A stretch of DNA of 64,000 bases from Polaribacter litorisediminis. GTDB lineage: Bacteria; Bacteroidota; Bacteroidia; Flavobacteriales; Flavobacteriaceae. Each line of letters starts with the position of its first letter. Within the stretch, counting starts at the first letter, position 1. The notes under the pieces were generated by a model. That model was not told where the DNA came from. It ran no database searches and saw nothing but the letters and a program-made list of their open reading frames with translations. The stretch lies in assembly GCF_019968605.1 (NCBI RefSeq), contig NZ_CP082966.1:3771501-3835500 (forward strand). The letters run 5' to 3'. Positions 1 to 64,000 of this stretch are shown here, one piece after another. Position numbers and translations under genes: made by a program.

Positions 1-235
1 CAATAAACATTGTTGACTTGACATTTTTAAAGTAAGAAATGGTATTCAAGTTCCCGTTTGGGTAAAATTGGGTTTTTAAACCATACATTTTATCTGTTTT
101 ATTATATAGAATTTCTCTTATGTCTCCATTTGTATAATAACTGATTTTTTCTTTAATATTATTATCACTACAAGATGAAGAAAAAAATATTAAAGATATT
201 ATTAATATTAAATTAATAATTTTTATTCCCCTCAT
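1..235 (-). CDS. MORN-like repeat lipoprotein, second copy, C-terminus outside window
   Basis: The 366 bases at the left edge match 17899-18264 base for base as far as I compared them, so this is the N-terminal half of the same small lipoprotein encoded at 17696-18133. It has a start at 235, a hydrophobic signal segment and a lipobox ending SSSC. The rest of the gene lies left of the window. The shared segment stops within a few bases after the AAC at 364-366, where the next attC-like repeat differs, so this is a second copy of a whole cassette, not a random duplication. Function unknown. Confidence 0.75.
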   Translation of the reverse strand, partial: MRGIKIINLILIISLIFFSSSCSDNNIKEKISYYTNGDIREILYNKTDKMYGLKTQFYPNGNLNTISYFKNVKSTMFI

Positions 236-363
236 ATTTGCTTGAATTTTTTTTAGGTTTAATTTCCTCTTTTGGACTAATTCTCAATTTTTTCTAACTT
301 TAAAAGCAAAAAGTATATTTAAAGAACTTTCGTTTTAGATTAACTTTTCCGCTAGTTTTTTAC

Positions 364-487
364 AACGTTGTTGTATATGGTTTGTTGCGTGGTTTAAGCA
401 CCTAATATAGCAAATACAAACCGAATAGAAAATCCGCGAGGATTTTCGTAAGTAGGCTAGAACTAGCAATAAATTATATACGGTGTT
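364..487 (-). repeat. attC-like cassette recombination site 1
   Basis: Imperfect palindrome from AAC to GTT. The outer arms are GTTGTATAT and ATATACGGTGTT. The centre is the hairpin GAAAATCC-GCGA-GGATTTTC. It closes the cassette holding 501-1088 and abuts the partial cassette 1-366. Same hairpin subtype as sites 10, 11, 17, 18 and 24. Confidence 0.85.
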
Positions 488-500
488 ACCACACGTTTTT

Positions 501-1088
501 TTATTCAATTTTATTAATTTCCGAAATATATTTCAATCTTAAATTTTCAATTCGATTCGATAAATTTAATTTGGCATTTAATGATTCGATTTTCGTTTTG
601 TCGTTTTTAAAAAACTCAATTTTTTGTTCGTGTTTTTTTGTCACATCATCACTTAATGCTTTTAACTTATCAAGAAATTTTGATTGTAATAATGATTCTT
701 TTGTTGTTCTGTCAGATTCTCGATAATATAGGTCGAGTAAACTTTGGAAATTTTTAGTCCAATCTTCTTTGCTTAATTCTGAAATATTTTCGTCAAACTT
801 TTCTATTTTAAACTCTCCAATTTGATAATTATCAGACCAAAAATCCAAGTTGTTATTTTCAGTTTTTTCTATGTCTAAATAATTGTTTAAATATTCAGCC
901 AATTTAACTTTCAGTTCCGCTTTTTTTTCAATTCCGATTAATTCAAGTTCAAACCTTTTGTATTTATTTGGTTCTAACTTTCTTGGATAACTTTCCATAT
1001 TTGAAAGAACTAATTTTAAATCACTGCTGTTTTGCTCGTCAATAATTTCGAGTAAAATAAAATTTATATTTGTTCCTACGATGTTCAT
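501..1088 (-). CDS. hypothetical cassette protein with C-terminal coiled coil
   Basis: 195 residues. I chose the ATG at 1088, 15 bases inside the cassette boundary, rather than the longer frame that runs back through the attC-like repeat. No signal peptide or membrane segment. The last 70 residues are rich in K, E and L in a pattern suggesting a helical coiled coil. The cassette ends are GTTACCACAC (485) and GTGTGGTAAC (1105), perfectly complementary. I do not recognise a family. Presumably cytosolic. Confidence 0.7.
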   Translation of the reverse strand: MNIVGTNINFILLEIIDEQNSSDLKLVLSNMESYPRKLEPNKYKRFELELIGIEKKAELKVKLAEYLNNYLDIEKTENNNLDFWSDNYQIGEFKIEKFDENISELSKEDWTKNFQSLLDLYYRESDRTTKESLLQSKFLDKLKALSDDVTKKHEQKIEFFKNDKTKIESLNAKLNLSNRIENLRLKYISEINKIE

Positions 1089-1102
1089 TTCAAATGTGTG
1101 GT

Positions 1103-1285
1103 AACGGTTAGTATAAGAATAGTAAGGGATTAAAAACGCACTTACTTTTCGGTTTAGCACTTAGCCAAATTTACAATTTTACCGTTATTTTTCTTTTAAC
1201 CGTCAAATTGTAAATTTGGCGGACTTTGTTAATATGTACCAACTTTGGGTTCGGCACTTAACCCTTATTATTTTTATACATTGTT
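1103..1285 (-). repeat. attC-like cassette recombination site 2 (long form)
   Basis: At 183 bp this is the longest site in the array. The outer stem pairs GTATAAGAATAGTAAGGG with CCCTTATTATTTTTATAC. Inside it a 16 bp perfect arm, GCCAAATTTACAATTT, pairs with AAATTGTAAATTTGGC. The primary sequence is unlike most other sites but the fold is the same. Confidence 0.8.
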
Positions 1286-2104
1286 AGCCACTGGCTTTTC
1301 TATTCGGTCATTATTTATAGCACAAACAATCGCTTGATTCATTGTGTTATACAATTCTGTTGAAAGTTCATTATATTTTTTATTCGTTTCTTCATTCTCA
1401 AATCCCATATCATTCCAAGAGCCCATTCCGCCAAAAACAAAAGCCTTACTTGCGGATAAAAGTAACTGACGATTTTGTAAGTCATAATTCTTTATACTTA
1501 TTAAATCGTTGTGATAAAAGTCGACTTCTGGTTTTTCTGAATTCAAGGTTTCTTTGGCTTTCTCAAATATATTTCCCCAATTTTCAGTTGTTTCTTTAAA
1601 CGCAAAATCTGTTATTTTTTCAAGAATGCTATTTAGTTCGTTACGTGTCGTTTTTAAGTCAAATTGTTGATTTCGAGTTGGCTGTTTTTCGACTGCTTTC
1701 CCATATGTCACTTGCCAAGGTTTTTCAGTCAAATTTTTGTCGTGATTCCAATTACCAATCCAAAAATCAGAGTGGTTTGGATATACAGTTTCTATAAACC
1801 AATTTCCACCTCCGCCAACAAATCCGGCCAATTGATGGTCGTTTTCCTTTTCAGTTTGATGAAATAGACGAAGTTTAGTGCAACCATTTTTTTTAAGATT
1901 TCCAAACCAATCTAATGGATTTTTTGCTGTGATTATTTCCTTCTTTGCTGTGAAAAAATTCTTTTTCTTAATTTCTCTAAAATCTACAAAATCGCAAAAT
2001 TGAAAAGACGAGTTTTCAGGATAAAATTCAGTCAGTTTTCCGTTTCTCAAAAATTCATTTCCAAAAGCGGTAATTGTGATAATTTGTACTAAAGTTCCTG
2101 TCAT
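1274..2104 (-). CDS. hypothetical cassette protein, 276 aa
   Basis: Starts at an ATG 25 bases inside the cassette and ends inside attC-like site 2, so the last residues (PVANNV) are encoded by the recombination site. No membrane segment. There is a GGGGNWF motif near residue 98 and a C-terminal FGGMGSWNDMGF stretch. I do not recognise the family. Cassette ends GTTAGCCAC and GTGGCTAAC are complementary. Confidence 0.7.
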   Translation of the reverse strand: MTGTLVQIITITAFGNEFLRNGKLTEFYPENSSFQFCDFVDFREIKKKNFFTAKKEIITAKNPLDWFGNLKKNGCTKLRLFHQTEKENDHQLAGFVGGGGNWFIETVYPNHSDFWIGNWNHDKNLTEKPWQVTYGKAVEKQPTRNQQFDLKTTRNELNSILEKITDFAFKETTENWGNIFEKAKETLNSEKPEVDFYHNDLISIKNYDLQNRQLLLSASKAFVFGGMGSWNDMGFENEETNKKYNELSTELYNTMNQAIVCAINNDRIEKPVANNV

Positions 2105-2128
2105 TCTCGATTTTTTCAGCTTGTGGCT

Positions 2129-2255
2129 AACGTGTTTGTGTTATGGAAAGTTGCGGTTTTGTGTGCGAGGAATTTCCAACGGAAATTCAGAAGTACGCAA
2201 AATTGCAACTAACTTTGATTAAGCACTAAAGTAGCAATTTTTTATACACGGTGTT
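2129..2255 (-). repeat. attC-like cassette recombination site 3
   Basis: 127 bp, commonest subtype: AACGTGTTTGTG, then GTTGCG, central hairpin GGAATTTCC-AAC-GGAAATTC, then GCAAC, and TATACACGGTGTT at the far end. It closes the gene-less cassette to its right. Confidence 0.85.
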
Positions 2256-2599
2256 GCAAGTAGTATTTTTTTTTCAGTTTTTAATTCCGATTTATTTGTT
2301 TTCAAGCTTTTTAAAATTCCGCATTTGAGTGATTTTTTTTAGCATTCAGATTTCCCGTATTTTGCTAAATTCCGCAAACTTGCTAATTCCGATTTCGAGT
2401 AAGAATTCCGTAATCTTGGTTTCCGACTTTGAGTGAATTCACACGTTTAAAATTCCACAAACAAGCTAAAATTCCGAAATGAATTTTTGAATAGCGAGAG
2501 ACTGTTCAGTACTTTTAAAATTCCATTTTTTCCACTTTAAAACTCAAGAGTTTCGAACCGAAAATTATTCGATTTTGAGTGGTTTCCGCTATTACTTGC
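2256..2599. other. gene-less cassette
   Basis: A complete cassette by its ends (GTTGCAAGTA at 2253 and TACTTGCAAC at 2602) with no credible ORF on either strand. It is rich in scattered AATTCCG and TTTGAGT words and contains ATAGCGAGAGACTGTTC near 2491. That word matches TTAGCGAGAGAGTGTTC in the tandem gene-less cassettes at 18388 and 18894. The shared word suggests a non-coding RNA or a protein-binding function rather than decay alone. Confidence 0.6.
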
Positions 2600-2725
2600 A
2601 ACGGTCCGCGCATAACATAAGTGGCGACTTAAAATGCGCAATCTTTTCGGTTAAACTTTAAGTTTCTAAAAATACCAAAATTTTCGTTTCAATCACAAAT
2701 CTCGCCATTTTTGTTATGCGCTGTT
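2600..2725 (-). repeat. attC-like cassette recombination site 4 (divergent sequence)
   Basis: 126 bp with its own arm sequence: GCGCATAACATAAGTGGCGA pairs with TCGCCATTTTTGTTATGCGC. It keeps the AAC and GTT ends but shares almost no primary sequence with the common subtype, which supports selection on the fold. Confidence 0.8.
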
Positions 2726-2736
2726 ACCTGTAGGCT

Positions 2737-3195
2737 TTATTCGTTCATTACAGATTTCGTTTGTCTTTCCAAATCTTCAATTCCATTATATTTCTTAAAA
2801 TCTAAATTTTTTTCAAGCGTTTTCAATTCAGTAATTAATTCGATTATCAAGTCTAAAGGTTCAGATTCAAATCCGAACATATTTTGGTCGAATTGAGTTC
2901 CGATTAAAAGTCCATCATTTTCCATTCCGACACAAAAGTTTTCCATAAATTCAGACAACTTAATTTCAACAACTTGATATTTTTTCCAACCATCTTTTAT
3001 GCAAGATTTCGCTCTAACTTTTTCCGCCCAAAAACAAATCATTCCAATTGGATTTCCATCTTCATCATCATAATGTACAGAAGTTGAAGTTGCATATCCT
3101 TTTTTATTTTTTAAAGCGTAAACTATTTCAGATTCGCAAACAGTTTTCACGAAGTTCAAATGTCTATTTTTTACTGTAATATGGTTTTGTATCAT
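2737..3195 (-). CDS. hypothetical cassette protein, 152 aa
   Basis: Soluble 152-residue protein, ATG about 20 bases inside the cassette, stop just before the GTT at 2723-2725. It has a mixed alpha/beta pattern with a YDDEDGNPIG stretch near residue 43. I recognise no family. Cassette ends GTTACCTGTA and TACAGGTAAC are complementary. Confidence 0.7.
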   Translation of the reverse strand: MIQNHITVKNRHLNFVKTVCESEIVYALKNKKGYATSTSVHYDDEDGNPIGMICFWAEKVRAKSCIKDGWKKYQVVEIKLSEFMENFCVGMENDGLLIGTQFDQNMFGFESEPLDLIIELITELKTLEKNLDFKKYNGIEDLERQTKSVMNE

Positions 3196-3215
3196 CGTTG
3201 TTTTAGCTTACAGGT

Positions 3216-3340
3216 AACGTTGTTGTGTAATGAATGTTGCGTTTTTGTGAACGAGGAATTTCCGTAGGAAATTCATAAGTTTGCAAAGAAGCAACAAGTT
3301 TTAGTTTAACCAAATATAGCAATATTTAATACACGGTGTT
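3216..3340 (-). repeat. attC-like cassette recombination site 5
   Basis: 125 bp, common subtype with central hairpin GGAATTTCC-GTA-GGAAATTC and the GTTGCG/GCAAC inner pair. On the minus strand it carries TATATTTG, which resembles a Bacteroidetes -7 box and might fire into the next cassette (weak). Confidence 0.85.
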
Positions 3341-3368
3341 ACCACACGTTTTTTTTTCCGCCGTTTAA

Positions 3369-3896
3369 TTAATTCAATTTTTTATTTTCTAAAATATCAA
3401 ATCCGAAAAGTCCATTCCGAGTTTCAAATTCAACATTTTTGTATAAATTCATTTTCTCAAAATATTCGTTTTTGAATACCAATTCTTTGCTTTTCCCCTT
3501 ATAAACTATTATAAATACTGGTTGTTCTTTATCTGTTCTACCTTTAGTTGTTCCACGAATTGTAGTTCGTCCAATAATTTCATAATTTTCAGTTTTTACT
3601 TCTTTTCCAGCAAAATAAAAATTTGTCAGCATAAAGATTGAGCAAGCAATAAATCCAAATCCAATTATGTAATGCATCCAAGAATATAAATATAATTCAA
3701 ATCCGCTATATTCATAAGTCCGCTTGTAATTTTTAAAATCCGCTAAAAAACTCAAAATTCCGACTATTGTAATTATTGATGCAGGAATTTTCCAGTTAAT
3801 AAATGTATTTCGATAAATTTCTATCTGAAAATACATTAATATTATTCCAATGAAGAAAATTAATGTATAAAATATCTTTCGTTGTTTTTTCGTCAT
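3369..3896 (-). CDS. membrane protein of unknown function
   Basis: 175 residues with three hydrophobic segments (about residues 8-25, 34-52 and 74-95) followed by a soluble, beta-rich tail of about 75 residues. The tail is reminiscent of the extracytoplasmic part of DUF3592-like proteins, but this is only a resemblance. Cassette ends GTTACCACAC and GTGTGGTAAC equal those of the cassette at 485-1105 although the genes differ. Confidence 0.7.
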   Translation of the reverse strand: MTKKQRKIFYTLIFFIGIILMYFQIEIYRNTFINWKIPASIITIVGILSFLADFKNYKRTYEYSGFELYLYSWMHYIIGFGFIACSIFMLTNFYFAGKEVKTENYEIIGRTTIRGTTKGRTDKEQPVFIIVYKGKSKELVFKNEYFEKMNLYKNVEFETRNGLFGFDILENKKLN

Positions 3897-3914
3897 TTTT
3901 GGTCAATGTGTGGT

Positions 3915-4040
3915 AACGTGTTTGTGTTATGAAAAGTTGCGTATTTGACAACGAGGAATTTCCAACGGAAATTCTGAAGTTGGCAAAAAAGCAACAACTT
4001 TTGGTGAAGCTAAAAATAGCAATTTTTTATACACGGTGTT
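3915..4040 (-). repeat. attC-like cassette recombination site 6
   Basis: 126 bp, common subtype. Identical to site 15 (12862-12987). With the adjoining gene it forms one of the duplicated cassettes. The outer stem pairs GTGTTATGAAAAGTTGC with GCAATTTTTTATACAC. Confidence 0.9.
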
Positions 4041-4051
4041 GGCAACAGGCT

Positions 4052-4579
4052 TTATAAATCAATTTTTTCAAAATAATTATTCAATAATTCATTTTTTTCA
4101 CTTATTGATTTCAGTGTTTTGTCTAAAATGTAAATTATAACTATAGCTATTAAATTTATTTGAATAAAATTATTTATATCTTGACTTATACTCAAGTCAA
4201 ATTCACTTGCAATTCCTAAGTTAAAGGTCAAATTATTTTCAGTCCAATTATAACCCAACATAAAATTTCCTCCAGAGGTAAACATATAGGTTATTCCATT
4301 AAAGGAAATTCCTATTATTTGTATAAATTGAATAATCCAAGAATGAGAAATTCCTTTTTCAGTTTTTTTGAAAAGTATTATTCCAGCAAAGATTGAATAC
4401 GAATAAAATAATATTGTTATTAAAAAAATAATAACGCTGTAAGAATTCATTTGAAAACCTTGGAGAAGAAACCAAACTATTAAACCTATTCCTGTTATTC
4501 CTCCTATAATCTCTAAAATTCCAATTCCTTTCAGTATGTTTCTTTTCTTCCTAATTTCTTCTTCCAAATCTTTTCTCAT
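4052..4579 (-). CDS. four-TM membrane protein, copy 1 of a duplicated cassette
   Basis: 175 residues: a charged N-terminus (MRKDLEEEIRKKRN) followed by four hydrophobic helices near residues 18-40, 48-70, 84-108 and 140-160. The same protein is encoded at 12999-13526 and the whole cassette (3915-4606) is repeated at 12862-13553. Function unknown. Cassette ends GTTGGCAAC and GTTGCCAAC are complementary. Confidence 0.75.
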   Translation of the reverse strand: MRKDLEEEIRKKRNILKGIGILEIIGGITGIGLIVWFLLQGFQMNSYSVIIFLITILFYSYSIFAGIILFKKTEKGISHSWIIQFIQIIGISFNGITYMFTSGGNFMLGYNWTENNLTFNLGIASEFDLSISQDINNFIQINLIAIVIIYILDKTLKSISEKNELLNNYFEKIDL

Positions 4580-4603
4580 ATACGTATTTTTTTGCTTGTT
4601 GCC

Positions 4604-4729
4604 AACTTGTTTGTGTATTGAAAGTTGCGTTTTAAATGAACGGCTATTTTCCGAAGGAAAATAGAAGTTTATAAAAAAGCAACTACTTTTAATTAAGCAC
4701 TAATCTAGCAATTTTTAATACACGTTGTT
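4604..4729 (-). repeat. attC-like cassette recombination site 7
   Basis: 126 bp with central hairpin CTATTTTCC-GAA-GGAAAATAG. Identical to site 9 (6508-6633). The GTT at 4727-4729 overlaps the stop codon of the gene it closes. Confidence 0.9.
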
Positions 4730-5243
4730 ACCCAAAGTTATTGTTTCGTTCAAATTCATTCATAATTAGTTTTTCCAATTTCTTAAAACTACAATTTAGA
4801 TTTGTTGTCGTTAATGTAATTGGTGAACCATAATCTTTCAAATTCTTTCTCATAAGTTTCGATTGAAGAGAATTTTTCGCTTTTTTGATATATTTTTCAG
4901 AGTTTTCCAAGTCAACTAATATAAATTTGATAGACATTATTTCAATAATTCTGATGTCAATAATATCTTCCCATTCAATTAATCCAATACTATTAGAGTT
5001 AGTATAGTCGGTTATTCCTTTTGAATCAATAATTAATCCAGAATTTTTTTCAAATAATTTTTTTATTCCAATTATTAAAGTGAAACCAAAAAAAATTATG
5101 GCTAAGATTCCTAAAATCTGATTAGATTCAGATTCTTTTTCAGAAACTACCATCCATATTCCTAAAGCTACAAACCCAATTGAACCAAGAATATTTAATA
5201 ATACTTTCTTTTTACTTATTGAAATTTCAATTTTTTTATTCAT
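4728..5243 (-). CDS. STM3941-like membrane protein, copy 1 of a duplicated cassette
   Basis: 171 residues: cytosolic N-terminus, two membrane helices (about 12-33 and 42-62) and a soluble beta-rich domain containing GLIIDSKGI and IEWEDIIDI. This layout fits the STM3941 family, a small bacterial membrane protein family of unknown role. The TAA stop lies in the cassette-end word GGGTAAC, so gene and recombination site overlap. An identical copy is at 6632-7147. Confidence 0.75.
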   Translation of the reverse strand: MNKKIEISISKKKVLLNILGSIGFVALGIWMVVSEKESESNQILGILAIIFFGFTLIIGIKKLFEKNSGLIIDSKGITDYTNSNSIGLIEWEDIIDIRIIEIMSIKFILVDLENSEKYIKKAKNSLQSKLMRKNLKDYGSPITLTTTNLNCSFKKLEKLIMNEFERNNNFG

Positions 5244-5278
5244 TTAAAAACATTTTCTTGGATTTGTAAATTTTGGGT

Positions 5279-5402
5279 AACGTGCTAAGTATATGGTAAG
5301 CAAGGGTTAGAATAACTTACTATTTCGGGCATTGAAAAAATAAATAAATATTAACTAATTTAAAAAAGCAACCTGTACCCCTTGTTTATTATATACTATG
5401 TT
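5279..5402 (-). repeat. attC-like cassette recombination site 8
   Basis: 124 bp with arms AGTATATGGTAAGCAAGGG and CCCCTTGTTTATTATATACT. Nearly identical to site 13. Both close the two homologous four-gene cassettes, so this attC subtype belongs to that cassette family. Confidence 0.85.
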
Positions 5403-5420
5403 GTGTACAGTACTATTCAG

Positions 5421-5564
5421 ATGCCAAATGATGTTTCAGACGAATTTAAGGAATATTGTAAAGAAAATAACATTACTTTAAAAAAAAACGGACGTGTTAT
5501 GGTTTTTCCTCCGATGTTTATGGGGGCAACTAGTAATTCAAGCCATGATTCTTTAAATGACTAA
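5421..5564 (+). CDS. small protein, first gene of four-gene cassette A
   Basis: 47 residues from the ATG at 5421, 19 bases inside the cassette (GTTGTGTACA at 5400). It reads against the usual direction of the array and ends convergently with the next gene, overlapping it by 35 bases. Acidic N-terminus, then an MVFPPMFMG stretch. No homologue recognised. The equivalent position in the sister cassette holds 11055-11279. Confidence 0.45.
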   Translation: MPNDVSDEFKEYCKENNITLKKNGRVMVFPPMFMGATSNSSHDSLND

Positions 5565-5958
5565 ATACATTTAAAGAATAAGAATTAATTTCATGTTGAA
5601 TATTTATATTATTTATTTTTAATTCTTTGGATTTATTTTCAAAAAAATATTTTTCGTGATTTGAAAATGCTTTTTTTACAAAATCTAGTATTCCAGAAGT
5701 AGATGTTTTATCATGTATTGGTTTAAGATTGGCTCTTAACTCAGATTCATAAACAAAAACTTTATTATTATTAGTTTTGTTGGTAATCAGTGTTCTTGAC
5801 CTTAATCCGTAATCAAAAACTTTATTTTCGTTATATTCTTTTTTGGAATATATTTCTGATTCACAAAAAGTATTAGTAATTAATTCGGTCGAGTTTTCTA
5901 ATTGACTTAGGCTAAATTCAAATTCTAAAATTTTAAATTGCTTGTTAAGTATTTCCAT
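5530..5958 (-). CDS. hypothetical protein, second gene of four-gene cassette A
   Basis: 142 residues, soluble and beta-rich in the first 80. It starts only 16 bases from the divergent plus-strand gene at 5975. That spacer is nearly identical in the sister cassette (11491-11506), although the proteins on each side differ. It ends inside 5421-5564. Family not recognised. Confidence 0.6.
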   Translation of the reverse strand: MEILNKQFKILEFEFSLSQLENSTELITNTFCESEIYSKKEYNENKVFDYGLRSRTLITNKTNNNKVFVYESELRANLKPIHDKTSTSGILDFVKKAFSNHEKYFFENKSKELKINNINIQHEINSYSLNVFSHLKNHGLNY

Positions 5959-5974
5959 AGTACTATTTTATATT

Positions 5975-6088
5975 ATGAGTTGGTTAAAAAAAATAGATTT
6001 CGAAAGTCCAAAATTCAGATTTTACACAAGTTTAGTTGCTTTAATTATTTCAATAATAGCGTTAGTATCGACACTATTAGAGCAATAA
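5975..6088 (+). CDS. 37-aa single-TM miniprotein, third gene of cassette A
   Basis: Starts MSWLKKIDF and ends with a membrane helix (LVALIISIIALVSTLL). It overlaps the convergent gene at 6045-6461 by 44 bases. The sister cassette has a 45-residue protein starting MNWFKS at the same place with the same upstream sequence and the same overlap, which argues that it is a real gene. The size and topology resemble type I toxins or small membrane antitoxins, but that is inference. Confidence 0.5.
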   Translation: MSWLKKIDFESPKFRFYTSLVALIISIIALVSTLLEQ

Positions 6089-6461
6089 TAGCTAAGTAAA
6101 ATCCCCACTTTCCATATTCAAAACTTTCGATTGTTCCCTTTCGGATTATTTCTTCTTGAACTTCTTTTCGTATATTTTTAATTTCATTATTATCCTCTTT
6201 TTTATTCTGTTTTTTAAGATATTGTAACCAACCTCCCTTTTCTAATACTTCTTCTCCAAAACTATTTATATGACAAACTTCTCCATTAAGAGTAATCAAT
6301 CCTTTACTTTTCATGTATTCAGAAAGTAGTTCAGTTTGCATATCCCAACTTTCAATTTTTACACCTTCTTCATTTATGAAATCGGATTCATACATTCTTT
6401 TAGAATCACTTTCATTTAGTAATTTTAAATTTATATCAGTAAGTATATTGTATCTTTTCAT
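6045..6461 (-). CDS. tail-anchored protein, fourth gene of cassette A
   Basis: 138 residues. The N-terminal 80 look like a small winged-helix-type fold ending in GGWLQYLKKQ. A charged coiled segment follows, then one C-terminal membrane helix (residues 119-136). The gene at 11595-12131 has the same plan (GGFKQYF, coiled coil, C-terminal helix). Cassette right end GTACACAAC lies at 6510. Function unknown. Confidence 0.65.
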   Translation of the reverse strand: MKRYNILTDINLKLLNESDSKRMYESDFINEEGVKIESWDMQTELLSEYMKSKGLITLNGEVCHINSFGEEVLEKGGWLQYLKKQNKKEDNNEIKNIRKEVQEEIIRKGTIESFEYGKWGFYLAIIALIVSILTLLLK

Positions 6462-6507
6462 TCAATTTAAGTCTACCACCCACTATGTTATAGTTTGTAT
6501 TGTACAC

Positions 6508-6633
6508 AACTTGTTTGTGTATTGAAAGTTGCGTTTTAAATGAACGGCTATTTTCCGAAGGAAAATAGAAGTTTATAAAAAAGCAACTACTTTTAATTAA
6601 GCACTAATCTAGCAATTTTTAATACACGTTGTT
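6508..6633 (-). repeat. attC-like cassette recombination site 9
   Basis: Identical to site 7 over its full 126 bp. It lies 3' of the second copy of the STM3941-like gene, showing that each palindrome moves with the gene whose stop it follows. Confidence 0.9.
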
Positions 6634-7147
6634 ACCCAAAGTTATTGTTTCGTTCAAATTCATTCATAATTAGTTTTTCCAATTTCTTAAAACTACAATT
6701 TAGATTTGTTGTCGTTAATGTAATTGGTGAACCATAATCTTTCAAATTCTTTCTCATAAGTTTCGATTGAAGAGAATTTTTCGCTTTTTTGATATATTTT
6801 TCAGAGTTTTCCAAGTCAACTAATATAAATTTGATAGACATTATTTCAATAATTCTGATGTCAATAATATCTTCCCATTCAATTAATCCAATACTATTAG
6901 AGTTAGTATAGTCGGTTATTCCTTTTGAATCAATAATTAATCCAGAATTTTTTTCAAATAATTTTTTTATTCCAATTATTAAAGTGAAACCAAAAAAAAT
7001 TATGGCTAAGATTCCTAAAATCTGATTAGATTCAGATTCTTTTTCAGAAACTACCATCCATATTCCTAAAGCTACAAACCCAATTGAACCAAGAATATTT
7101 AATAATACTTTCTTTTTACTTATTGAAATTTCAATTTTTTTATTCAT
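6632..7147 (-). CDS. STM3941-like membrane protein, copy 2 of a duplicated cassette
   Basis: Same 171 residues as 4728-5243. The 678-base unit 6508-7185 repeats 4604-5281. After the shared GGGTAACG the copies diverge (TTGTTG here, TGCTAA in copy 1), and on the other side identity starts at AAC. The match is too exact for old paralogues, so the duplication is recent and fits re-insertion or copying of one mobile cassette. Confidence 0.75.
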   Translation of the reverse strand: MNKKIEISISKKKVLLNILGSIGFVALGIWMVVSEKESESNQILGILAIIFFGFTLIIGIKKLFEKNSGLIIDSKGITDYTNSNSIGLIEWEDIIDIRIIEIMSIKFILVDLENSEKYIKKAKNSLQSKLMRKNLKDYGSPITLTTTNLNCSFKKLEKLIMNEFERNNNFG

Positions 7148-7182
7148 TTAAAAACATTTTCTTGGATTTGTAAATTTTGGGT

Positions 7183-7308
7183 AACGTTGTTGTACAAGAT
7201 TAGTTGCGTTGGTTAAGCAATATATTTACTAAATAATTACTGACAAAGAAAATCCGCGAGGATTTTCGTAAGTGAGCAAAAAGCAAGCAATTAATTTTGT
7301 ACGGTGTT
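7183..7308 (-). repeat. attC-like cassette recombination site 10
   Basis: 126 bp with hairpin GAAAATCC-GCGA-GGATTTTC. The last codons of the gene at 7291-7824 lie inside it. Confidence 0.85.
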
Positions 7309-7824
7309 AGCAACTGTTTTATTCTCGATTATTTGACGTCTATTTATAATAAATAAGATTCCAAACTGCCATAATCCAATTGCAATGAATAAAGGATAAA
7401 TCTCTAAACCAGATAAAACCTCCTTATATGTCGCAATAATTCCGATAATAACTCCAAGAATATAATCTATGGGTTTGAATCTTAATTTCGCATTTAGTTG
7501 AATAATTATTAAAGAAAGTAATCCTCCAAATCCACCAAGAGTTCTACTTCTAAACTCTAATAAGATTTCAGAGTTTTTAGTTGCGTACATAAGTGTTAAA
7601 TAGAATGATATACATAGACATACTACAAGTAATAGCCCAGTTTTTTCCTTTAATGCCTTTTTCAAGGCAATTGCAATTCCAATTCCGAAGAATAATCCAG
7701 GAAAGTATAGCATTAAGATAAACAGTCCATCGTTCGTTTTTTCTCCGATAAACGTCAACAATAGATATAGGACTGTGACAATTCCGCCTATAATTAGAGT
7801 TCTATATTTATGTTTTAAATTCAA
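7291..7824 (-). CDS. multi-pass membrane protein with attC-encoded tail
   Basis: 177 residues with about five hydrophobic helices (near 8-30, 32-55, 62-80, 94-110 and 118-160). No ATG fits the open frame; it begins at a TTG (7824) giving NLKHKYRTLIIGG. The stop is reached only inside attC-like site 10, so the C-terminus KTVANTVQN is partly site-encoded. The next cassette product ends in the same VQN tail. Family unknown. Confidence 0.6.
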   Translation of the reverse strand: MNLKHKYRTLIIGGIVTVLYLLLTFIGEKTNDGLFILMLYFPGLFFGIGIAIALKKALKEKTGLLLVVCLCISFYLTLMYATKNSEILLEFRSRTLGGFGGLLSLIIIQLNAKLRFKPIDYILGVIIGIIATYKEVLSGLEIYPLFIAIGLWQFGILFIINRRQIIENKTVANTVQN

Positions 7825-7854
7825 AGTTGGTCGTTTTTTTTTGTAATTGTTGCT

Positions 7855-7980
7855 AACGTGTTTGTACAGGATTAGTTGCTGTGTTTAAGCAATAAAGTTA
7901 ATAAATAATTACTCACAAAGAAAATCCGCGAGGATTTTCGTAAGTAAGCAAAAAGCAAGCAATTAATTTTGTACGGTGTT
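7855..7980 (-). repeat. attC-like cassette recombination site 11
   Basis: 126 bp, nearly the same as site 10 (hairpin GAAAATCC-GCGA-GGATTTTC, GCAAGCAATTAATTTTGTACGG on its right arm). Confidence 0.85.
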
Positions 7981-8577
7981 GGCAATAGTTATTTCTTTTT
8001 TAAATTTCTGAATTTCATTATAATCTTCAATATTTAGAATTTCCAAAAGCTTTAACCAACTAATAATTCCTTTTTTGTAATAATAAATAAAAATTTCATT
8101 AAAAAATTCAATTTTTTCAGATTCAGTTTGTAAAAAATTACATTTTATTTTCTCTCCATTTTTCAGTATTAATGAAAACTGATTATTAAGTCCGTTTGAT
8201 AAATGAGGAGAAAATTCCAACATTGAATTAACAAACGTTCCTTTAATGTCGTAAGCATTAAATTCAATCTTATTTATCTGTTCAATTTTATATTCTTTAT
8301 TTCCAATTTGTATTCGGTCTTTCCAAAAAGTTAGTTTTCCAGAATATTTCCCTATTTCTCTTTCATATCTAAAAAAAGTGCTTATCATAAGTCCGATAAT
8401 ATAGATTGTTCCAAATATTAAAATTCCCGTTTCCCAACCCTCAAAATTAAATTCGTACGTTGCTTTTAAAAAGTAAATTAGAAATATTACAATTGTCCAA
8501 GAAATTGCAACAATATTTTCAGGGGAAATATGAATTCCTTTTTTCTTTTCGAATATTTTCAGACTTCTCGGATTCAT
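7963..8577 (-). CDS. two-TM protein with attC-encoded tail
   Basis: 204 residues: two membrane helices (about 20-40 and 50-68) and a cytosolic beta-rich domain (residues 75-150) with a PH-like look (FWKDRIQIGNKEYKIEQI). The C-terminus TIANTVQN reads through the cassette end word into attC-like site 11. The start at 8577 is 14 bases inside the cassette. Family not recognised. Confidence 0.65.
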   Translation of the reverse strand: MNPRSLKIFEKKKGIHISPENIVAISWTIVIFLIYFLKATYEFNFEGWETGILIFGTIYIIGLMISTFFRYEREIGKYSGKLTFWKDRIQIGNKEYKIEQINKIEFNAYDIKGTFVNSMLEFSPHLSNGLNNQFSLILKNGEKIKCNFLQTESEKIEFFNEIFIYYYKKGIISWLKLLEILNIEDYNEIQKFKKEITIANTVQN

Positions 8578-8596
8578 TTTTAATTATTGCCAACGG

Positions 8597-10286
8597 CAGT
8601 CTGTCTCAAAAATACCCAAAATTATCAATTTTAAGAGTTCTTAAATGTATTTTTTGAAAACTAATTGAGATTTTTGCTCTTTTACTCAAATACGTTTTAA
8701 GACTTTAAATTTTTATTATAACAGCATTATATGGCTTTAATATGCTAAAAATACCCGATAATAAAGCCTCTATTACCTTTTTAAAGTTATCCGATAAGTC
8801 CTTAAAACTGACTATATTCATAATTCGTTTTAGATTATAAACTAAAGCTATCAATCCAAAGTCTGCACTAGCTCTTATAATACCTTTTTTGGTCATGATG
8901 TGATCAAAACCCCAACCACGCTTTATCGTTCCATAGGGGTGTTCTACCAAAGCCTGTCTTTTTTTATAAAGGTTTCCACTTTCTTTTATACGTTTGGCAT
9001 TGTTTTCTATATGCTCTGTATATTGACTACGTTGAATAACCTTTCCGTTAGCTTTTGAAGTAGTGCATTGCTCTCTAACTGGACAGCTTTTACAAGTTTT
9101 GGTTTTGTATTGTTTAAAGGTGTAATTTCTACCTTTATAATGTGATCCATTGCTTTTTAAAGTATGACCTTCTGGACAAGTATAAGTATCTTCTTCTTTG
9201 TTGTAAACAAAATATTCTGCATTATAATCTGGATTTGGCGCTTGACTTTTTCTGCCTATTGCTGGAATCGCTACTAGAGTCTTTATACCAAGTTGATCTG
9301 CTGTGTGGAATTCGCTTCCTGTATGGTAACCTTTATCATAGAGCGCAGTAAACTCATTAGATTTTAAAATATCTTTAGCTCGCTTGAGCATATCACCCAT
9401 GGCTTTTTTGTCATTCTTATTGGTGATTTTATAGTCAATTAGTAACTTGTGTTCTGCATCTACTGTAGTTTGGGCAGTATAGCATACTTCTGTTATTGAT
9501 CCTCTTACAATTTGATGTTTACTTTCTGGGTCACTGGTTGAAATTTGAGGATTCTCTGTAGTTTTGTCTTTTTCTAGTTCTTTTTGAAGAGCCTCATATT
9601 TCTGGCGTTGATTCTTATGCTTATTAATTTGCTTTTCTATTTCTTCTTTCTTATCACCATCAGCTTTGGAAAGATCTGCATTATGCTCTTCTAACTTCTT
9701 GTCGATATAATCCAAATGACGTTTTATCTTCTTTTTATTGTAGTTGTTTTTCTTGCTATTCTGTGCTCTGAGCTTCGTGCTATCACCAGCTATCAAAACA
9801 CCGCCAATTAAATTAAAGTTCTTGGCCAACTCAACACTAAATCTAAATACACGTTTTATAGCTTTAGGATTATCTTTTCTAAAGCGGGCAATGGTATTGT
9901 GGTCTGGTTTTAAGGTTTTCATTAACCATATAACCTCAATATTACGTCGACATTCCTTTTCTAACACTCTAGAACTTCTCATCCGGTTCATATAACCATA
10001 GATATAAAGTTTCAGTAAATCTGCGGGATTATAAGGCGGTCTGCCTTTAGATGCTAGAACATTAAACCCCATTTCTTCTAGGTTTAATGAATCGACAAAC
10101 TGATCTATTAGACGTACAGTATTATCTTCTGGTACCATATCGTCTATGCAAGTTTTAAAAAGTACAGTTTGTCCTCTGAGTTCTCCTTGTAAATATTCCA
10201 TGTATAAATATACTGAATATCAATTATTTAATCGAATATTTAGACACTTTTTTTAAGGTGAATTAGGTGCTTTTTGAGACAGTCTG
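8597..10286 (-). mobile_element. IS1182-family insertion sequence, complete
   Basis: 1690 bp. Terminal inverted repeats CAGTCTGTCTCAAAAA (left) and CAGACTGTCTCAAAAA (right, read inward) match at 15 of 16 positions. The direct repeat ACGG flanks both ends (8593-8596 and 10287-10290). It carries one intact transposase gene. The single clean target duplication indicates simple transposition into an existing attC-like site. Confidence 0.9.
8705..10201 (-). CDS. IS1182-family transposase
   Basis: 498 residues, intact. The N-terminal DUF772-type domain starts MEYLQGELRGQ and contains GRPPYNPADLLKLYIYGY. A DDE core follows, with GGVLIAGDSTKLRA (first Asp), ALYDKGYHTG (second Asp) and a cysteine cluster (CPEGH, CKSCPVREQC). 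The C-terminal domain has VEHPYGTIKRGWGFDHIMTK (catalytic Glu region). The layout is typical of IS1182 transposases, which move the element by a DDE reaction. The gene fills most of the element and reads in the array direction. Confidence 0.93.
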   Translation of the reverse strand: MEYLQGELRGQTVLFKTCIDDMVPEDNTVRLIDQFVDSLNLEEMGFNVLASKGRPPYNPADLLKLYIYGYMNRMRSSRVLEKECRRNIEVIWLMKTLKPDHNTIARFRKDNPKAIKRVFRFSVELAKNFNLIGGVLIAGDSTKLRAQNSKKNNYNKKKIKRHLDYIDKKLEEHNADLSKADGDKKEEIEKQINKHKNQRQKYEALQKELEKDKTTENPQISTSDPESKHQIVRGSITEVCYTAQTTVDAEHKLLIDYKITNKNDKKAMGDMLKRAKDILKSNEFTALYDKGYHTGSEFHTADQLGIKTLVAIPAIGRKSQAPNPDYNAEYFVYNKEEDTYTCPEGHTLKSNGSHYKGRNYTFKQYKTKTCKSCPVREQCTTSKANGKVIQRSQYTEHIENNAKRIKESGNLYKKRQALVEHPYGTIKRGWGFDHIMTKKGIIRASADFGLIALVYNLKRIMNIVSFKDLSDNFKKVIEALLSGIFSILKPYNAVIIKI

Positions 10287-10422
10287 ACGGTCTCGTATAA
10301 CCGTCAGTTACGGGTTAATATGCGTTTATTTTCGGTTTAGAACTGGCGTTAGCAATTCCGAGTGGATTCGGACGTAGTCGAATCCGCCGTAATTGCGGTT
10401 ATACATTGTTGTACACAGTACT

Positions 10423-10899
10423 TTATTCATTTATAATTTCTTTCCATTTTTCAGACTCCGCAAACTCTTTTACAATTCGGTTTCTTTCAATTAGTAATTC
10501 GGTCATATACTTTTTCAGAAAGAGCTTGTCAGCTAACTTTCCTAAAATTCCAAAAGGCGATTTGTAGTCAAAAAAGTCAGTCATCAAGGTTCCGCCATTC
10601 GATTCCGAAAAGTGATGTTCGTGCTTAAATTTCGCAAACGCTCCTTTAACCATTTCGTCCGCAAAGTAATTCGGTCTGTCATATTCCGTTATTTTGGAAG
10701 TCAGTTTTTGATAGATTCCAAAGTGTTTAGCTCTCCAAGTTACACTTTCATTCATTCCAATTAATCCGCTTGTTTTTCCAGCGATTGCTTCTTCATTAGT
10801 TTGTTCAGTCGATATTTTGTGCAAATCGATACTTCGCGACAAGTCAAACACGATATTTCTGTCGGCTTTTATTTCAGTTTGAAGTTCGATTCTCGGCAT
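10423..10899 (-). CDS. SRPBCC (START-like) family protein
   Basis: 158 residues with the features of polyketide-cyclase-like SRPBCC proteins: an N-terminal strand entering IELQTEIKADRNIVFDL, the central TWRAKHFGIYQ strand, and a long C-terminal helix. These proteins bind small hydrophobic ligands in a helix-grip fold; the ligand here is unknown. This is one of few soluble, family-assigned cargo genes. Cassette ends GTTGTACACA and TGTGTACAAC are complementary. Confidence 0.8.
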   Translation of the reverse strand: MPRIELQTEIKADRNIVFDLSRSIDLHKISTEQTNEEAIAGKTSGLIGMNESVTWRAKHFGIYQKLTSKITEYDRPNYFADEMVKGAFAKFKHEHHFSESNGGTLMTDFFDYKSPFGILGKLADKLFLKKYMTELLIERNRIVKEFAESEKWKEIINE

Positions 10900-10917
10900 T
10901 TTTGGGGTATTGTGTAC

Positions 10918-11041
10918 AACGTGCTAAGTATATGGTAAGCAAGGGTTAGAATAACTTACTATTTCGGGCATTGAAAAAATAAATAAATATTAATTAATTT
11001 AAAAAAGCAACTTGTACCCCTTGTTTATTATATACTATGTT
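10918..11041 (-). repeat. attC-like cassette recombination site 13
   Basis: 124 bp, nearly identical to site 8 (arms AGTATATGGTAAGCAAGGG and CCCCTTGTTTATTATATACT). It closes four-gene cassette B. Confidence 0.85.
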
Positions 11042-11054
11042 GTGTACAGTACTT

Positions 11055-11279
11055 ATGGATGCAGATAATTCAAACAACCGTACAAATAAATTTAAGTATT
11101 TTTCCCAATCCCAATGTTTAGATGAAAGATTAAAGCAAATTAATTCTTTTAACTTTCCTTTTATTACAGAGTTTTATTCAGATCAAAATTTAGATGAATT
11201 AAAAGAAGCTGTAAATAAACTTAAAAAAGATTGTGATATATATTTAAGTTTCCTTGAAAATTCATTTAACTCCAAGTAG
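11055..11279 (+). CDS. small protein, first gene of four-gene cassette B
   Basis: 74 residues from the ATG at 11055, 14 bases inside the cassette. Charged, helical, soluble. It overlaps the convergent gene 11266-11490 by 14 bases. Positional counterpart of 5421-5564 in cassette A, with little sequence in common. Function unknown. Confidence 0.55.
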   Translation: MDADNSNNRTNKFKYFSQSQCLDERLKQINSFNFPFITEFYSDQNLDELKEAVNKLKKDCDIYLSFLENSFNSK

Positions 11280-11490
11280 TTGTTAACTTTAATTTTTTTT
11301 TAGGTTTAGTTATATTAATACATTTCAGTTCAATTATATTTTCATCTGGATTAACAATAATAATTTCTTTAACTAGATATTCTTGTTCTTTCCATTTTAT
11401 TTTATTTTCAACCTTTGTTTTGTGTTCTAAAACTACATTAAAATGTTTTTCAGGTTTTCGTTTATTTCTTACTGTTATTACATATTCCAT
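11266..11490 (-). CDS. small beta-rich protein, second gene of cassette B
   Basis: 74 residues, short alternating hydrophobic strands, no membrane segment. The start is 16 bases from the divergent miniprotein gene. That spacer (TACTATTTTATATT core) is conserved in cassette A. Family not recognised. Confidence 0.55.
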   Translation of the reverse strand: MEYVITVRNKRKPEKHFNVVLEHKTKVENKIKWKEQEYLVKEIIIVNPDENIIELKCINITKPKKKLKLTTTWS

Positions 11491-11506
11491 ATTACTATTT
11501 TATATT

Positions 11507-11644
11507 ATGAATTGGTTTAAATCTGAAAATTTTTGTAAAGAAGTAAATGAATGGTCTAAAACTATATTTGCTTTTATAGGATTATATATTGTATTTAGGA
11601 AAATAGCATTTTTCCTAATTCGATTAATATTTCCACAACTATAA
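11507..11644 (+). CDS. 45-aa single-TM miniprotein, third gene of cassette B
   Basis: Starts MNWFKSENF, with one membrane helix (TIFAFIGLYIVF) and a hydrophobic, basic tail. It overlaps the convergent gene 11595-12131 by 50 bases, in the same arrangement as the 37-residue protein of cassette A (MSWLKK). The conserved start context and overlap in two diverged cassettes support a real gene. A toxin-like or membrane-effector role is inference only. Confidence 0.5.
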   Translation: MNWFKSENFCKEVNEWSKTIFAFIGLYIVFRKIAFFLIRLIFPQL

Positions 11645-12131
11645 TAAAAACTCCAAGAATCCATCCATATTCTTTTAGTATATTTATATGCTTTAGTTTT
11701 AATTCTAATTTTCTTATTTTATCGTTTTGCTCTCTAATATTTTTCTTGTATTCAAATTCGTCTATTTGAAATTTCTCAATTTTTTCAATTCTTTCTTTCT
11801 TTTTAATTTGCTTTATATTATTCTGTTTTTTTAATTCTATTTCTATTTCGATATTTTTAAAATACTGTTTAAATCCTCCATTATTTTTAAAAATTATACA
11901 TTTAGTTCCGATAGGTATCAATGTAGTATTTCTAATATTCACCTCTGCTAATTTTAATTCCTCGAATATTAGCATTAACTTTCTGAAATACTCCTCCTTT
12001 TCGTGAGTTTCAGAAAAACCAAATACATTTCCACTTTGGTACTCTTGAAAATTATTTATATCCACTATTGCACTATATTCCGAAAGTTCGTTTAGTATTA
12101 TATTTAAATCGTCTATCTCTTTATCTGTCAT
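11595..12131 (-). CDS. tail-anchored coiled-coil protein, fourth gene of cassette B
   Basis: 178 residues. The N-terminal 90 form a small globular domain ending GGFKQYF, comparable to GGWLQYL in cassette A. A lysine/glutamate-rich coiled coil (about 95-150) and one C-terminal membrane helix (WILGVFIIVVEILI) follow. Same domain plan as 6045-6461. Probably membrane-attached with the bulk in the cytosol. Function unknown. Confidence 0.65.
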   Translation of the reverse strand: MTDKEIDDLNIILNELSEYSAIVDINNFQEYQSGNVFGFSETHEKEEYFRKLMLIFEELKLAEVNIRNTTLIPIGTKCIIFKNNGGFKQYFKNIEIEIELKKQNNIKQIKKKERIEKIEKFQIDEFEYKKNIREQNDKIRKLELKLKHINILKEYGWILGVFIIVVEILIELGKMLFS

Positions 12132-12181
12132 TTATTAAGTTTCGGTCTACCGCCCTCTATGTTATAGTTTGTATTGTACAC

Positions 12182-12303
12182 AACGTTCTTGTATATAATT
12201 AGTTGCGTGAATTTAATATTAACTTTAAAAATAAGCAATATAAAAGAGGAACGCAATAAGTTTCCAAAGTGGAAACAACTAGCAATTAATTATATACGGT
12301 GTT
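12182..12303 (-). repeat. attC-like cassette recombination site 14
   Basis: 122 bp. Outer arms GTATATAATTAGTTGCG and AGCAATTAATTATATAC, centre GTTTCC-AAAGT-GGAAAC. A variant of the common subtype with a shorter middle stem. Confidence 0.8.
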
Positions 12304-12355
12304 GTGTGGCGTTTTTATTCGTTACTCAATATTCTTTTCCTGCGTAAAGAGAATT

Positions 12356-12598
12356 ATGTCAGTTGCCATTAAAAATAAACAATTACCAGAAAGTCCAGAG
12401 TTAAAAGGTGAAATATCTATTGATGAAATAGAGAAATGTATTAAAAAAACAAACCCAAGTTTAAATCAGTCAGATGTATTAAATTTAGTTCATAGCATAT
12501 CAGCTATAATAGGATATAAAGACAATTTTTGGGATGAAGTATTTAAAAAACGTTTGCAAAATCTTTATTCAAATCGTCCGTTGCATTTAATAGACTAA
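12356..12598 (+). CDS. hypothetical small protein in a two-gene cassette
   Basis: 80 residues from the ATG at 12356, preceded by TAAAGAGAATT. Helical and soluble, with SIDEIEKCIKK and DVLNLVHSISAI segments. It converges on and overlaps 12543-12821 by 56 bases. I do not recognise a family. A paired small-gene cassette of this type could be a toxin-antitoxin pair, but nothing in the sequence proves it. Confidence 0.55.
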   Translation: MSVAIKNKQLPESPELKGEISIDEIEKCIKKTNPSLNQSDVLNLVHSISAIIGYKDNFWDEVFKKRLQNLYSNRPLHLID

Positions 12599-12821
12599 GT
12601 TTTGAATAAATCATTTGATTGTCGGTCGTAATTACGAGTGTTGCGTTTTCAGAATTTATTTTCTGAATAAAGTCAGAATACCAAGCGTGAATTTTAAACG
12701 AAATGGTTTTTCTGACAAAATCGAAAAGTTCTTTATTATTTAGTATGTCATGAGTATAGTATTCAAACGTACCTTTTTTTAGAATTACATTGTTTATTAA
12801 TAAATCGTGGTTTATTTCCAT
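12543..12821 (-). CDS. hypothetical small protein overlapping its neighbour
   Basis: 92 residues, soluble. It starts at 12821, about 41 bases inside the cassette, and its last 18 codons lie within the opposite-strand gene 12356-12598. Both frames end cleanly, so one may be spurious. This one follows the normal array direction. Family not recognised. Cassette ends GTTGTGTGGC and GACACACAAC match except for one base. Confidence 0.55.
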   Translation of the reverse strand: MEINHDLLINNVILKKGTFEYYTHDILNNKELFDFVRKTISFKIHAWYSDFIQKINSENATLVITTDNQMIYSKLSLLNATDDLNKDFANVF

Positions 12822-12861
12822 GTTTCAATTTTAAATGAGTAACGTGTCTTAAATGACACAC

Positions 12862-12987
12862 AACGTGTTTGTGTTATGAAAAGTTGCGTATTTGACAACG
12901 AGGAATTTCCAACGGAAATTCTGAAGTTGGCAAAAAAGCAACAACTTTTGGTGAAGCTAAAAATAGCAATTTTTTATACACGGTGTT
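12862..12987 (-). repeat. attC-like cassette recombination site 15
   Basis: 126 bp, identical to site 6 (3915-4040). Part of the second copy of a duplicated cassette. Confidence 0.9.
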
Positions 12988-12998
12988 GGCAACAGGCT

Positions 12999-13526
12999 TT
13001 ATAAATCAATTTTTTCAAAATAATTATTCAATAATTCATTTTTTTCACTTATTGATTTCAGTGTTTTGTCTAAAATGTAAATTATAACTATAGCTATTAA
13101 ATTTATTTGAATAAAATTATTTATATCTTGACTTATACTCAAGTCAAATTCACTTGCAATTCCTAAGTTAAAGGTCAAATTATTTTCAGTCCAATTATAA
13201 CCCAACATAAAATTTCCTCCAGAGGTAAACATATAGGTTATTCCATTAAAGGAAATTCCTATTATTTGTATAAATTGAATAATCCAAGAATGAGAAATTC
13301 CTTTTTCAGTTTTTTTGAAAAGTATTATTCCAGCAAAGATTGAATACGAATAAAATAATATTGTTATTAAAAAAATAATAACGCTGTAAGAATTCATTTG
13401 AAAACCTTGGAGAAGAAACCAAACTATTAAACCTATTCCTGTTATTCCTCCTATAATCTCTAAAATTCCAATTCCTTTCAGTATGTTTCTTTTCTTCCTA
13501 ATTTCTTCTTCCAAATCTTTTCTCAT
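12999..13526 (-). CDS. four-TM membrane protein, copy 2 of a duplicated cassette
   Basis: Same 175 residues as 4052-4579. The unit 12862-13553 repeats 3915-4606. Beyond AAC at the right end the two copies enter different attC sites (CTTGTT versus GCTTGT), so the shared start is the ATG at 13526. The longer open frame here runs back through the neighbouring repeat and is not used in copy 1. Confidence 0.75.
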   Translation of the reverse strand: MRKDLEEEIRKKRNILKGIGILEIIGGITGIGLIVWFLLQGFQMNSYSVIIFLITILFYSYSIFAGIILFKKTEKGISHSWIIQFIQIIGISFNGITYMFTSGGNFMLGYNWTENNLTFNLGIASEFDLSISQDINNFIQINLIAIVIIYILDKTLKSISEKNELLNNYFEKIDL

Positions 13527-13550
13527 ATACGTATTTTTTTGCTTGTTGCC

Positions 13551-13677
13551 AACGCTTGTGTATAAGAATAGTGCGTTTTTGTGTCCGAGGATTTTCCGTA
13601 GGAAAATCAGAGTGACCAAATGCGCACTAACCTTTTGATTAAGGAATAAATTTAAGCATTATTTCTTATACTTTGTT
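13551..13677 (-). repeat. attC-like cassette recombination site 16
   Basis: 127 bp. Arms GTGTATAAGAATAGTGCG and GCATTATTTCTTATAC, centre GATTTTCC-GTA-GGAAAATC. The paired GTGCG/TGCGCAC bases replace the GTTGCG/GCAAC of other sites, which is a compensatory change. Confidence 0.85.
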
Positions 13678-14163
13678 GGCAACTGGCTTTTTTCCGTTTG
13701 CTATTTTCTTGATTATTATTCCACTAATAAAAGTCGAGATTATTGTTAAAAATAAAATCATTCTATAATTCACATTATTTTGATGATATTTTAAAATTCC
13801 GTCATTGATTATAGGATTCGTTATTGTTATTTTTATAAACTGACTTTCGAGAAAGCAATAAAGACAGTAAAAAGTCGGAATTAAAATCAGATAGATTAGA
13901 TTTAGTCCGATTATTTTTTTCAGAGAGCTAACCTTTCGAGATGTGAAATAAAATCCGATTGGCATTAAAATCAGAATGAAAGCAATGTCCGTTTCAAAAA
14001 GTCGAAAGTCCTTTCCTCCATAAAATCCGAGTTTGTAATCCGCCAAATATTTTACCGTTCTGCGAGTCAAAATCCGATAATCTAATTCATATCGCATTCC
14101 GAAAATAAAAGTCAGAATTACAATAAGAATTAATAAAATTAGTTTTCGTTTTCCTTTCAGCAT
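13666..14163 (-). CDS. four-TM membrane protein with attC-encoded tail
   Basis: 165 residues with about four hydrophobic helices (near 7-24, 58-75, 84-104 and 135-153). The frame ends inside attC-like site 16, adding VANKV. The start at 14163 is 25 bases from the cassette end. Unknown family. Cassette ends GTTGGCAAC and GTTGCCAAC equal those of the duplicated cassette 4038-4606 although the gene differs. Confidence 0.65.
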   Translation of the reverse strand: MLKGKRKLILLILIVILTFIFGMRYELDYRILTRRTVKYLADYKLGFYGGKDFRLFETDIAFILILMPIGFYFTSRKVSSLKKIIGLNLIYLILIPTFYCLYCFLESQFIKITITNPIINDGILKYHQNNVNYRMILFLTIISTFISGIIIKKIANGKKPVANKV

Positions 14164-14185
14164 TTCGTTTTTTTAGCTTGTTGCC

Positions 14186-14309
14186 AACGTGTTTGTATAT
14201 GGTTTGTTGCGTGGTTTAAGCACTAAAGTTAGCAAATAAAAACCGAATAGAAAATCCGCGAGGATTTTCGTAAGTAGGCTAGAATTAGCAATAAATTATA
14301 TACGTTGTT
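14186..14309 (-). repeat. attC-like cassette recombination site 17
   Basis: 124 bp, hairpin GAAAATCC-GCGA-GGATTTTC, close to sites 1 and 24. Confidence 0.85.
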
Positions 14310-14313
14310 GTGG

Positions 14314-15006
14314 CTAGTTTTTATTTTTACACTTTTCCACTAAACTATCTGTTATTCTTTCTAATTTTCTAGAACTCTTAAAATCATTCCATTTTTCCAA
14401 ACTATCTTTTGAACTTATTAAAAATTCTCTGTATGAGTAATTAATTCCGCCATTTGGATTTGGATTATATTTTGTTCCACCACCACTTAACCAAATTCCT
14501 TCAACACTTTCGTCAGGTTTATTTTCTGAATCGTCAAAGTACATATAATTCGCACGAGTTGGTATTTCTGTCTTTTTTCCTTTTTTGTCAATTTTAAAAT
14601 ATCGATTATTTATATATCCGCTTTTTAAATTTCCTTTATAGAGTAAAATTCCGTTTTCTGGAATTCGCAATTGTTCTCGGTTATCAATAATTTCAATTTC
14701 TTCTCCACAAGGCATTTCAGATATTACAATTGCTTTTCCTTTAAAGTTTTCAGGGAATATTAAATCAAGTTTTTGAGCTGTAGCTGTTCCAATTGTTCCC
14801 ATTAAATAGAAAAACAAATTCATAAATGGATACCAAAGAATTATTGGCATTAAAATCCAAATTAATTTTGTTTTAATAGGTTTTTGAGAAAGTAATAATA
14901 TTATAATTCCTATTACAAAAAGAGGTATTCCAAAAATCAGCCAATAAGGATTTAATGAAATTAGAAAAGACAAAATAATAATTACAATTCCAATTTTTCC
15001 TTTCAT
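14314..15006 (-). CDS. membrane-anchored protein of unknown function, 230 aa
   Basis: Three hydrophobic segments in the first 75 residues (about 5-20, 23-40 and 48-72), then a soluble domain of about 150 residues with CGEEIEIIDNREQLRIPENG and IWLSGGGTKYNPNPNGG motifs. It ends two codons from the cassette start. The topology suggests a periplasmic or cytosolic domain tethered to the inner membrane. Family not recognised. Confidence 0.65.
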   Translation of the reverse strand: MKGKIGIVIIILSFLISLNPYWLIFGIPLFVIGIIILLLSQKPIKTKLIWILMPIILWYPFMNLFFYLMGTIGTATAQKLDLIFPENFKGKAIVISEMPCGEEIEIIDNREQLRIPENGILLYKGNLKSGYINNRYFKIDKKGKKTEIPTRANYMYFDDSENKPDESVEGIWLSGGGTKYNPNPNGGINYSYREFLISSKDSLEKWNDFKSSRKLERITDSLVEKCKNKN

Positions 15007-15032
15007 ATTCAGGGTTTCGTTAAATTAGCCAC

Positions 15033-15157
15033 AACGTGTTTATATATGGTTTGTTGCGTGTTTATGCAACCAAGTTAATAAATAATTACTGACATAGAAA
15101 ATCCGCGAGGATTTTCGTAAGTAAGCAAAAAGCCAGCAATAAATTATATATGTTGTT
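15033..15157 (-). repeat. attC-like cassette recombination site 18
   Basis: 125 bp, hairpin GAAAATCC-GCGA-GGATTTTC. The site most similar to the decayed orphan copy at 44465-44575. Confidence 0.85.
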
Positions 15158-15169
15158 GGCTGTAGTTTT

Positions 15170-15700
15170 TTAATATGTTCTTATAACTTCGTCATATGTT
15201 CTACACCAATTTATAATTTTTCCTTTGTCATTAAATTCAATATGATAAGTCTCGTATAAATATTTATTCGTTATATGAATATTCACAAAAATGCGTTCAG
15301 TTCCGTTTATTTCTTTGTGTGGTGCTGTTATCTGTAATTTTGGATAAGTTCCGTTTCCATTCCTTTTGATTTTGAATTTCTTTTTGTCCAAATTCGAGAA
15401 ATCAAGTTCAAATCTATCGGAATCAATATTTAATTGAGTTTCTAAATAAGATTCCAATTCTTTAAATTGAGTTTTACTTTTCCAACTTATTCCCAAACAG
15501 ATTGGATTGTAAAATCCCGTTCTTGGTGGATGAAAATCCATAACATATGGATAAACTTTTATTTTCTTTTTTGAAGGAAAAGAATCAATTATTGTTGATT
15601 GATAAAAGTCAAACGCAATTTGTTCATAAAATGGAAATTCGGTTTGCGAGATTCCAATTCCGCAATTGAGTAAGAAAGTCAGAAGTATTGCTTTTTTCAA
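15170..15700 (-). CDS. secreted protein of unknown function, 176 aa
   Basis: A signal peptide (KKAILLTFLLNCGIGISQ) is followed by a soluble domain of about 155 residues. The frame has no ATG before the signal peptide and begins at TTG (15700). Probably periplasmic. About 110 bases of non-coding cassette sequence precede it (15701-15810), in which I see nothing. Cassette ends GTTGGCTGTA and TACAGCCAAC. Confidence 0.65.
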   Translation of the reverse strand: MKKAILLTFLLNCGIGISQTEFPFYEQIAFDFYQSTIIDSFPSKKKIKVYPYVMDFHPPRTGFYNPICLGISWKSKTQFKELESYLETQLNIDSDRFELDFSNLDKKKFKIKRNGNGTYPKLQITAPHKEINGTERIFVNIHITNKYLYETYHIEFNDKGKIINWCRTYDEVIRTY

Positions 15701-15810
15701 ATCACTTTATTTAGTATTCAATTCCAATTTAATTCAGTTTGCTTTTATAGAAAAGTCTTAATTAGTAAACACTATATTTCGTTTAGTTAACGGACTTTTA
15801 AATTACAGCC

Positions 15811-15933
15811 AACGGTTTGGCTATGCGTAGTGCGGGATTAAAAAGCACTTCACTTTCAGCCAGTTGTTATGTGTTTTAATATTCATTTACTTTCAATTTA
15901 GCACCAAAACCCGCATTACGTATAGCCGTTGTT
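15811..15933 (-). repeat. attC-like cassette recombination site 19 (divergent sequence)
   Basis: 123 bp with an 18 bp arm GGCTATGCGTAGTGCGGG pairing with CCCGCATTACGTATAGCC at 16 of 18 positions. No sequence similarity to the common subtype, but the same position, length and AAC/GTT ends. Confidence 0.8.
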
Positions 15934-15947
15934 GTGTGCCGTATTTT

Positions 15948-17348
15948 TTAATGTTTTGATTTAAATCCGTTCGAGAAACTTCCTGAATTATTTTCTCCTT
16001 TATAGTTTATCTGAACGCTGTATGATTTTCCCTTTTCTAACTTTTCTGTCTTTACCGTGAATAAGTTTATTCCTTTTTTAGACTTTGTTTTTAATGAACC
16101 GATTACTTCATCATTTTCATAATCCTTGATTTCAATTTCAACGTCTAATTGGTCTAAAAAGTAAATTTCTAATTCTACTTTCTTGTCTGAAATACTGTAA
16201 ATATCTCTAATGTTGGTTTCGTCCGTTATGTATGTTCTTTCCCGTTTTGTCCCTTTTTCTATTCCCTTAATTTTTGAATAGGTAATTATCCCTTGTACGT
16301 TTCCAAACTCCACAAACGGCATTGGAAAAAACGGAAGAATAAAATATCGGTAAGGGTCAGGTGTTGCTTGAACAATTTTTTCATAGGTAAATCCATTGAT
16401 TGTGTCTTTACTTACTCCTTGAAGAAAAAAAACCTTTTGTCCGTTTTGCTCAATAAGTTTGAGTTCTGTTGAGTATTCCTTAAATGGAATAAACTGATTA
16501 CCATAATAGTAACCACTATCGGAAACATGCATTAAAAATTCTTCTGGTCCATCTTTTGAACCGCTTAGATAGTTGTAGCCATCAATCTCCATTTTAAGAG
16601 ACTTATTACCGTCAATTATTGTATCTCCAATGTACCTGACGTTTTTAAATTGTTTGTCTTGGTATTCAGCCAACCCTGTTGAGTCGTTGTACCATTTTCT
16701 TCGATAAAACAATTGGATTTCATCTCCTGGTTGAATGTCAAATCGATTGCTGGTTTGAAAATCGTATTTAATTCCTTCTGAAATGTCATTGTAATTGTCT
16801 CCGTAAAGCTGTTTTGTATAAAACTGTCCATTACTTGAAACCGCTAATGTTTTCAATTCAGGAATAATTACAGCATAAATTTCTGAATTGTCAGTAGTGT
16901 AATACTTTCTTGGTGTTTTGTCGGTTGCTATTAAGCTATCTCTTGGGTAACTCCTTCTTGTGTCGATATATTCGAGTGAAGTTTTTACTAGGTTTCCGAA
17001 AAGTGTAGCTGTTTGTTCTTCCGTTTTGTTGTAGTCAATATTGTGAACCGTTTCAAAGTTTTTATTGAGAAGTTTATAATTACCGTTATCAAAGGATTCG
17101 AAATAGATTTCGGTTTTTTCAACGTCAGAATAGTCAACAAAGTCTTCCATTTTGATTTTTAAGAAATGTCTATTTTCTATCAGTGTGTCTTTTAAGTCTG
17201 TTCTTACTTGCAGTCCGATAAACTCATTCTTTTGGTCAAAGTAGGTTGCTCGAACATAGATTTTCGATTCAGCCATTTCTTTTCTGCTCTCTTGTCCAAA
17301 GCTGATTTGAGTTAGAAAAAGTAAAGTCTGAAGTATTATTATTCTCAT
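15948..17348 (-). CDS. large secreted cassette protein, 466 aa
   Basis: The largest cargo gene. I start it at the ATG at 17348, which opens a signal peptide (RIIILQTLLFLTQISFGQ); the longer frame would be encoded by the attC-like repeat. The mature part is beta-rich. Its C-terminal 90 residues resemble a small beta-sandwich like those that follow secreted Bacteroidetes proteins, without a clear T9SS signal. Cassette ends GTTGTGTGCC and GGCACACAAC. Function unknown. Confidence 0.7.
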   Translation of the reverse strand: MRIIILQTLLFLTQISFGQESRKEMAESKIYVRATYFDQKNEFIGLQVRTDLKDTLIENRHFLKIKMEDFVDYSDVEKTEIYFESFDNGNYKLLNKNFETVHNIDYNKTEEQTATLFGNLVKTSLEYIDTRRSYPRDSLIATDKTPRKYYTTDNSEIYAVIIPELKTLAVSSNGQFYTKQLYGDNYNDISEGIKYDFQTSNRFDIQPGDEIQLFYRRKWYNDSTGLAEYQDKQFKNVRYIGDTIIDGNKSLKMEIDGYNYLSGSKDGPEEFLMHVSDSGYYYGNQFIPFKEYSTELKLIEQNGQKVFFLQGVSKDTINGFTYEKIVQATPDPYRYFILPFFPMPFVEFGNVQGIITYSKIKGIEKGTKRERTYITDETNIRDIYSISDKKVELEIYFLDQLDVEIEIKDYENDEVIGSLKTKSKKGINLFTVKTEKLEKGKSYSVQINYKGENNSGSFSNGFKSKH

Positions 17349-17374
17349 TAATCGGGTTTCTTTATATGGCACAC

Positions 17375-17500
17375 AACGTGGTTGTGTATTGAAAGTTGCG
17401 GTTTTGTGAACGAGGAATTTCCAGCGGAAATTCAGAAGTTTGCAAAAGAGCAATAAGTTTTAGTTTATGCTAAATATAGCAATTTACCATACACGGTGTT
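17375..17500 (-). repeat. attC-like cassette recombination site 20
   Basis: 126 bp, common subtype with hairpin GGAATTTCC-AGC-GGAAATTC and outer arms GTTGTGTATTGAAAGTTGCG / AGCAATTTACCATACACGG. Confidence 0.85.
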
Positions 17501-17695
17501 GTAAAATGCGGGTTTAAATTTCCTATTTATTTTTTCAGTCTGATTAATTTTCTTTTTTTGTAATAATTTTTGTTTCCAATTTTTTGGTTTTCTAAATTGC
17601 TAATTTGAGTAAATATTCCACAAATAAAATAATTCCGAAAGTTGCTCAATTCCGTAATTTTGGTTCTTCAGAGTTTGAGTTATGGAGTTAATTAT
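17501..17695. other. non-coding 3' part of a cassette, related to gene-less cassettes
   Basis: No ORF. It contains ATTCCGAAAG, CAATTCCGTAATTTTGG and GAGTTTGAGTT words like those in 2256-2599 and 18388-18767. It lies between the MORN-protein stop and attC-like site 20, so it would be a long 3' untranslated stretch. Confidence 0.5.
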
Positions 17696-18133
17696 TCAAT
17701 CTTCTACACCTTCTTTACAATCTTCAATCGTTAACTTTCCTTCTTTAGAGTAATGGTACCAGATTCCAACTCTGATGCCTTTTTTAAAGTTTCCCTTGTT
17801 CATTAATTTTCCGTTTCCGTAATAATAAACCCACAAGCCTTCGTATAAATCATTTTCTATATTCCCTTTCATTAAAATTTGTCCACTTTCATAAAAACCA
17901 ATAAACATTGTTGACTTGACATTTTTAAAGTAAGAAATGGTATTCAAGTTCCCGTTTGGGTAAAATTGGGTTTTTAAACCATACATTTTATCTGTTTTAT
18001 TATATAGAATTTCTCTTATGTCTCCATTTGTATAATAACTGATTTTTTCTTTAATATTATTATCACTACAAGATGAAGAAAAAAATATTAAAGATATTAT
18101 TAATATTAAATTAATAATTTTTATTCCCCTCAT
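17696..18133 (-). CDS. MORN-like repeat lipoprotein
   Basis: 145 residues. A signal peptide with lipobox (SSSC, Cys near residue 22) is followed by four or five MORN-like units with the NG.L...G....G.W pattern (YYYGNGKLMNKGNFKKG, GIWYHYSKEGKLT). Proteins of this build are often annotated as YwqK-type antitoxins; the repeat fold is visible, the role is not. A second, partial copy begins this window at 1-235. Cassette ends GTTGTAAAA and TTTTACAAC. Confidence 0.75.
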   Translation of the reverse strand: MRGIKIINLILIISLIFFSSSCSDNNIKEKISYYTNGDIREILYNKTDKMYGLKTQFYPNGNLNTISYFKNVKSTMFIGFYESGQILMKGNIENDLYEGLWVYYYGNGKLMNKGNFKKGIRVGIWYHYSKEGKLTIEDCKEGVED

Positions 18134-18261
18134 ATTTGCTTGAATTTTTTTTAGGTTTAATTTCCTCTTTTGGACTAATTCTCAATTTTTTCTAACTTTA
18201 AAAGCAAAAAGTATATTTAAAGAACTTTCGTTTTAGATTAACTTTTCCGCTAGTTTTTTAC

Positions 18262-18387
18262 AACGTTGTTGTATAAAAATAGTTGCGGTTTTGTCAACGA
18301 GGAATTTCCAACGGAAATTCAGAAGTTGGCAAAAATGCAACTGCCTTTGATTAAGGACTAATTTAGCAATTTTTTTTATACGGTGTT
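18262..18387 (-). repeat. attC-like cassette recombination site 21
   Basis: 126 bp, common subtype, identical to site 22. Each belongs to one copy of a tandem gene-less cassette. Confidence 0.9.
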
Positions 18388-18767
18388 GTAATTAGTTGCG
18401 AAACATTTGAGTAAGCACAATTTAATTCCTTTTTCAACTTTTTCTCATTTGAGTAAATTCCTAAATTTTAATTTTAAAAGACAGTTTTCTAAAAAAAAAG
18501 CTGGGAAATTTCGCTTTTTGGGATTTTGCTAAATTCAAACATTTTAATTCCGCCAAGATTTTTCATTCCGCAATTTTGGAATTCCGTTTCAACATTTTTT
18601 CATAAGTAGAAATTCCGAAAAACTGCTAAATTCCGCATTTTTAAAAACCTTTAATTAGCGAGAGAGTGTTCCGCAAATTTCGCAATTTCTCGAACTTTAG
18701 AAACTTATAAATTCAGTATTTAACTAATTTTTATTGAGATTATGGATTTTCCTGAGCAATTAATTAC
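18388..18767. other. gene-less cassette, tandem copy 1
   Basis: Ends GTTGTAATTA and TAATTACAAC. No ORF of reasonable length. With its site it forms a 506 bp unit repeated exactly at 18768-19273. It carries TTAGCGAGAGAGTGTTC, also found (with changes) in 2256-2599, and many AATTCCG words. A structured RNA or a regulatory cassette is possible. Confidence 0.7.
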
Positions 18768-18893
18768 AACGTTGTTGTATAAAAATAGTTGCGGTTTTGT
18801 CAACGAGGAATTTCCAACGGAAATTCAGAAGTTGGCAAAAATGCAACTGCCTTTGATTAAGGACTAATTTAGCAATTTTTTTTATACGGTGTT
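18768..18893 (-). repeat. attC-like cassette recombination site 22
   Basis: Identical to site 21, offset by 506 bases. Confidence 0.9.
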
Positions 18894-19273
18894 GTAATTA
18901 GTTGCGAAACATTTGAGTAAGCACAATTTAATTCCTTTTTCAACTTTTTCTCATTTGAGTAAATTCCTAAATTTTAATTTTAAAAGACAGTTTTCTAAAA
19001 AAAAAGCTGGGAAATTTCGCTTTTTGGGATTTTGCTAAATTCAAACATTTTAATTCCGCCAAGATTTTTCATTCCGCAATTTTGGAATTCCGTTTCAACA
19101 TTTTTTCATAAGTAGAAATTCCGAAAAACTGCTAAATTCCGCATTTTTAAAAACCTTTAATTAGCGAGAGAGTGTTCCGCAAATTTCGCAATTTCTCGAA
19201 CTTTAGAAACTTATAAATTCAGTATTTAACTAATTTTTATTGAGATTATGGATTTTCCTGAGCAATTAATTAC
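18894..19273. other. gene-less cassette, tandem copy 2
   Basis: Exact repeat of 18388-18767 as far as I can read it. Adjacent identical cassettes indicate repeated insertion of the same circle or unequal exchange. Confidence 0.7.
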
Positions 19274-19399
19274 AACGTTGTTTTGTATGGAAAGTTGCGA
19301 TTTTGTTAACGAGGAATTTCCAGCGGAAATTCAGAAGTTTGCAAAAAAGCAACAAGTTTTAGTTTAAATCAAATATAGCAATTTTTTATACAAGGTGTT
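19274..19399 (-). repeat. attC-like cassette recombination site 23
   Basis: 126 bp, common subtype with hairpin GGAATTTCC-AGC-GGAAATTC. The minus strand carries TATATTTG near the far arm, a possible -7 box. Confidence 0.85.
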
Positions 19400-19417
19400 A
19401 GGCGCTGTGCTTTTCAG

Positions 19418-20272
19418 TCACAATTTTTCTTTAATTGCTTTTTTCCAAAAATAAATTCCAAAAACACAAGTCACGATAGCAAACATAATTCCGTTTTCGC
19501 CAAGCCAATGTTCCGCTCCTTCATTTTTTATTGTTAATTCGGGTAATATTTTTTGAATATATACATTACTTACTGCGTGAAAAATTACTGCTGGCCATAG
19601 GCTTTTAGATTTAAAAGTGTAATAAGTCATAATGAACGACATTGAGACTATAACAACATAAAATGTCGTCAATTCCAGGATTACATTTTCGCCATAATAT
19701 ACAATTAATGGCCAGTGCCAAGTTGCCCAAATAATTCCACTAAAAATGGAAACACCTGTAAAGGAAAGAACTTTTCTTAATTCATAAATAAAAAAACCTC
19801 GCCACCCAATCTCTTCCCCTAAAGTTGTTGCTGCTGCTCTTATTACTTCAATAGTTCCTAATAAGGTAATAGATATGATTGCAATCGATGTTGGATTTAG
19901 AGTTCCTATTCCAATCAAACCAAGTTCTTTTCCCCAATCTGTAATTGCTTCTTCATTTGTCAAACTTCCAAAGCCAAAAACCCAAATTAGTATATAAGTG
20001 ATTAAGCCATATAAAGCAGGAATAAAATAAGAAAGTCGAATATATTTCCAATTTCCCCAATTCCAATTTAGTGAAGTAATAGGGCGTTTTATCAGTTTTA
20101 GCGTAATTATGGTAGCTATTGCAGGACACCACATTAGTCCTCCAATATATATTCGTGATGGATATAAATTAACTATCGCATAATGAAATAAAGAGCTTAA
20201 AATTGTAACAATAGCGAGGAAAATAAAGATTGTATTCCAAGTTTTTTTTCGTTCCGTTAGATTTTCTTGCAT
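19418..20272 (-). CDS. CPBP family intramembrane metalloprotease
   Basis: 284 residues, about eight membrane helices. The CPBP (Abi/CAAX protease) motifs are in order: GEEIGWRGFF near residue 152 (catalytic Glu pair and Arg), WATWHWPL (His) near 186, and FHAVSN near 232. The family cleaves substrates within the membrane, or acts in bacteriocin immunity in some hosts; the substrate here is unknown. This is the second cassette from the recombinase and the one with the clearest enzymatic assignment. Cassette ends GTTAGGCGC and GCGCCTAAC. Confidence 0.88.
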   Translation of the reverse strand: MQENLTERKKTWNTIFIFLAIVTILSSLFHYAIVNLYPSRIYIGGLMWCPAIATIITLKLIKRPITSLNWNWGNWKYIRLSYFIPALYGLITYILIWVFGFGSLTNEEAITDWGKELGLIGIGTLNPTSIAIISITLLGTIEVIRAAATTLGEEIGWRGFFIYELRKVLSFTGVSIFSGIIWATWHWPLIVYYGENVILELTTFYVVIVSMSFIMTYYTFKSKSLWPAVIFHAVSNVYIQKILPELTIKNEGAEHWLGENGIMFAIVTCVFGIYFWKKAIKEKL

Positions 20273-20336
20273 TTAAGTTTTCTGATTGGTTTGTTAATGG
20301 AAGACGATGAGTTCGTAGTTTTGTTACATTGCGCCT

Positions 20337-20460
20337 AACGTGTTTGTATATGGTTTGTTGCGTGTTTTAAGCACCTAATTTAGCAAATACAAACCGAATA
20401 GAAAATCCGCGAGGATTTTCGTAAGTAGGCTAGAACTAGCAATAAATTATATACGGTGTT
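20337..20460 (-). repeat. attC-like cassette recombination site 24
   Basis: 124 bp, hairpin GAAAATCC-GCGA-GGATTTTC, almost identical to site 1. The attC nearest the recombinase. Confidence 0.85.
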
Positions 20461-20473
20461 GCCCACAGTATTT

Positions 20474-21112
20474 TTATTCCACTTTGATTTGTAATTCAGT
20501 CCAATTTAGATTCTTGGTTTCTATTTCGTTTAAATTAATTCCATTGTCGCTTAAAAACTTGTCAAAATCCGCAATTTCTTTATTATTACTCGGGTTTAAT
20601 TCATCAAACGGAATGCTTAAAATGAATTTCTGATTCTTTTCCGATATTCCAAAAACATCGTCATTAGTTGCTATTTTTTCTCGTAAATCATAATCGTTAT
20701 AAATCAGATATGTTGATTCACGATTTTTGTCAATTGATATTCCGATTGAGTAATCAGCATAATTTTGGTCTTCTGGTGGTGTTCCTAAAAACCAATAAAC
20801 AAGATTGTGATAATTATAAGCAGTTAATAATTCGTTTTCAGGTAATTTTATTAAAGTCCAAGAACCAAAATCCGTTTTATTAATTGTAAAATTCACAGGT
20901 TCTTCTGCTGTAAATATTTCCGTCCATTCTTGAATTTTTGGTTGTATGTCTTTTAGACTTTTTCCTTTGACTAAAATAAAGCGATTATATGTTCCTTTTT
21001 CAGTCGTTTCTTTTGAGAATTCAGCCATTTCATTTTCGGATTTGGTTTGAGATTTACACGAAAAACTCGTTAAAATCAGAAGCGTAATTAATATTCTCGA
21101 AGTTTTTCTCAT
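20474..21112 (-). CDS. lipoprotein of unknown function, first cassette of the array
   Basis: 212 residues, signal peptide with lipobox TSFSC (Cys near 19), then a soluble acidic domain. The start codon lies about 10 bases inside the cassette core GTTGCCCAC, adjacent to the attI-like region, so by integron logic this is the most recently inserted cassette. Related lipoproteins occur in Bacteroidetes but I know no function. Cassette ends GTTGCCCACA and TGTGGGCAAC. Confidence 0.72.
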   Translation of the reverse strand: MRKTSRILITLLILTSFSCKSQTKSENEMAEFSKETTEKGTYNRFILVKGKSLKDIQPKIQEWTEIFTAEEPVNFTINKTDFGSWTLIKLPENELLTAYNYHNLVYWFLGTPPEDQNYADYSIGISIDKNRESTYLIYNDYDLREKIATNDDVFGISEKNQKFILSIPFDELNPSNNKEIADFDKFLSDNGINLNEIETKNLNWTELQIKVE

Positions 21113-21121
21113 ATTGTGGGC

Positions 21122-21228
21122 AACTTGTTTATATGCGGAACTTTTGTCCTATTTTGCTCCTAACTTGGCAGGATATGCAGAGGTTTAGTGTCTTTATATA
21201 CTACTTAAATTTTCATAAATATAGTGGA
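21122..21228 (-). other. attI-like primary insertion region
   Basis: The 107 bp between the first cassette core (AAC at 21122-21124) and the recombinase stop codon. It lacks the attC palindrome. It has two direct repeats 40 bp apart, AACTTG-N3-ATATGC (21122-21136) and AACTTG-N5-ATATGC (21162-21178), comparable in arrangement to the direct repeats of class 1 attI. That it is the insertion site is inferred from position. Confidence 0.6.
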
Positions 21229-22353
21229 TTAAAATAGATCATCAAACGGATTTTTAATTTTTTTTAGACTTGTCTCTGTAACGTGTGTATAAATCATAGT
21301 TGTTTTAGGGCTGCTATGACCTAAAAGTTCTTGTATATATCTGATATCTGTTCCTTTTTCTAATAAATGAGTGGCAAAACTATGTCTCAAAGAATGTAAT
21401 GTGGCTTTTTTTCTAATGTCTGCTCTAAATAGCGCATTTTTTAATACTTTTTGAGCACTAGTGTTACTGTATTTCCCACCTTTTTGCCCTTCAAATAGGT
21501 ATTTTTTAGGTTTATAAGCAATGTAATATTCTCTTAAGATTTTTACGAACGCAGAAGACAGGAGTGTATATCTATCTTTTTTCCCTTTTGCTTGTTTAAT
21601 ATGAATTAACATCCTTTTGCTATCAATATCGGTAATTTCTAAATTAATAGCCTCACCAATTCTTAAACCAGCAGAATATAATAAACTTAGAAGAGCTTTG
21701 TGTTTTAGATTTGTAATGGTATTAAAAATTGATTTTATTTCATCAGTACTAAGTATAATTGGTAATTTTTTTTCTTTTTTGGGTCTTTCAATATGGATTT
21801 GGTCATAAGCATATCCTTTATATTCAAAAAATTTCTTTATACCACTAATAAATTGATTTTGATAAGAGATGGATTTACTAGGCTTATAAATATAATCATA
21901 ACAAAAAGCTTCAACAATCTTTGTAGAAAATAAATCCACTTTTTTAAGAAGTGCATACTTTATATAAGTAGCAGTTACATCCACGTAAGTATTTACTGTA
22001 TTTTCACTCAAACGCTTTTGAAATAGCCATTTCTCAAATTTTTGAAGTTCTATTTGATATTCAGTTGGAATTTCATCGATTAAATGGGAATTTCTTTTCT
22101 CTTCTATTTTACTTTTTTCAATAAAAGAGTGTAATTGAGAATAGTCAACAGTCCAATTAGTGTTTTTTAAATAACTAAAGATAATTCTTAAATTTTTTAA
22201 GGAAAGTTCAATATAAAAACATTTTAAAGTCTGACTCCAAAGAACATTTTCAAGTTTTTTGAGATGCTCTTTTATTTCATCATCATACTTAAAACGAATT
22301 GCCAAAACATTTTTATTTCGGTGTTTAGCTGTATTTAAAATTATTTTTTTCAT
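21229..22353 (-). CDS. tyrosine recombinase, putative cassette integrase
   Basis: 374 residues from the ATG at 22353 (an upstream frame adds 14). It has an N-terminal extension of about 90 residues, a SAM-like core-binding domain (about 95-190), and a C-terminal catalytic domain with Arg231 (GLRIGE), Lys258 (KGKKDRYT), His320 and Arg323 (HSLRHSF), His346 (LLGH) and nucleophile Tyr355 (MIYTHV). All catalytic residues are present. Between KKDRYT and HSLRH there are only about 55 residues, so the extra helix insertion typical of IntI integrases has no room and the enzyme looks Xer-like. It has the same orientation as the cassettes, with its 3' end nearest the insertion site. Confidence 0.9.
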   Translation of the reverse strand: MKKIILNTAKHRNKNVLAIRFKYDDEIKEHLKKLENVLWSQTLKCFYIELSLKNLRIIFSYLKNTNWTVDYSQLHSFIEKSKIEEKRNSHLIDEIPTEYQIELQKFEKWLFQKRLSENTVNTYVDVTATYIKYALLKKVDLFSTKIVEAFCYDYIYKPSKSISYQNQFISGIKKFFEYKGYAYDQIHIERPKKEKKLPIILSTDEIKSIFNTITNLKHKALLSLLYSAGLRIGEAINLEITDIDSKRMLIHIKQAKGKKDRYTLLSSAFVKILREYYIAYKPKKYLFEGQKGGKYSNTSAQKVLKNALFRADIRKKATLHSLRHSFATHLLEKGTDIRYIQELLGHSSPKTTMIYTHVTETSLKKIKNPFDDLF

Positions 22354-22391
22354 AGCATAGAATTGTAAATTTAAGCTTTTAAAGTTGATTA

Positions 22392-22580
22392 TCAATGTTC
22401 AGGGTCACCAGCAATACTAAATTTCTTTGATTTCAAAACATTCAGGCTACAAAACTCAAAACGATTGGTTATTTTTCCAAAACAAGCATAAATTCTCATT
22501 CCGTTTATTGAGTATAAATGCATCACATTTGTAAAATGAACCACATCAAAATAAAAACTATCTTGTTCTATAATAATTTA
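22392..22580 (-). pseudogene. C-terminal remnant of an unknown protein
   Basis: An open frame of about 61 codons on the minus strand, ending FSIAGDPEH-stop at 22392. It is cut at its 5' side by the MITE-like element at 22581. It contains MHLYSINGMRIYACFGKI and NRFEFCSLN. I do not recognise the parent family. It lies directly upstream of the recombinase. Confidence 0.45.
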
Positions 22581-22740
22581 TACCAATTTGTGTTTTAAAT
22601 GGGGTAATAAAAATTTGAATTATTTTTTATCTAGTTTAGGAATAAAATTTAAGCATAGCAATAGCTACGGTTCTATTTTATGACGACAAATGGGTGAAAA
22701 AGAAACTAATTTTATACGGCATTTGAAGTGTAAACTGGTA
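22581..22740. mobile_element. MITE-like element, copy 1
   Basis: 160 bp with imperfect terminal inverted repeats: left TACCAATTTGTGTTTTAAAT, right (reversed) TACCAGTTTACACTTCAAAT. No ORF. Related to 22857-23017 and more distantly to 41770-41912. Confidence 0.7.
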
Positions 22741-22743
22741 TTA

Positions 22744-22856
22744 TTAGGTTAAACCAATGCCTTCTATTCTTTGTGCTTCGTTAATAAATATAAGTTTATG
22801 TGCACCTATAATACTTTTAATCTGTTCTGTATTTGGGGTGTTTAACAAAGTTCTTA
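22744..22856 (-). pseudogene. AAA ATPase (DUF4143-type) fragment
   Basis: 37 codons reading LLNTPNTEQIKSIIGAHK then LIFINEAQRIEGIGLT-stop. This is the segment around Walker B of flavobacterial AAA_14/DUF4143 ATPases (usually LIFIDEAQRIEGIG; the Asp is Asn here). Both ends stop at the neighbouring MITE-like elements, so only an internal piece survives. Confidence 0.75.
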
Positions 22857-23017
22857 TACCAATTTAGGTTTATGACGCCGTGTAAATAAATTGAATTATT
22901 TTTTGATTCATTGAAATTAAAAAATAATTAGCGTAGCCTTTGTTACGGTCATTTTTTTTAATAAAAAGTAAGCGAAAAAAAAACGATTTATTGCGGCATT
23001 ATAGGCCTAAAATGGTA
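22857..23017. mobile_element. MITE-like element, copy 2
   Basis: 161 bp. Terminal repeats TACCAATTTAGGTTTATGAC and, reversed from the right, TACCATTTTAGGCCTATAAT, continuing into GCCG. No ORF. It sits exactly between the ATPase and recombinase remnants. Confidence 0.75.
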
Positions 23018-23120
23018 GTACATTTAAAATCTCAGAAATTTTAAGTCCATCGCTATAAATAAGATATAAAATAGCTTTGTACTTCATGCTTTTTGGATGT
23101 TGTATAATTTTTAAAACAAC
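23018..23120 (-). pseudogene. tyrosine recombinase fragment
   Basis: The minus strand reads VLKIIQHPKSMKYKAILYL then IYSDGLKISEILNV, the box I region of a Xer-type recombinase (normally Y-S-A-G-L-R-I-S-E). The catalytic Arg is Lys, and the frame is cut by the MITE-like element at 23017. A dead relative of the enzyme at 21229-22353. Confidence 0.75.
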
Positions 23121-23156
23121 TCTTTAAATAAAACGCACTTCATTGGCGGGTTCAGG

Positions 23157-23226
23157 TAGCCCTGATTGCAGCGGCATCCTTTTTGTTTTTCACAAAAAGA
23201 TATAGCGGAAAGCAGGAAATAGCTTC
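23157..23226 (-). ncRNA. structured intergenic element downstream of mgtE
   Basis: On the minus strand it runs from GAAGCTATTTCCTGCTTTCC through TATCTTTTTGTG / CAAAAAGGATGCCGC to CAATCAGGGCTAC. I recall this pattern recurring between genes in Flavobacteriia. The CTTTTTGTG/CAAAAAG arm can form a hairpin, so it may act as a 3' processing or termination element for mgtE. The RNA status is not shown. Confidence 0.4.
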
Positions 23227-23289
23227 AAAAAAATGAAAATAGGAGGTAGTAAATAGTTGATTGATTTTGATGAAAATATGGCTAAAATA

Positions 23290-24639
23290 CTAGATTCCTA
23301 AAATTAATTTTGCAATCATAAAATAAATTAAAATTCCAAAAATATCATTACTGGTCGTGATAAAAGGGCCTGTTGCAATGGCTGGATCGATGCCTCTTTT
23401 ATTCAAAAATAAAGGAACAAACGTACCAATTAATCCTGCCACAATAATCACGACAACTAAAGATGTAGAAATTGCCAAGGCTGTATTGATTTTACCTTCA
23501 TACGCCCACACAAAAAAGAAAAGAAATAACGCTAAAACAAAACCGTTTAAGGCTGCTAAAAGCATTTCTTTTAACAATCTGCTATTAATGCTTCCTTTTA
23601 CGTCATCATTCGCTAAACCTTGCACAATAATTGCGGATGATTGCACACCTACATTCCCTGCCATGGCAGCAATTAGCGGAGTAAAAAAGAATAAAACGGC
23701 ATTTTCTGCAAACGTGTTTTCAAAAAGGCCCATGATTAAAAAAGCGCCAACACCCCCTAGTAAACCTAAAAATAACCAAGGCAAACGTGCTTTTGTAAGC
23801 TCTAAAATACTATCGTCAGAATCTACATCTTGTGTTAAACCCGCCGCCATTTGGTAATCTTTTTCGGCTTCTTCTTTTAAAACATCTACAATATCATCAA
23901 TGGTAATTCTACCCAAAAGCACATTTTTATCATCGACTACAGGAATGGCTTCTAAATCGTATTTTGCCATGATTTTAGCAACTTCTTCATCATTTTCGTG
24001 CACATTTACAGCATCTACGGTAGATTTAGAAATATCGGCAATTTTTTGATCTGATTTGGCAATAATTAAGTCTTTTAAAGACAAACGCCCTACTAGTTTG
24101 TCTTCTTTATCTACCACATAAATAGAGTGCACTCTGGTTACTTCTTTTGCTTGCCCTCTAATTCTGCGCATACAACCAGCAACGGTCCAAGTTTCATAAA
24201 CCTTTACAAGTTCTTTTGCCATTAGAGCTCCGGCAGTATTCTCATCATAAGACAATAACTCTCTAATATCTGCTGCTAATTCATCATCATCAAGTGCATT
24301 AATAACGCGTTTTTGTCTCTCTTCAGAAAGTTCGCCAATAATATCTGCGGCATCATCAGAATCCATTTCGCCCACTTCGTCTGCTATTTCTTGTGCTGAA
24401 AAATTTTCTAGGATTTTTTCACGAATATCTTCATCTAGCTCGGTTAAAATTTCAGAAGTTTTTTCACTATCTAAAAGTTTAATGATGTAGATAGCTTCTT
24501 CGAAATTTAATTCGTCTAAAACCTCTGCAATATCTGCAAAGTGAACATCAGAAAAAATAGCTGTTATTTCTTTATCGTTATTCGAAACAATTAATTCTGA
24601 TAAGTGGTCTATAAAGGCATCGTTAAGTTCAAATACCAT
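23290..24639 (-). CDS. mgtE: magnesium transporter MgtE
   Basis: 449 residues, full length. The N-terminal acidic helical domain (residues 10-130, with [10 protein letters not shown]) is followed by two CBS domains (about 135-255) and five membrane helices (about 285-447) with the [18 protein letters not shown] signature. MgtE is a homodimeric inner-membrane Mg2+ channel gated by Mg2+ binding to its N and CBS domains. The start overlaps the end of rsmA by 11 bases, so the two are co-transcribed. Confidence 0.96.
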
Positions 24640-25432
24640 TGGATACTAATTTTTGGGTGAGTACAATAAATTCCTGAACAGACAATTGCTCAGGTCTTTT
24701 CGCAAAGATAGGTTCTTCTTTGAGAGTTTCCGAAAGATTGAAAGACTTTAAGCTAGAACGCAACATTTTTCTGCGTTGATTAAAGGCTGTTTTTACAACT
24801 CTAAAAAATATTTTTTCATCTACGGGCAATGAATAGTCTTTTTTTCTGATGAATCGTATAACACCAGAATCTACTTTTGGTGGCGGATCAAAAACAGTGG
24901 GTGGCACTGTAAATAAATACTCAACATCAAAAAAAGCTTGTGTTAAAACTGATAAAATTCCGTATACTTTAGAGCCTTCTTTTTCGGCAATTCTTTTGGC
25001 TACTTCTTTTTGAAACATGCCTGCAAATTCGGGCACAAATTCTCTGTTTTCTATGGCTTTAAAGACAATTTGAGTGGAGATATTGTAGGGAAAATTACCA
25101 ATGATGGCTACTTGCTTTTTATGGAAAATTTCTTGAATTTCTTTCTTTAAAAAATCGCCCTCTATGATTTCAAATTTTTCTTTGGAGGTGTTTAAGTTTA
25201 AGTGCTCAATAGGAAAAACATCTTTTAAATAAGCAACAGATTCTCGGTCTAATTCCATGACCGTAATTTTTGGCTTTTTTTGCAATAAGTATTTGGTTAA
25301 CACACCCATTCCTGGACCAATTTCCAAGACATGATCGTAACCTTTTTCTGTTAAAGCATCGGCAATATCTTTTGCAATGCTTTCATCCTTTAAAAAATGC
25401 TGACCTAAATGTTTTTTTGCTTTTACAGACAC
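24629..25432 (-). CDS. rsmA: 16S rRNA dimethyladenosine transferase RsmA (KsgA)
   Basis: 267 residues. It starts with the [12 protein letters not shown] motif, then SAM-binding [13 protein letters not shown] (near residue 35), the acidic VMELD and the catalytic NFPYNIS motif. The C-terminal helical domain has [13 protein letters not shown]. It dimethylates two adjacent adenines in helix 45 of 16S rRNA late in 30S assembly. First gene of a two-gene unit with mgtE. Confidence 0.97.
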
Positions 25433-25792
25433 GCGCTTTCTTTTTTATCCTTCTTAAACAAAGATACAGGTATTGTCGGCATAGTGATTGACTGATTCAA
25501 ATTTAAATTAAATCAAATGTATAAAAAGGTGGTTTTTATATACACATGCAGTTTCTAATCGAAAAGAGTTCCTCGATGCTCTGCGTCGAGGGTTCCGTTG
25601 GAATTGTCATTCCCGTGAAATTTATGCTCAACTAGATTGGGTAACGGGAATCTAAATAATAGAATTTTGGTTTTTGACTTTTTTAGGTCAAAGCTTGTGC
25701 TTAACTTGATTTCGTATGAAACGAGCGAAACCTGTCTGCCGGCAGGTACCTCTATTGCTTTGCCTCGAGGATAGTTCGTTTCAAGAAATTCT
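25433..25792. other. intergenic region with decayed dispersed repeats
   Basis: No gene seen. It contains GTCATTCCCGTGAAA and, 40 bases on, ACGGGAATC, an inverted pair seen in many dispersed flavobacterial repeats. It also holds the palindrome CCTGTCTGCCGGCAGG near 25732 and CGAGG/CCTCG words near 25570. It looks like relics rather than regulation. Confidence 0.5.
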
Positions 25793-26122
25793 TTAATTCC
25801 CCAATTTTGTAGGATAAAACTCTTTAATTAACTTTAATTCTGTTCTAAAAGCCAACATTTTATCACCAAATTTTTTAAGACTTTCTATTTGCAATTTATC
25901 TGCATCCTCTTTATAATAGGCCTGTAAGTATTCTTTAGAGCGTGCTGTATATTGCACAGAATAGGTTTTTCCGCCCATTTCTTCATCAACCAAAACCTCG
26001 GTAAGTTTTGCCGATAAAAATTTGCCAGTATTTAAAACATCCGGAATATGTAGTTCCATCCAGGTTAACCATTCTTCATGAACAGTTTCATCAATATTTA
26101 TGGTTACGTTGTATATGTACAT
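25793..26122 (-). CDS. DUF4286 family protein
   Basis: 109 residues, ferredoxin-like fold of the DUF4286 type: starts MYIYNVTINIDETVHEEWLTW, with YSVQYTARSKEYLQAYY in the middle. Cytosolic and conserved in Bacteroidetes; biochemical role unknown. Monocistronic by position, between rsmA and a TPR gene on the same strand. Confidence 0.85.
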   Translation of the reverse strand: MYIYNVTINIDETVHEEWLTWMELHIPDVLNTGKFLSAKLTEVLVDEEMGGKTYSVQYTARSKEYLQAYYKEDADKLQIESLKKFGDKMLAFRTELKLIKEFYPTKLGN

Positions 26123-26236
26123 TATTTTTTGGTTTTTTATTACTGGTCAATGATTCATGGTTTTTTGGCGAGTGTTTTTTTGATGAAGCTAAGAATTAAA
26201 AGCTATCAACTAAAACCAACAACCATGAACTATGAA

Positions 26237-28042
26237 TTACAAATTATCTCCTCTTAATTTTCTGTATTTTTTTCTGGCTTCTACCAAATAAATGCTAGAA
26301 GGATGTTCAAAAATTATTTTTTGATAATATTCTTGCGCTTTTTCGATGTTATTTAAATGATAATGATAAGTTTCTGCCATCAAAAAATTTACATCATCTG
26401 TTAAAATACCTTGGTTATCTGCAGCTATAATTTTTTCTAAACTTACAATAGCTTCTTCATATCTTTTTAGTTTGATGTATAGTTCTGCTTCTAAAAAAAG
26501 TACGTCATCATAAATAACTTCTCCCGGAACCAAACCATTTATTAAAATATCTTTGGATGAAAAAAGGTTTGAAATTTCTTGCAAAGCATCCTCATTTTTA
26601 TTCTGATAAGCCAAAAGTTCTGCCCTTGCTAATTGTTTTAATCCAGACGGAATAGAGTCTACAGGTTCATTGTCTGTAATTTTTAAAAATAGCGCTACTG
26701 CATCATTGGCAATGAGTTGTGTTGTAGAGCCTTTTAGTACTTTTAGTTGTGCTTTTGCCCACGTAAAGTCGCCTTTAAAATAACTTGTTTGTGCTACTTT
26801 AAAACGCGCTTGCTGCGCCAATTCATGGTTTTTTAATTGGGTTTGAATTTGAGAAAAATAAATTAAGGCTTTGTTAAAATTCCCTCTAAAAACCAATACA
26901 TCTCCTAATTTTAGTTTGATTCTCGCTTTGTCAAATTTAGTTTTTGAAAACCCTAATGCTTGCTCTAAAACAGCAGTTGCCTGTGCGGGTTCATTTTTAG
27001 TAAATGTTAAAAAATCTGCATATTCTACAAGGAGTTCTATGGTTTGTGCATTTTTGCCAAATTGCATAAATAAAGATTGAAATAAGTTTTCCGTTTCAGG
27101 GTTTTTAGAAGCTACAGCAATTTTTATTAGGTATACATTCGCATCAATTTTTTCTTCATTTAAGATCGAGTTTTCATTTACAAAAGAAAAACACTGTTGA
27201 GCAGATTCATAGGCTTTATTTTCAAAAGCTATTGTACCCAAACTAAAAATTTCTGATAAATCTGTAGGGTTTCTTTGGTACAAAGCTTTTTCTTGCGTAA
27301 AAGCTTTTTCATATTCTTTTTGTTGCGCAAATAACCAACTTAATAAAATATTCCATTCGTTTTTAGGGTTGCTTGCAGCTTTTCTTAAAAGCGTTTTTCT
27401 AAATAAAATATTGGTTTCATTTTGGGCATCCTCCGTAATGTATATACTTGCATATCTTTGAATTAAGTTCAGATAACTTGTATTCTTATCTACTAAATTA
27501 ATATACGCTTCAAACATTTGTTTAAAGTCTCCTTTTTCGCCATAAATCTGTGCTATTTGAAAATTATAGTTGGCGTTTTTATTGTTGTTCATTCCTTTTT
27601 GATACGCTAAAATGGCGTTGTCTAACAAGTTATAACCTTTAAAAAGACGCGCAATAATACTGGCATAAGAATCATTTATATCTATAGAATTGATGGCTTT
27701 TTCATAGTAAATCGTTGCTGCTTCTTTTAATTGTTGTCGCTCATAATTGTATCCTAAAAAAACATTTAAATACGTTTGGGAAGGATCTTTTTGAAGCTTT
27801 GTTTTTAGTAAAACTTCCGCAATTTTATAGTTTTCTGTTTCTTGATAGCAGCTAATTAACCGATTTAAATAAGAAGTATTAAAAGGACTTTTGTCATAGA
27901 GCTTCTTATAAATTTGAGTAGCTTTTTCATATGATCCTTGTCTGTAATAGGTTTCTGCTAAGAAAAAAGTATTCTGTTCTGCTTCTTGACTAAAAGAAAA
28001 GTTACAGAAAATTAGAAAAATAAGGATGAGGAGTTTTTTCAT
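26237..28042 (-). CDS. exported tetratricopeptide repeat protein
   Basis: 601 residues from the ATG at 28042 (a start three codons earlier is less likely because the signal peptide KKLLILIFLIFCNFSFSQ follows directly). At least twelve TPR units cover residues 20-595, for instance AETYYRQGSYEKATQIYKKL near the N-terminus and AETYHYHLNNIEKAQEYYQK at the end. Periplasmic scaffold or outer-membrane-associated protein; partners unknown. Confidence 0.85.
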   Translation of the reverse strand: MKKLLILIFLIFCNFSFSQEAEQNTFFLAETYYRQGSYEKATQIYKKLYDKSPFNTSYLNRLISCYQETENYKIAEVLLKTKLQKDPSQTYLNVFLGYNYERQQLKEAATIYYEKAINSIDINDSYASIIARLFKGYNLLDNAILAYQKGMNNNKNANYNFQIAQIYGEKGDFKQMFEAYINLVDKNTSYLNLIQRYASIYITEDAQNETNILFRKTLLRKAASNPKNEWNILLSWLFAQQKEYEKAFTQEKALYQRNPTDLSEIFSLGTIAFENKAYESAQQCFSFVNENSILNEEKIDANVYLIKIAVASKNPETENLFQSLFMQFGKNAQTIELLVEYADFLTFTKNEPAQATAVLEQALGFSKTKFDKARIKLKLGDVLVFRGNFNKALIYFSQIQTQLKNHELAQQARFKVAQTSYFKGDFTWAKAQLKVLKGSTTQLIANDAVALFLKITDNEPVDSIPSGLKQLARAELLAYQNKNEDALQEISNLFSSKDILINGLVPGEVIYDDVLFLEAELYIKLKRYEEAIVSLEKIIAADNQGILTDDVNFLMAETYHYHLNNIEKAQEYYQKIIFEHPSSIYLVEARKKYRKLRGDNL

Positions 28043-28118
28043 GTGAACCAAAGATAAAGAAGATAAATGTTAAATTTTTGTGAAACCATTCTTATTTTTT
28101 GGACTTCTTTGTAACATT

Positions 28119-28134
28119 TTGGCACAGATCTTGT
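28119..28134 (+). promoter_or_regulatory. candidate sigma-54 promoter
   Basis: TTGGCAC-AGATC-TTGT fits the -24/-12 consensus (TGGCAC-N5-TTGC) except for the last base. It lies 33 bases before the ATG of a 47-codon gene, giving a leader of about 20 bases. Requires an rpoN gene elsewhere in the genome, which this window cannot show. Confidence 0.5.
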
Positions 28135-28166
28135 CTATACTATAAATAACCAATCAAAACGAAACA

Positions 28167-28310
28167 ATGAACGAGCTAACCAACAAATACGAAAACGCCA
28201 AACAAAACTCAATTGAGTTCATGAAAAACGGACAAATAAGTGCTTATTTAAATTCGCTTTTAGAGATGAACAAATACAAAAGATTAATGATTGCTGTGAT
28301 TGCAAATTAA
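28167..28310 (+). CDS. conserved small protein, 47 aa
   Basis: Reads MNELTNKYENAKQNSIEFM and ends LMIAVIAN. Amphipathic and mostly helical, no signal peptide. I recall near-identical small proteins in other Flavobacteriaceae, which with the well-placed upstream promoter motif makes it a real gene. Function unknown. About 195 bases of low-complexity intergenic DNA follow before serS. Confidence 0.7.
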   Translation: MNELTNKYENAKQNSIEFMKNGQISAYLNSLLEMNKYKRLMIAVIAN

Positions 28311-28505
28311 AATTAGTTTGCAGTTTTAAGTAACAGTAAGCAGTCATTAACTAACAGAAAATTGATACTGACAAATAGTTTACGTTGCAGTAAATAGTAC
28401 TTAACGAAACGAAAACAGTTTATTAAGTGTAAGTATTTTTGTACATAAAAAGTAAGCTTTTTACGCAAAGCAGCGAACTGAAAAACTGCAACTGAAAACC
28501 GTTTA

Positions 28506-29780
28506 CTATTTTATCATGTCAAACCCACAATAAGGAATTAAAACATCTGGAATTTTAATTCCGTCTTCTGTTTGATAGTTTTCTAAAATTCCGGCCAAAA
28601 CTCTCGGCAAAGCTAAAGAGCTTCCATTTAACGTATGCGCAAATTCACTTTTTCCTTCGGCATTTTTAAAACGAAGTTTTAATCTATTCGCCTGAAAGGT
28701 TTCAAAGTTTGATGCAGAACTAATTTCTAACCATCGATCTTGAGCGGTAGAAAACAATTCAAAATCGAATGTAAGTGCAGCCGTAAAACCAGTATCACCA
28801 CCGCACAAACGCAAAATTCTGTAGGGTAGTTTTAATTCTCTTAAAATATTTTTAATGTGTTCTACCATGCCGTCTAAAGCCTCGTAAGACTTCTCCGGAT
28901 GTTCTATGCGTACAATTTCTACCTTATCAAATTGATGCAACCTGTTTAAACCACGAACATGCGCTCCATAACTTCCTGCTTCTCTTCTAAAACAAGGTGT
29001 ATAGCCCGTACAACAAATAGGAAAGGCTGATTCTTGTAATAAATTACCCCGAAACATGTTTGTAATTGGCACTTCTGCGGTAGGTATTAAATATAAATCA
29101 TCTTCTGTTACATGATACATTTGCCCTTCTTTGTCTGGCAATTGACCTGTACAAGTAGCAGATTCTTCATTGACCAAATGCGGAACTTGAACTTCAGTAT
29201 AACCGGCTTCCGTGTTTTTATCTAAAAAATAATTAATTAATGCACGCTGTAATCTTGCTCCTTTACCTTTATAAACCGGAAAACCTGCACCCGTAATTTT
29301 AGTTCCTAATTCGAAATCTATGATGTCATATTTCTTTGCCAATTCCCAATGCGGAAGTGCATGGTCTCCTAAATCAGGAATCGCCCCTTCGCTAAAAATG
29401 TTCTCATTATCTTCGGCAGAAGTTCCTGCTTTTACAGAGCTATGCGGAATATTAGGAATTTGATATAAAAGCGCTTGCAATTCATTTGCAAAAGCAACTA
29501 AACTTTCAGAAAGCTCTTTAGATTTCTCTTTTAGCTGCCCAGTTTTTTCTTTAAGAAGATTTGCTTTTTGTATTTCTCCAGATTTAAAAAAACCACCAAT
29601 TTCTTTAGATATTTTATTAGATTCTGCCAAGGTAGTATCTAACGCAACCTGAGTAGCTCTTCTATTTTCATCAGCCGTTAACACTTGCTCAATAATGGCT
29701 TCAGCGTTTGCGAAATTACGTTTTGCTAAACCTTCTAAAACGATGTTTTTATTTTCTCTAATAAACTGTACTTGTAACAT
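28506..29780 (-). CDS. serS: serine--tRNA ligase
   Basis: 424 residues, full length. The N-terminal long coiled-coil arm (about 27-100) binds the variable arm of tRNA-Ser. The class II core shows the TAEVPITNMFRGN motif, motif 2 (FRREAGSYG then GLNRLHQFDKVE) and motif 3 (ALPRVLAGILENYQT). Charges tRNA-Ser and tRNA-Sec with serine in the cytosol. Start at the ATG giving MLQVQFIREN. Confidence 0.98.
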   Translation of the reverse strand: MLQVQFIRENKNIVLEGLAKRNFANAEAIIEQVLTADENRRATQVALDTTLAESNKISKEIGGFFKSGEIQKANLLKEKTGQLKEKSKELSESLVAFANELQALLYQIPNIPHSSVKAGTSAEDNENIFSEGAIPDLGDHALPHWELAKKYDIIDFELGTKITGAGFPVYKGKGARLQRALINYFLDKNTEAGYTEVQVPHLVNEESATCTGQLPDKEGQMYHVTEDDLYLIPTAEVPITNMFRGNLLQESAFPICCTGYTPCFRREAGSYGAHVRGLNRLHQFDKVEIVRIEHPEKSYEALDGMVEHIKNILRELKLPYRILRLCGGDTGFTAALTFDFELFSTAQDRWLEISSASNFETFQANRLKLRFKNAEGKSEFAHTLNGSSLALPRVLAGILENYQTEDGIKIPDVLIPYCGFDMIK

Positions 29781-30150
29781 TTTCTGTAAGAATTATGAAA
29801 TGCAAAGATATAATTTGTGAAATAGTTTAACCCCGAATTCGTCAATAAAAAATAGGGGTAGTTTCTTTTATTTTCTTGTATTTTTTTGGGCGTTACCCGA
29901 AGGGTCAGGCTTTCGCACTCGCTTTTTTTGTAGAAAAACAAAAAAGAGCTCAAACAGTTGCTCAATCCTTAACGCAGATTGCGAAACTAAACAAGAATTT
30001 TTTTAAAATGCACTGGTATTATTTAGCTTTTTCTCCACATATTCTTGTCATGTAAACAAGGTAGAAATCTCAGAAGCTTCCGAAATTGCTCGCTCTCACA
30101 CTTATAAGATTGCTAACAAAAAGATACACCACGATTATAAGTTCTTAAAT
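29781..30150. other. intergenic region, no gene
   Basis: 370 bases between ribF and serS. It includes GGGCGTTACCCGAAGGGTCAGG and CTTTCGCACTCGCTTTTTTTG with a matching CAAAAAAGAGC arm, a decayed dispersed repeat of the kind common in Flavobacteriaceae. An open frame through it has no credible start. Confidence 0.5.
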
Positions 30151-31092
30151 TTAAGACTCTAAATTTTTAACAAGATAAGCTCTAGCAATTTCTTCATCTT
30201 TTTTAAGTTGATGAACTAACGAAGCTATAGAATCAAATTTATGTTCATCTCTCAAAAAGTAAAGAAGTTCAATGGTTAAATTCTGATGGTATAAATCTTG
30301 ATTAAAATCAAAAAAATGAACTTCAATAGTTTGATAACCTCCATTTAAAGTGGGTCTACTCCCAATATTCATCATCCCATAAACTATTTTGTTATCAATT
30401 ATAGATTTTACAACATAAACGCCCGTTTTAGGAATTAATTTATAAGTTTCTTTTATATCAATATTGGCTGTTGGGTAACCAATTTTACCTCCTAGTTTTT
30501 TGCCATTTACAACGGTACCTTGCAGCATAAAATGATAGCCTAAATAATTGTTGGCAGTTTTAAGCTTTCCGTCATGCAAAGCACGTCTAATTTTTGTAGA
30601 GCTTACAGAAACACTGTCTATGTCTTGTGCGGGTATTTCTTCCACTTTAAAATCATATAGATGACTATATTCTGTCAGTTGCTTAATATTACCTTCTCTA
30701 TTTTTTCCAAAATGATGATCGTAACCAATAATCAATTTTGATATATTTAATTGGTTTACTAAAAGATCTCTCACAAACTCTAAGGCAGACATTCTAGAAA
30801 ATTCTTTGCTAAAAGGATGAATAATTAAATAATCTAACCCCGTTTTTTCTAACAAACTAGCACGTTCATCAATGGTATTAATCAACTCGATTGAAGCATC
30901 TTTTTGCAACACCATTCTAGGATGCGGAAAAAAAGTAAGTACTACCGATTTTTTGTTTGCTTTTTTAGCTTCAGCAACTAATTTTTTTATAATTTGTTGA
31001 TGCCCAAAATGCACACCATCAAAAGTACCAATCGTCACAAAGGTTTGTTCTGTAGAAGAAAAATTAGTTATATTATTTATTATTTTCAACAA
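30151..31092 (-). CDS. ribF: bifunctional riboflavin kinase / FAD synthetase
   Basis: 313 residues. The N-terminal FAD synthetase domain has VTIGTFDGVHFGHQQII (nucleotidyltransferase GxFDxxHxGH), TFFPHP and the IGYDHHFGKNREGN motif. The C-terminal riboflavin kinase domain has GKKLGGKIGYPTANI. It converts riboflavin to FMN and then to FAD. Divergently transcribed from the penicillin acylase gene across 118 bp. Confidence 0.97.
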   Translation of the reverse strand: MLKIINNITNFSSTEQTFVTIGTFDGVHFGHQQIIKKLVAEAKKANKKSVVLTFFPHPRMVLQKDASIELINTIDERASLLEKTGLDYLIIHPFSKEFSRMSALEFVRDLLVNQLNISKLIIGYDHHFGKNREGNIKQLTEYSHLYDFKVEEIPAQDIDSVSVSSTKIRRALHDGKLKTANNYLGYHFMLQGTVVNGKKLGGKIGYPTANIDIKETYKLIPKTGVYVVKSIIDNKIVYGMMNIGSRPTLNGGYQTIEVHFFDFNQDLYHQNLTIELLYFLRDEHKFDSIASLVHQLKKDEEIARAYLVKNLES

Positions 31093-31210
31093 AGAATATT
31101 TAGGCTACAAATCTACAATAACTAAATGTTTTGCTCATTATCAATACAAAGTTTTTGAGTAGAATAAATTTATAAAAATATTGTATTTTTGTGAAAATCC
31201 ATTTTTCTAA

Positions 31211-33571
31211 ATGAAAAAAACACTGCTTTATCTGGCTGCAATATTTCTTTTTTTACTAATTAGTATTTCAATATATGTACTAAACATAAACAACTACCAA
31301 AGAGAAGGAAAAATCACAATAGCGCTAAATGATCATCCTATAAAAATACATCGCGACAATAATGGTATTGCATACGTAATAGCGCAAAATAAAGCAGATG
31401 CAATTCGTGGGCAAGGCTTTATTTTGGCACAAGATCGTTTGTTTCAAATAGAATTTTACCGTGCTTTGATAAAAGGAGAAGCTGCGAGTTTAGTGGGTAG
31501 TTCTATGTTGCAATCAGACATAAAAATGCGTGTACTTAATTTGGTAGGCAATGCTAAAAGAAGTTATCAATACTTAGATGCCGAAACAAAAAAAATGTTA
31601 GATTGGTATTGTGAAGGGTTTAATGAATATTTAAAAGTGGGCAAAGATGAGTTCCCTGTTGAATTAAGTTTGTTAGGTATAAAGCCAACTCCATTAACAC
31701 CACAAGACATTATTTCAGTTACACATTTTGTTGGTTTGTTTCATAGTCAAAATTTAGAAGATGAAGTTTTAAGTTTAAATCTAGCTGCAAGCATGGACAA
31801 AGCTTCAGAGCTTCTTCCACTTTCTATTAATTTAGATAGAACTAAGGAATTAAAAATTACAACAGATTCTATATCCTTGGCATTTTCATCTCAAACACAT
31901 AAATTATTTCATCAACTTGAAAATCCTATGGTATCCTATCCAAAATTAGGTTCCAATAATTGGGCTATTTCAGGAAAAAAATCACAATCAGGAAAGCCTA
32001 TATTATCAAATGATCCTCATGTTGATGCCAGAATACTTCCTGGTCTTTTTTATCCTATTGGATTATTTTGCCCGGAATTTAAAGCTGTTGGTATTGCTAC
32101 ACCAGGAATTCCTGGATTAATTTCAGGCAGAAATGAATTCGTTTCATTTGGCGTTACTAATGCTTACGGAGACAGTCAAGATTTATTTATTGAAGATGTC
32201 GAAGGTGCTTTTTACATGCAAGAAGAAAATAAAATTCCCTTTACTAAAAGAAAAGAAACCATCAAAGTTAAAGATAGTGCCAATGTTGAAATAGAAATTC
32301 GCCATACAAAAAGAGGTCCTGTTATTTCCGACTTTGATGTATTTAATATTCTAACAGATGATGTTGTAAGTTTACGATGGTCTTTAGCAGAAACTAAAAG
32401 TAATTCTATGGGTTTAGAGCGTATATTAGAAACTAAAAACGTTTTTGAATTTAGAGAAGCGCTAAAAGGCATGGACAATATGTTTTTTAATTATGCCATT
32501 GCAGATGTAGAAGGAAATATTGCACATCAAGCCACAGGGTTGGTTCCTGTAAGACGCAATAAAACAGGCGAAGTGCCTTCTAAAGCAAATCAACAAGATA
32601 ATTGGTTAGGTTTTATTCCTAAAGATTCATTACCACACATGATAAACCCAGAAAGAGGTTGGATTGGCACAGCCAATAATGATACGCGTCCAGATGATTA
32701 TCCTTATTATTATTCTAATCATTTCTCTCCATATTATAGATACCAAAGAATTACAGAACTATTATCAGAAAATAAAAAATTCAACGCTCAAGATATATGG
32801 CAAATGATTTTTGACGTAAAAAATATGCAAGCAGAGGCTTTAACGCCATTATTTGTTGCTGCTTTAGAAACAGAAGAAACCACTAAAGATATTGCAGCAA
32901 TTTTAAAAAAATGGAACTATAAAGATGGTATTAATGAAGTTGGTGCATCTGTATACAACGTCTTATATAATGAACTTTTATATTTAGTTTTAAATGATGA
33001 ATTGCCTGATGAGCTTGAAGATATGTATTGGGAAAACGTCTATTATTGGAATCAGAAGGTAGATGGATTTATAACATCAGAAAATGCTTTTATTGATAAT
33101 ATTGATACGCCACAAAAGGAAACACTTTCAGAACTAATTGTTGAGGCCGGACTTAAAACAAAACAACTTTTAACGGAAAGATTGGGTGCCAATCAAAATG
33201 ATTGGACGTGGGGTAAAATACACACCATACATTTTGTGAGTCCTATTAAAAAAGAAGGTTTTGGAAGCGGTTTACTAGGTGCAGAGCTGCTACCTAAAGC
33301 CGGTTCTAACCAAACACTTAATAGAGGTGGTTTTATAAAAAATATAGAACATAAATTTGAAACAAGTTGGTTCAGTTCTTTTAGAATGGTAGCGGACATG
33401 AATGATAAAGAAAAAATGATTGGTATTTTATCCGGCGGAAGTGCAGCAAGAATTTTTCATCCATATTACAAATCGCAATTAGAAAAATGGAAAACGGGCG
33501 AATATATACCGTATTGGATTTCTAAAGAAAAGGTTATAGAATACTCAGAATTTCAATTGATTTTAGAATAG
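31211..33571 (+). CDS. penicillin acylase family protein
   Basis: 786 residues. An N-terminal membrane anchor or signal (residues 5-24) is followed by the Ntn-hydrolase precursor layout: alpha chain, spacer, then LGSNNWAISG with Ser248 as the likely autoprocessed N-terminal nucleophile of the beta chain. The SNDPH motif follows, and NPERGWIGTANND further on. Such enzymes hydrolyse amides such as acyl-homoserine lactones or N-acyl amino acids; the substrate is unknown. A TATTTTTG box at 31184-31191 is a plausible -7 element. Confidence 0.92.
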   Translation: MKKTLLYLAAIFLFLLISISIYVLNINNYQREGKITIALNDHPIKIHRDNNGIAYVIAQNKADAIRGQGFILAQDRLFQIEFYRALIKGEAASLVGSSMLQSDIKMRVLNLVGNAKRSYQYLDAETKKMLDWYCEGFNEYLKVGKDEFPVELSLLGIKPTPLTPQDIISVTHFVGLFHSQNLEDEVLSLNLAASMDKASELLPLSINLDRTKELKITTDSISLAFSSQTHKLFHQLENPMVSYPKLGSNNWAISGKKSQSGKPILSNDPHVDARILPGLFYPIGLFCPEFKAVGIATPGIPGLISGRNEFVSFGVTNAYGDSQDLFIEDVEGAFYMQEENKIPFTKRKETIKVKDSANVEIEIRHTKRGPVISDFDVFNILTDDVVSLRWSLAETKSNSMGLERILETKNVFEFREALKGMDNMFFNYAIADVEGNIAHQATGLVPVRRNKTGEVPSKANQQDNWLGFIPKDSLPHMINPERGWIGTANNDTRPDDYPYYYSNHFSPYYRYQRITELLSENKKFNAQDIWQMIFDVKNMQAEALTPLFVAALETEETTKDIAAILKKWNYKDGINEVGASVYNVLYNELLYLVLNDELPDELEDMYWENVYYWNQKVDGFITSENAFIDNIDTPQKETLSELIVEAGLKTKQLLTERLGANQNDWTWGKIHTIHFVSPIKKEGFGSGLLGAELLPKAGSNQTLNRGGFIKNIEHKFETSWFSSFRMVADMNDKEKMIGILSGGSAARIFHPYYKSQLEKWKTGEYIPYWISKEKVIEYSEFQLILE

Positions 33572-33728
33572 TGCAAACCCAGTTTTTTATGAGTAAAACG
33601 CATAAATATAGATATGATTTTCCTAAAAAATAACATCAAATTAGTTGAATATCATAAAAAAAATGAATTTTATTACATAATTCAAAAATTTTTGTATTTT
33701 GCACTATAGTTAACAAACAAAACAAATT

Positions 33729-36446
33729 ATGATAAAAAATTTATTACTAGTTGCGTTTATAGCCTTTAGTAGCCTAGCAATGGTATCGCAAACCACCATT
33801 ACGGGTACGGTTAAAGATGCAAAAACGGGAGAAACACTTCCTGGAGCCAACATTAAAATTTCTAGAAAATCAGTAGGAACAACTACAGATTTTGACGGTA
33901 ATTTTGTTTTAGAAGTGTCAGATACTCCACCTTTTACCATAGAAATTTCTATGCTAGGGTATAAAATGGAAGAGATAGAGATTACAAAAAATAATCAAAA
34001 AGTATCGGCTGTGTTAACAGAAAATGAAACCTCTTTAGATGAAATTGTAGTATCCGCATCTAGAACTCCAGAACGTATTATGGAGTCTCCTGTAACTATT
34101 GAAAGAATGGATGCTAGAGCTATTAAAAACACTTCTTCACCTTCGTTTTATGATGGTTTGGAAAATTTAAAAGGTGTAGATATCAACACCAGTAGTTTAA
34201 CATTTAAATCTGTAAACACAAGAGGTTTTGCTACGTTTGCAAATACACGTTTTATGCAATTGGTAGATGGCATGGACAATTCATCACCAGCATTAAACTT
34301 TGCTATTGGTAACCTTTTAGGAATGTCTGAATTAGATGTGTCTACCGTAGAATTACTTCCGGGTGCGGCATCAGCATTATATGGTGCAAATGCCTTTAAT
34401 GGTATTATGTTTATGACAAGTAGAAGTCCTTTTGATGATGCGGGAATAAGTTTTTCAATGAAAGGAGGTATTACAAGTCAAGAGGCTGCTGGAAACAATG
34501 AATTTTATGACTTAAGCCTTAGATTAGCGCATCAATTTTCTGATAAATTTGCTGCAAAAGCAACTATTTCTTATTTAGAAGGAACAGAATGGTTTGCAAC
34601 AGATACTAGAAACACTAGAAACGGAGAATATGCTCCTGGAGATAGATCTTTAAACGATTATGATGGTTTAAATGTTTATGGAGATGAAGTTGCTACTAGT
34701 TTAGGAGGGGCAATAGGTAGAGTTAGTAGAACTGGTTATGAGGAAAGAGATTTAATGAAAGATTATCAAGCAAAAAGTTTAAAGGTAAATGCAGCGTTGC
34801 ATTATCGCCCTTTTGGAGATGATCGTTTAGAAGTAATTTTAAATTCTAAGTTTGGTACGGGTAACACTATTTACCAAGGAGCTAATAGGTATAATATTAG
34901 AAATTTCTTCCTTGGACAAACCAAATTAGAAGTAAAAGGGAAAAACTTTTTTATAAGAGGTTATGTAACTACGGAAGATGCTAAAGATTCTTACGATTCT
35001 CGTTTTGCGGCTATTAACATTAACAGAAGGTGGAAGTCTGACCAAGAATGGTTTACTCAATATGCCGGTGCTTATTTAGTTTCTGGTTCTCATGCTTTTG
35101 CAAGATCAACTGCAGATACTGGTCGTTTAATTCCTGGAACACCAGGTTTTCAAGCTGCTTTTGATGATGTTACTTCAGACCCAGATTTAATTACGGGTGC
35201 TAGATTTCAAGATCAAACAAAACTATATCATTCAGATATCAACTATAATTTTCAAGATGTTATAGATTGGGCAGAATTTCAAGTGGGTGCTTCTTATAGA
35301 TTGTATTCTTTAAATTCTAATGGAAGTATTTTTACAGATAACGATGGTCCTATTGATTATGATGAATATGGGGTTTACACACAAATGCAGAAGAAATTTT
35401 TAGAAGATGATCGTTTAAAGTTTACTGCTTCAGTTCGTTATGACAAAGCACAAAACTTTGATGGAAATTTCTCTCCAAGAGTTTCTTTAGCGTACGCAGC
35501 TGGAGAAAATAAAAATGATAATTTTAGAGCTTCTTTTCAAAAAGGTTTTAGAAACCCAACTACACAAGATCAATATATTGGATTAAATGCAGGTGCTGCC
35601 ATATTAGTTGGTTCTGCACCAGACAATTTAGATAGATTTACAAGTGCTCCTATAAATGTAAGTACAGCTGGGCAAGCATTCGTTGGCGGTGCTACGACTA
35701 CTTTATCTGGTAGATTAGCTTATGAAAATTCTTTTTCAGCAAGTTCAGTGCAAAATGGTGCTCCAGCAAAATCTAGCTCTCCTTTAGTAAGACCAGAAGA
35801 AGTGACTGCTTTTGAATTAGGATATAGAGGTTTAATTAATGCTGGGGAGTCTAGAATTACAGTAGATTTAAGTGGTTACTACAACAGTTATGATGGTTTT
35901 ATTTCTGGTAAAAACGTATTAGTACCTTTCTATGGAACCGTAGGTGATAATAGTTTATCTCTTTTAGCACTTCAAAATGGTGATTTTCAGGCATTCCAAA
36001 CATACACAAATACCATTGCAGATATTAATTCTTACGGTGCTTCTATCGGTTTAAATACGAAGATATTTAATGGTTTCGACTTTGGAGTAAGTTATACCTA
36101 TGCTAGATTTGAGTTTGATGAAGCCTCTGATCCAGATTTTGAAGCTGGTTTTAACACACCAGAAAACAAAGTTAAAATACAATTTGGTAAAACAGATTTA
36201 TTTGAAAACTTCGGATTTAATGTAAATTTAAGATGGCAAGATGAATTTTTATGGGAATCTACTTTCTTAGATGCCACTGTAGATGCTAGAACTGTATTAG
36301 ATGCACAAATTAACTATAGTGTTCCTAGTTGGAAGTCTGTATTTAAATTAGGAGGCGCAAATTTAGGTGGGCAAGAATATTTTAGTGCACCAGGTGTTGG
36401 TGCTGTAGGATCTCAATTCTATCTTTCTTGGACAATTAATAACTAA
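33729..36446 (+). CDS. TonB-dependent receptor with carboxypeptidase-like N-domain
   Basis: 905 residues. Signal peptide to about residue 20 (SLAMVSQ), a CarboxypepD_reg-like domain (TITGTVKDAKTGETLPGANI), a plug domain (about 120-230, LPGAASALYGANAFNGIMFM), then a 22-strand barrel ending FYLSWTINN. Outer-membrane active transporter. It is followed 17 bases downstream by a GDSL lipoprotein gene, so the pair probably handles one lipid- or ester-containing substrate. Confidence 0.92.
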   Translation: MIKNLLLVAFIAFSSLAMVSQTTITGTVKDAKTGETLPGANIKISRKSVGTTTDFDGNFVLEVSDTPPFTIEISMLGYKMEEIEITKNNQKVSAVLTENETSLDEIVVSASRTPERIMESPVTIERMDARAIKNTSSPSFYDGLENLKGVDINTSSLTFKSVNTRGFATFANTRFMQLVDGMDNSSPALNFAIGNLLGMSELDVSTVELLPGAASALYGANAFNGIMFMTSRSPFDDAGISFSMKGGITSQEAAGNNEFYDLSLRLAHQFSDKFAAKATISYLEGTEWFATDTRNTRNGEYAPGDRSLNDYDGLNVYGDEVATSLGGAIGRVSRTGYEERDLMKDYQAKSLKVNAALHYRPFGDDRLEVILNSKFGTGNTIYQGANRYNIRNFFLGQTKLEVKGKNFFIRGYVTTEDAKDSYDSRFAAININRRWKSDQEWFTQYAGAYLVSGSHAFARSTADTGRLIPGTPGFQAAFDDVTSDPDLITGARFQDQTKLYHSDINYNFQDVIDWAEFQVGASYRLYSLNSNGSIFTDNDGPIDYDEYGVYTQMQKKFLEDDRLKFTASVRYDKAQNFDGNFSPRVSLAYAAGENKNDNFRASFQKGFRNPTTQDQYIGLNAGAAILVGSAPDNLDRFTSAPINVSTAGQAFVGGATTTLSGRLAYENSFSASSVQNGAPAKSSSPLVRPEEVTAFELGYRGLINAGESRITVDLSGYYNSYDGFISGKNVLVPFYGTVGDNSLSLLALQNGDFQAFQTYTNTIADINSYGASIGLNTKIFNGFDFGVSYTYARFEFDEASDPDFEAGFNTPENKVKIQFGKTDLFENFGFNVNLRWQDEFLWESTFLDATVDARTVLDAQINYSVPSWKSVFKLGGANLGGQEYFSAPGVGAVGSQFYLSWTINN

Positions 36447-36463
36447 TAAAAAAATATTATTTT

Positions 36464-37972
36464 ATGAAAAATTATAAATATATAGGTTTGTTTCTTTTAT
36501 CATTAGGCCTTGTTTCTTGTGATGTAGATAACACCTTACCTGAAATACAAGCTGAAGCAATTCCCGAAGTTGCATTAAATACAAACGGATTAGATTTTTC
36601 TAGTTACGTTTCTGTCGGAGCTTCTTTTACAGCAGGTTATACTGATGGAGCTATGTTTAAAGCAGCTCAAGAAAATTCTTTTCCAAACATTTTGGCAGGC
36701 AAATTTGGTACAAATTTTAACCAACCTTTAATGAATGACAATATTGGAGGATTAGTTTTTAACGGAACAGCTGTGCAACCACCAAGATTTTATTTTGATG
36801 GAGCAGGACCTGCAAGGTTATCTGCAACCCCAACTACACAATTAGGCGTGCCTGCTTCAGGTGGACCCTTTAATAATTTTGGAGCTCCGGGTGCAAAAAG
36901 TTTTCATTTAGGATTTCCTGGTTATGGGCAATTAAATCCTTACTTTGGTAGAATGGCTTCGAGCCCAACAGCTACCGTTATGGGAGATGCGTTGGCACGA
37001 AACCCAACGTTTTTTACCTTATCAGAAATTGGAGGAAATGATGTTTTAGGGTATGCACTTTCTGGAGGTTCAGGAGTAGATCAAACGGGTAATTTTGATC
37101 CATCAACCTACGGAGGTAATGATATTACAGACCCTAATGTTTTTGCCGATGTTTTTAGCGGTATGGTTACTGCTTTAACTGCAAACGGAGCAAAAGGAGT
37201 AGTGGCTAATGTACCTTACATTACAGATTTAGCCAATTTTACGACAGTACCTTATAACCCTGTGCCGTTAGATGCAGGAACAGCAGCAGCTGTTAATGGT
37301 GCATACGCTGCTTATAATGGAGGTTTACAACAGGCTTATGCAGCTTTAAACCAAGTAGCTCCAGGATTATTTACAGAGGAAGAACTGAATAAGAGATTAA
37401 TTAACTTTTCAGAAGGTCAAAATCCAGTAGTAATTATTGATGAATATTTAACAGATTTAGGAGCTATAAATCCAGCTTTTGCTGCCTTACCTCAATTTAG
37501 ACAAACTACAGCTGATGATTTGTTAGTGCTGGCAGGTGCAAGCTTTATAGGTACTCTAGCAGATCCTAGTAATCCTGCTTCGGTTAGAGGTGTTGCAGTA
37601 GCTTTAGGTGATCAATGGGTAATAACACCACAAGAACAAACGGCAATTAAAAATGCTACGGATGCATACAATACTACGATAGCTGCAGTAGCAGGCGCAA
37701 ATCCAAATGTTGCTTTAGTAGACTTTAAAGGGGTTTTATCAGAAGCGTCTACGGGTATTACTTTTGACAACTACAATATGAATACTGGTTTGGTTACTGG
37801 CGGTTTAATAAGTTTAGACGGTGTACATTTAACAGGTAGAGGTTATGCTTTAATGGCGAATAAGATATTAGAAGCCATGGATGCTGAATTTGGTTCTAAC
37901 TTTACTTCTGCTACAAATGGTTTAGCTAAAGCTGACGATTACCCTACTAACTATTCGCCTACATTACAATAG
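36464..37972 (+). CDS. SGNH/GDSL hydrolase-like lipoprotein
   Basis: 502 residues. Signal peptide with lipobox LVSC (Cys near residue 19). It has a SVGASFTAGYTDG block resembling GDS-type block I, SEIGGNDVLGYA (GxND block III) and a C-terminal DGVHLTGRGYALMAN (DxxH block V). These are the SGNH esterase/lipase motifs, with Ser replaced around GAS. Surface or periplasmic. Co-transcribed with the preceding receptor, partner in uptake or trimming of its ligand. Confidence 0.85.
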   Translation: MKNYKYIGLFLLSLGLVSCDVDNTLPEIQAEAIPEVALNTNGLDFSSYVSVGASFTAGYTDGAMFKAAQENSFPNILAGKFGTNFNQPLMNDNIGGLVFNGTAVQPPRFYFDGAGPARLSATPTTQLGVPASGGPFNNFGAPGAKSFHLGFPGYGQLNPYFGRMASSPTATVMGDALARNPTFFTLSEIGGNDVLGYALSGGSGVDQTGNFDPSTYGGNDITDPNVFADVFSGMVTALTANGAKGVVANVPYITDLANFTTVPYNPVPLDAGTAAAVNGAYAAYNGGLQQAYAALNQVAPGLFTEEELNKRLINFSEGQNPVVIIDEYLTDLGAINPAFAALPQFRQTTADDLLVLAGASFIGTLADPSNPASVRGVAVALGDQWVITPQEQTAIKNATDAYNTTIAAVAGANPNVALVDFKGVLSEASTGITFDNYNMNTGLVTGGLISLDGVHLTGRGYALMANKILEAMDAEFGSNFTSATNGLAKADDYPTNYSPTLQ

Positions 37973-37990
37973 TAAAATAGTTTATATATA

Positions 37991-38030
37991 AAAAAGGTTG
38001 AGATTATAAAATCTCAACCTTTTTTTTTTG
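37991..38030. terminator. bidirectional rho-independent terminator
   Basis: Perfect stem AAAGGTTGAGATT / AATCTCAACCTTT with a short A/T loop, flanked by an A-run on the left and a T-run on the right. It therefore serves both the GDSL gene and the convergent sufS gene. Confidence 0.9.
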
Positions 38031-38050
38031 ATATAAATATGTATTTCATT

Positions 38051-39262
38051 CTAAGAAAGCATCATTTTTGCTCGTTTTAAACCAGCAATAAACATAGCGA
38101 TTTCTTCTTTGGTATTGTAAAATGAAAAAGAGGCTCTTACAGTACCTGGAATTTTATAATAATCCATAATAGGTTGTGCACAATGATGCCCTGTTCTTAC
38201 AGCAATACCTAATTTATCTAGAATAGCACCAATATCATAAGGATGAATTCCATCGATATTAAAAGAAATAACCGCAGTTTTTTCATTGGTGGTTCCGTAG
38301 ATTTTTAACCCTTCAATTTTTAGAAGCTCTTCTGTACCGTATTTTAAAAGCTCATTTTCATATGCAGCAATTGCATCAAATCCAATAGTGTTCATGTAGT
38401 CTATGGCGGTTCCAAAAGCGATTCCTCCACAAATATTAGGCGTTCCTGCTTCAAATTTATGAGGCAAACCAGCATACGTTGTTTTTTCAAAAGATACCGT
38501 AGCAATCATTTCTCCTCCACCTTGATAAGGAGGTAATTTTTCTAACCATTCTTTTTTTCCATATAACATGCCAACGCCTGTTGGGCCACATAATTTATGG
38601 GCAGAGGCCACATAAAAATCTGCATCTAATTTTTGAACATCAGGTTTTATATGAGGTGTTGCTTGTGCTCCATCAATTAAAACAGCAGCACCAACTTTAT
38701 GAGCAGCATTGATAATTTCTTCAATAGGATTTACCGTTCCTAAGGCATTTGAAACATGATTACAGAAAACTAATTTGGTATTTTTATTTAACAATTTATG
38801 GTAAGTTTGCATGTCTAAGGCACCTTCTTCATTCATCGGGATCACTTTTAAAATAGCCCCTGTTTTTTCGCAGAGCATTTGCCAAGGAACAATGTTTGAA
38901 TGATGTTCTAAAGCGGAAACAATCAACTCATCACCTTTCTTTAAAAGTGATGAAAATCCAGAAGCTACAATATTGATGCTATGTGTAGTTCCGGCTGTTA
39001 AAATAATTTCATACGCTTCTTTTGCATTAAAATGTTGTTGGATTTTAATACGAGCTTGTTCGTATTTATCAGTAGCTTCTTGACTTAAAGTATGAACGCC
39101 CCTGTGAATGTTTGCGTTGTAATTGCTATAATAATCTACAATCGTATCAATAACAATTTGAGGCGTTTGTGAAGTAGCAGCATTATCGAAATAGACTAAA
39201 GGTTTTCCGTGAACAGTTCTTTTAAGGATTGGAAAATCAGCGCGAATTTTATCAACATTCAT
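38051..39262 (-). CDS. sufS: cysteine desulfurase SufS
   Basis: 403 residues from the ATG at 39262 (NVDKIRADFPIL, the usual N-terminus; the open frame extends eight codons further). PLP lysine in ASAHKLCGPTG (Lys223) and catalytic Cys361 in RTGHHCAQP. A type II desulfurase that takes sulfur from cysteine for SufBCD. In related genomes it follows sufD; here about 5.7 kb including a restriction island separates them. Confidence 0.96.
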   Translation of the reverse strand: MNVDKIRADFPILKRTVHGKPLVYFDNAATSQTPQIVIDTIVDYYSNYNANIHRGVHTLSQEATDKYEQARIKIQQHFNAKEAYEIILTAGTTHSINIVASGFSSLLKKGDELIVSALEHHSNIVPWQMLCEKTGAILKVIPMNEEGALDMQTYHKLLNKNTKLVFCNHVSNALGTVNPIEEIINAAHKVGAAVLIDGAQATPHIKPDVQKLDADFYVASAHKLCGPTGVGMLYGKKEWLEKLPPYQGGGEMIATVSFEKTTYAGLPHKFEAGTPNICGGIAFGTAIDYMNTIGFDAIAAYENELLKYGTEELLKIEGLKIYGTTNEKTAVISFNIDGIHPYDIGAILDKLGIAVRTGHHCAQPIMDYYKIPGTVRASFSFYNTKEEIAMFIAGLKRAKMMLS

Positions 39263-39366
39263 CATACAAAACATATTTAATTGCAAAGATAAAGGTTGAT
39301 TTTTTAAACGAATAACAAAGCCAATATGAATTTCTTATTTTTACATCATCAAATTCTTTTTTAATC

Positions 39367-40689
39367 ATGAAAATTTTCAAGCGAATGCTACTTTTAGTAG
39401 CGGTATTTATTACAATTGTTGTTGTTTACAATTATCCAAAATTAAATATTATTGCAGGTTATTCTGCTAAAAATGCAGCTTCATCTGTTTTTGTAGCAAA
39501 TAGATCTTTAGCGTTTACAGATACAACAGATAATAATTTTTCTCCGATTAATTTGGCAAGTGATCAAGTACAGATGCCTAAAAAAGCTGTTATTTCTAGC
39601 GTTTTTGGTTTGCTGAGTAGAACATCTTTTTACAGGGAAGGAACTGGAAGTGTGGTAGCACTAAAAGAGGAAGATATACATAAAAGTTATTTGGCACCAA
39701 AAAGAGGAGTTCCAGATAATGATACACCTTTTCCGTATGGGAATGCGGCGCAAAAAGACACGGTTTTCACGAATGTTGATTATGAGCAACTAGAGAATGC
39801 TTTGGATGTATTATTTGATCCTGAAAATAAAACAAGAGCGGCAGTTGTAGTGTATAAAAACCAAATTATTGCAGAACGATATGCAGCTGGTTTTGACCAG
39901 GAGTCTAAAATTTTAGGATGGTCTATGACCAAAAGTATTGTAGGTACTTTATTCGGTGTGTTAGAACATCAAAATAAAATGAATGTTTTCGATAAAGCTC
40001 CCTTTAACGATTGGCAAAATGACGAAAGAAGTCAAATAACAATTCATAATTTATTACAAATGAATTCTGGTTTAGAGTGGAATGAAGATTATAACACGAT
40101 TTCTGATGTTTCTAAAATGTTGTTTTTAGAACGAGATATGACTAAAAGTCAAATAAAAAAACCATTGGTAGGTGCACCCAACGAAAGTTGGTATTACTCT
40201 TCCGGAACCACTAATTTATTATCAGGAATTTTAAGAAAGCAGTTTCAAACACACCAAGAATATTTAGATTTTTGGTATGCAGATTTAATTGATAAAATTG
40301 GCATGAATTCGATGCTTGTAGAAACTGATTTGGCAGGCAATTATGTAGGCTCTTCTTATGCTTGGGCAACCGCTAGAGATTGGTCTAAATTAGGACTGCT
40401 GTATTTACATAATGGTCATTGGAAAGGTAAACAACTTTTTACAAAAGAATGGGTAAAATACGCGACTACGCCAACGCCAACATCAGACGGTCAGTATGGT
40501 GGTCAAATTTGGTTAAATGCAGGGAAAACGTATCCTAATGTGCCAAAAAACATGTATTTCTTTAGCGGGTATCAAGGACAAAACGTATATATTTTGCCGG
40601 ATAAAGATTTGGTGGTGGTTAGAATGGGCTTAACTAAAAACGCTGATGTTGATTTGTTATTGAGTGAAATTATAAAAAATATCAAATAA
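39367..40689 (+). CDS. serine hydrolase (beta-lactamase family)
   Basis: 440 residues. N-terminal membrane anchor (6-22), then a class C beta-lactamase-like fold with GWSMTKS (Ser186, Lys189 of SxxK), the YSSGTTN motif at the YxN position and a GGQIWLN block. Probably a periplasmic esterase, peptidase or 6-aminohexanoate-dimer-hydrolase-like enzyme rather than a drug-resistance enzyme. Divergent from sufS across 104 bp. Confidence 0.9.
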   Translation: MKIFKRMLLLVAVFITIVVVYNYPKLNIIAGYSAKNAASSVFVANRSLAFTDTTDNNFSPINLASDQVQMPKKAVISSVFGLLSRTSFYREGTGSVVALKEEDIHKSYLAPKRGVPDNDTPFPYGNAAQKDTVFTNVDYEQLENALDVLFDPENKTRAAVVVYKNQIIAERYAAGFDQESKILGWSMTKSIVGTLFGVLEHQNKMNVFDKAPFNDWQNDERSQITIHNLLQMNSGLEWNEDYNTISDVSKMLFLERDMTKSQIKKPLVGAPNESWYYSSGTTNLLSGILRKQFQTHQEYLDFWYADLIDKIGMNSMLVETDLAGNYVGSSYAWATARDWSKLGLLYLHNGHWKGKQLFTKEWVKYATTPTPTSDGQYGGQIWLNAGKTYPNVPKNMYFFSGYQGQNVYILPDKDLVVVRMGLTKNADVDLLLSEIIKNIK

Positions 40690-40764
40690 ATAACATCAAT
40701 TTTGGTGTATGATGTGGTTTGCATAAATTTTTGAAAGGAGTTTTGGAGAGTATTCCATATCAAA

Positions 40765-41688
40765 TTAATATTTGTTCAGCGATTTTATTTTCTTTAGGTT
40801 CCTTTTAAAAAAACTATAGTTATAGTATGTAAATCCTTGAAAGTTTAAATGTTCTTCTAATGCAATTTGTTTTTTTTCTAGCTCTGTAAAAAATATTCTT
40901 TCCGCTTCTTCAAATTCATGATTTCTTAACCATTTACCCATGAAATTATTTTCTTCAGAAAACAAGATAGAAATTTCAATATGAGAATGGATTGCATCTA
41001 AATGATTTAGTCTTTCTTTTACATATAAATAACTGTATTTGGGGTCTTCTACATAATCATGAACCAGCAACATATCTACATGTTTACTTATTTGATCGGC
41101 TTCTTGCCGTGTAAATTTACCCACATAAGCTTCTATTTTTATATCTATGTTTGCGTCTTCAGCTAAACTTTTCATAACAAATAGAGAGTTTATATAGTAC
41201 TTAAAAGAACTCTCTCTATTACAAGACATATTGGCCTTTTTTAAATAGGTTTCGCAATAATAACCTCCGTCCAACGATTGTTTTTTATTCCAATATTCAT
41301 ACTCAAGATTGTAGACATCAAATCGTTCTTCTTGTTTTGTTCTAGATACATTATAAGGGTGAATAGCTTTAATGAAAAAGTTACCAGTTTCGCCAGAGGC
41401 ACTTACACTTTTTACATGGTGTTCTTTTTTTGCTTTTGCAATAAATTTTGCAAGAAGTCCGTTTTGAGATGCATCGCCCAAAGGAAACCTTTTATGCACT
41501 TTATTCAGGTCATATAGAATGATTTCTTCGATATCATTTTTATCTACAAATTCTAATAATTCTTTTTCTAGAGTATAAGAGCCTAGTATATTACTGAAAT
41601 TATCGACATACATTTTTCTACCTTGACCCAAAGAAATTGATATAAACAGGATATAAAATGTAAATGATAAAAGCTCTAATTTTCTCAT
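40765..41688 (-). CDS. secreted protein of unknown function, 307 aa
   Basis: Signal peptide (LLSFTFYILFISISLGQG), then an alternating beta/alpha pattern with EEIILYDLNKVHKRFP, DMLLVHDYVEDP and IEISILFS, consistent with a TIM-barrel-like glycoside-hydrolase fold. No catalytic residues I can name. It sits at the left border of the restriction-modification island. Confidence 0.75.
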   Translation of the reverse strand: MRKLELLSFTFYILFISISLGQGRKMYVDNFSNILGSYTLEKELLEFVDKNDIEEIILYDLNKVHKRFPLGDASQNGLLAKFIAKAKKEHHVKSVSASGETGNFFIKAIHPYNVSRTKQEERFDVYNLEYEYWNKKQSLDGGYYCETYLKKANMSCNRESSFKYYINSLFVMKSLAEDANIDIKIEAYVGKFTRQEADQISKHVDMLLVHDYVEDPKYSYLYVKERLNHLDAIHSHIEISILFSEENNFMGKWLRNHEFEEAERIFFTELEKKQIALEEHLNFQGFTYYNYSFFKRNLKKIKSLNKY

Positions 41689-41769
41689 AAAAAAGTGTTG
41701 TAAATTATAAGTACTAAATATAGTTATTTTTTTCCTTAATTATTTAAAGATTAAAATTTATAGGTAGGT

Positions 41770-41912
41770 ATCTACTGACCTTTATTGTATTATTTTTTGA
41801 AGCATTGAAATTAAAAAATAAGCAGTATAACATTTTTTGCGGCCATTTTTTTCAATAAAAAGGAAGCGAAACAGAACCGATTTATGACGGCATTATAGGA
41901 CTAAAAAGGACA
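41770..41912. mobile_element. MITE-like element, copy 3 (degenerate)
   Basis: Internal sequence TGAAATTAAAAAATAA and a right arm TTTATGACGGCATTATAGGA resemble copies 1 and 2 upstream of the cassette recombinase. The left terminal repeat is decayed. It marks the left side of the restriction-modification island. Confidence 0.55.
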
Positions 41913-42015
41913 TATAATATTTAAAAAGAGTGCTACAAAAGCTAAAACCAGTCAACTATTTTTGTGCTTTTGGTTTTTACCAACGCTAGAATTGAATATT
42001 TTAAATTAAAATGTT

Positions 42016-42037
42016 TATATTTGTCAAAAAATGACAA
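42016..42037 (+). promoter_or_regulatory. promoter with overlapping operator of the R-M regulator
   Basis: TATATTTG (42016-42023) matches the Bacteroidetes -7 box, with a TTG 21 bases upstream (41992-41994). The inverted repeat TTGTCA-AAAAA-TGACAA (42021-42037) overlaps it and ends five bases before the ATG at 42043. This placement suits autorepression by the HTH protein that follows. Confidence 0.65.
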
Positions 42038-42042
42038 GTCTT

Positions 42043-42363
42043 ATGAATACCACTTTTGGAGAGTACATTCGATTATTACGAAAACAAAACGAGTTGACTT
42101 TAACTCAACTTGCAGCGAAACTGAATTTGGACTCTGCAAATTTGAGTAAAATTGAGAATGGAAAAAGAGATTTTGACGAAAAACGTTTACCAAAACTTGC
42201 GAAAATCTTCAAAATCGATCTTACAGAATTGAGCAATGAATATTTGACCGACCAAATTGGAAAGCATATTTACGAAACGAATTGCACAAAACAACTTTTG
42301 CAAGTTGCGGAGGAAAAAGCAGAATACCGCAGAACACTTAATAAATCACTTCAAACAAAATAA
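42043..42363 (+). CDS. XRE-family HTH regulator of the R-M system
   Basis: 106 residues. A Cro/CI-type helix-turn-helix spans about residues 5-60 (LTLTQLAAKLNLDSANLSKI). Start taken at 42043; an ATG four codons earlier lies inside the operator. It reads into the methyltransferase gene three bases after its stop, so it is probably the controller of this R-M operon, acting on the inverted repeat in its own promoter. Confidence 0.85.
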   Translation: MNTTFGEYIRLLRKQNELTLTQLAAKLNLDSANLSKIENGKRDFDEKRLPKLAKIFKIDLTELSNEYLTDQIGKHIYETNCTKQLLQVAEEKAEYRRTLNKSLQTK

Positions 42364-42366
42364 AAT

Positions 42367-43170
42367 ATGAAAATAGTATCTTTTTTCGCAGGAGCTGGCG
42401 GACTTGACTTAGGCTTTCAGCAAGCAGGTTTTAATGTTATTTGGGCAAACGAATATGATAAAGAAATTTGGGAAACTTATGAAAAGAATCATCCAAATAC
42501 AATTCTTGACAAAAGAAGCATTGTTAATGTTCCAGTTGACGAAGTTCCGGAGTGTGATGGAATAATTGGTGGTCCACCTTGTCAAAGTTGGAGTGAAGCT
42601 GGAGCAGCAAGAGGAATTAAAGATAAAAGAGGTCAGTTATTCTACGACTTCATCAGAATATTAGAAGCAAAACAGCCAAAATTCTTTTTAGCAGAAAATG
42701 TTAGTGGAATGCTAATTTCAAAACATACAGAAGCTTTAGAAGGAATAAAAAAACTTTTTAGAAACGCAGGAATAGGTTATGAACTTTCTTTTCAAATGCT
42801 AAATGCATCTGATTACAATGTTCCTCAGGACAGAAAAAGAGTGTTTTTTATTGGAATTAGAAAAGACTTGAACTTTAAATATCAATTCCCAACTGAAACT
42901 TTTCCTAAAATAGCACTTGAAGAAATTATAACAGATTTAAAAGAAGGTGTTTTACCTGCATTAGAGTTTAATAATACAAACGGAAATAATTGTTCTGTTC
43001 CAAATCACGAATATATGATTGGTAGTTTTTCAACCATTTATATGTCAAGAAATAGAGTAAGAAGTTGGGACGAACAATCTTTTACAATTCAAGCTGGAGG
43101 AAGACACGCACCACTTCATCCACAGGCACCAAAAATGAAATTTATTGAAAAGAATAAAATAGCAGCTTAA
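42367..43170 (+). CDS. C5-cytosine DNA methyltransferase, C-terminally short
   Basis: 267 residues. Motif I FAGAGGLDLGF, motif IV GGPPCQSWS (nucleophile Cys72), motif VI ENVSGM (Glu110), motif VIII QDRKRVFFIG (154-163) and motif IX with FTIQAGGRHAPLHPQAP (239-255) are in order. It matches GGCC-type (HaeIII/NgoPII) enzymes. It stops right after motif IX, so motif X (GNAVP), present in enzymes of about 320-340 residues, is missing. Its TAA overlaps the next ATG. Confidence 0.9.
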   Translation: MKIVSFFAGAGGLDLGFQQAGFNVIWANEYDKEIWETYEKNHPNTILDKRSIVNVPVDEVPECDGIIGGPPCQSWSEAGAARGIKDKRGQLFYDFIRILEAKQPKFFLAENVSGMLISKHTEALEGIKKLFRNAGIGYELSFQMLNASDYNVPQDRKRVFFIGIRKDLNFKYQFPTETFPKIALEEIITDLKEGVLPALEFNNTNGNNCSVPNHEYMIGSFSTIYMSRNRVRSWDEQSFTIQAGGRHAPLHPQAPKMKFIEKNKIAA

Positions 43171-43358
43171 TGAATATAGATTATGCAAAAACTTTAGATA
43201 AATGTGATGAAGTAAAAAAGAAGTTACAAGAACTTTCAACCTTACTTTATTCAAATGTGAAACAAGAATTATCTTCAAAATTTAATAGTGAAAAAAATAA
43301 TATTGAGAATTGGATAGAAGAAATTGAATTTGAAATAACTAATTATAATCAAGATTAA
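43170..43358 (+). CDS. small helical protein inside the R-M operon
   Basis: 62 residues, charged and fully helical in pattern. Its ATG overlaps the methyltransferase stop (TAATG), a typical coupling. It contains no trace of methyltransferase motif X. Either a small accessory protein or the replacement for a lost methyltransferase tail. Function unknown. Confidence 0.6.
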   Translation: MNIDYAKTLDKCDEVKKKLQELSTLLYSNVKQELSSKFNSEKNNIENWIEEIEFEITNYNQD

Positions 43359-43506
43359 TTACCAATTTTTTTCAAGGTCATTAGGAATAACCTCTGAAAT
43401 ACAAGAAGTAATACATTGTTTTATTGAGAAGTTGAAGACAAAATAAATTCTGATAAACACAACCTGAAAAGTAATGAAGTTTTAAAGTAATTTTACTAAT
43501 TGGATA

Positions 43507-44340
43507 TTGAAAAATGTAAAGTTTAGGTTATTGTCTCGCTTTCTCGAAAGTGTAAAAATTCAATTTTCATATATAAATAGAGCTAATAATATGGGAGAAG
43601 CTCTTGAAAGTTATATTAAAGACGCTTTTGCAGGAACATTTGGAATAAAAGACGAATTAAAAAGAATGCAAACTTATAATCAAGAATTTTCTTGGTTAGG
43701 ATCTCAAAATAATCCGCCTGATATTATGATAAAAGGTGGAGATGCTATTGAAGTTAAAAAAACTCAAAGTGCAAATACAAGTTTAGCTTTAAATAGTAGT
43801 TATCCAAAAACTGATTTAAGACACACAAGTCCTATGATTACAAAGGAATGTAAAGAGTGTGAAGATTGGACAATTAAGGATTTAATTTATTGCGTTGGGC
43901 ATACGACAGATACAAGTGTAAAATCTTTGTGGATGGTTTATGGTAATTCTTACGCAGCTAAACACGAAACTTACCAAAGAATTAAAACAACTATTTCTGA
44001 TGGAATTAAAACGATTCCAGACGTTGTTTTTGCAGATACAAAGGAATTGGGAAGAGTAAATCAAGTTGACCCATTAGGAATAACAAATTTGAGAATTAGA
44101 GGAATGTGGCAAATTGAAAATGCACGAAAAGTATTTAATTATTTACACGAACCTACTGGTAAAGACTTTGAATTAGTTTGCATAATTCCAACAGAAAAAT
44201 ATAATGGTTTTCCAAAAGAAAGTAAAACTAAACTTGAAACAATTAAAGAAAACGGATTTAGTATTGAGGATAAACATATAAAAGACCCAGATAATCCTGC
44301 TAAATTAATAGATTGTAAACTAATAAAACTATGCGTGTAA
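43507..44340 (+). CDS. NgoPII-type restriction endonuclease
   Basis: Up to 277 residues. Strong match in my memory to RE_NgoPII: NRANNMGEALESYIKDAF, then SQNNPPDIMIKGGDAIEVKK, the PD-(D/E)xK site (Asp72, Glu82, Lys84), and LNSSYPK. NgoPII enzymes cut GGCC. The open frame begins at a TTG (43507); an internal ATG at 43591 would lose 28 family-like residues. It follows its methyltransferase with a 150 base gap. Confidence 0.9.
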   Translation: MKNVKFRLLSRFLESVKIQFSYINRANNMGEALESYIKDAFAGTFGIKDELKRMQTYNQEFSWLGSQNNPPDIMIKGGDAIEVKKTQSANTSLALNSSYPKTDLRHTSPMITKECKECEDWTIKDLIYCVGHTTDTSVKSLWMVYGNSYAAKHETYQRIKTTISDGIKTIPDVVFADTKELGRVNQVDPLGITNLRIRGMWQIENARKVFNYLHEPTGKDFELVCIIPTEKYNGFPKESKTKLETIKENGFSIEDKHIKDPDNPAKLIDCKLIKLCV

Positions 44341-44464
44341 GTCAACACTAAAATCCATTCTCATTTGCAATTGGGTTCAGTCAACCAAACAAGCCAAAAA
44401 TTGCAAAAGAGTATGTTTTTGCCAACGCTATCAAGTTTGTGGAAAGAAAAAGTCAGTACACAAG

Positions 44465-44575
44465 AACATATATAATTTATTGCTTACTTACTAAAATCTT
44501 CACAGATTTTTTTGGTCAGTAATTATTTATTAATTTAAGTTTGTAATTCATGGAACAAACCATAGATAAAAGAGT
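44465..44575 (+). repeat. orphan, decayed attC-like site
   Basis: The plus strand reads AACATATATAATTTATTGC, TTACTTACTAAAATCTTCAC and GGTCAGTAATTATTTATTAA, then GGAACAAACCATA. In the same order and spacing these match the minus strand of site 18 (15033-15157), except for an 11 base gap and scattered changes. It lies 3' of the R-M genes in their orientation, as attC lies 3' of cassette genes. Confidence 0.75.
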
Positions 44576-44584
44576 GCTATAGAA

Positions 44585-44791
44585 TTAAGAACTCTTCTCT
44601 TTAATCAAACTTAAAGCAACTGCCAAAATTCCTAAACCGATGGTAATATAAGAGTTGGTATTGTCTTGTACGCTAACTAAATCTATATCTCCAATAGAAA
44701 CTTTAGTTTCTGGTATTACTAGGGTATAAATTCCGTAAACCAATAAAATAACACCTGCAAATAGTAAAACTGTTTTTATTGTTTTGTTCAT
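44585..44791 (-). CDS. two-TM small membrane protein
   Basis: 68 residues: helix 1 (about 7-26), a short polar loop KVSIGDIDLVSVQD, helix 2 (about 48-63), charged end. This type is common in Bacteroidetes and Proteobacteria as DUF3185-like proteins; function unknown. It lies between the orphan attC and sufD. Confidence 0.7.
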   Translation of the reverse strand: MNKTIKTVLLFAGVILLVYGIYTLVIPETKVSIGDIDLVSVQDNTNSYITIGLGILAVALSLIKEKSS

Positions 44792-44884
44792 GATTTTTTA
44801 GTTGTTTAAAGAGCAATGTATATTCAAATGGCGCCCAATTGGAAACCTTTCTCCGCTTTTAAAGGTAGTAAAAAAAATATCAAA

Positions 44885-44912
44885 GAAAAAAACCACGCAA
44901 ATTGCGTGGTTT
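44885..44912 (-). terminator. rho-independent terminator of the suf operon part
   Basis: Stem AAACCACGCAA / TTGCGTGGTTT followed on the minus strand by a T-run. It is 30 bases after the sufD stop and marks the current 3' end of the sufBCD transcript, before the inserted island. Confidence 0.85.
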
Positions 44913-44941
44913 GTATGGTATAAAATAAATTAACCTATTGA

Positions 44942-46255
44942 TTATAAATTAAAACCAATGTTAACGCCTAATTTATTGGCAATTATTTTGGTAATTCTAG
45001 ATTTTACTTCTGGGATTTTTACGCTTTCTAAAACAGTATTTGCAAAAGCATACATTAATAAAGCTTTTCCTTCTTTTTGCGGAATTCCACGTTGTTGCAT
45101 GTAAAACAATGCATTATCATCTAGTTGGCCAATGGTACAACCATGGGAACATTTTACATCATCAGCAAAAATTTCTAGTTGAGGTTTTGCATTGATTGTT
45201 GCTCTATCACTCACTAAAACATTGTTGTTTTTTTGATACGCATTTGTTTTTTGAGCTTCCTTATTTACAATTACTTTTCCGTTAAAAACCCCCGTAGAAC
45301 GCTCATCATAAATTCCTTTATAATCTTGATGAGATTCGCAATTTGGCTCAATATGATGCACTAAAGTATGGTGGTCTACATGTTGTTTTCCTTCAAGAAT
45401 GGTAACTCCTTTTAAAATAGAATCGATATGTTCTCCATTTTGATAGAAGTTTAAGTTATTTCTAGTAATATTTCCTCCAAAAGAAAATGTATGCACCGAG
45501 GCTACACTATTTGATCTTTGGTTGACGTATGTATTATCTATCAACGAAGCGTTTAAGTCATCATTTTGAATTTTATACACATCTACCGTAGCACTTTTTG
45601 CTGCATAAATTTCTGTAACCGAATTTGTTAAAACTGCGTTTGATGTTAAGCTTTGATGGCGTTCAATGATCTGAACATGAGAGTTTTCTTCAACCACAAT
45701 TAAGTTCCGAGGCTGCGTCATTGTTGCATGTTCAGAGCCTGTTGTAAAATTGATAATTTGTATCGGTTTTTGAACCTCTATATTTTTAGGAATATAGATG
45801 TAAGCACCTTCTGTAGCAAATGCTGTATTTAAGCTTGTTAAATTATCTTGCTTTGCAATTTTGTTAAAATATTTATCAATAACCGCTTTGTATTTAGGTT
45901 TGTTTAAGGCTGATGACATTAGGCAAACATCAAAATTTTCATGTGTTGTTGCAGACAGAAAAGAGCTGTATTTGCCATCAATAAAAACTACTTTATACGC
46001 ATCTATATCGTGAATAAAATATTTTTTTACATCTGCTAGTTCAACAGATCTTCCTCTATCAGGAAATATGCTAAAATCATTTTTTAAAATGCTATTTAAC
46101 GAGGTATATTTCCAAGCCTCTAACTTTTTAGTTGGGAAACCCAACTTTTCAAAATTTTCTAAAGCTTTAGATCTAATTTCGTGAATATCAGAATTCATGT
46201 CCACTCCATTTTCAAAAGCGACGTAAGAAGATAATATTTTGTCTTTTAATTCCAT
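44942..46255 (-). CDS. sufD: Fe-S cluster assembly protein SufD
   Basis: 437 residues. Beta-helix core with the SufB/SufD C-terminal block DDVKCSHGCTIGQLDDNALFY and HHIEPNCESHQDYKG. SufD forms the SufBC2D scaffold complex in the cytosol and is needed for iron entry. Downstream of sufC, separated by a broken four-helix-bundle gene. Confidence 0.96.
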   Translation of the reverse strand: MELKDKILSSYVAFENGVDMNSDIHEIRSKALENFEKLGFPTKKLEAWKYTSLNSILKNDFSIFPDRGRSVELADVKKYFIHDIDAYKVVFIDGKYSSFLSATTHENFDVCLMSSALNKPKYKAVIDKYFNKIAKQDNLTSLNTAFATEGAYIYIPKNIEVQKPIQIINFTTGSEHATMTQPRNLIVVEENSHVQIIERHQSLTSNAVLTNSVTEIYAAKSATVDVYKIQNDDLNASLIDNTYVNQRSNSVASVHTFSFGGNITRNNLNFYQNGEHIDSILKGVTILEGKQHVDHHTLVHHIEPNCESHQDYKGIYDERSTGVFNGKVIVNKEAQKTNAYQKNNNVLVSDRATINAKPQLEIFADDVKCSHGCTIGQLDDNALFYMQQRGIPQKEGKALLMYAFANTVLESVKIPEVKSRITKIIANKLGVNIGFNL

Positions 46256-46300
46256 TGTTGTTATGTTTCAGGTTTTAAGTTTCTTTTGTTTCAAGTGGTG

Positions 46301-46690
46301 CTACTTGAATTTAGTTCCTTTAAAATCCTTTTTATTTAGATAACTAATAAAGTTAGCTATCTTTTTACTTAGTTTTACACACTCGTCTACTAGTTTTTCC
46401 AAGTCTCTTTCAGATATATAGTTCGAATCAAAGAGACGATAACATTGAGATCGAGTTTCACCAACCTTTTGCGATGGATAAAAATTGTCTAAATTCTAGG
46501 TTTCCATCTCTTTCAAAACCTTCTGCAATATTGTCCATTATAGAACCTGAAGAAGATTTAATTTGGTCTTTAAATCTAAAGTCGTTTTTTAGCTCAGTAC
46601 TTTTAGAAATTAGGATTATCTTTTTAGATAACAGTCTCGCCTCTTGCCATATTTCTAAATCTTCAAATCTTTTTATCGTCGCTAAAACGT
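46301..46690 (-). pseudogene. four-helix-bundle protein, frameshifted, copy 1
   Basis: Translates as ATIKRFEDLEIWQEARLL and [20 protein letters not shown], then a frameshift near FLSIAKG, then GETRSQCYRLFDSNYISERD and a normal end. This is the 23S rRNA intervening-sequence-type four-helix-bundle family. No ATG remains at the start (CACGTTTTAGCG precedes). Inserted between sufC and sufD. Confidence 0.85.
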
Positions 46691-46724
46691 GAAACTTTAT
46701 ACTAAAGAAACCTTTTAAACTATT

Positions 46725-47474
46725 TTAAACCAATTCTTGCTTCAACCAGTCATAGCCTTTTGCTTCTAATTCTAAAGCCAAAGAAGCATCACCTGTTTTT
46801 ACGATTTTACCATCGTGCAAAACGTGTACAAAATCAGGAACAATATAATCTAATAAACGTTGATAATGAGTAATCACAATCACTGCATTGTCTTTAGATT
46901 TTAGTTTGTTTACGCCATTGGCAACAATACGCAAAGCATCAATATCTAAACCAGAATCTGTTTCGTCTAAAATGGCTAATTTTGGTTCTAACATTGCCAT
47001 TTGAAAGATTTCATTCCGTTTCTTTTCTCCACCAGAAAAACCTTCGTTTAAAGAACGTGATAAAAATTTACGGTCTATTTCTAACAATTCAGATTTTTCA
47101 CGAATCATTTTCAGCATATCTTTGGCAGGCATGTCTTCTAAACCTTTGGCTTTACGAGTTTCGTTAATAGCAGTTTTTATAAAGTTGGTTACAGAAACTC
47201 CAGGAATTTCTACCGGATATTGAAAAGATAAAAACACACCGTTATGAGCTCTTTCTTCAGGAGCCAATTCACTAATATCTTCATCGTTTAATTCTATGAT
47301 TCCGTTAGAAACTTCATACTCTTCCTTACCCGCAATGATGTTTGCCAAGGTACTTTTTCCTGCACCATTTGGTCCCATAATTGCATGAACCTCTCCTGCT
47401 TTCACCTCTAAATTTAATCCTTTTAAAATTGATTTTCCTTCAATAGAAGCGTGTAAATTGTTGATTTTTAACAT
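46725..47474 (-). CDS. sufC: Fe-S cluster assembly ATPase SufC
   Basis: 249 residues, full length ABC ATPase. Walker A GPNGAGKST near residue 35, signature FSGGEKKRNE (the SufC-specific form), Walker B LAILDETDSGLD. Energises SufBC2D rearrangement. Gene order sufB-sufC-sufD on the minus strand. Confidence 0.97.
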   Translation of the reverse strand: MLKINNLHASIEGKSILKGLNLEVKAGEVHAIMGPNGAGKSTLANIIAGKEEYEVSNGIIELNDEDISELAPEERAHNGVFLSFQYPVEIPGVSVTNFIKTAINETRKAKGLEDMPAKDMLKMIREKSELLEIDRKFLSRSLNEGFSGGEKKRNEIFQMAMLEPKLAILDETDSGLDIDALRIVANGVNKLKSKDNAVIVITHYQRLLDYIVPDFVHVLHDGKIVKTGDASLALELEAKGYDWLKQELV

Positions 47475-47537
47475 GATATAAATATCTTATTTTTTATACT
47501 TTTTAATTTCTAAATATCTTTGGGGAACCTCAATAGC

Positions 47538-48983
47538 CTATCCTACAGAACCTTCTAAACTAATTTCTAGTAATTTTTGAGCCTCCACAGCAAATTCCAT
47601 CGGCAGTTTATTAAGCACTTCTTTACTGAATCCGTTTACGATTAGCGCGATTGCTTTTTCAGTATCAATGCCTCGTTGATTGCAATAAAACAATTGCTCT
47701 TCACCAATTTTACTGGTAGTTGCTTCATGTTCTACTTGGGCTGTTTTATTTTTAACTTCGATATAAGGAAACGTGTGTGCACCACAAGCATTACCCATTA
47801 ATAAAGAATCACACTGAGAAAAGTTACGGGCATTTTCTGCTCTTGCATTTATTTGTACTAAACCTCTGTAGGAATTTTGTGAATTTCCGGCAGAAATACC
47901 TTTAGAAATAATGGTCGATTTGGTGTTTTTCCCCAAATGAATCATTTTTGTTCCTGTATCTGCTTGTTGATGATTGTTGGTTACTGCAATCGAATAAAAT
48001 TCACCGATAGAATTGTTTCCTTTTAAAACACAACTTGGGTATTTCCAAGTTACAGCAGAACCCGTTTCTACTTGCGTCCAAGAAATTTTTGCGTTGGTTT
48101 CACACAAACCTCTCTTGGTTACAAAATTGTAAACGCCTCCTTTACCTTCTTTGTTACCTGGATACCAGTTTTGTACTGTAGAATATTTAATTTCTGCATC
48201 GTCCATGGCAATGAGCTCCACAACCGCCGCATGCAATTGATTTTCATCTCTACTTGGCGCTGTACAGCCTTCTAAATAAGAAACATAACTACCTTTATCT
48301 GCAACCACAAGCGTTCTTTCAAACTGCCCTGTTCCGCCTTCATTAATTCTAAAATAGGTTGATAATTCCATTGGGCAACGAACACCTTTTGGAATGTAAC
48401 AGAAAGATCCGTCAGAAAAAACTGCCGAGTTTAATGCTGCATAAAAGTTATCGCTTGTTGGTACAATTGTTCCTAAATATTTTCGAACTAATTCTGGGTG
48501 TTCTTGAATTGCTTCAGAAATTGGCATAAAAATAATTCCTTTTTCGCCCAAGGTTTTCTTAAATGTAGTGGCAACAGAAACAGAATCCATGACGATATCT
48601 ACCGCCACATTGGCTAATTTCTTTTGTTCGTCTAAAGAAATTCCTAAACGTTTAAAAGTGTCTAACAATTCAGGGTCCACTTCATCTAAAGAGTTTAATT
48701 TTGGTTTCTTTTTTGGAGCAGAATAATAAGCAATGTCTTGAAATTTTGGCTTTTCATAATGCACATTTGCCCATTCTGGTTCTTCCATTTTTTCCCAAAC
48801 TCTGTAAGCTTCCAAACGCCAGTTTGTCATCCATTCTGGCTCGTTTTTCTTTTTAGAAATTGCTCTCACAACATCTTCACTTAAACCTATTGGAAATGTA
48901 TCACTTTCTATATCTGTATAAAAACCATAGGCATATTCTTTGGTTTTTAATTCTAATTCTAAATCGTCTTCGGTATACTTCAT
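47538..48983 (-). CDS. sufB: Fe-S cluster assembly protein SufB
   Basis: 481 residues. It has [36 protein letters not shown] and the C-terminal [16 protein letters not shown] block. It is the scaffold on which the cluster forms, receiving sulfur from SufS (directly or through SufE/SufU). First full-size gene of the sufBCD unit. Confidence 0.97.
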
Positions 48984-49022
48984 AGTTCAAAGTTTTGAAT
49001 TTAAAGTTTAAAGTTGTGCTTA

Positions 49023-49415
49023 TTAGCTTTTGTATTTGCTTCCTTTAAGTTCACTTTTCTTTAAATAATTTATAAATTCACCAATCATCTTGCTTAAAAC
49101 CAATGATTGTTCTTTTAAGTTATTAAAATCTTTTTCATTAATATAATTCCTATTAAAAACTCTATATAATTGAGACCTTGTTTCTCCACAAGATGCTTTT
49201 GCGATTGATAAAAATTGAATAAACTCTTTGTTCCCATTTCTTTCAAATCCTTCTGCAATATTGTCCATGACTGAACCAGAAGAACCATCAATTTAATTAT
49301 ATAATCTGTAATCTTTTTTTAATCCTGTATTATTTGCGACCGTATTAATATCATTACAAAGAATTCTGGAAAGTTTCCAAATTTCTAAATCTTCAAATAT
49401 TTTAACAGTAGCCAT
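49023..49415 (-). pseudogene. four-helix-bundle protein with nonsense mutation, copy 2
   Basis: 131 codons starting MATVKIFEDLEIWKLSRIL and continuing in frame through [23 protein letters not shown] to a normal end. The TAA sits where the family has Gln (CAA), a single-base change. An internal ATG could still give an 81-residue C-terminal fragment. Lies between the A-type carrier gene and sufB. Confidence 0.85.
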
Positions 49416-49450
49416 AACTTTAAATCTTAAACCTTAAATTTTAAACTTGT

Positions 49451-49780
49451 TTACAGAGAGAATGATTCCCCACATCCACAAGTTCTGTTGGCATTCGGGT
49501 TGTTAAAAACAAAACCTTTTCCGTTTAAACCACCTGAATATTCTAAGGTTGTGCCAATTAAATATAAAAAGCTTTTTTTATCAACAATAATTTTTACGTT
49601 ATTTTCCTCAAAAAGCTTATCGTTTTCGGATTGTTTGTTATCGAAAGTTAAATCATAAGATAACCCCGAACACCCACCGCTTTTTACGCCCACTCTTACA
49701 AAATCGGTTGTAGCGTCAAAGCCATCATCAGTCATTAATTCTATGACTTTTTTCTTTGCTGTGTCTGAAACTTTTATCAT
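49451..49780 (-). CDS. A-type Fe-S carrier (HesB/IscA/SufA family)
   Basis: 109 residues with the three conserved cysteines: GGCSGLSY and, near the C-terminus, CGCGESF. It transfers assembled clusters from the scaffold to apoproteins. First gene of the suf cluster, so SufA is the likely name, but the sequence alone does not separate SufA from ErpA or IscA. Confidence 0.92.
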   Translation of the reverse strand: MIKVSDTAKKKVIELMTDDGFDATTDFVRVGVKSGGCSGLSYDLTFDNKQSENDKLFEENNVKIIVDKKSFLYLIGTTLEYSGGLNGKGFVFNNPNANRTCGCGESFSL

Positions 49781-49886
49781 ATCTTTAAATAGATTAAATC
49801 TAAATTGTGGGCAAATATACGATATAAGTTGATAAATAAAGTTAAACTTTCATTAACAAAGCTAATAAACCTATTGGCTTTATTGA

Positions 49887-50945
49887 TTATTCTTGAAGTG
49901 CAGAATTATTGATAAAATCGAAGTCTGAAAGCGACAATAAAAAGGCTTTTAAGTCTGCTTTTTCTTCATCAGAGAGTTGCACGCCACCTTCGTTTACTTT
50001 TTTCATTAAAGGGTCTATTGTTGATGAGGGTTGCAGCCCTTCTGAATAATGATTGATGACTTCTTCTAAAGTTGTAAACCTGCCATCATGCATATAAGGT
50101 GCTGTAAAAGCTAAATTTCTGATGGATGGTGATTTAAATTTTCCATGATCTGCAGGATCTCCGGTTACGGCGCCTAAACCTACATCAGAAAAACTGGAGT
50201 CTAAACCATTATTATGAAATTGGTTATCGGTCCATAAAGGATTGTTGTTACTGCCATGGCAATGAAAACAATCGCCTTTGGCTTCATCCATAAAAATATT
50301 GAAACCGTTTTGTTCTTGCGGGGTTAAAGTAGTTTCCCCTCTTAAATATTGATCAAATTTTGAGTTTCCAGAAATAATGGTTCTTTCAAATTGTGCAAGG
50401 GCTTTGGTTACTGCTACTGAGTCTATTTCTAAATTTCCGAAAGCTTGTAAAAATAAGGTTGGGTATTCTGGATGATTTTGCAATCTTCTTTCAACATCTT
50501 TCCAATTTGCATGCATCTCTATAGGATTTGAAACAGGCTCAAAAGCTTGTTTTTCTAAACTAAATTCTTTTCCGTCCCAATTAAAGAGTTCGTCAAAATT
50601 CCAAGCTAAATTAAACAAGGGCATGGCGTTTCTAAAGCCAAGTTTATCGTCAATTCCGTTGCTAAATTGTTGATTCTCTGCAAATGCATTTTGAGGATTG
50701 TGGCAACTTGCACAAGATTGAGTTTCATCACCGGAAAGAATTTTATCAAAGAATAACTTTTTTCCTAAAGCAATACCTTCTTCTGTTAAAGGATTGTTTG
50801 CTGGGATTACAGGGGCAATTAATTTATCTGCAAATAATTGAGGAACTTCTAAAGTGTATGAAATAGGTGTATAGATTTCTTCTTCTTTGGATGCGCAACG
50901 CATCAAAAGAAAAAAGCAAAGAAGAAATAGATACTTTTTGAACAT
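49887..50945 (-). CDS. MauG/CcpA-type di-haem cytochrome c peroxidase lipoprotein
   Basis: 352 residues, signal peptide with Cys lipidation site (LMRC near residue 17). Two haem c motifs, CASCHNPQ near residue 80 and CFHCHGSN near 227, plus GKFKSPSIRNLAFTAPYMHD typical of the family. Periplasmic. It follows an MbnP-like gene in one operon, a pairing also seen in copper and methanobactin loci (MbnP/MbnH), so copper-protein maturation is possible. Confidence 0.92.
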   Translation of the reverse strand: MFKKYLFLLCFFLLMRCASKEEEIYTPISYTLEVPQLFADKLIAPVIPANNPLTEEGIALGKKLFFDKILSGDETQSCASCHNPQNAFAENQQFSNGIDDKLGFRNAMPLFNLAWNFDELFNWDGKEFSLEKQAFEPVSNPIEMHANWKDVERRLQNHPEYPTLFLQAFGNLEIDSVAVTKALAQFERTIISGNSKFDQYLRGETTLTPQEQNGFNIFMDEAKGDCFHCHGSNNNPLWTDNQFHNNGLDSSFSDVGLGAVTGDPADHGKFKSPSIRNLAFTAPYMHDGRFTTLEEVINHYSEGLQPSSTIDPLMKKVNEGGVQLSDEEKADLKAFLLSLSDFDFINNSALQE

Positions 50946-50982
50946 GTTATTTTTTGGTATTAACGAATTTAAAATCCCAATA

Positions 50983-51735
50983 TTAGGGTGTTACAACTCC
51001 AACAGAAAACACGCTTTTACCATTATCACTCATCATTTTTTGCGCTTCAAAATTAGGCATTAAAACAGTGTTTAGTTCGTTTAAATTCCAAGAATTAGGA
51101 TTTTTAAACCATTCTGCGATATTCATTTTAATTTCTATGGTCGTATCATTTTTTAAATCGAAAGTTCCCATATCAACCTCAAAAGAAGTGTCTTGAAAAA
51201 TTAAATTAGCAGGATCTGTTCTGTTTACAGCTCTAATGGCATGATAATTAAAGTTGGCATCAGCATTATTGGTGTCTTTGTATTTACCATCAAACTGCAT
51301 GTAATGATAGCCACCTCCTAACATTCCTGGAACATTGAAAGAAACCGAATTTAAATCTTGATACACACCATCGATGTTGTTTGCATCTGTAAAACCAAAC
51401 GTAAATTGTAAGAAATTAGAACCTTGCGGAATCTCTTCAAAAGTAAGTTCAGAACCCGTATTTTCTCCAATATTGATCAAATGATAATTTTTGATTACAC
51501 TCCCTACAGAAAAAGTAGAAAGTACATATCTTAATTTTTCGATACTGACAGTTTCTCCATTTTGAGTGGTGAATTTAAAATTATTAAAATCGGATGAAGT
51601 TACTGGAATACCATCCCAATTTTGGGTAAATTTAAAAGTAACCTTTACAGGTTCAAAGTTTACACAGCAATCTGTTTTTTCATCACAAGAAGAAAAAACA
51701 AGTAGTATTAAAAATGTGCTAATTATTTTTTTCAT
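50983..51735 (-). CDS. MbnP-like lipoprotein
   Basis: 250 residues, lipobox VFSSC (Cys near 17), then FEPVKVTFKFTQNWDG and SIEKLRYVLSTFSV, the start of the MbnP family. Other members bind copper next to a di-haem MbnH partner. Here the downstream gene is a MauG/CcpA-type enzyme, consistent with that pairing. Expressed between a beta-propeller lipoprotein and the peroxidase. Confidence 0.87.
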   Translation of the reverse strand: MKKIISTFLILLVFSSCDEKTDCCVNFEPVKVTFKFTQNWDGIPVTSSDFNNFKFTTQNGETVSIEKLRYVLSTFSVGSVIKNYHLINIGENTGSELTFEEIPQGSNFLQFTFGFTDANNIDGVYQDLNSVSFNVPGMLGGGYHYMQFDGKYKDTNNADANFNYHAIRAVNRTDPANLIFQDTSFEVDMGTFDLKNDTTIEIKMNIAEWFKNPNSWNLNELNTVLMPNFEAQKMMSDNGKSVFSVGVVTP

Positions 51736-51738
51736 AAT

Positions 51739-53058
51739 CTATTTTATTTTGATGATAAGCCCGTCTGAAAACCCTTTATTTTCCGTAATATCTCCGTTAT
51801 TGCTGGTACTTTCCCCAACTGCGATGACGGATTGATTGTTCAGTGTAATGACATCAAATAACAAATCATTTTCTAAACCTCCAATAAATTTTTGCCAAAG
51901 AATAGTTCCGTTTGCATCTACTTTTAAAACCCAAGCATCATTTTGACCTTGATTGGTAAAACTGGCATCAGAACTTCTAGAATTTCCTGCGATGATAAAG
52001 CCATTATCGGCTGTTTTAGAAATGGCACGGGCTACATCAAAACTAGAGGCTCCCAAGGTTTTTTCCCAAATTAAATCTCCATCGGGAGTAATTTTAACCA
52101 TCCATAAATCTGCACCACCCTTGTTGTTGCTCACATCTTTGTCAGAACTTCTAGTATCACCCACCACCATAAAATTACCATCATTCGTGGCTGAAATAGC
52201 CCTTGCTTCGTCAATTTCTGAACCTCCAAAACTTTTCTCCCAAATTAAACTTCCATCCGAAGCTATTTTTAGAATCCAGAAATCATATCCGCCTTTAGGG
52301 TTAGAAATATTAAAATCTTCACTGTCTGAAGAAGCCGCAATTATATAATTGCCGTCCGCAGTTTCTACAGCACCAAAAGGTGTATCTGTAAAAGAGCCTC
52401 CATAATAGTTGCTCCATTCTAAATCTCCAGAATTGTTTAGTTTTAATGCCCAAATATCGCCGCCAGCATGTTTTTGAGCTGCTTTAGAATTCCCTTGTCC
52501 GTTGGATGCCGAAACATCTAGAACGCCGGTAATAAGATAGCCGTTATCTTGGGTTTGTAGTAAGGCGCTTCCAAAATCTGCGCCAGCATATCCAAATGTT
52601 TTTTGCCATAACACAGTGCCATTTTCACTAATTTTAAGTAGCCAAAAATCTTGAGCACCGGCATTAGAAGTAACATCATTATCAGAACTTTTGCTGTAGC
52701 CAAGAAGTGCGAAACCACCATCGGAAGTGGCAATTATATCTGCACCTCGATCATCATCTGAACCTCCAAAAGTTTTGGACCAAAGTAACGTGTCATCCGA
52801 AGAAAATTTTAGCACCCAAAAATCAAAACTTTCGTTGGTTTTTGTAGTGATATCAAAATCATTACTTTGTGTGTAGCCTAAAATTGCGTAACCACCATCC
52901 GAAGTTTTTACAACCGATTGATGACGATCATTTTTAGAACCTCCAAAGGTTTTTGTAAATTCAATGGTATTGGAATTTATGGATGGATTTTCTGTTAAAT
53001 CGTCTTTTGAACAATAAATGAAGAGTGTTAGTATTACAATGTAGCAAATTTTTTTCAT
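51739..53058 (-). CDS. beta-propeller-like repeat lipoprotein
   Basis: 439 residues. Signal peptide with lipobox IYCS, then seven units of about 53 residues with the pattern WxKxFGGSxxDxAxxIxxTxDGGFxxxGxTxSxD, for example KTFGGSDDDRGADIIATSDG. The repeat number suggests a beta-propeller on the cell surface or in the periplasm. Ligand unknown. Four bases from the MbnP-like gene. Confidence 0.85.
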   Translation of the reverse strand: MKKICYIVILTLFIYCSKDDLTENPSINSNTIEFTKTFGGSKNDRHQSVVKTSDGGYAILGYTQSNDFDITTKTNESFDFWVLKFSSDDTLLWSKTFGGSDDDRGADIIATSDGGFALLGYSKSSDNDVTSNAGAQDFWLLKISENGTVLWQKTFGYAGADFGSALLQTQDNGYLITGVLDVSASNGQGNSKAAQKHAGGDIWALKLNNSGDLEWSNYYGGSFTDTPFGAVETADGNYIIAASSDSEDFNISNPKGGYDFWILKIASDGSLIWEKSFGGSEIDEARAISATNDGNFMVVGDTRSSDKDVSNNKGGADLWMVKITPDGDLIWEKTLGASSFDVARAISKTADNGFIIAGNSRSSDASFTNQGQNDAWVLKVDANGTILWQKFIGGLENDLLFDVITLNNQSVIAVGESTSNNGDITENKGFSDGLIIKIK

Positions 53059-53074
53059 CGATTGGTTACCATTA

Positions 53075-54319
53075 TTATTCTGATTTTTTAATCAGAAACA
53101 ATCCTCTTTCAATGTCACTGATGACAATGACATTGCTTTCAAAATAGGGATATACATTCCAAGCTCCGTTAAATTGTGCCAAATTATTTGTTGGGTGTGT
53201 GTCGAAAAAACCAACTTCTGTCATTATTTTATTTTCAATGTCAGAAATATCTAGCATCCTAACACCTGCGGTATAATTTGCTTGATAATAGATATTATCT
53301 TTTACATAGCCGTTATGGTCGATGGCATCTGTGGTTCCTAAATATTCGAAATGAAGTTTAGGGTTGTCTAAGTCTTTAAAATCAAAAATAATACTCCTGG
53401 TTTTGTTTCCTAGACGAAATTCATCTAGTTCATCCCCCAAAATAAAATAGTTAAAATCTTCGGTGAACCATCCTTGATGCGTATAACGCACATTTGAGTA
53501 ACTGATTGCTGATAACTGAATAGGATTGCTTTTATCAGAAATATCTACAATTACAACTTCCGTTTCATTGCTACCAATTAAAATTTCTTTGCCCACATGT
53601 TCTGTGTCAGGTCCGTTGTAAGTTACTACTTGCGCATCGTGCGCATAATTGGTAAACCCACCTTCATCGATTGGATTGAGAGCGTCTTGAATATTAATAA
53701 ACAATGGGCCGCCTTTATAGGTACCATTTCTGCTAGTGCCCACAGGATATGCATATCCATTATCCTCATTAATAACTACGTTGTGAGCACTGCCAAAGTT
53801 TGTAAAGGTAAAATCTGGAGAAAAAACTTGTGGCGGATTTGCAACCCCTCTTAATCGCGTTAAATCGAAAACTTGCATTCCGTGATCATTGGCTTCACTT
53901 ACAATAAAAGCATGATTGTTATATACTTTTACATCTCTCCAATCGCTATTAACAGTTTCTGTAGGTAAAAACCCAACGACAAAAGGTTCTGTTGGTGTGC
54001 TAATATCTACCATTGATACCCCTGTGTTTAAGCAGATAAGTGCATATTCTTTATTGTTCGTTGGGTCTGTCCAACCCCAAGAATCACTCCCGCTTAAATT
54101 ATTAGGTGGCGTATTAGACAAATCTAAACCGTTTAAATCTATTTGCGCCAATAAATCATAGCCATCACAAGGATAACCGTCAGCTACACCGTTTACGCAT
54201 TTTCCTTTTACATCTTCGGGAACTTCTGGAACTTCAGGTGAAATCGTTGGAGTTTCAACATCATTTTTGGAGCAACTTAGTGCTACCAAGACAAACAAAA
54301 AAAGAATTCTTTTAATCAT
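53075..54319 (-). CDS. LVIVD-repeat (choice-of-anchor B) lipoprotein
   Basis: 414 residues, lipobox VALSC (Cys near 16). LVIVD-type repeats are visible as GVSMVDISTPTEPFVVGFLP, EVVIVDISDKSNPIQLSAIS and GVRMLDISD, with a metal-like DHNGY. A surface beta-propeller protein, first gene of the four-gene run to the peroxidase (17-40 base gaps). Confidence 0.87.
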   Translation of the reverse strand: MIKRILFLFVLVALSCSKNDVETPTISPEVPEVPEDVKGKCVNGVADGYPCDGYDLLAQIDLNGLDLSNTPPNNLSGSDSWGWTDPTNNKEYALICLNTGVSMVDISTPTEPFVVGFLPTETVNSDWRDVKVYNNHAFIVSEANDHGMQVFDLTRLRGVANPPQVFSPDFTFTNFGSAHNVVINEDNGYAYPVGTSRNGTYKGGPLFINIQDALNPIDEGGFTNYAHDAQVVTYNGPDTEHVGKEILIGSNETEVVIVDISDKSNPIQLSAISYSNVRYTHQGWFTEDFNYFILGDELDEFRLGNKTRSIIFDFKDLDNPKLHFEYLGTTDAIDHNGYVKDNIYYQANYTAGVRMLDISDIENKIMTEVGFFDTHPTNNLAQFNGAWNVYPYFESNVIVISDIERGLFLIKKSE

Positions 54320-54489
54320 TATATTTTTTTAGAAATTAGTTTAATTATGCAAAACTAAGAACATAGGAATACTGTTTTTAGTATTGCATGCAATTTTCAG
54401 TTCAAAAATAATGTTTTATAATTTGAATTCTTAAAAAATCTCTGTTAAAGTAGGTCTTTCAATTTTTAGATTGTAACTATCTTTGCAGT

Positions 54490-55539
54490 ATGTTAGAAGA
54501 CAAAAACCAAAGTAAAACATCGTTGGCTGAATTAGGAGAATTTGGCCTGATCAATCATATTACAAAATATTTTAAAGTGGCAAATTCATCTACGATTAAG
54601 GGTGTTGGAGATGATGCAGCTGTTTTAGATGCATCTGAAAAACAAACTTTAGTCACCACAGATTTGTTGATAGAGGGTGTGCATTTCGATTTAAGTTATA
54701 TGCCATTAAAGCATTTAGGATACAAATCAGTGATGGTAAATTTATCGGATGTGTATGCCATGAATGGTGTTGCAGAACAAATTACGGTTTCTATTGCGGT
54801 TTCTAATCGTTTTCCTTTAGAAGCAATTGAAGAATTGTATGCAGGAATTCAGTTGGCTTGTGAAACGTATCAAGTGGATTTAATTGGTGGAGATACCACC
54901 TCATCTACCAAAGGAATTTTAATTTCTGTGACTGCCATTGGTAAAGCCAATAAAGAGGATGTGGTGTATAGAAACACTGCCAAAGAAACCGATTTAATTG
55001 TGGTTTCTGGTGATTTAGGCGCGGCATATTTAGGCTTACAAGTGTTAGAAAGAGAAAAACAGGTTTTTAAAGTTGACCCAAACAATCAGCCAGATTTAGA
55101 CAATTACACCTATTTAATTGAACGTCAATTAAAACCTGAAGCAAGAAAAGATATTGCAGGTATTTTAAAAGAATTAGAAGTAAAACCAACGAGTATGATA
55201 GATATCTCTGATGGATTATCTTCAGAGCTTTTTCATATTTGCACACAAAGCAAAGTAGGTTGTAAAGTGTATGAAGATAAATTGCCTTTAGATCCGCAAG
55301 TAATTGCTACTTGTGAGGAGTTTGAACTAGATTCTACCATGGTGGCTTTAAGTGGAGGTGAAGATTATGAACTTTTATTTACAGTGCCAATTGCTGATTT
55401 TGATAAGATAAAGGGAAATCCACATTTTTCGATTATTGGGCATGTTACTGCAGAAAACCAAGGTTTGCAATTAATTACAAGAGCTGGTCAAGAAATTGAG
55501 TTGAAGGCTCAAGGTTGGAATGCGATGAAGAATGAGTAA
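54490..55539 (+). CDS. thiL: thiamine-monophosphate kinase
   Basis: 349 residues. AIRS-like N-domain with GVGDDAAVLD and TTDLLIEGVHFDLSYMP, then LSDVYAMNG, GGDTTSS, and ISDGLSSELFHI in the C-domain. Phosphorylates TMP to thiamine pyrophosphate. TATCTTTG 4 bases before the ATG resembles a -7 box and would give a near-leaderless mRNA. Its last 110 bases are copied twice downstream. Confidence 0.96.
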   Translation: MLEDKNQSKTSLAELGEFGLINHITKYFKVANSSTIKGVGDDAAVLDASEKQTLVTTDLLIEGVHFDLSYMPLKHLGYKSVMVNLSDVYAMNGVAEQITVSIAVSNRFPLEAIEELYAGIQLACETYQVDLIGGDTTSSTKGILISVTAIGKANKEDVVYRNTAKETDLIVVSGDLGAAYLGLQVLEREKQVFKVDPNNQPDLDNYTYLIERQLKPEARKDIAGILKELEVKPTSMIDISDGLSSELFHICTQSKVGCKVYEDKLPLDPQVIATCEEFELDSTMVALSGGEDYELLFTVPIADFDKIKGNPHFSIIGHVTAENQGLQLITRAGQEIELKAQGWNAMKNE

Positions 55540-55572
55540 AAAGTTGTAGTTCTGACAAAAATATTGAAGAAC

Positions 55573-56028
55573 TTACTTCTGATTAATATTCCATCTGTAA
55601 CCAAAATTTAAAATCCAATGAGTGGCAAGCTCTGAATCTGAAGAACTAAATGGATTAAACTCTATAGAAGTAATCCAGTATCCCTTTTTGCTAGGTTTAA
55701 AACTAGATTGTAAGTAAAATTGAAAAGGAAAAGGTCTTACCCCAACAATTACGTTAATATCATTAAATTTTTTACCAACTCCTATTTTACCAGTTACAAT
55801 TGTTGGAAGTGCAAAACCTGCTTGATATTCAAAAATTGTGTTGTTTTCATTAATGAATGTTTTACCCCAAAGGAATGACGTACCAGGAAATACAAGATCA
55901 CTAACCGAAGCAAGCCCAAAATTCCATTCTTTAAAAGAATGCTTAGTCTTGCCTATACTTGGTTCCTGTGCACTAACTGTTTTAAACAAAAAAAATGACA
56001 AAAAAGCGAAAAGCATTAGTTTTTTCAT
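55573..56028 (-). CDS. secreted beta-barrel-like protein
   Basis: 151 residues with signal peptide (LFAFLSFFLFKTVSAQ) and alternating amphipathic strands ending HWILNFGYRWNINQK, typical of a small outer-membrane barrel. No family recognised. It converges on thiL. Confidence 0.75.
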   Translation of the reverse strand: MKKLMLFAFLSFFLFKTVSAQEPSIGKTKHSFKEWNFGLASVSDLVFPGTSFLWGKTFINENNTIFEYQAGFALPTIVTGKIGVGKKFNDINVIVGVRPFPFQFYLQSSFKPSKKGYWITSIEFNPFSSSDSELATHWILNFGYRWNINQK

Positions 56029-56199
56029 AGCAATAAGTTTTTTGAAAGTTACTTAATTTTTTCTGCTTGACCTATCTTTTCTTAAGTTTGTTTTTTTAAG
56101 CAAATTTTAATTTTTTCAAAAAAGAGTTCTAATAATCTTGCTTTTATCAAAATGAGCATCTGTTTATGCCTTCAGCAAAAATCTTGTTAAATTTTGATT

Positions 56200-56358
56200 T
56201 CAGTCTAAATCTAATATTTTAGGGTTAAAAGGCATTGTAATTGAGCTTGGTTTCCGTATATCATAATTATTACAATTGCTTTTTTGTGCGTTTATATTAG
56301 CATCAAATAGCACAATTATAGCAGTAAAAACAATGTTCAGATAAGAATGTAATTTCAT
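56200..56358 (-). CDS. short secreted peptide, probably a truncated gene
   Basis: 52 residues from the ATG at 56358: signal peptide (YLNIVFTAIIVLFDANINAQ) and then only about 30 residues. It may be the N-terminal piece of a larger exported protein that was lost when the flanking direct repeat formed. Confidence 0.45.
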   Translation of the reverse strand: MKLHSYLNIVFTAIIVLFDANINAQKSNCNNYDIRKPSSITMPFNPKILDLD

Positions 56359-56370
56359 TTTAAACCTGTA

Positions 56371-56589
56371 TGCGTACTCATAATTATTACTATTAGATTT
56401 ACAAAGGTGATTTTTTATGTTGATGATTCTAATATACAAATTTTATTTTACTTGTTAATAAAAGGAAACACAAACCTCTATAGTATTAGCTATATTACTG
56501 CCGAAAACCAAGGTTTACAATTGGTTACAAGAGCAAATCAAGAAATTGAGTTGAAGACTCAGGGTTGGAATGGTTTGAAAAATATGTAG
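56371..56589. repeat. direct repeat 1 with copied thiL 3' tail
   Basis: 219 bases matching 57103-57321. The plus strand ends with a near copy of the last 100 bases of thiL (ENQGLQLVTRANQEIELK then TQGWN, stop). The minus strand begins with the first codons of an antitoxin gene (ATGAGTACGCA) that is broken here. A relic of a toxin-antitoxin unit like the one to its right. Confidence 0.8.
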
Positions 56590-56892
56590 TTAATATTCTT
56601 TAGGTTCTTTTCTTGCATAGCGTATTCTAATAATAAATATTGCTATTGTCTCTATAATATAAGAAATTCTGTAACTATGCTTTTCGTAAGCTCTAATATT
56701 TCCTTTATTGTTTGTTTTTAGAGCATCTAATTTATAGATTTCTGCATTTTCAGCGAGTATTGTAGTGGATTCGTAAATTTCACCAATTACTCTCGCTGTT
56801 ATTCCAAGAGACTCCGTTTGCTCTAATAACGCTAGAAAAGCGTTATTTAAATCCGCATCAGCTTGGTGAGTCCAAATTATTGTTCTGACCAT
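56590..56892 (-). CDS. ParE/RelE-type toxin
   Basis: 100 residues with the ParE fold signature: IIWTHQADADLNNAFLALLE, a central helix-loop, then SYRISYIIETIAIFIIRIRY and an Arg-rich end. ParE toxins poison gyrase and RelE toxins cleave mRNA; which applies here is not clear. Start overlaps the antitoxin stop by 16 bases. Confidence 0.85.
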   Translation of the reverse strand: MVRTIIWTHQADADLNNAFLALLEQTESLGITARVIGEIYESTTILAENAEIYKLDALKTNNKGNIRAYEKHSYRISYIIETIAIFIIRIRYARKEPKEY

Positions 56893-57113
56893 TTTTTAAT
56901 ACGTTCGCCCATTTGCTGATGTGTATAGGTTTCTCCTGTTTTAATCTGAGCAATAGAAGTATCTAATTCTTTATTATATTGATGAATATCAATTCTTTTT
57001 GAAGCTACTTTTTTCCTGCTTTTAAGCATTTTTTTAAAAACTTCAATAAGTGCTGGGTCTTCTAATTCTTGAAGTTCTTTTTGTATCCATTTTAAATCTG
57101 CTTGCGTACTCAT
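56877..57113 (-). CDS. antitoxin of the ParE/RelE module
   Basis: 78 residues, helical and acidic/basic mixed (MSTQADLKWIQKELQELEDP), typical of flavobacterial antitoxins paired with ParE-like toxins. Upstream of and overlapping the toxin. The start codon lies in direct repeat 2. Confidence 0.8.
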   Translation of the reverse strand: MSTQADLKWIQKELQELEDPALIEVFKKMLKSRKKVASKRIDIHQYNKELDTSIAQIKTGETYTHQQMGERIKKWSEQ

Positions 57114-57321
57114 AATTATTACTATTAGATTTACAAAGGTAATTTTTTATGTTGATGATTCTAATATACAAATTTTATTTTACTTGTTAATAAAAGGAAA
57201 CACAAACCTCTATAGTATTAGCTATATTACTACCGAAAACCAAGGTTTACAATTGATTACAAGAGCTAATCAAGAAATTGAGTTGAAAGCTAAGGGGTGG
57301 AATGGATTGAAAGGAGAGTAA
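57103..57321. repeat. direct repeat 2 with copied thiL 3' tail
   Basis: 219 bases, 732 bases from repeat 1. It contains the antitoxin start codon and probable promoter on the minus strand, and on the plus strand the thiL-like tail (ENQGLQLITRANQEIELK, stop). Both copies differ from the real thiL tail at similar positions, so they are closer to each other than to thiL. Confidence 0.8.
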
Positions 57322-57332
57322 AAATTACATAC

Positions 57333-57465
57333 AAAGAGACTGTATAAAAAGTATTAAAATTTGTCATTTCTACAATGGATAAATCCTATTTTTCGGAAAT
57401 CAATTATATAGATTTTCGACTTCGCTCTAAATAACATTTAAATTAACTTTTCAGACAGCCTCTTT
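57333..57465. mobile_element. small inverted-repeat element (MITE-like relic)
   Basis: 133 bp with ends AAAGAGACTGTATAAAAAGT and, reversed, AAAGAGGCTGTCTGAAAAGT. The interior holds GTCATTTCTACAATGGA and TTTTCGACTTCGCTC, decayed arms of a widespread dispersed repeat. No ORF. Confidence 0.6.
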
Positions 57466-57482
57466 TGTTTTTACAGAAAGTT

Positions 57483-59867
57483 TTAATTACTTCTTCTTTG
57501 CTCATCATCATTACTAAAACGTCTGTTTTTAACATTCACTTTTTTGTTTCCAAAATCGTAAGAAAGCGATACTCTAAAATTTCTAGAACTAGCATTTTGA
57601 AAATAACTTTGATCAATACCACTTACTGTAGAATTATAATCTCTTAAACTTCCTGTATCTAAAACATCACTAAATAGCATAGATAATTTTATGTTGTTTT
57701 TAAAACTATGTTGCAAACCAAATGATAAGTGAAACATTTGTCCAAGGCTAAACAAACCATCATTATGAAAAGAACTGTACCAAGCATTTGCTTGCAATTT
57801 TGTGTTTTCAGTTAGCGAAAATGTGTTGTTAGATTCAGCGTAAAATTGAACTCCATTATTAATTTCTGCATCAATATTTTTTGTTAGTTCTGTAATATAT
57901 ACCAATAACCTTGCATCATTCTGGATTTTCCACCAGGAAAATGGACTGTATGAAAAACTTTCTTGTAATTGATACGTATACTGTTTAAAATAGTTTTCTC
58001 TAGTTACAATTTGATCTTGGTTTACAACATCTGTATTAAAAAATACTCCAAAACCATCTGTTGTAATGTTTAGCGAAAAACTTGTACCCCAATTGTTTTT
58101 ATACAAATGCGAAATCTCAAAATTATCTGAAAAAGACGGCTGTAAAAACGGATTACCAACGCTGTAACTGTTATCGTTAATGTAAAAACGAAACGGATTT
58201 AAATCTCTAAAATTCGGTCTATTGATTCTTTTTCCATAAGAAAAATTGAAGTTGTTGTTTTCGTTTTTTGCATAAGATAAAAACAAAGTAGGAAAAAATT
58301 TACTGTAATTATTTATGTTTTCCTGATTCATATCTGCGCTTATTCCTGTGGTTTTTGTGTCTTCAAAACGCAACCCAAATTGCATCGTTAATTTGTCGTT
58401 TAATTTTGTGTTTCCAGAAAAATAAGTCGCTAAAACATTTTCTTTATATTTAAAATCTGTAGATTGATTTTGATCTAAAATTGGAGACCCAAAAAATGTA
58501 TCAAAAAACAAAACACCACTATCTGTATTGGTAAAACTTGCTTTAATGCCATAAGAAAGATTTACTTTTTCAAATGGAAGGTTCATATCTAATTGAGAAC
58601 TAAAATTGTCTATTTTTTGATTAGAAATGTTTAAAGCTGATGAACTTATGCCTTGAGAATTACCCAGAATGTCAAATTGTTCTGTATTGAAATCTAAATT
58701 TCTATTAGAAGTAAATGTAAAATAATCCGCATCAAAAGAAACTTGTTTTCCTAAGGAATCTAGTTTAGAAATAATATGAAAATTTACAGAACGATTGTTG
58801 TTGTCAACGTCATTTAGCGCATTGTTTTTTAAAGTTCTTTCTAAATTATTATTGGTATCAAAAATGGTTGAGGTAGTTGTAGCTTCCAAACCTGGTTTTG
58901 TATTATTTCCTAAATATTGTACACCAAAAGAGGTGTTATCGGAAACAGCATAATCAAACAAAAAACGTCCGGATAATTGATCATTTTGTTGTTTTCCATC
59001 AATGTCAATATCCCAAATATTTGTAGGATATGCTATTTCTAACCCTTCTAAATTTTCATAATCTCCTAGACTTACATTTACGCTTGCAGAAAATGAAACC
59101 TTATTTTTATTGTAGAAAAAATTGTTGTTTAAGGTTGTAAAATTATATTTATTTTGATTGTAAGAAATTGTTGTTGCGTTTTTCCAAGAATTTTGTACCC
59201 CTTTCTTTAAAATAATATTGATTAAACCTCCATTTCCTGATGCGTCATATTTTGCTGGTGGATTTGTAATGACTTCAATTTTTACAATATCGCTAGCGGA
59301 TAATCCACTTAAAAATGCCACTAAGTCATCTCCAGCTAATGGAGATAATCTTCCATTAATCATTACTTGTGTTGCTCCTCTTCCTAAAATAGACAATTGA
59401 TTATTTTGCAATTGTATGCCTGGAGTTACTCTTAATACATCAACACCATTTCCACCAACAGCAGCAATACTTTTATCTACATTAAAAACCAACCGATCTA
59501 TTTTTCTTTCGATAACACTTTTTTCAGTTTTTATCAAAACTTCATCTAAAGCTTGTGCGTTTTCTTCGAGAAGAATTGTTCCTAAATCTAGGTTTGAAGC
59601 TACATTTATTTCATTTTTAAAGTTTTTATATCCTAAAAAACTAATTTCTAACGTGTAGGTTCCCTTTGGTATTTTTAGTTCAAAAGTTCCTGCATCGTTG
59701 GTTGTAGTTCCTGCAATTATTTTTTGATTGTTGTCTTTTAAAATAACATTTGCAAACGGAATAACTTCTGTTTTGTCTGTTACTTTTCCTGTAATCGTTT
59801 GTGCAGTTATTATTCCACTGAATAAAAAAGCAATCATAATTAAAACTTTTTTCATATTTGTTTTCAT
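57483..59867 (-). CDS. outer membrane beta-barrel (TonB-dependent) receptor
   Basis: 794 residues from the ATG at 59867 (signal peptide MKKVLIMIAFLFSGIITAQ; a second ATG four codons on is also possible). CarboxypepD_reg-like domain (ITGKVTDKTEVIPFANVILK), plug domain (about 120-220), then a barrel of the OMP_b-brl_3 type ending FRVSLSYDFGNKK. Exports or imports an unknown substrate; next to three AraC-type regulators that may control it. Confidence 0.9.
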   Translation of the reverse strand: MKTNMKKVLIMIAFLFSGIITAQTITGKVTDKTEVIPFANVILKDNNQKIIAGTTTNDAGTFELKIPKGTYTLEISFLGYKNFKNEINVASNLDLGTILLEENAQALDEVLIKTEKSVIERKIDRLVFNVDKSIAAVGGNGVDVLRVTPGIQLQNNQLSILGRGATQVMINGRLSPLAGDDLVAFLSGLSASDIVKIEVITNPPAKYDASGNGGLINIILKKGVQNSWKNATTISYNQNKYNFTTLNNNFFYNKNKVSFSASVNVSLGDYENLEGLEIAYPTNIWDIDIDGKQQNDQLSGRFLFDYAVSDNTSFGVQYLGNNTKPGLEATTTSTIFDTNNNLERTLKNNALNDVDNNNRSVNFHIISKLDSLGKQVSFDADYFTFTSNRNLDFNTEQFDILGNSQGISSSALNISNQKIDNFSSQLDMNLPFEKVNLSYGIKASFTNTDSGVLFFDTFFGSPILDQNQSTDFKYKENVLATYFSGNTKLNDKLTMQFGLRFEDTKTTGISADMNQENINNYSKFFPTLFLSYAKNENNNFNFSYGKRINRPNFRDLNPFRFYINDNSYSVGNPFLQPSFSDNFEISHLYKNNWGTSFSLNITTDGFGVFFNTDVVNQDQIVTRENYFKQYTYQLQESFSYSPFSWWKIQNDARLLVYITELTKNIDAEINNGVQFYAESNNTFSLTENTKLQANAWYSSFHNDGLFSLGQMFHLSFGLQHSFKNNIKLSMLFSDVLDTGSLRDYNSTVSGIDQSYFQNASSRNFRVSLSYDFGNKKVNVKNRRFSNDDEQRRSN

Positions 59868-60007
59868 CGGTTTTGTTTTCGTTGATACAAATGTGCAACA
59901 GAAAAGAATTTTATGCGACCGAAAGCACAAAGTCGAACGAATTTCTAAAAAAGAAATCAGTTCGACTTTATTTTACAAACGTTCGACTTTATGTTAAGTG
60001 CTTGATA

Positions 60008-61117
60008 TTAATATGTTTTACGAAACTGAGTAGGAGTTAAACCTGTATGTTTTTTAAAAGCAGTATTAAATGAAGATTTGGAATTGAAACCAACTTCATA
60101 CAAGATTTCTAAAACTGTAATCTCTTTTTTTGCAGGATTTTTTAGAATTTCTTTAGCTTCTTCAATTCTATATTCATTTATAAAATCAAAAAAATGTTTG
60201 TCTAAATATTGATTGATTAAAACCGATAAATCTCTTGAGTTCATTTTAATTTCTTCGGCTAAATGTCTTAATGTTAAAGAAGGGTTTAAATACGGTTTGT
60301 TTGTTGACATAAATAAAGAAAGTTTTTCAATTTGTTCTTTATTATCTGCTTTATTTTGTTTTTCATCCAAATTTTTGGTCAATTCTATTTTAGAATTTAC
60401 ACCATTAAATAAATTAGGATATTTTAGAATTTTTAGAACATACCAGCAAACAAAATATAAAGTAACACTACTTAAAATAATTTCTGAAATTTGAAAAGAA
60501 TCTCTGTCTCCAAAATATTTAAATAAATTTTTAATTAAAGCAAGGCTATATAAAACTCCAATAAAAAGCAAGAACTGAAACAGCCAATTATAAGTTTCTA
60601 TAGTACCACTAGAATAATTTTCTACAAAAATTTTCTTGGCTCTTTTTAAAACAATAAACCCCATTATAATGTAAATAGCAAATTGAATATGCAAAGAAAA
60701 ATGTAGAAAAATGATTTCAAATTGTTCATTATAATTTTCAAAAAGTGCAAGTTTTTCTGATGAATTACTTAAATAAAATCTGGGAATCATTACCAAATTT
60801 CCTATAACATAAGGCAGTATATGCCATAAGTGTTTCCATCTTAACTTAAAGTCTGAGTAACAAACAGAAAGAATGTATAGGTATAAAACAGGCATTAACA
60901 AATACGATAATTGGCTTTTAAAAGTTAAAATATTGCTTGTCATATCAATAAATAAAGACCAAGCCGTAAATTCAAAAGCACTTAACGTTAAATACACAGC
61001 AAAAATTTTATTGCTAAATTTATTAGTAGATTCAACAGAGAAAATAAAAAAGGCTAAAAGCAATGATATAGAAGTAGAAACAATTCCAATTAAATCTGAT
61101 AGCTCTAAATTTTCCAT
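60008..61117 (-). CDS. 7TM-AraC family transcriptional regulator, paralogue 1
   Basis: 369 residues: seven hydrophobic helices (about 8-225), a linker, then an AraC helix-turn-helix domain (about 265-368) with LRHLAEEIKMNSRDLSVLIN and EVGFNSKSSFNTAFKKHTGL. A membrane-bound regulator. Last of three tandem paralogues; it starts two bases from its neighbour, so they form one operon. Confidence 0.9.
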   Translation of the reverse strand: MENLELSDLIGIVSTSISLLLAFFIFSVESTNKFSNKIFAVYLTLSAFEFTAWSLFIDMTSNILTFKSQLSYLLMPVLYLYILSVCYSDFKLRWKHLWHILPYVIGNLVMIPRFYLSNSSEKLALFENYNEQFEIIFLHFSLHIQFAIYIIMGFIVLKRAKKIFVENYSSGTIETYNWLFQFLLFIGVLYSLALIKNLFKYFGDRDSFQISEIILSSVTLYFVCWYVLKILKYPNLFNGVNSKIELTKNLDEKQNKADNKEQIEKLSLFMSTNKPYLNPSLTLRHLAEEIKMNSRDLSVLINQYLDKHFFDFINEYRIEEAKEILKNPAKKEITVLEILYEVGFNSKSSFNTAFKKHTGLTPTQFRKTY

Positions 61118-61118
61118 T

Positions 61119-62237
61119 TTATTTATTTTTTCTGAACTGTGTTGGTGTTAGTCCAGTATGTTTTTTAAAAGCAGTATTGAATGAAGATTTAGAGTTAAAG
61201 CCAACTTCATACAAGATTTCTAAAACTGTAATCTCTTTTTTTTCTGGATTTTTTAAGATAGATTTTGCTTCTTCAATTCGATATTCATTTACAAAATCAA
61301 AAAAATGTTTATCTAAATATTGATTAATTAATACAGATAAATCTCTAGAATTCATTTTAATTTCTTCTGCTAAATTTCTTATCGATAACGACGGATTCAG
61401 ATACGGTTTTTCAGTTTCCATATAAGACCTTAATTTTTTAATTTCTTTTAAATCGATGTTGTGTTTTTGATCTTTTTCAACAAATTCTGTGGTTAGTTTG
61501 GTTTTAGAATCTACACCATTAAAAAGGTTTGGATATTTTAATGCTTTTAAAACATACCAGCAAACAACTACCAAAACTACAATTGTTAATATATTTTGGG
61601 AATAAGAGAAATATTCTTGATTTCCAAAAAACTTAAAAATGTTTTTTATAATCGCCACAAAGTAAAGAATAGAGGTATAAAGAAGCAATTGAAACAGCCA
61701 ATTGTAAGTTTCAATTGTACTATTAGCATAGTTTTCTAAAAATATTTTTTGGGCTTTTTTTAGGGCGATAAAACCAGCAATTAAGTAAATAGTTGATTGT
61801 AAATGCAATGCTATATGAGTAAAAATAGATTCATAAAGTTGATTAAAATTATGAAACAATTCAATTTTTTCTGCTGTAGAACCCAAATAAAAACGAGGTG
61901 TCATCACTAAATTTCCTATAATATATGGAGTTATGTGCCATAAATGTTTCCATTGCAACTTAAAGTCTGAATAACAAACTGACAAAATATACAAATAAAA
62001 AATAGGCATTTGTAAATAAGACAATTCTCTTGATGCAACCAACAAATTGTTTGGTTCAGGGAATAGTAATGACGCAAAAAAACCTGTGTATTCTACAGCG
62101 TTTAATATTAAATAAGACGCAAAAAGTTTATTGCTCACCTTATTTTTAGATGCAACAGAAAATATATAAAACGCCAAAAGTAGCGAGATAAAAGTGGTAA
62201 TAAACCCAATGACTGTTGATAAATCTATTTTTTCCAT
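61119..62237 (-). CDS. 7TM-AraC family transcriptional regulator, paralogue 2
   Basis: 372 residues, same plan as its neighbours. The DNA-binding domain is nearly identical to paralogue 1 while the membrane part has diverged, which suggests different signals and shared targets. Stop and start of the adjacent genes touch (62237). Confidence 0.9.
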   Translation of the reverse strand: MEKIDLSTVIGFITTFISLLLAFYIFSVASKNKVSNKLFASYLILNAVEYTGFFASLLFPEPNNLLVASRELSYLQMPIFYLYILSVCYSDFKLQWKHLWHITPYIIGNLVMTPRFYLGSTAEKIELFHNFNQLYESIFTHIALHLQSTIYLIAGFIALKKAQKIFLENYANSTIETYNWLFQLLLYTSILYFVAIIKNIFKFFGNQEYFSYSQNILTIVVLVVVCWYVLKALKYPNLFNGVDSKTKLTTEFVEKDQKHNIDLKEIKKLRSYMETEKPYLNPSLSIRNLAEEIKMNSRDLSVLINQYLDKHFFDFVNEYRIEEAKSILKNPEKKEITVLEILYEVGFNSKSSFNTAFKKHTGLTPTQFRKNK

Positions 62238-63358
62238 TAACTATGGGTCTTTCTAAATTGAGTTGGTGTTAATCCTGTATGTTTTTTAAAAGCACTATTA
62301 AAAGAAGATTTAGAATTAAAACCTACTTCATACAAAATCTCTAAAATAGTAAATTTCTTTTTAGCTGGTTTTTTTAAAATCTCCTGAGCTTCTTTAATCC
62401 TATATTCGTTTACAAAGTCAAAGAAATGTTGGTTTAAATGTTGATTAATTAAAACTGATAAATCTCTAGAATTTATTTTAAGTTCTTCAGCTAAATTTCT
62501 AATCGTTAAAGATGGATTTAAGTATGGTTTTTTAGAGACCATAAACTCTTTTAAATAAGATATTTTCGACTGGATTTCTTGTTCTTTTTCAGAGTTTTTA
62601 AGTTCTTTAGAGGTTTTTAAAGCAACATCTACCCCTTTAAAAAGCTTAGGAGAATTTACGGCCTTTAAAAATAACCAGCAAATAAAAAAGACTCCAAAAA
62701 ACAATACAATAGTTCTTAAACTATTAGTGTTTTCTATAGATAAATGAACACGAGCATAATTTTTAACTTGTGTTAAAACTTGACCAATTAATAATAAAAA
62801 AGCCAATTGCTTCAACCAATTGTAATTTTTAAAAGCTCTTTTATCTGTAAAATTTTCCAACAATAATTTTCGATACCTATGAATGTAATAAAACTCCGCA
62901 ATTAAGTATGCTAAAGATAAAATATCTCCAAAATAGTTTAAGAATTGTATTTCAATAGTTGCATCATAATTTTTTATAAAGGCCATTTTAGCTTCAACAT
63001 CAACTAAAAAAAAGTTGGGAAGTAAGATAATAATTGTAATTATCCAAGGTAATACATGTATTAAATGAATCCATTTTAACTTGAAATTGGAGTAAATAAG
63101 AGACAGGATATAAAGAAAAAGCAACGGATTTTTAAATGCAGAAATACTGTTTCTTAGCATATCTAAATTAAGAGATACTGTTGTAATATGACTGTAAAAA
63201 AAAGCGCTAATATCTATTGCTGTAATAATCAAAAAGGCAGCAAGTAATTGATTGCTTAATTTTTTTCTAGTTTTTACAAATAATAAAAACACAGAAAAAA
63301 GCAAAAATAGAATAACAATAAGTACAGCTAAGAAAGGAATTATGGACTCGTAATTCAT
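62237..63358 (-). CDS. 7TM-AraC family transcriptional regulator, paralogue 3
   Basis: 373 residues, first gene of the set. Its N-terminal membrane domain differs most from the others (MNYESIIPFLAVLIVILFLL). The AraC domain keeps IRNLAEELKINSRDLSVLIN and the FNSAFKKHTGLTPTQFRK end. Overlaps the next gene by one base. Confidence 0.9.
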   Translation of the reverse strand: MNYESIIPFLAVLIVILFLLFSVFLLFVKTRKKLSNQLLAAFLIITAIDISAFFYSHITTVSLNLDMLRNSISAFKNPLLFLYILSLIYSNFKLKWIHLIHVLPWIITIIILLPNFFLVDVEAKMAFIKNYDATIEIQFLNYFGDILSLAYLIAEFYYIHRYRKLLLENFTDKRAFKNYNWLKQLAFLLLIGQVLTQVKNYARVHLSIENTNSLRTIVLFFGVFFICWLFLKAVNSPKLFKGVDVALKTSKELKNSEKEQEIQSKISYLKEFMVSKKPYLNPSLTIRNLAEELKINSRDLSVLINQHLNQHFFDFVNEYRIKEAQEILKKPAKKKFTILEILYEVGFNSKSSFNSAFKKHTGLTPTQFRKTHS

Positions 63359-63437
63359 AAGTTCTAAAATACTTAAAATATTGATTTTTCAAGTTGTTGA
63401 ATAGTGTAATATACTACTTGTTTGATGGTAATTTCAC

Positions 63438-63554
63438 TTAACTATCACGTTTTAAATAGAATTTATATTCCTCTCCTAGTTCCTTTGGTTTACTTCCAGA
63501 TTTTAATAGTTCTACTGGCATAACCTTAAACTCGTTATCATGTTTTTTTGCCAT
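63438..63554 (-). pseudogene. IS3-family orfA remnant
   Basis: 38 codons: MAKKHDNEFKVMPVELLKSG then SKPKELGEEYKFYLKRDS. This is the N-terminus of an IS3-family OrfA (HTH region MAKKHDxEFKVMIVELLxSG) that has lost everything after the first helices. No terminal repeats or orfB seen. Confidence 0.75.
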
Positions 63555-63638
63555 AATCTAATGTATAAATATTTAGGGACTCTAAAAAATCGTCACAGCA
63601 AAGGTAGACACTCCATACTAATTATTAAAGATACTAAA

Positions 63639-64000
63639 TTATAAACAAGCTTTTATTAACACTTTGAATGCGTGTATGAGTTCATCAGTATTTTCAATAT
63701 GACTTATATGTCCATTAGATAAAACTACTATTTCTGAATTTTTTGTTATAGCTTCTTCAAAAGATGTATTATAATCTAAAACCAGATCGTTTTTGCTAAT
63801 AATTAATAACTTTTTAAAACCATTCTCTGCTAAAATATGATTTCTATTTGGTCGAATTCAGATATTTGTTTCCTAGTGTATTTATATTCATCTTGAAATA
63901 GCATTCCAGAAATACCAAAGTAATCTCTTAGATTTATTAATACCAAGGGGTTATTTAATATATTTTGTCTGTCTATATTTGAAGAAGTTAAATCTTTTAT
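63639..64000 (-). pseudogene. alpha/beta hydrolase, frameshifted and cut by the window edge
   Basis: Reading from the right edge: DLTSSNIDRQNILNNPLVLI, FGISGMLFQDEYKYTRKQIS, a frameshift near EFDQIEI, then NHILAENGFKKLLIISKNDL, VLDYNTSFEEAITKN and LSNGHISHIENTDEL-, stop. The NDLVLD Asp and NGHISHIEN His fit the acid and base of the hydrolase triad. One base is missing or extra between the two frames, so it is probably inactive unless the shift is a sequencing error. Confidence 0.7.

Follow-up and report, generated by a model that had tools for sequence, protein, structure and literature searches.

An integron-like cassette array beside a tyrosine recombinase outside the IntI family in Polaribacter litorisediminis and other Bacteroidota

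The window analyzed here is a stretch of 64,000 nt from Polaribacter litorisediminis (contig NZ_CP082966.1, positions 3,771,501-3,835,500 of the forward strand), and the features of its array all lie on the minus strand. A gene for a tyrosine recombinase of 374 amino acids (21229-22353) is followed, about 100 bp from its 3' end, by the joint between an attI-like site (21122-21228) and the first cassette (20461-21121; gene 20474-21112), where CATATAAACAAGTT meets the word GCCCACA that stands at both ends of that cassette. A covariance model places 24 palindromic attC-like sites in the window, one per cassette; an insertion sequence interrupts one of these sites. The initial annotation had described the same 24 sites, recombinase and attI-like gap. 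Three further sites (L008 17724-17848, 18223-18346 and 19476-19602) are located immediately to the left of the window, and the full array comprises 27 sites. The initial annotation placed the recombinase end of the array correctly but set its other end at window base 1, whereas it lies at L008 17724, about 2.3 kb further left.

Beyond the first cassette, attC-like sites are found at 20337-20460 and at 19274-19399, the latter with a cassette encoding a CPBP/Rce1-like protein (19418-20272) on its gene side. Tandem cassette copies carry the sites 18768-18893 and 18262-18387. The array's left end (L008 19600 to window 364) holds a copy of the cassette of site 17375-17500. Next come 15811-15933, 15033-15157 (with a unit copied in another species, described below), 14186-14309, 13551-13677, 12862-12987 (unit 12862-13550, identical to 3915-4603) and 12182-12303. 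A multi-gene cassette with the word GTGTACA belongs to site 10918-11041 and again to site 5279-5402. The split site spans 8592-10410 and contains the insertion sequence at 8597-10286, flanked by a 4-bp duplication (ACGG). It is followed by 7855-7980, by 7183-7308, whose unit is 98.7% identical in another species (L146), and by 6508-6633, whose unit is 100% identical to that of site 4604-4729. The remaining sites are 3915-4040, 3216-3340, 2600-2725, 2129-2255, 1103-1285, which has a longer loop (183 nt), and 364-487, from which the array continues leftward past the window.

On the coding strand, a cassette opens with GTT-N7-A and closes with C-N7'-AAC. In a count of all 27 cassettes between the array's left end and the attI-like site, the 7-base end words match at 7/7 in 20 and at 6/7 in the other seven, including the cassette of site 1103-1285 (AGCCACT/AGCCACA). 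The longest ATG open reading frame is in the sense direction in 23 of the 27 and antisense in none, in agreement with the near-uniform gene direction reported initially, and four cassettes have no reading frame of 60 amino acids. The rule extends to many Bacteroidota: of 257 cassettes with lengths of 100-3,000 nt, 237 agree at six or all seven positions (about 3% expected from the control) and 20 break it. The longest reading frame of at least 60 amino acids in these 257 cassettes is sense in 202 and antisense in 11, with none in 44. Four of 151 covariance matches (two 49-nt fragments in L081, a lone site in L008 and a duplicate of L110) were dropped before the word, unit, strand-side and folding counts. 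Since the end words are complementary, a site is complete only once its cassette is a closed circle.

The sites begin with AAC in 324 of 328 cases and end with GTT in 317 of 328. The initial annotation was right about the opening GTT, but its core GTT(G/A) is better given, by base composition, as GTT followed by R-B-V-N-N-H-M-A, in which a conserved mismatch accompanies the 7-base boundary word (R B V N N H M). Set against the attC boxes RYYYAAC...GTTRRRY, AAC and GTT are kept, but RRRY fits only 21 of 315 words. As in integrons, an imperfect palindrome lies 3' of each cassette gene and its structure is kept more than its sequence. In the stem, 94.4% of cells are paired, 12 of 17 pairs have changed on both sides, and 43 double changes stand against no single change in 288 cells, a result reached in 0 of 500 shuffles. 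An inner A.C mismatch is nearly invariant (of 150 aligned sites, all have the A and 147 the C) and an outer mismatch, A.C or in 25 cases A.G, is present in 235 of 237. Most sites measure about 120-130 nt, and those of a longer class come close to 185 nt. Because single sites lacking their words folded into mixed structures, the sites were folded as they would be closed in the circle. Of 223 such sites, 218 have the more stable predicted fold on the non-coding strand, and 215 are more stable when closed than when given a foreign word. By their words and by these predicted folds, pairing of the cassette ends is confined to the closed circle, as in integrons.

GTT joined to the first cassette's word occurs in 44 of 46 arrays at any distance, with TATA no more than 16 nt from the GTT in 39 of these 44, and in 36 of the 46 the junction lies 47-141 nt behind the recombinase gene. 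In anatomy only, this is the integron arrangement of attI beside the integrase gene. Relative to the recombinase, 117 sites are on the same strand and 3', none on the same strand and 5', none on the opposite strand and 3', and three on the opposite strand and 5'. Unlike in integrons, the recombinase of these loci has the orientation of the cassettes; in four tet(X) loci (L178-L181) it points away from them.

The recombinase consists of an extra N-terminal domain of about 95 amino acids followed by SAM-like and catalytic domains, with catalytic residues R231, K256, H320, R323, H346 and Y355. Its best profile and structural matches are XerA and related Xer proteins (PDB 4a8e, 5hxy), and shorter XerC/D-like proteins (about 300 amino acids, 30-36% identity) are separate genes. 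The structure was predicted with a pLDDT of 35 from one sequence and 86.7 from 43 sequences. Pfam leads for the N-terminal domain are weak (HARP in 2 of 43 members, best E 0.023; DUF5710 in 8 of 43, 0.0015) and structural coverage is scant, so no identity is claimed for it. Both stretches specific to IntI (31 and 11 alignment columns) are missing in alignments with IntI1 and IntI4, which bears out the initial remark that the protein lacks the IntI insertion, and the check proposed with it, the IntI family model TIGR02249, scores 192 bits against a cut-off of 265. This model has no match over the cut-off anywhere in the genome, and matches below it mean little because all 14 control genomes give them as well. 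Phages yielded no match to the recombinase at 60% identity or more.

A unit starts at a cassette's opening GTT and extends to the final GTT of its 3' site. In a search that scored the best two candidates per genome, a second species of the genus carries the window unit 15033-15813 with 99.87% identity across 782 bp; the flanks differ, being unrelated beyond AAC, and the copy stops at AAC at either end. A 1,646-bp copy (99.9%) is shared by two arrays of a single genome, and exact unit copies occur within arrays, between arrays of one genome and between species. These copies, from one genome per species, speak against the static array that the initial annotation had named as the contrary outcome, and they indicate that cassettes move as units, as in integrons. 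The cleanest copies break at the AAC/GTT core and several others extend some bases beyond it. One pair (sites at window 17375 and L008 19476) has only one site arm in common, which looks like homologous recombination inside the site. The array has almost no cassette in common with a region of genome G038, but that region may be another locus and is therefore not counted as evidence of turnover.

Of the 198 Bacteroidota genomes sampled, 103, about half, contain sites, and these co-occur with the recombinase (Fisher p 3.5e-15). They are present in 62 of 70 genomes with a recombinase and lie 3' on its strand. The linkage expected in the initial annotation thus holds, but 41 of the 198 genomes have sites and no recombinase match, and eight have a recombinase and no sites. 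In a survey of the genus, 9 of 40 genomes carry 1-25 sites each and no family member at 38% identity or more; in 2 of the other 31 (G002, G023) the member is partial or broken. Per-genome site counts at their upper value mean at least 88 in the genus survey and at least 17 in another survey.

A tree of 84 proteins, which left out rows with stop codons or under 175 amino acids, holds the Bacteroidota rows together at only 81/93 and mixes rows with and without sites, many of the latter ending at contig ends. A tree of 43 proteins was chosen after it, with 20 of the array-linked loci. Bacteroidota rows that were long-branched or site-less were omitted from it, and so were the site-bearing L065 and L075. 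In it the array-linked recombinases form one clade (97/94). Both unconstrained trees place IntI apart, weakly, and a tree with IntI and the Bacteroidota clade as sisters is not rejected (p-AU 0.531). The clade may or may not share an ancestor with IntI. The separate, integron-analogous system first proposed is supported as regards its integron plan and non-IntI recombinase, and may be of separate descent.

Judged from sequence, the array is very probably a cassette array on the integron plan in which the adjoining non-IntI tyrosine recombinase captures, excises and shuffles cassettes at AAC/GTT. The recombinase would cut at GTT, and new cassettes would enter at the attI-like site. Folding energies suggest that the enzyme may act on one folded strand, that opposite the coding strand, because the two conserved mismatches weaken the hairpin of the other. 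Replication would then complete the insertion of this single-stranded substrate, as it does in IntI integrons. Arrays that lack a recombinase may behave like CALINs, which are likewise site clusters without one.

The 41 genomes with sites and no recombinase match would suit another enzyme, such as a single-strand transposase, that moves the palindromes while the tyrosine recombinase is merely nearby, but the fixed strand and side of the sites and the attI-like junction close behind the recombinase gene in 36 of 46 arrays make this improbable. Even less credible are RNA-level elements such as terminators, with copies made by homologous recombination between repeats. The hybrid site of the one-arm copy pair fits such an origin, but the 288 stem cells include no change on one side only, of the kind G-C to G-U, Rfam has no match in window 1-22400, terminator-like patterns in window 1-20000 (9) do not exceed those in shuffles (6.5, sd 2.8), and the end words and the copy breaking at AAC on both sides would be left unexplained.

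We slightly favor a second class of integron, of a non-IntI clade and possibly independent, that is the main gene-capture platform of Bacteroidota, built multidrug arrays and was the source of the tet(X) cassette for Acinetobacter plasmids. An ordinary integron lineage, in which a divergent IntI lost its insertion and gained an N-terminal domain while attC drifted from RYYYAAC/GTTRRRY, is possible but rather unlikely, given the absence of both IntI-specific stretches, the model score under 265 bits, the 21 of 315 words with RRRY and the weakly separate place of IntI in the free trees. Under that lineage the mechanism would be nearly identical, so that it bears on descent only.

In anatomy, as far as sequence goes, the system is like an integron but fails the two tests that define IntI and attC. 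Integrons, including sedentary chromosomal ones, share its cassettes of mostly one gene and a 3' palindromic site, AAC/GTT cores, long arrays, end pairing completed only in the circle, attI-like joint adjoining the recombinase gene, and stabler predicted fold opposite the coding strand. Unlike integrons, it has a recombinase with an extra N-terminal domain and without the IntI insertions, a 7-base word and conserved mismatch instead of RRRY, and sites of the lengths given above with an invariant A.C mismatch. XerC/XerD-dif modules consist of 28-bp dif-like sites recombined by XerC and XerD; the array sites are palindromes mostly of 120-190 nt. XerA and related Xer proteins differ: among relatives from archaea, Patescibacteria and other phyla, the 18 loci whose 3' DNA reaches at least 1.5 kb all lack such sites behind the recombinase. 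A separate genome control for other phyla was small and mostly MAGs of 0.5-1.9 Mb. The site model had no match in the integron plasmid R388, one site had none in phages by BLAST, and ten cassette proteins of the window had none in a defense-gene scan.

Both the definition of integrons and searches for them rely on IntI and its attC sites. A parallel system in about half of the Bacteroidota genomes sampled would mean that such searches miss a large pool of mobile cassettes. Comparing IntI with the array recombinase would reveal which protein parts recombination of folded sites really needs. No description of such a Bacteroidota cassette system was found in literature outside subscription journals and bioRxiv, including passages of PMC9892861, PMC8618304, PMC9668308, PMC11194056 and PMC7473080.

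The system also bears on the open question of why 'xerD' recurs beside tet(X). Cassette arrays are a likely route by which tet(X) became mobile. On Acinetobacter plasmids no attC-like site lies within about 9 kb on either side of tet(X3), and the E. coli tet(X4) context (L176) has none at E up to 0.1. The TnpF/'XerD' just upstream of tet(X3) on these plasmids matches only residues 139-373 of the window recombinase and falls inside the array-linked clade of the 43-protein tree, and the tet(X3) leader is a cassette start, GTT-ATGTGCC-A. On the chromosomes of five genera tet(X) forms a cassette whose 7-base end words match perfectly, and one array holds it together with estT and aadS cassettes, an ABC-F gene and a catB gene.

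Judged from its sequence, the array system found here in Bacteroidota works in the manner of an integron. We do not class it with the IntI integrons, since two hallmarks of that class were looked for and not found: the recombinase is without the IntI-specific additional stretch, and the sites mostly lack the RYYYAAC...GTTRRRY boxes of attC. It is best named a new, IntI-less integron-type system. Integrons are known from Bacteroidota, and the accessible text of PMC8618304 that reports them makes no mention of the present system.

The genome that contains the window is closed (4.34 Mb). Its array comprises 27 palindromic, attC-like sites and the intervening cassettes, and it extends to window position 21121 from position 17724 of L008, the sequence adjoining the window's left end. 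The initial annotation confined the array to the window; its 24 sites there are recovered by the covariance model, while the left end lies 2.3 kb beyond. At the array head, on the same strand as the array, are an attI-like site (21122-21228) and the gene for a 374-aa tyrosine recombinase (21229-22353), whose residues 1-95 form an extra N-terminal domain with a weak resemblance to HARP/DUF5710 in a few relatives. The longest open reading frame (ORF) of at least 60 aa is in the sense direction in 23 of the 27 cassettes and antisense in none; four have no such ORF. These cassettes without an ATG-initiated ORF of that size (window 2256-2599, 18388-18767 and 18894-19273; L008 17849-18222) may produce RNA, or nothing may be expressed from them. 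Three related cassettes with the end word GTGTACA (window 5403-6507 and 11042-12181; L008 18347-19475) contain several small ORFs on both strands, amid one-gene cassettes. Few of the 18 cassette proteins examined (recombinase and transposase not counted) match known families, namely DUF2750, CPBP/Rce1-like, DUF6843, MORN_2 repeats and, weakly, polyketide cyclase.

Read along the coding strand, a cassette opens with GTT-N7-A and, after its gene, closes with C-N7'-AAC; its own site comes next and ends in GTT. The seven-base words N7 and N7' are complementary. A site in the array is flanked by the N7' of its own cassette and the N7 of the next, so the full hairpin forms in the closed circle only. 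This rule was first noticed in the window and then checked on 328 sites from many loci, of which 324 start with AAC and 317 end with GTT. Among 257 cassettes that are 100-3,000 nt long and lie between adjacent sites, the end words match at 7/7 positions in 169 and at 6/7 in 68 (0.7% and 2.6% expected from random pairing). Position 8, after the word, is A in 308/315; its partner is C, or G in 25/237, and the two are unpaired in 235/237.

Pairing within the sites was measured on an alignment built from sequence alone. The stem has 94.4% of cells paired and both-sided changes in 12 of 17 pairs; 43 changes are double and none single-sided, and shifting the columns by 1-3 lowers pairing to 29-45%. 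Since this pairing is strict and without G-T, DNA is favoured over RNA. The inner stem mismatch has A in 150/150 sites opposite C in 147/150. These A.C mismatches are T.G on the other strand, and folding predictions accordingly favour the non-coding strand in 218/223 sites folded with both end words of their own cassette (mean difference of 4.6 kcal/mol). The substrate in IntI integrons is the attC bottom strand, as stated in the accessible part of PMC2727003, and by analogy we infer that the strand opposite the coding strand may be the substrate in these arrays as well.

The sites are linked to relatives of the window recombinase. When 80 named loci were collected by recombinase alone and then scanned, sites were present in 33, and many of the remainder end less than 1.5 kb from the gene. 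On the 3' side of the recombinase, 117 sites are on its strand and 0 on the opposite strand; on the 5' side, the counts are 0 and 3. Where 1.5 kb or more of 3' DNA is available, 3' sites occur in 31/36 Bacteroidota or Ignavibacteriota loci and in 0/18 loci of other groups (excluding two 49-nt fragments in one locus, L081). GTT plus the first cassette's word lies 3' of the recombinase gene in 44/46 arrays, at a distance of 47-141 nt in 36, and TATA occurs within the 16 nt preceding this attI-like GTT in 39/44. The initial annotation proposed examining whether sites and recombinase co-occur, and the two are indeed associated among 198 Bacteroidota genomes of at least 90% completeness: 62 have both, 8 the recombinase alone, 41 sites alone and 87 neither (Fisher p 3.5e-15), so that sites are found in 103 genomes (62/102 genera) and the recombinase in 70. 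In the window's genus, all 40 genomes have at least one site, with medians of 33 sites in the 31 genomes having a family member (at least 38% identity) and 7 in the 9 without (p 0.0016). A further control set comprised 24 genomes reached via other loci. Among the 21 assigned to other phyla by record titles, 20 gave no site match and one gave two fragments of 46-49 nt; each of two Ignavibacteria had 3 matches, and a Dokdonia MAG had 6.

Cassettes and their sites recur as units. In the window, site 4604 and site 6508 belong to units that are 100% identical and have different neighbours, and two more unit pairs in the window are 100% identical. One genome (G001) has a 1,646-bp unit common to two arrays (99.9%) and shares a unit of about 600 bp (94%) with another species (G034). 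Among the best two candidates per genome, window unit 15033-15813 has a counterpart in another species (G295) that differs at 1 of 782 bp, and the flanks are wholly different once past CAAC at one end and AAC at the opposite end; a second G295 copy (99.0%) extends the similarity 12-18 bases beyond the core, and further near-identical units occur in G305 (98.7%) and G271 (96.8%). One copy pair has only part of its site in common, which suggests that homologous recombination probably also contributes to cassette copying.

The window recombinase matches (tBLASTn) the "TnpF" adjoining tet(X3) on Acinetobacter plasmids, where tet(X3) opens with GTT-ATGTGCC-A, 171 nt past the TnpF stop; no attC-like site was found around this gene. 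In the plasmid loci L148 and L149 (9052-11100), tet(X3) with its cassette start is directly behind TnpF, a member of the recombinase clade, and an inverted repeat and TATA precede the GTT, as at several attI-like sites. A search of 395 genomes of the window's order found tet(X) at 86-87% identity in five genomes from five genera of one family. In 5/5 loci it lies between two same-strand sites with ATGTGCC words matching 7/7 at both ends, and in two of them (L151 and L152) the unit is 100% identical despite different neighbouring cassettes. Words match at 6 or 7 positions in 24/29 neighbouring site pairs from these loci and one Empedobacter plasmid; on the plasmid, tet(X) has end words agreeing at 4/7 only, which makes a complete cassette less likely in that case. 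A full-length family recombinase is near tet(X) in 3/5 loci (37.5-38.4% identity) and in a fourth the match covers 271 residues (40%); L177, the fifth, gave none. In those four loci the recombinase is directed away from the cassettes, which resembles IntI, usually so oriented. Among seven genes examined in L177, EstT, Tet(X), an ABC-F protein, AadS and CatB score above curated cut-offs. EstT, Tet(X) and one AadS are each bounded on either side by a site, and their end words match; CatB is reversed within a 2.4-kb interval that has matching words, and the ABC-F gene, whose ends were not located, is a candidate cassette. A xerD gene beside tet(X) has been reported, and the accessible portions of the two reports name no such system (PMC7473080, PMC11194056). 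A plasmid of Chryseobacterium sp. SNU WT5 (L140, 15010-28765) has a family recombinase with 6 sites behind it on the same strand, and the genes there include Crp/Fnr, RidA and a metallophosphoesterase; this array is a mobile version of the system. On a Flagellimonas marinaquae plasmid (L142, 9911-10744), a RibD-C-like "dihydrofolate reductase family" gene between two sites adjoins erm(F) and a xerA gene.

One window site is interrupted by an insertion sequence (8597-10286) that encodes a DDE transposase and has a 4-bp duplication, ACGG. A 99% copy (G000:C1:2990097-2991792, in the window's own genome) is at the end of a site (2989975-2990100) of a second small array, and the element may target attC-like hairpins. 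This second array (L110, G000:C1:2983677-2990100) has 4 sites 3' of its recombinase, on the recombinase strand, and the recombinase is 41% identical to that of the window. Many listed sites also occur in stretches of about 100-116 kb in three other genomes. One (G038:C1:1079326-1191487) has no recombinase match among the matches listed; the others (G016:C1:2161485-2277839 and G013:C1:2958057-3056527) have a recombinase at one end.
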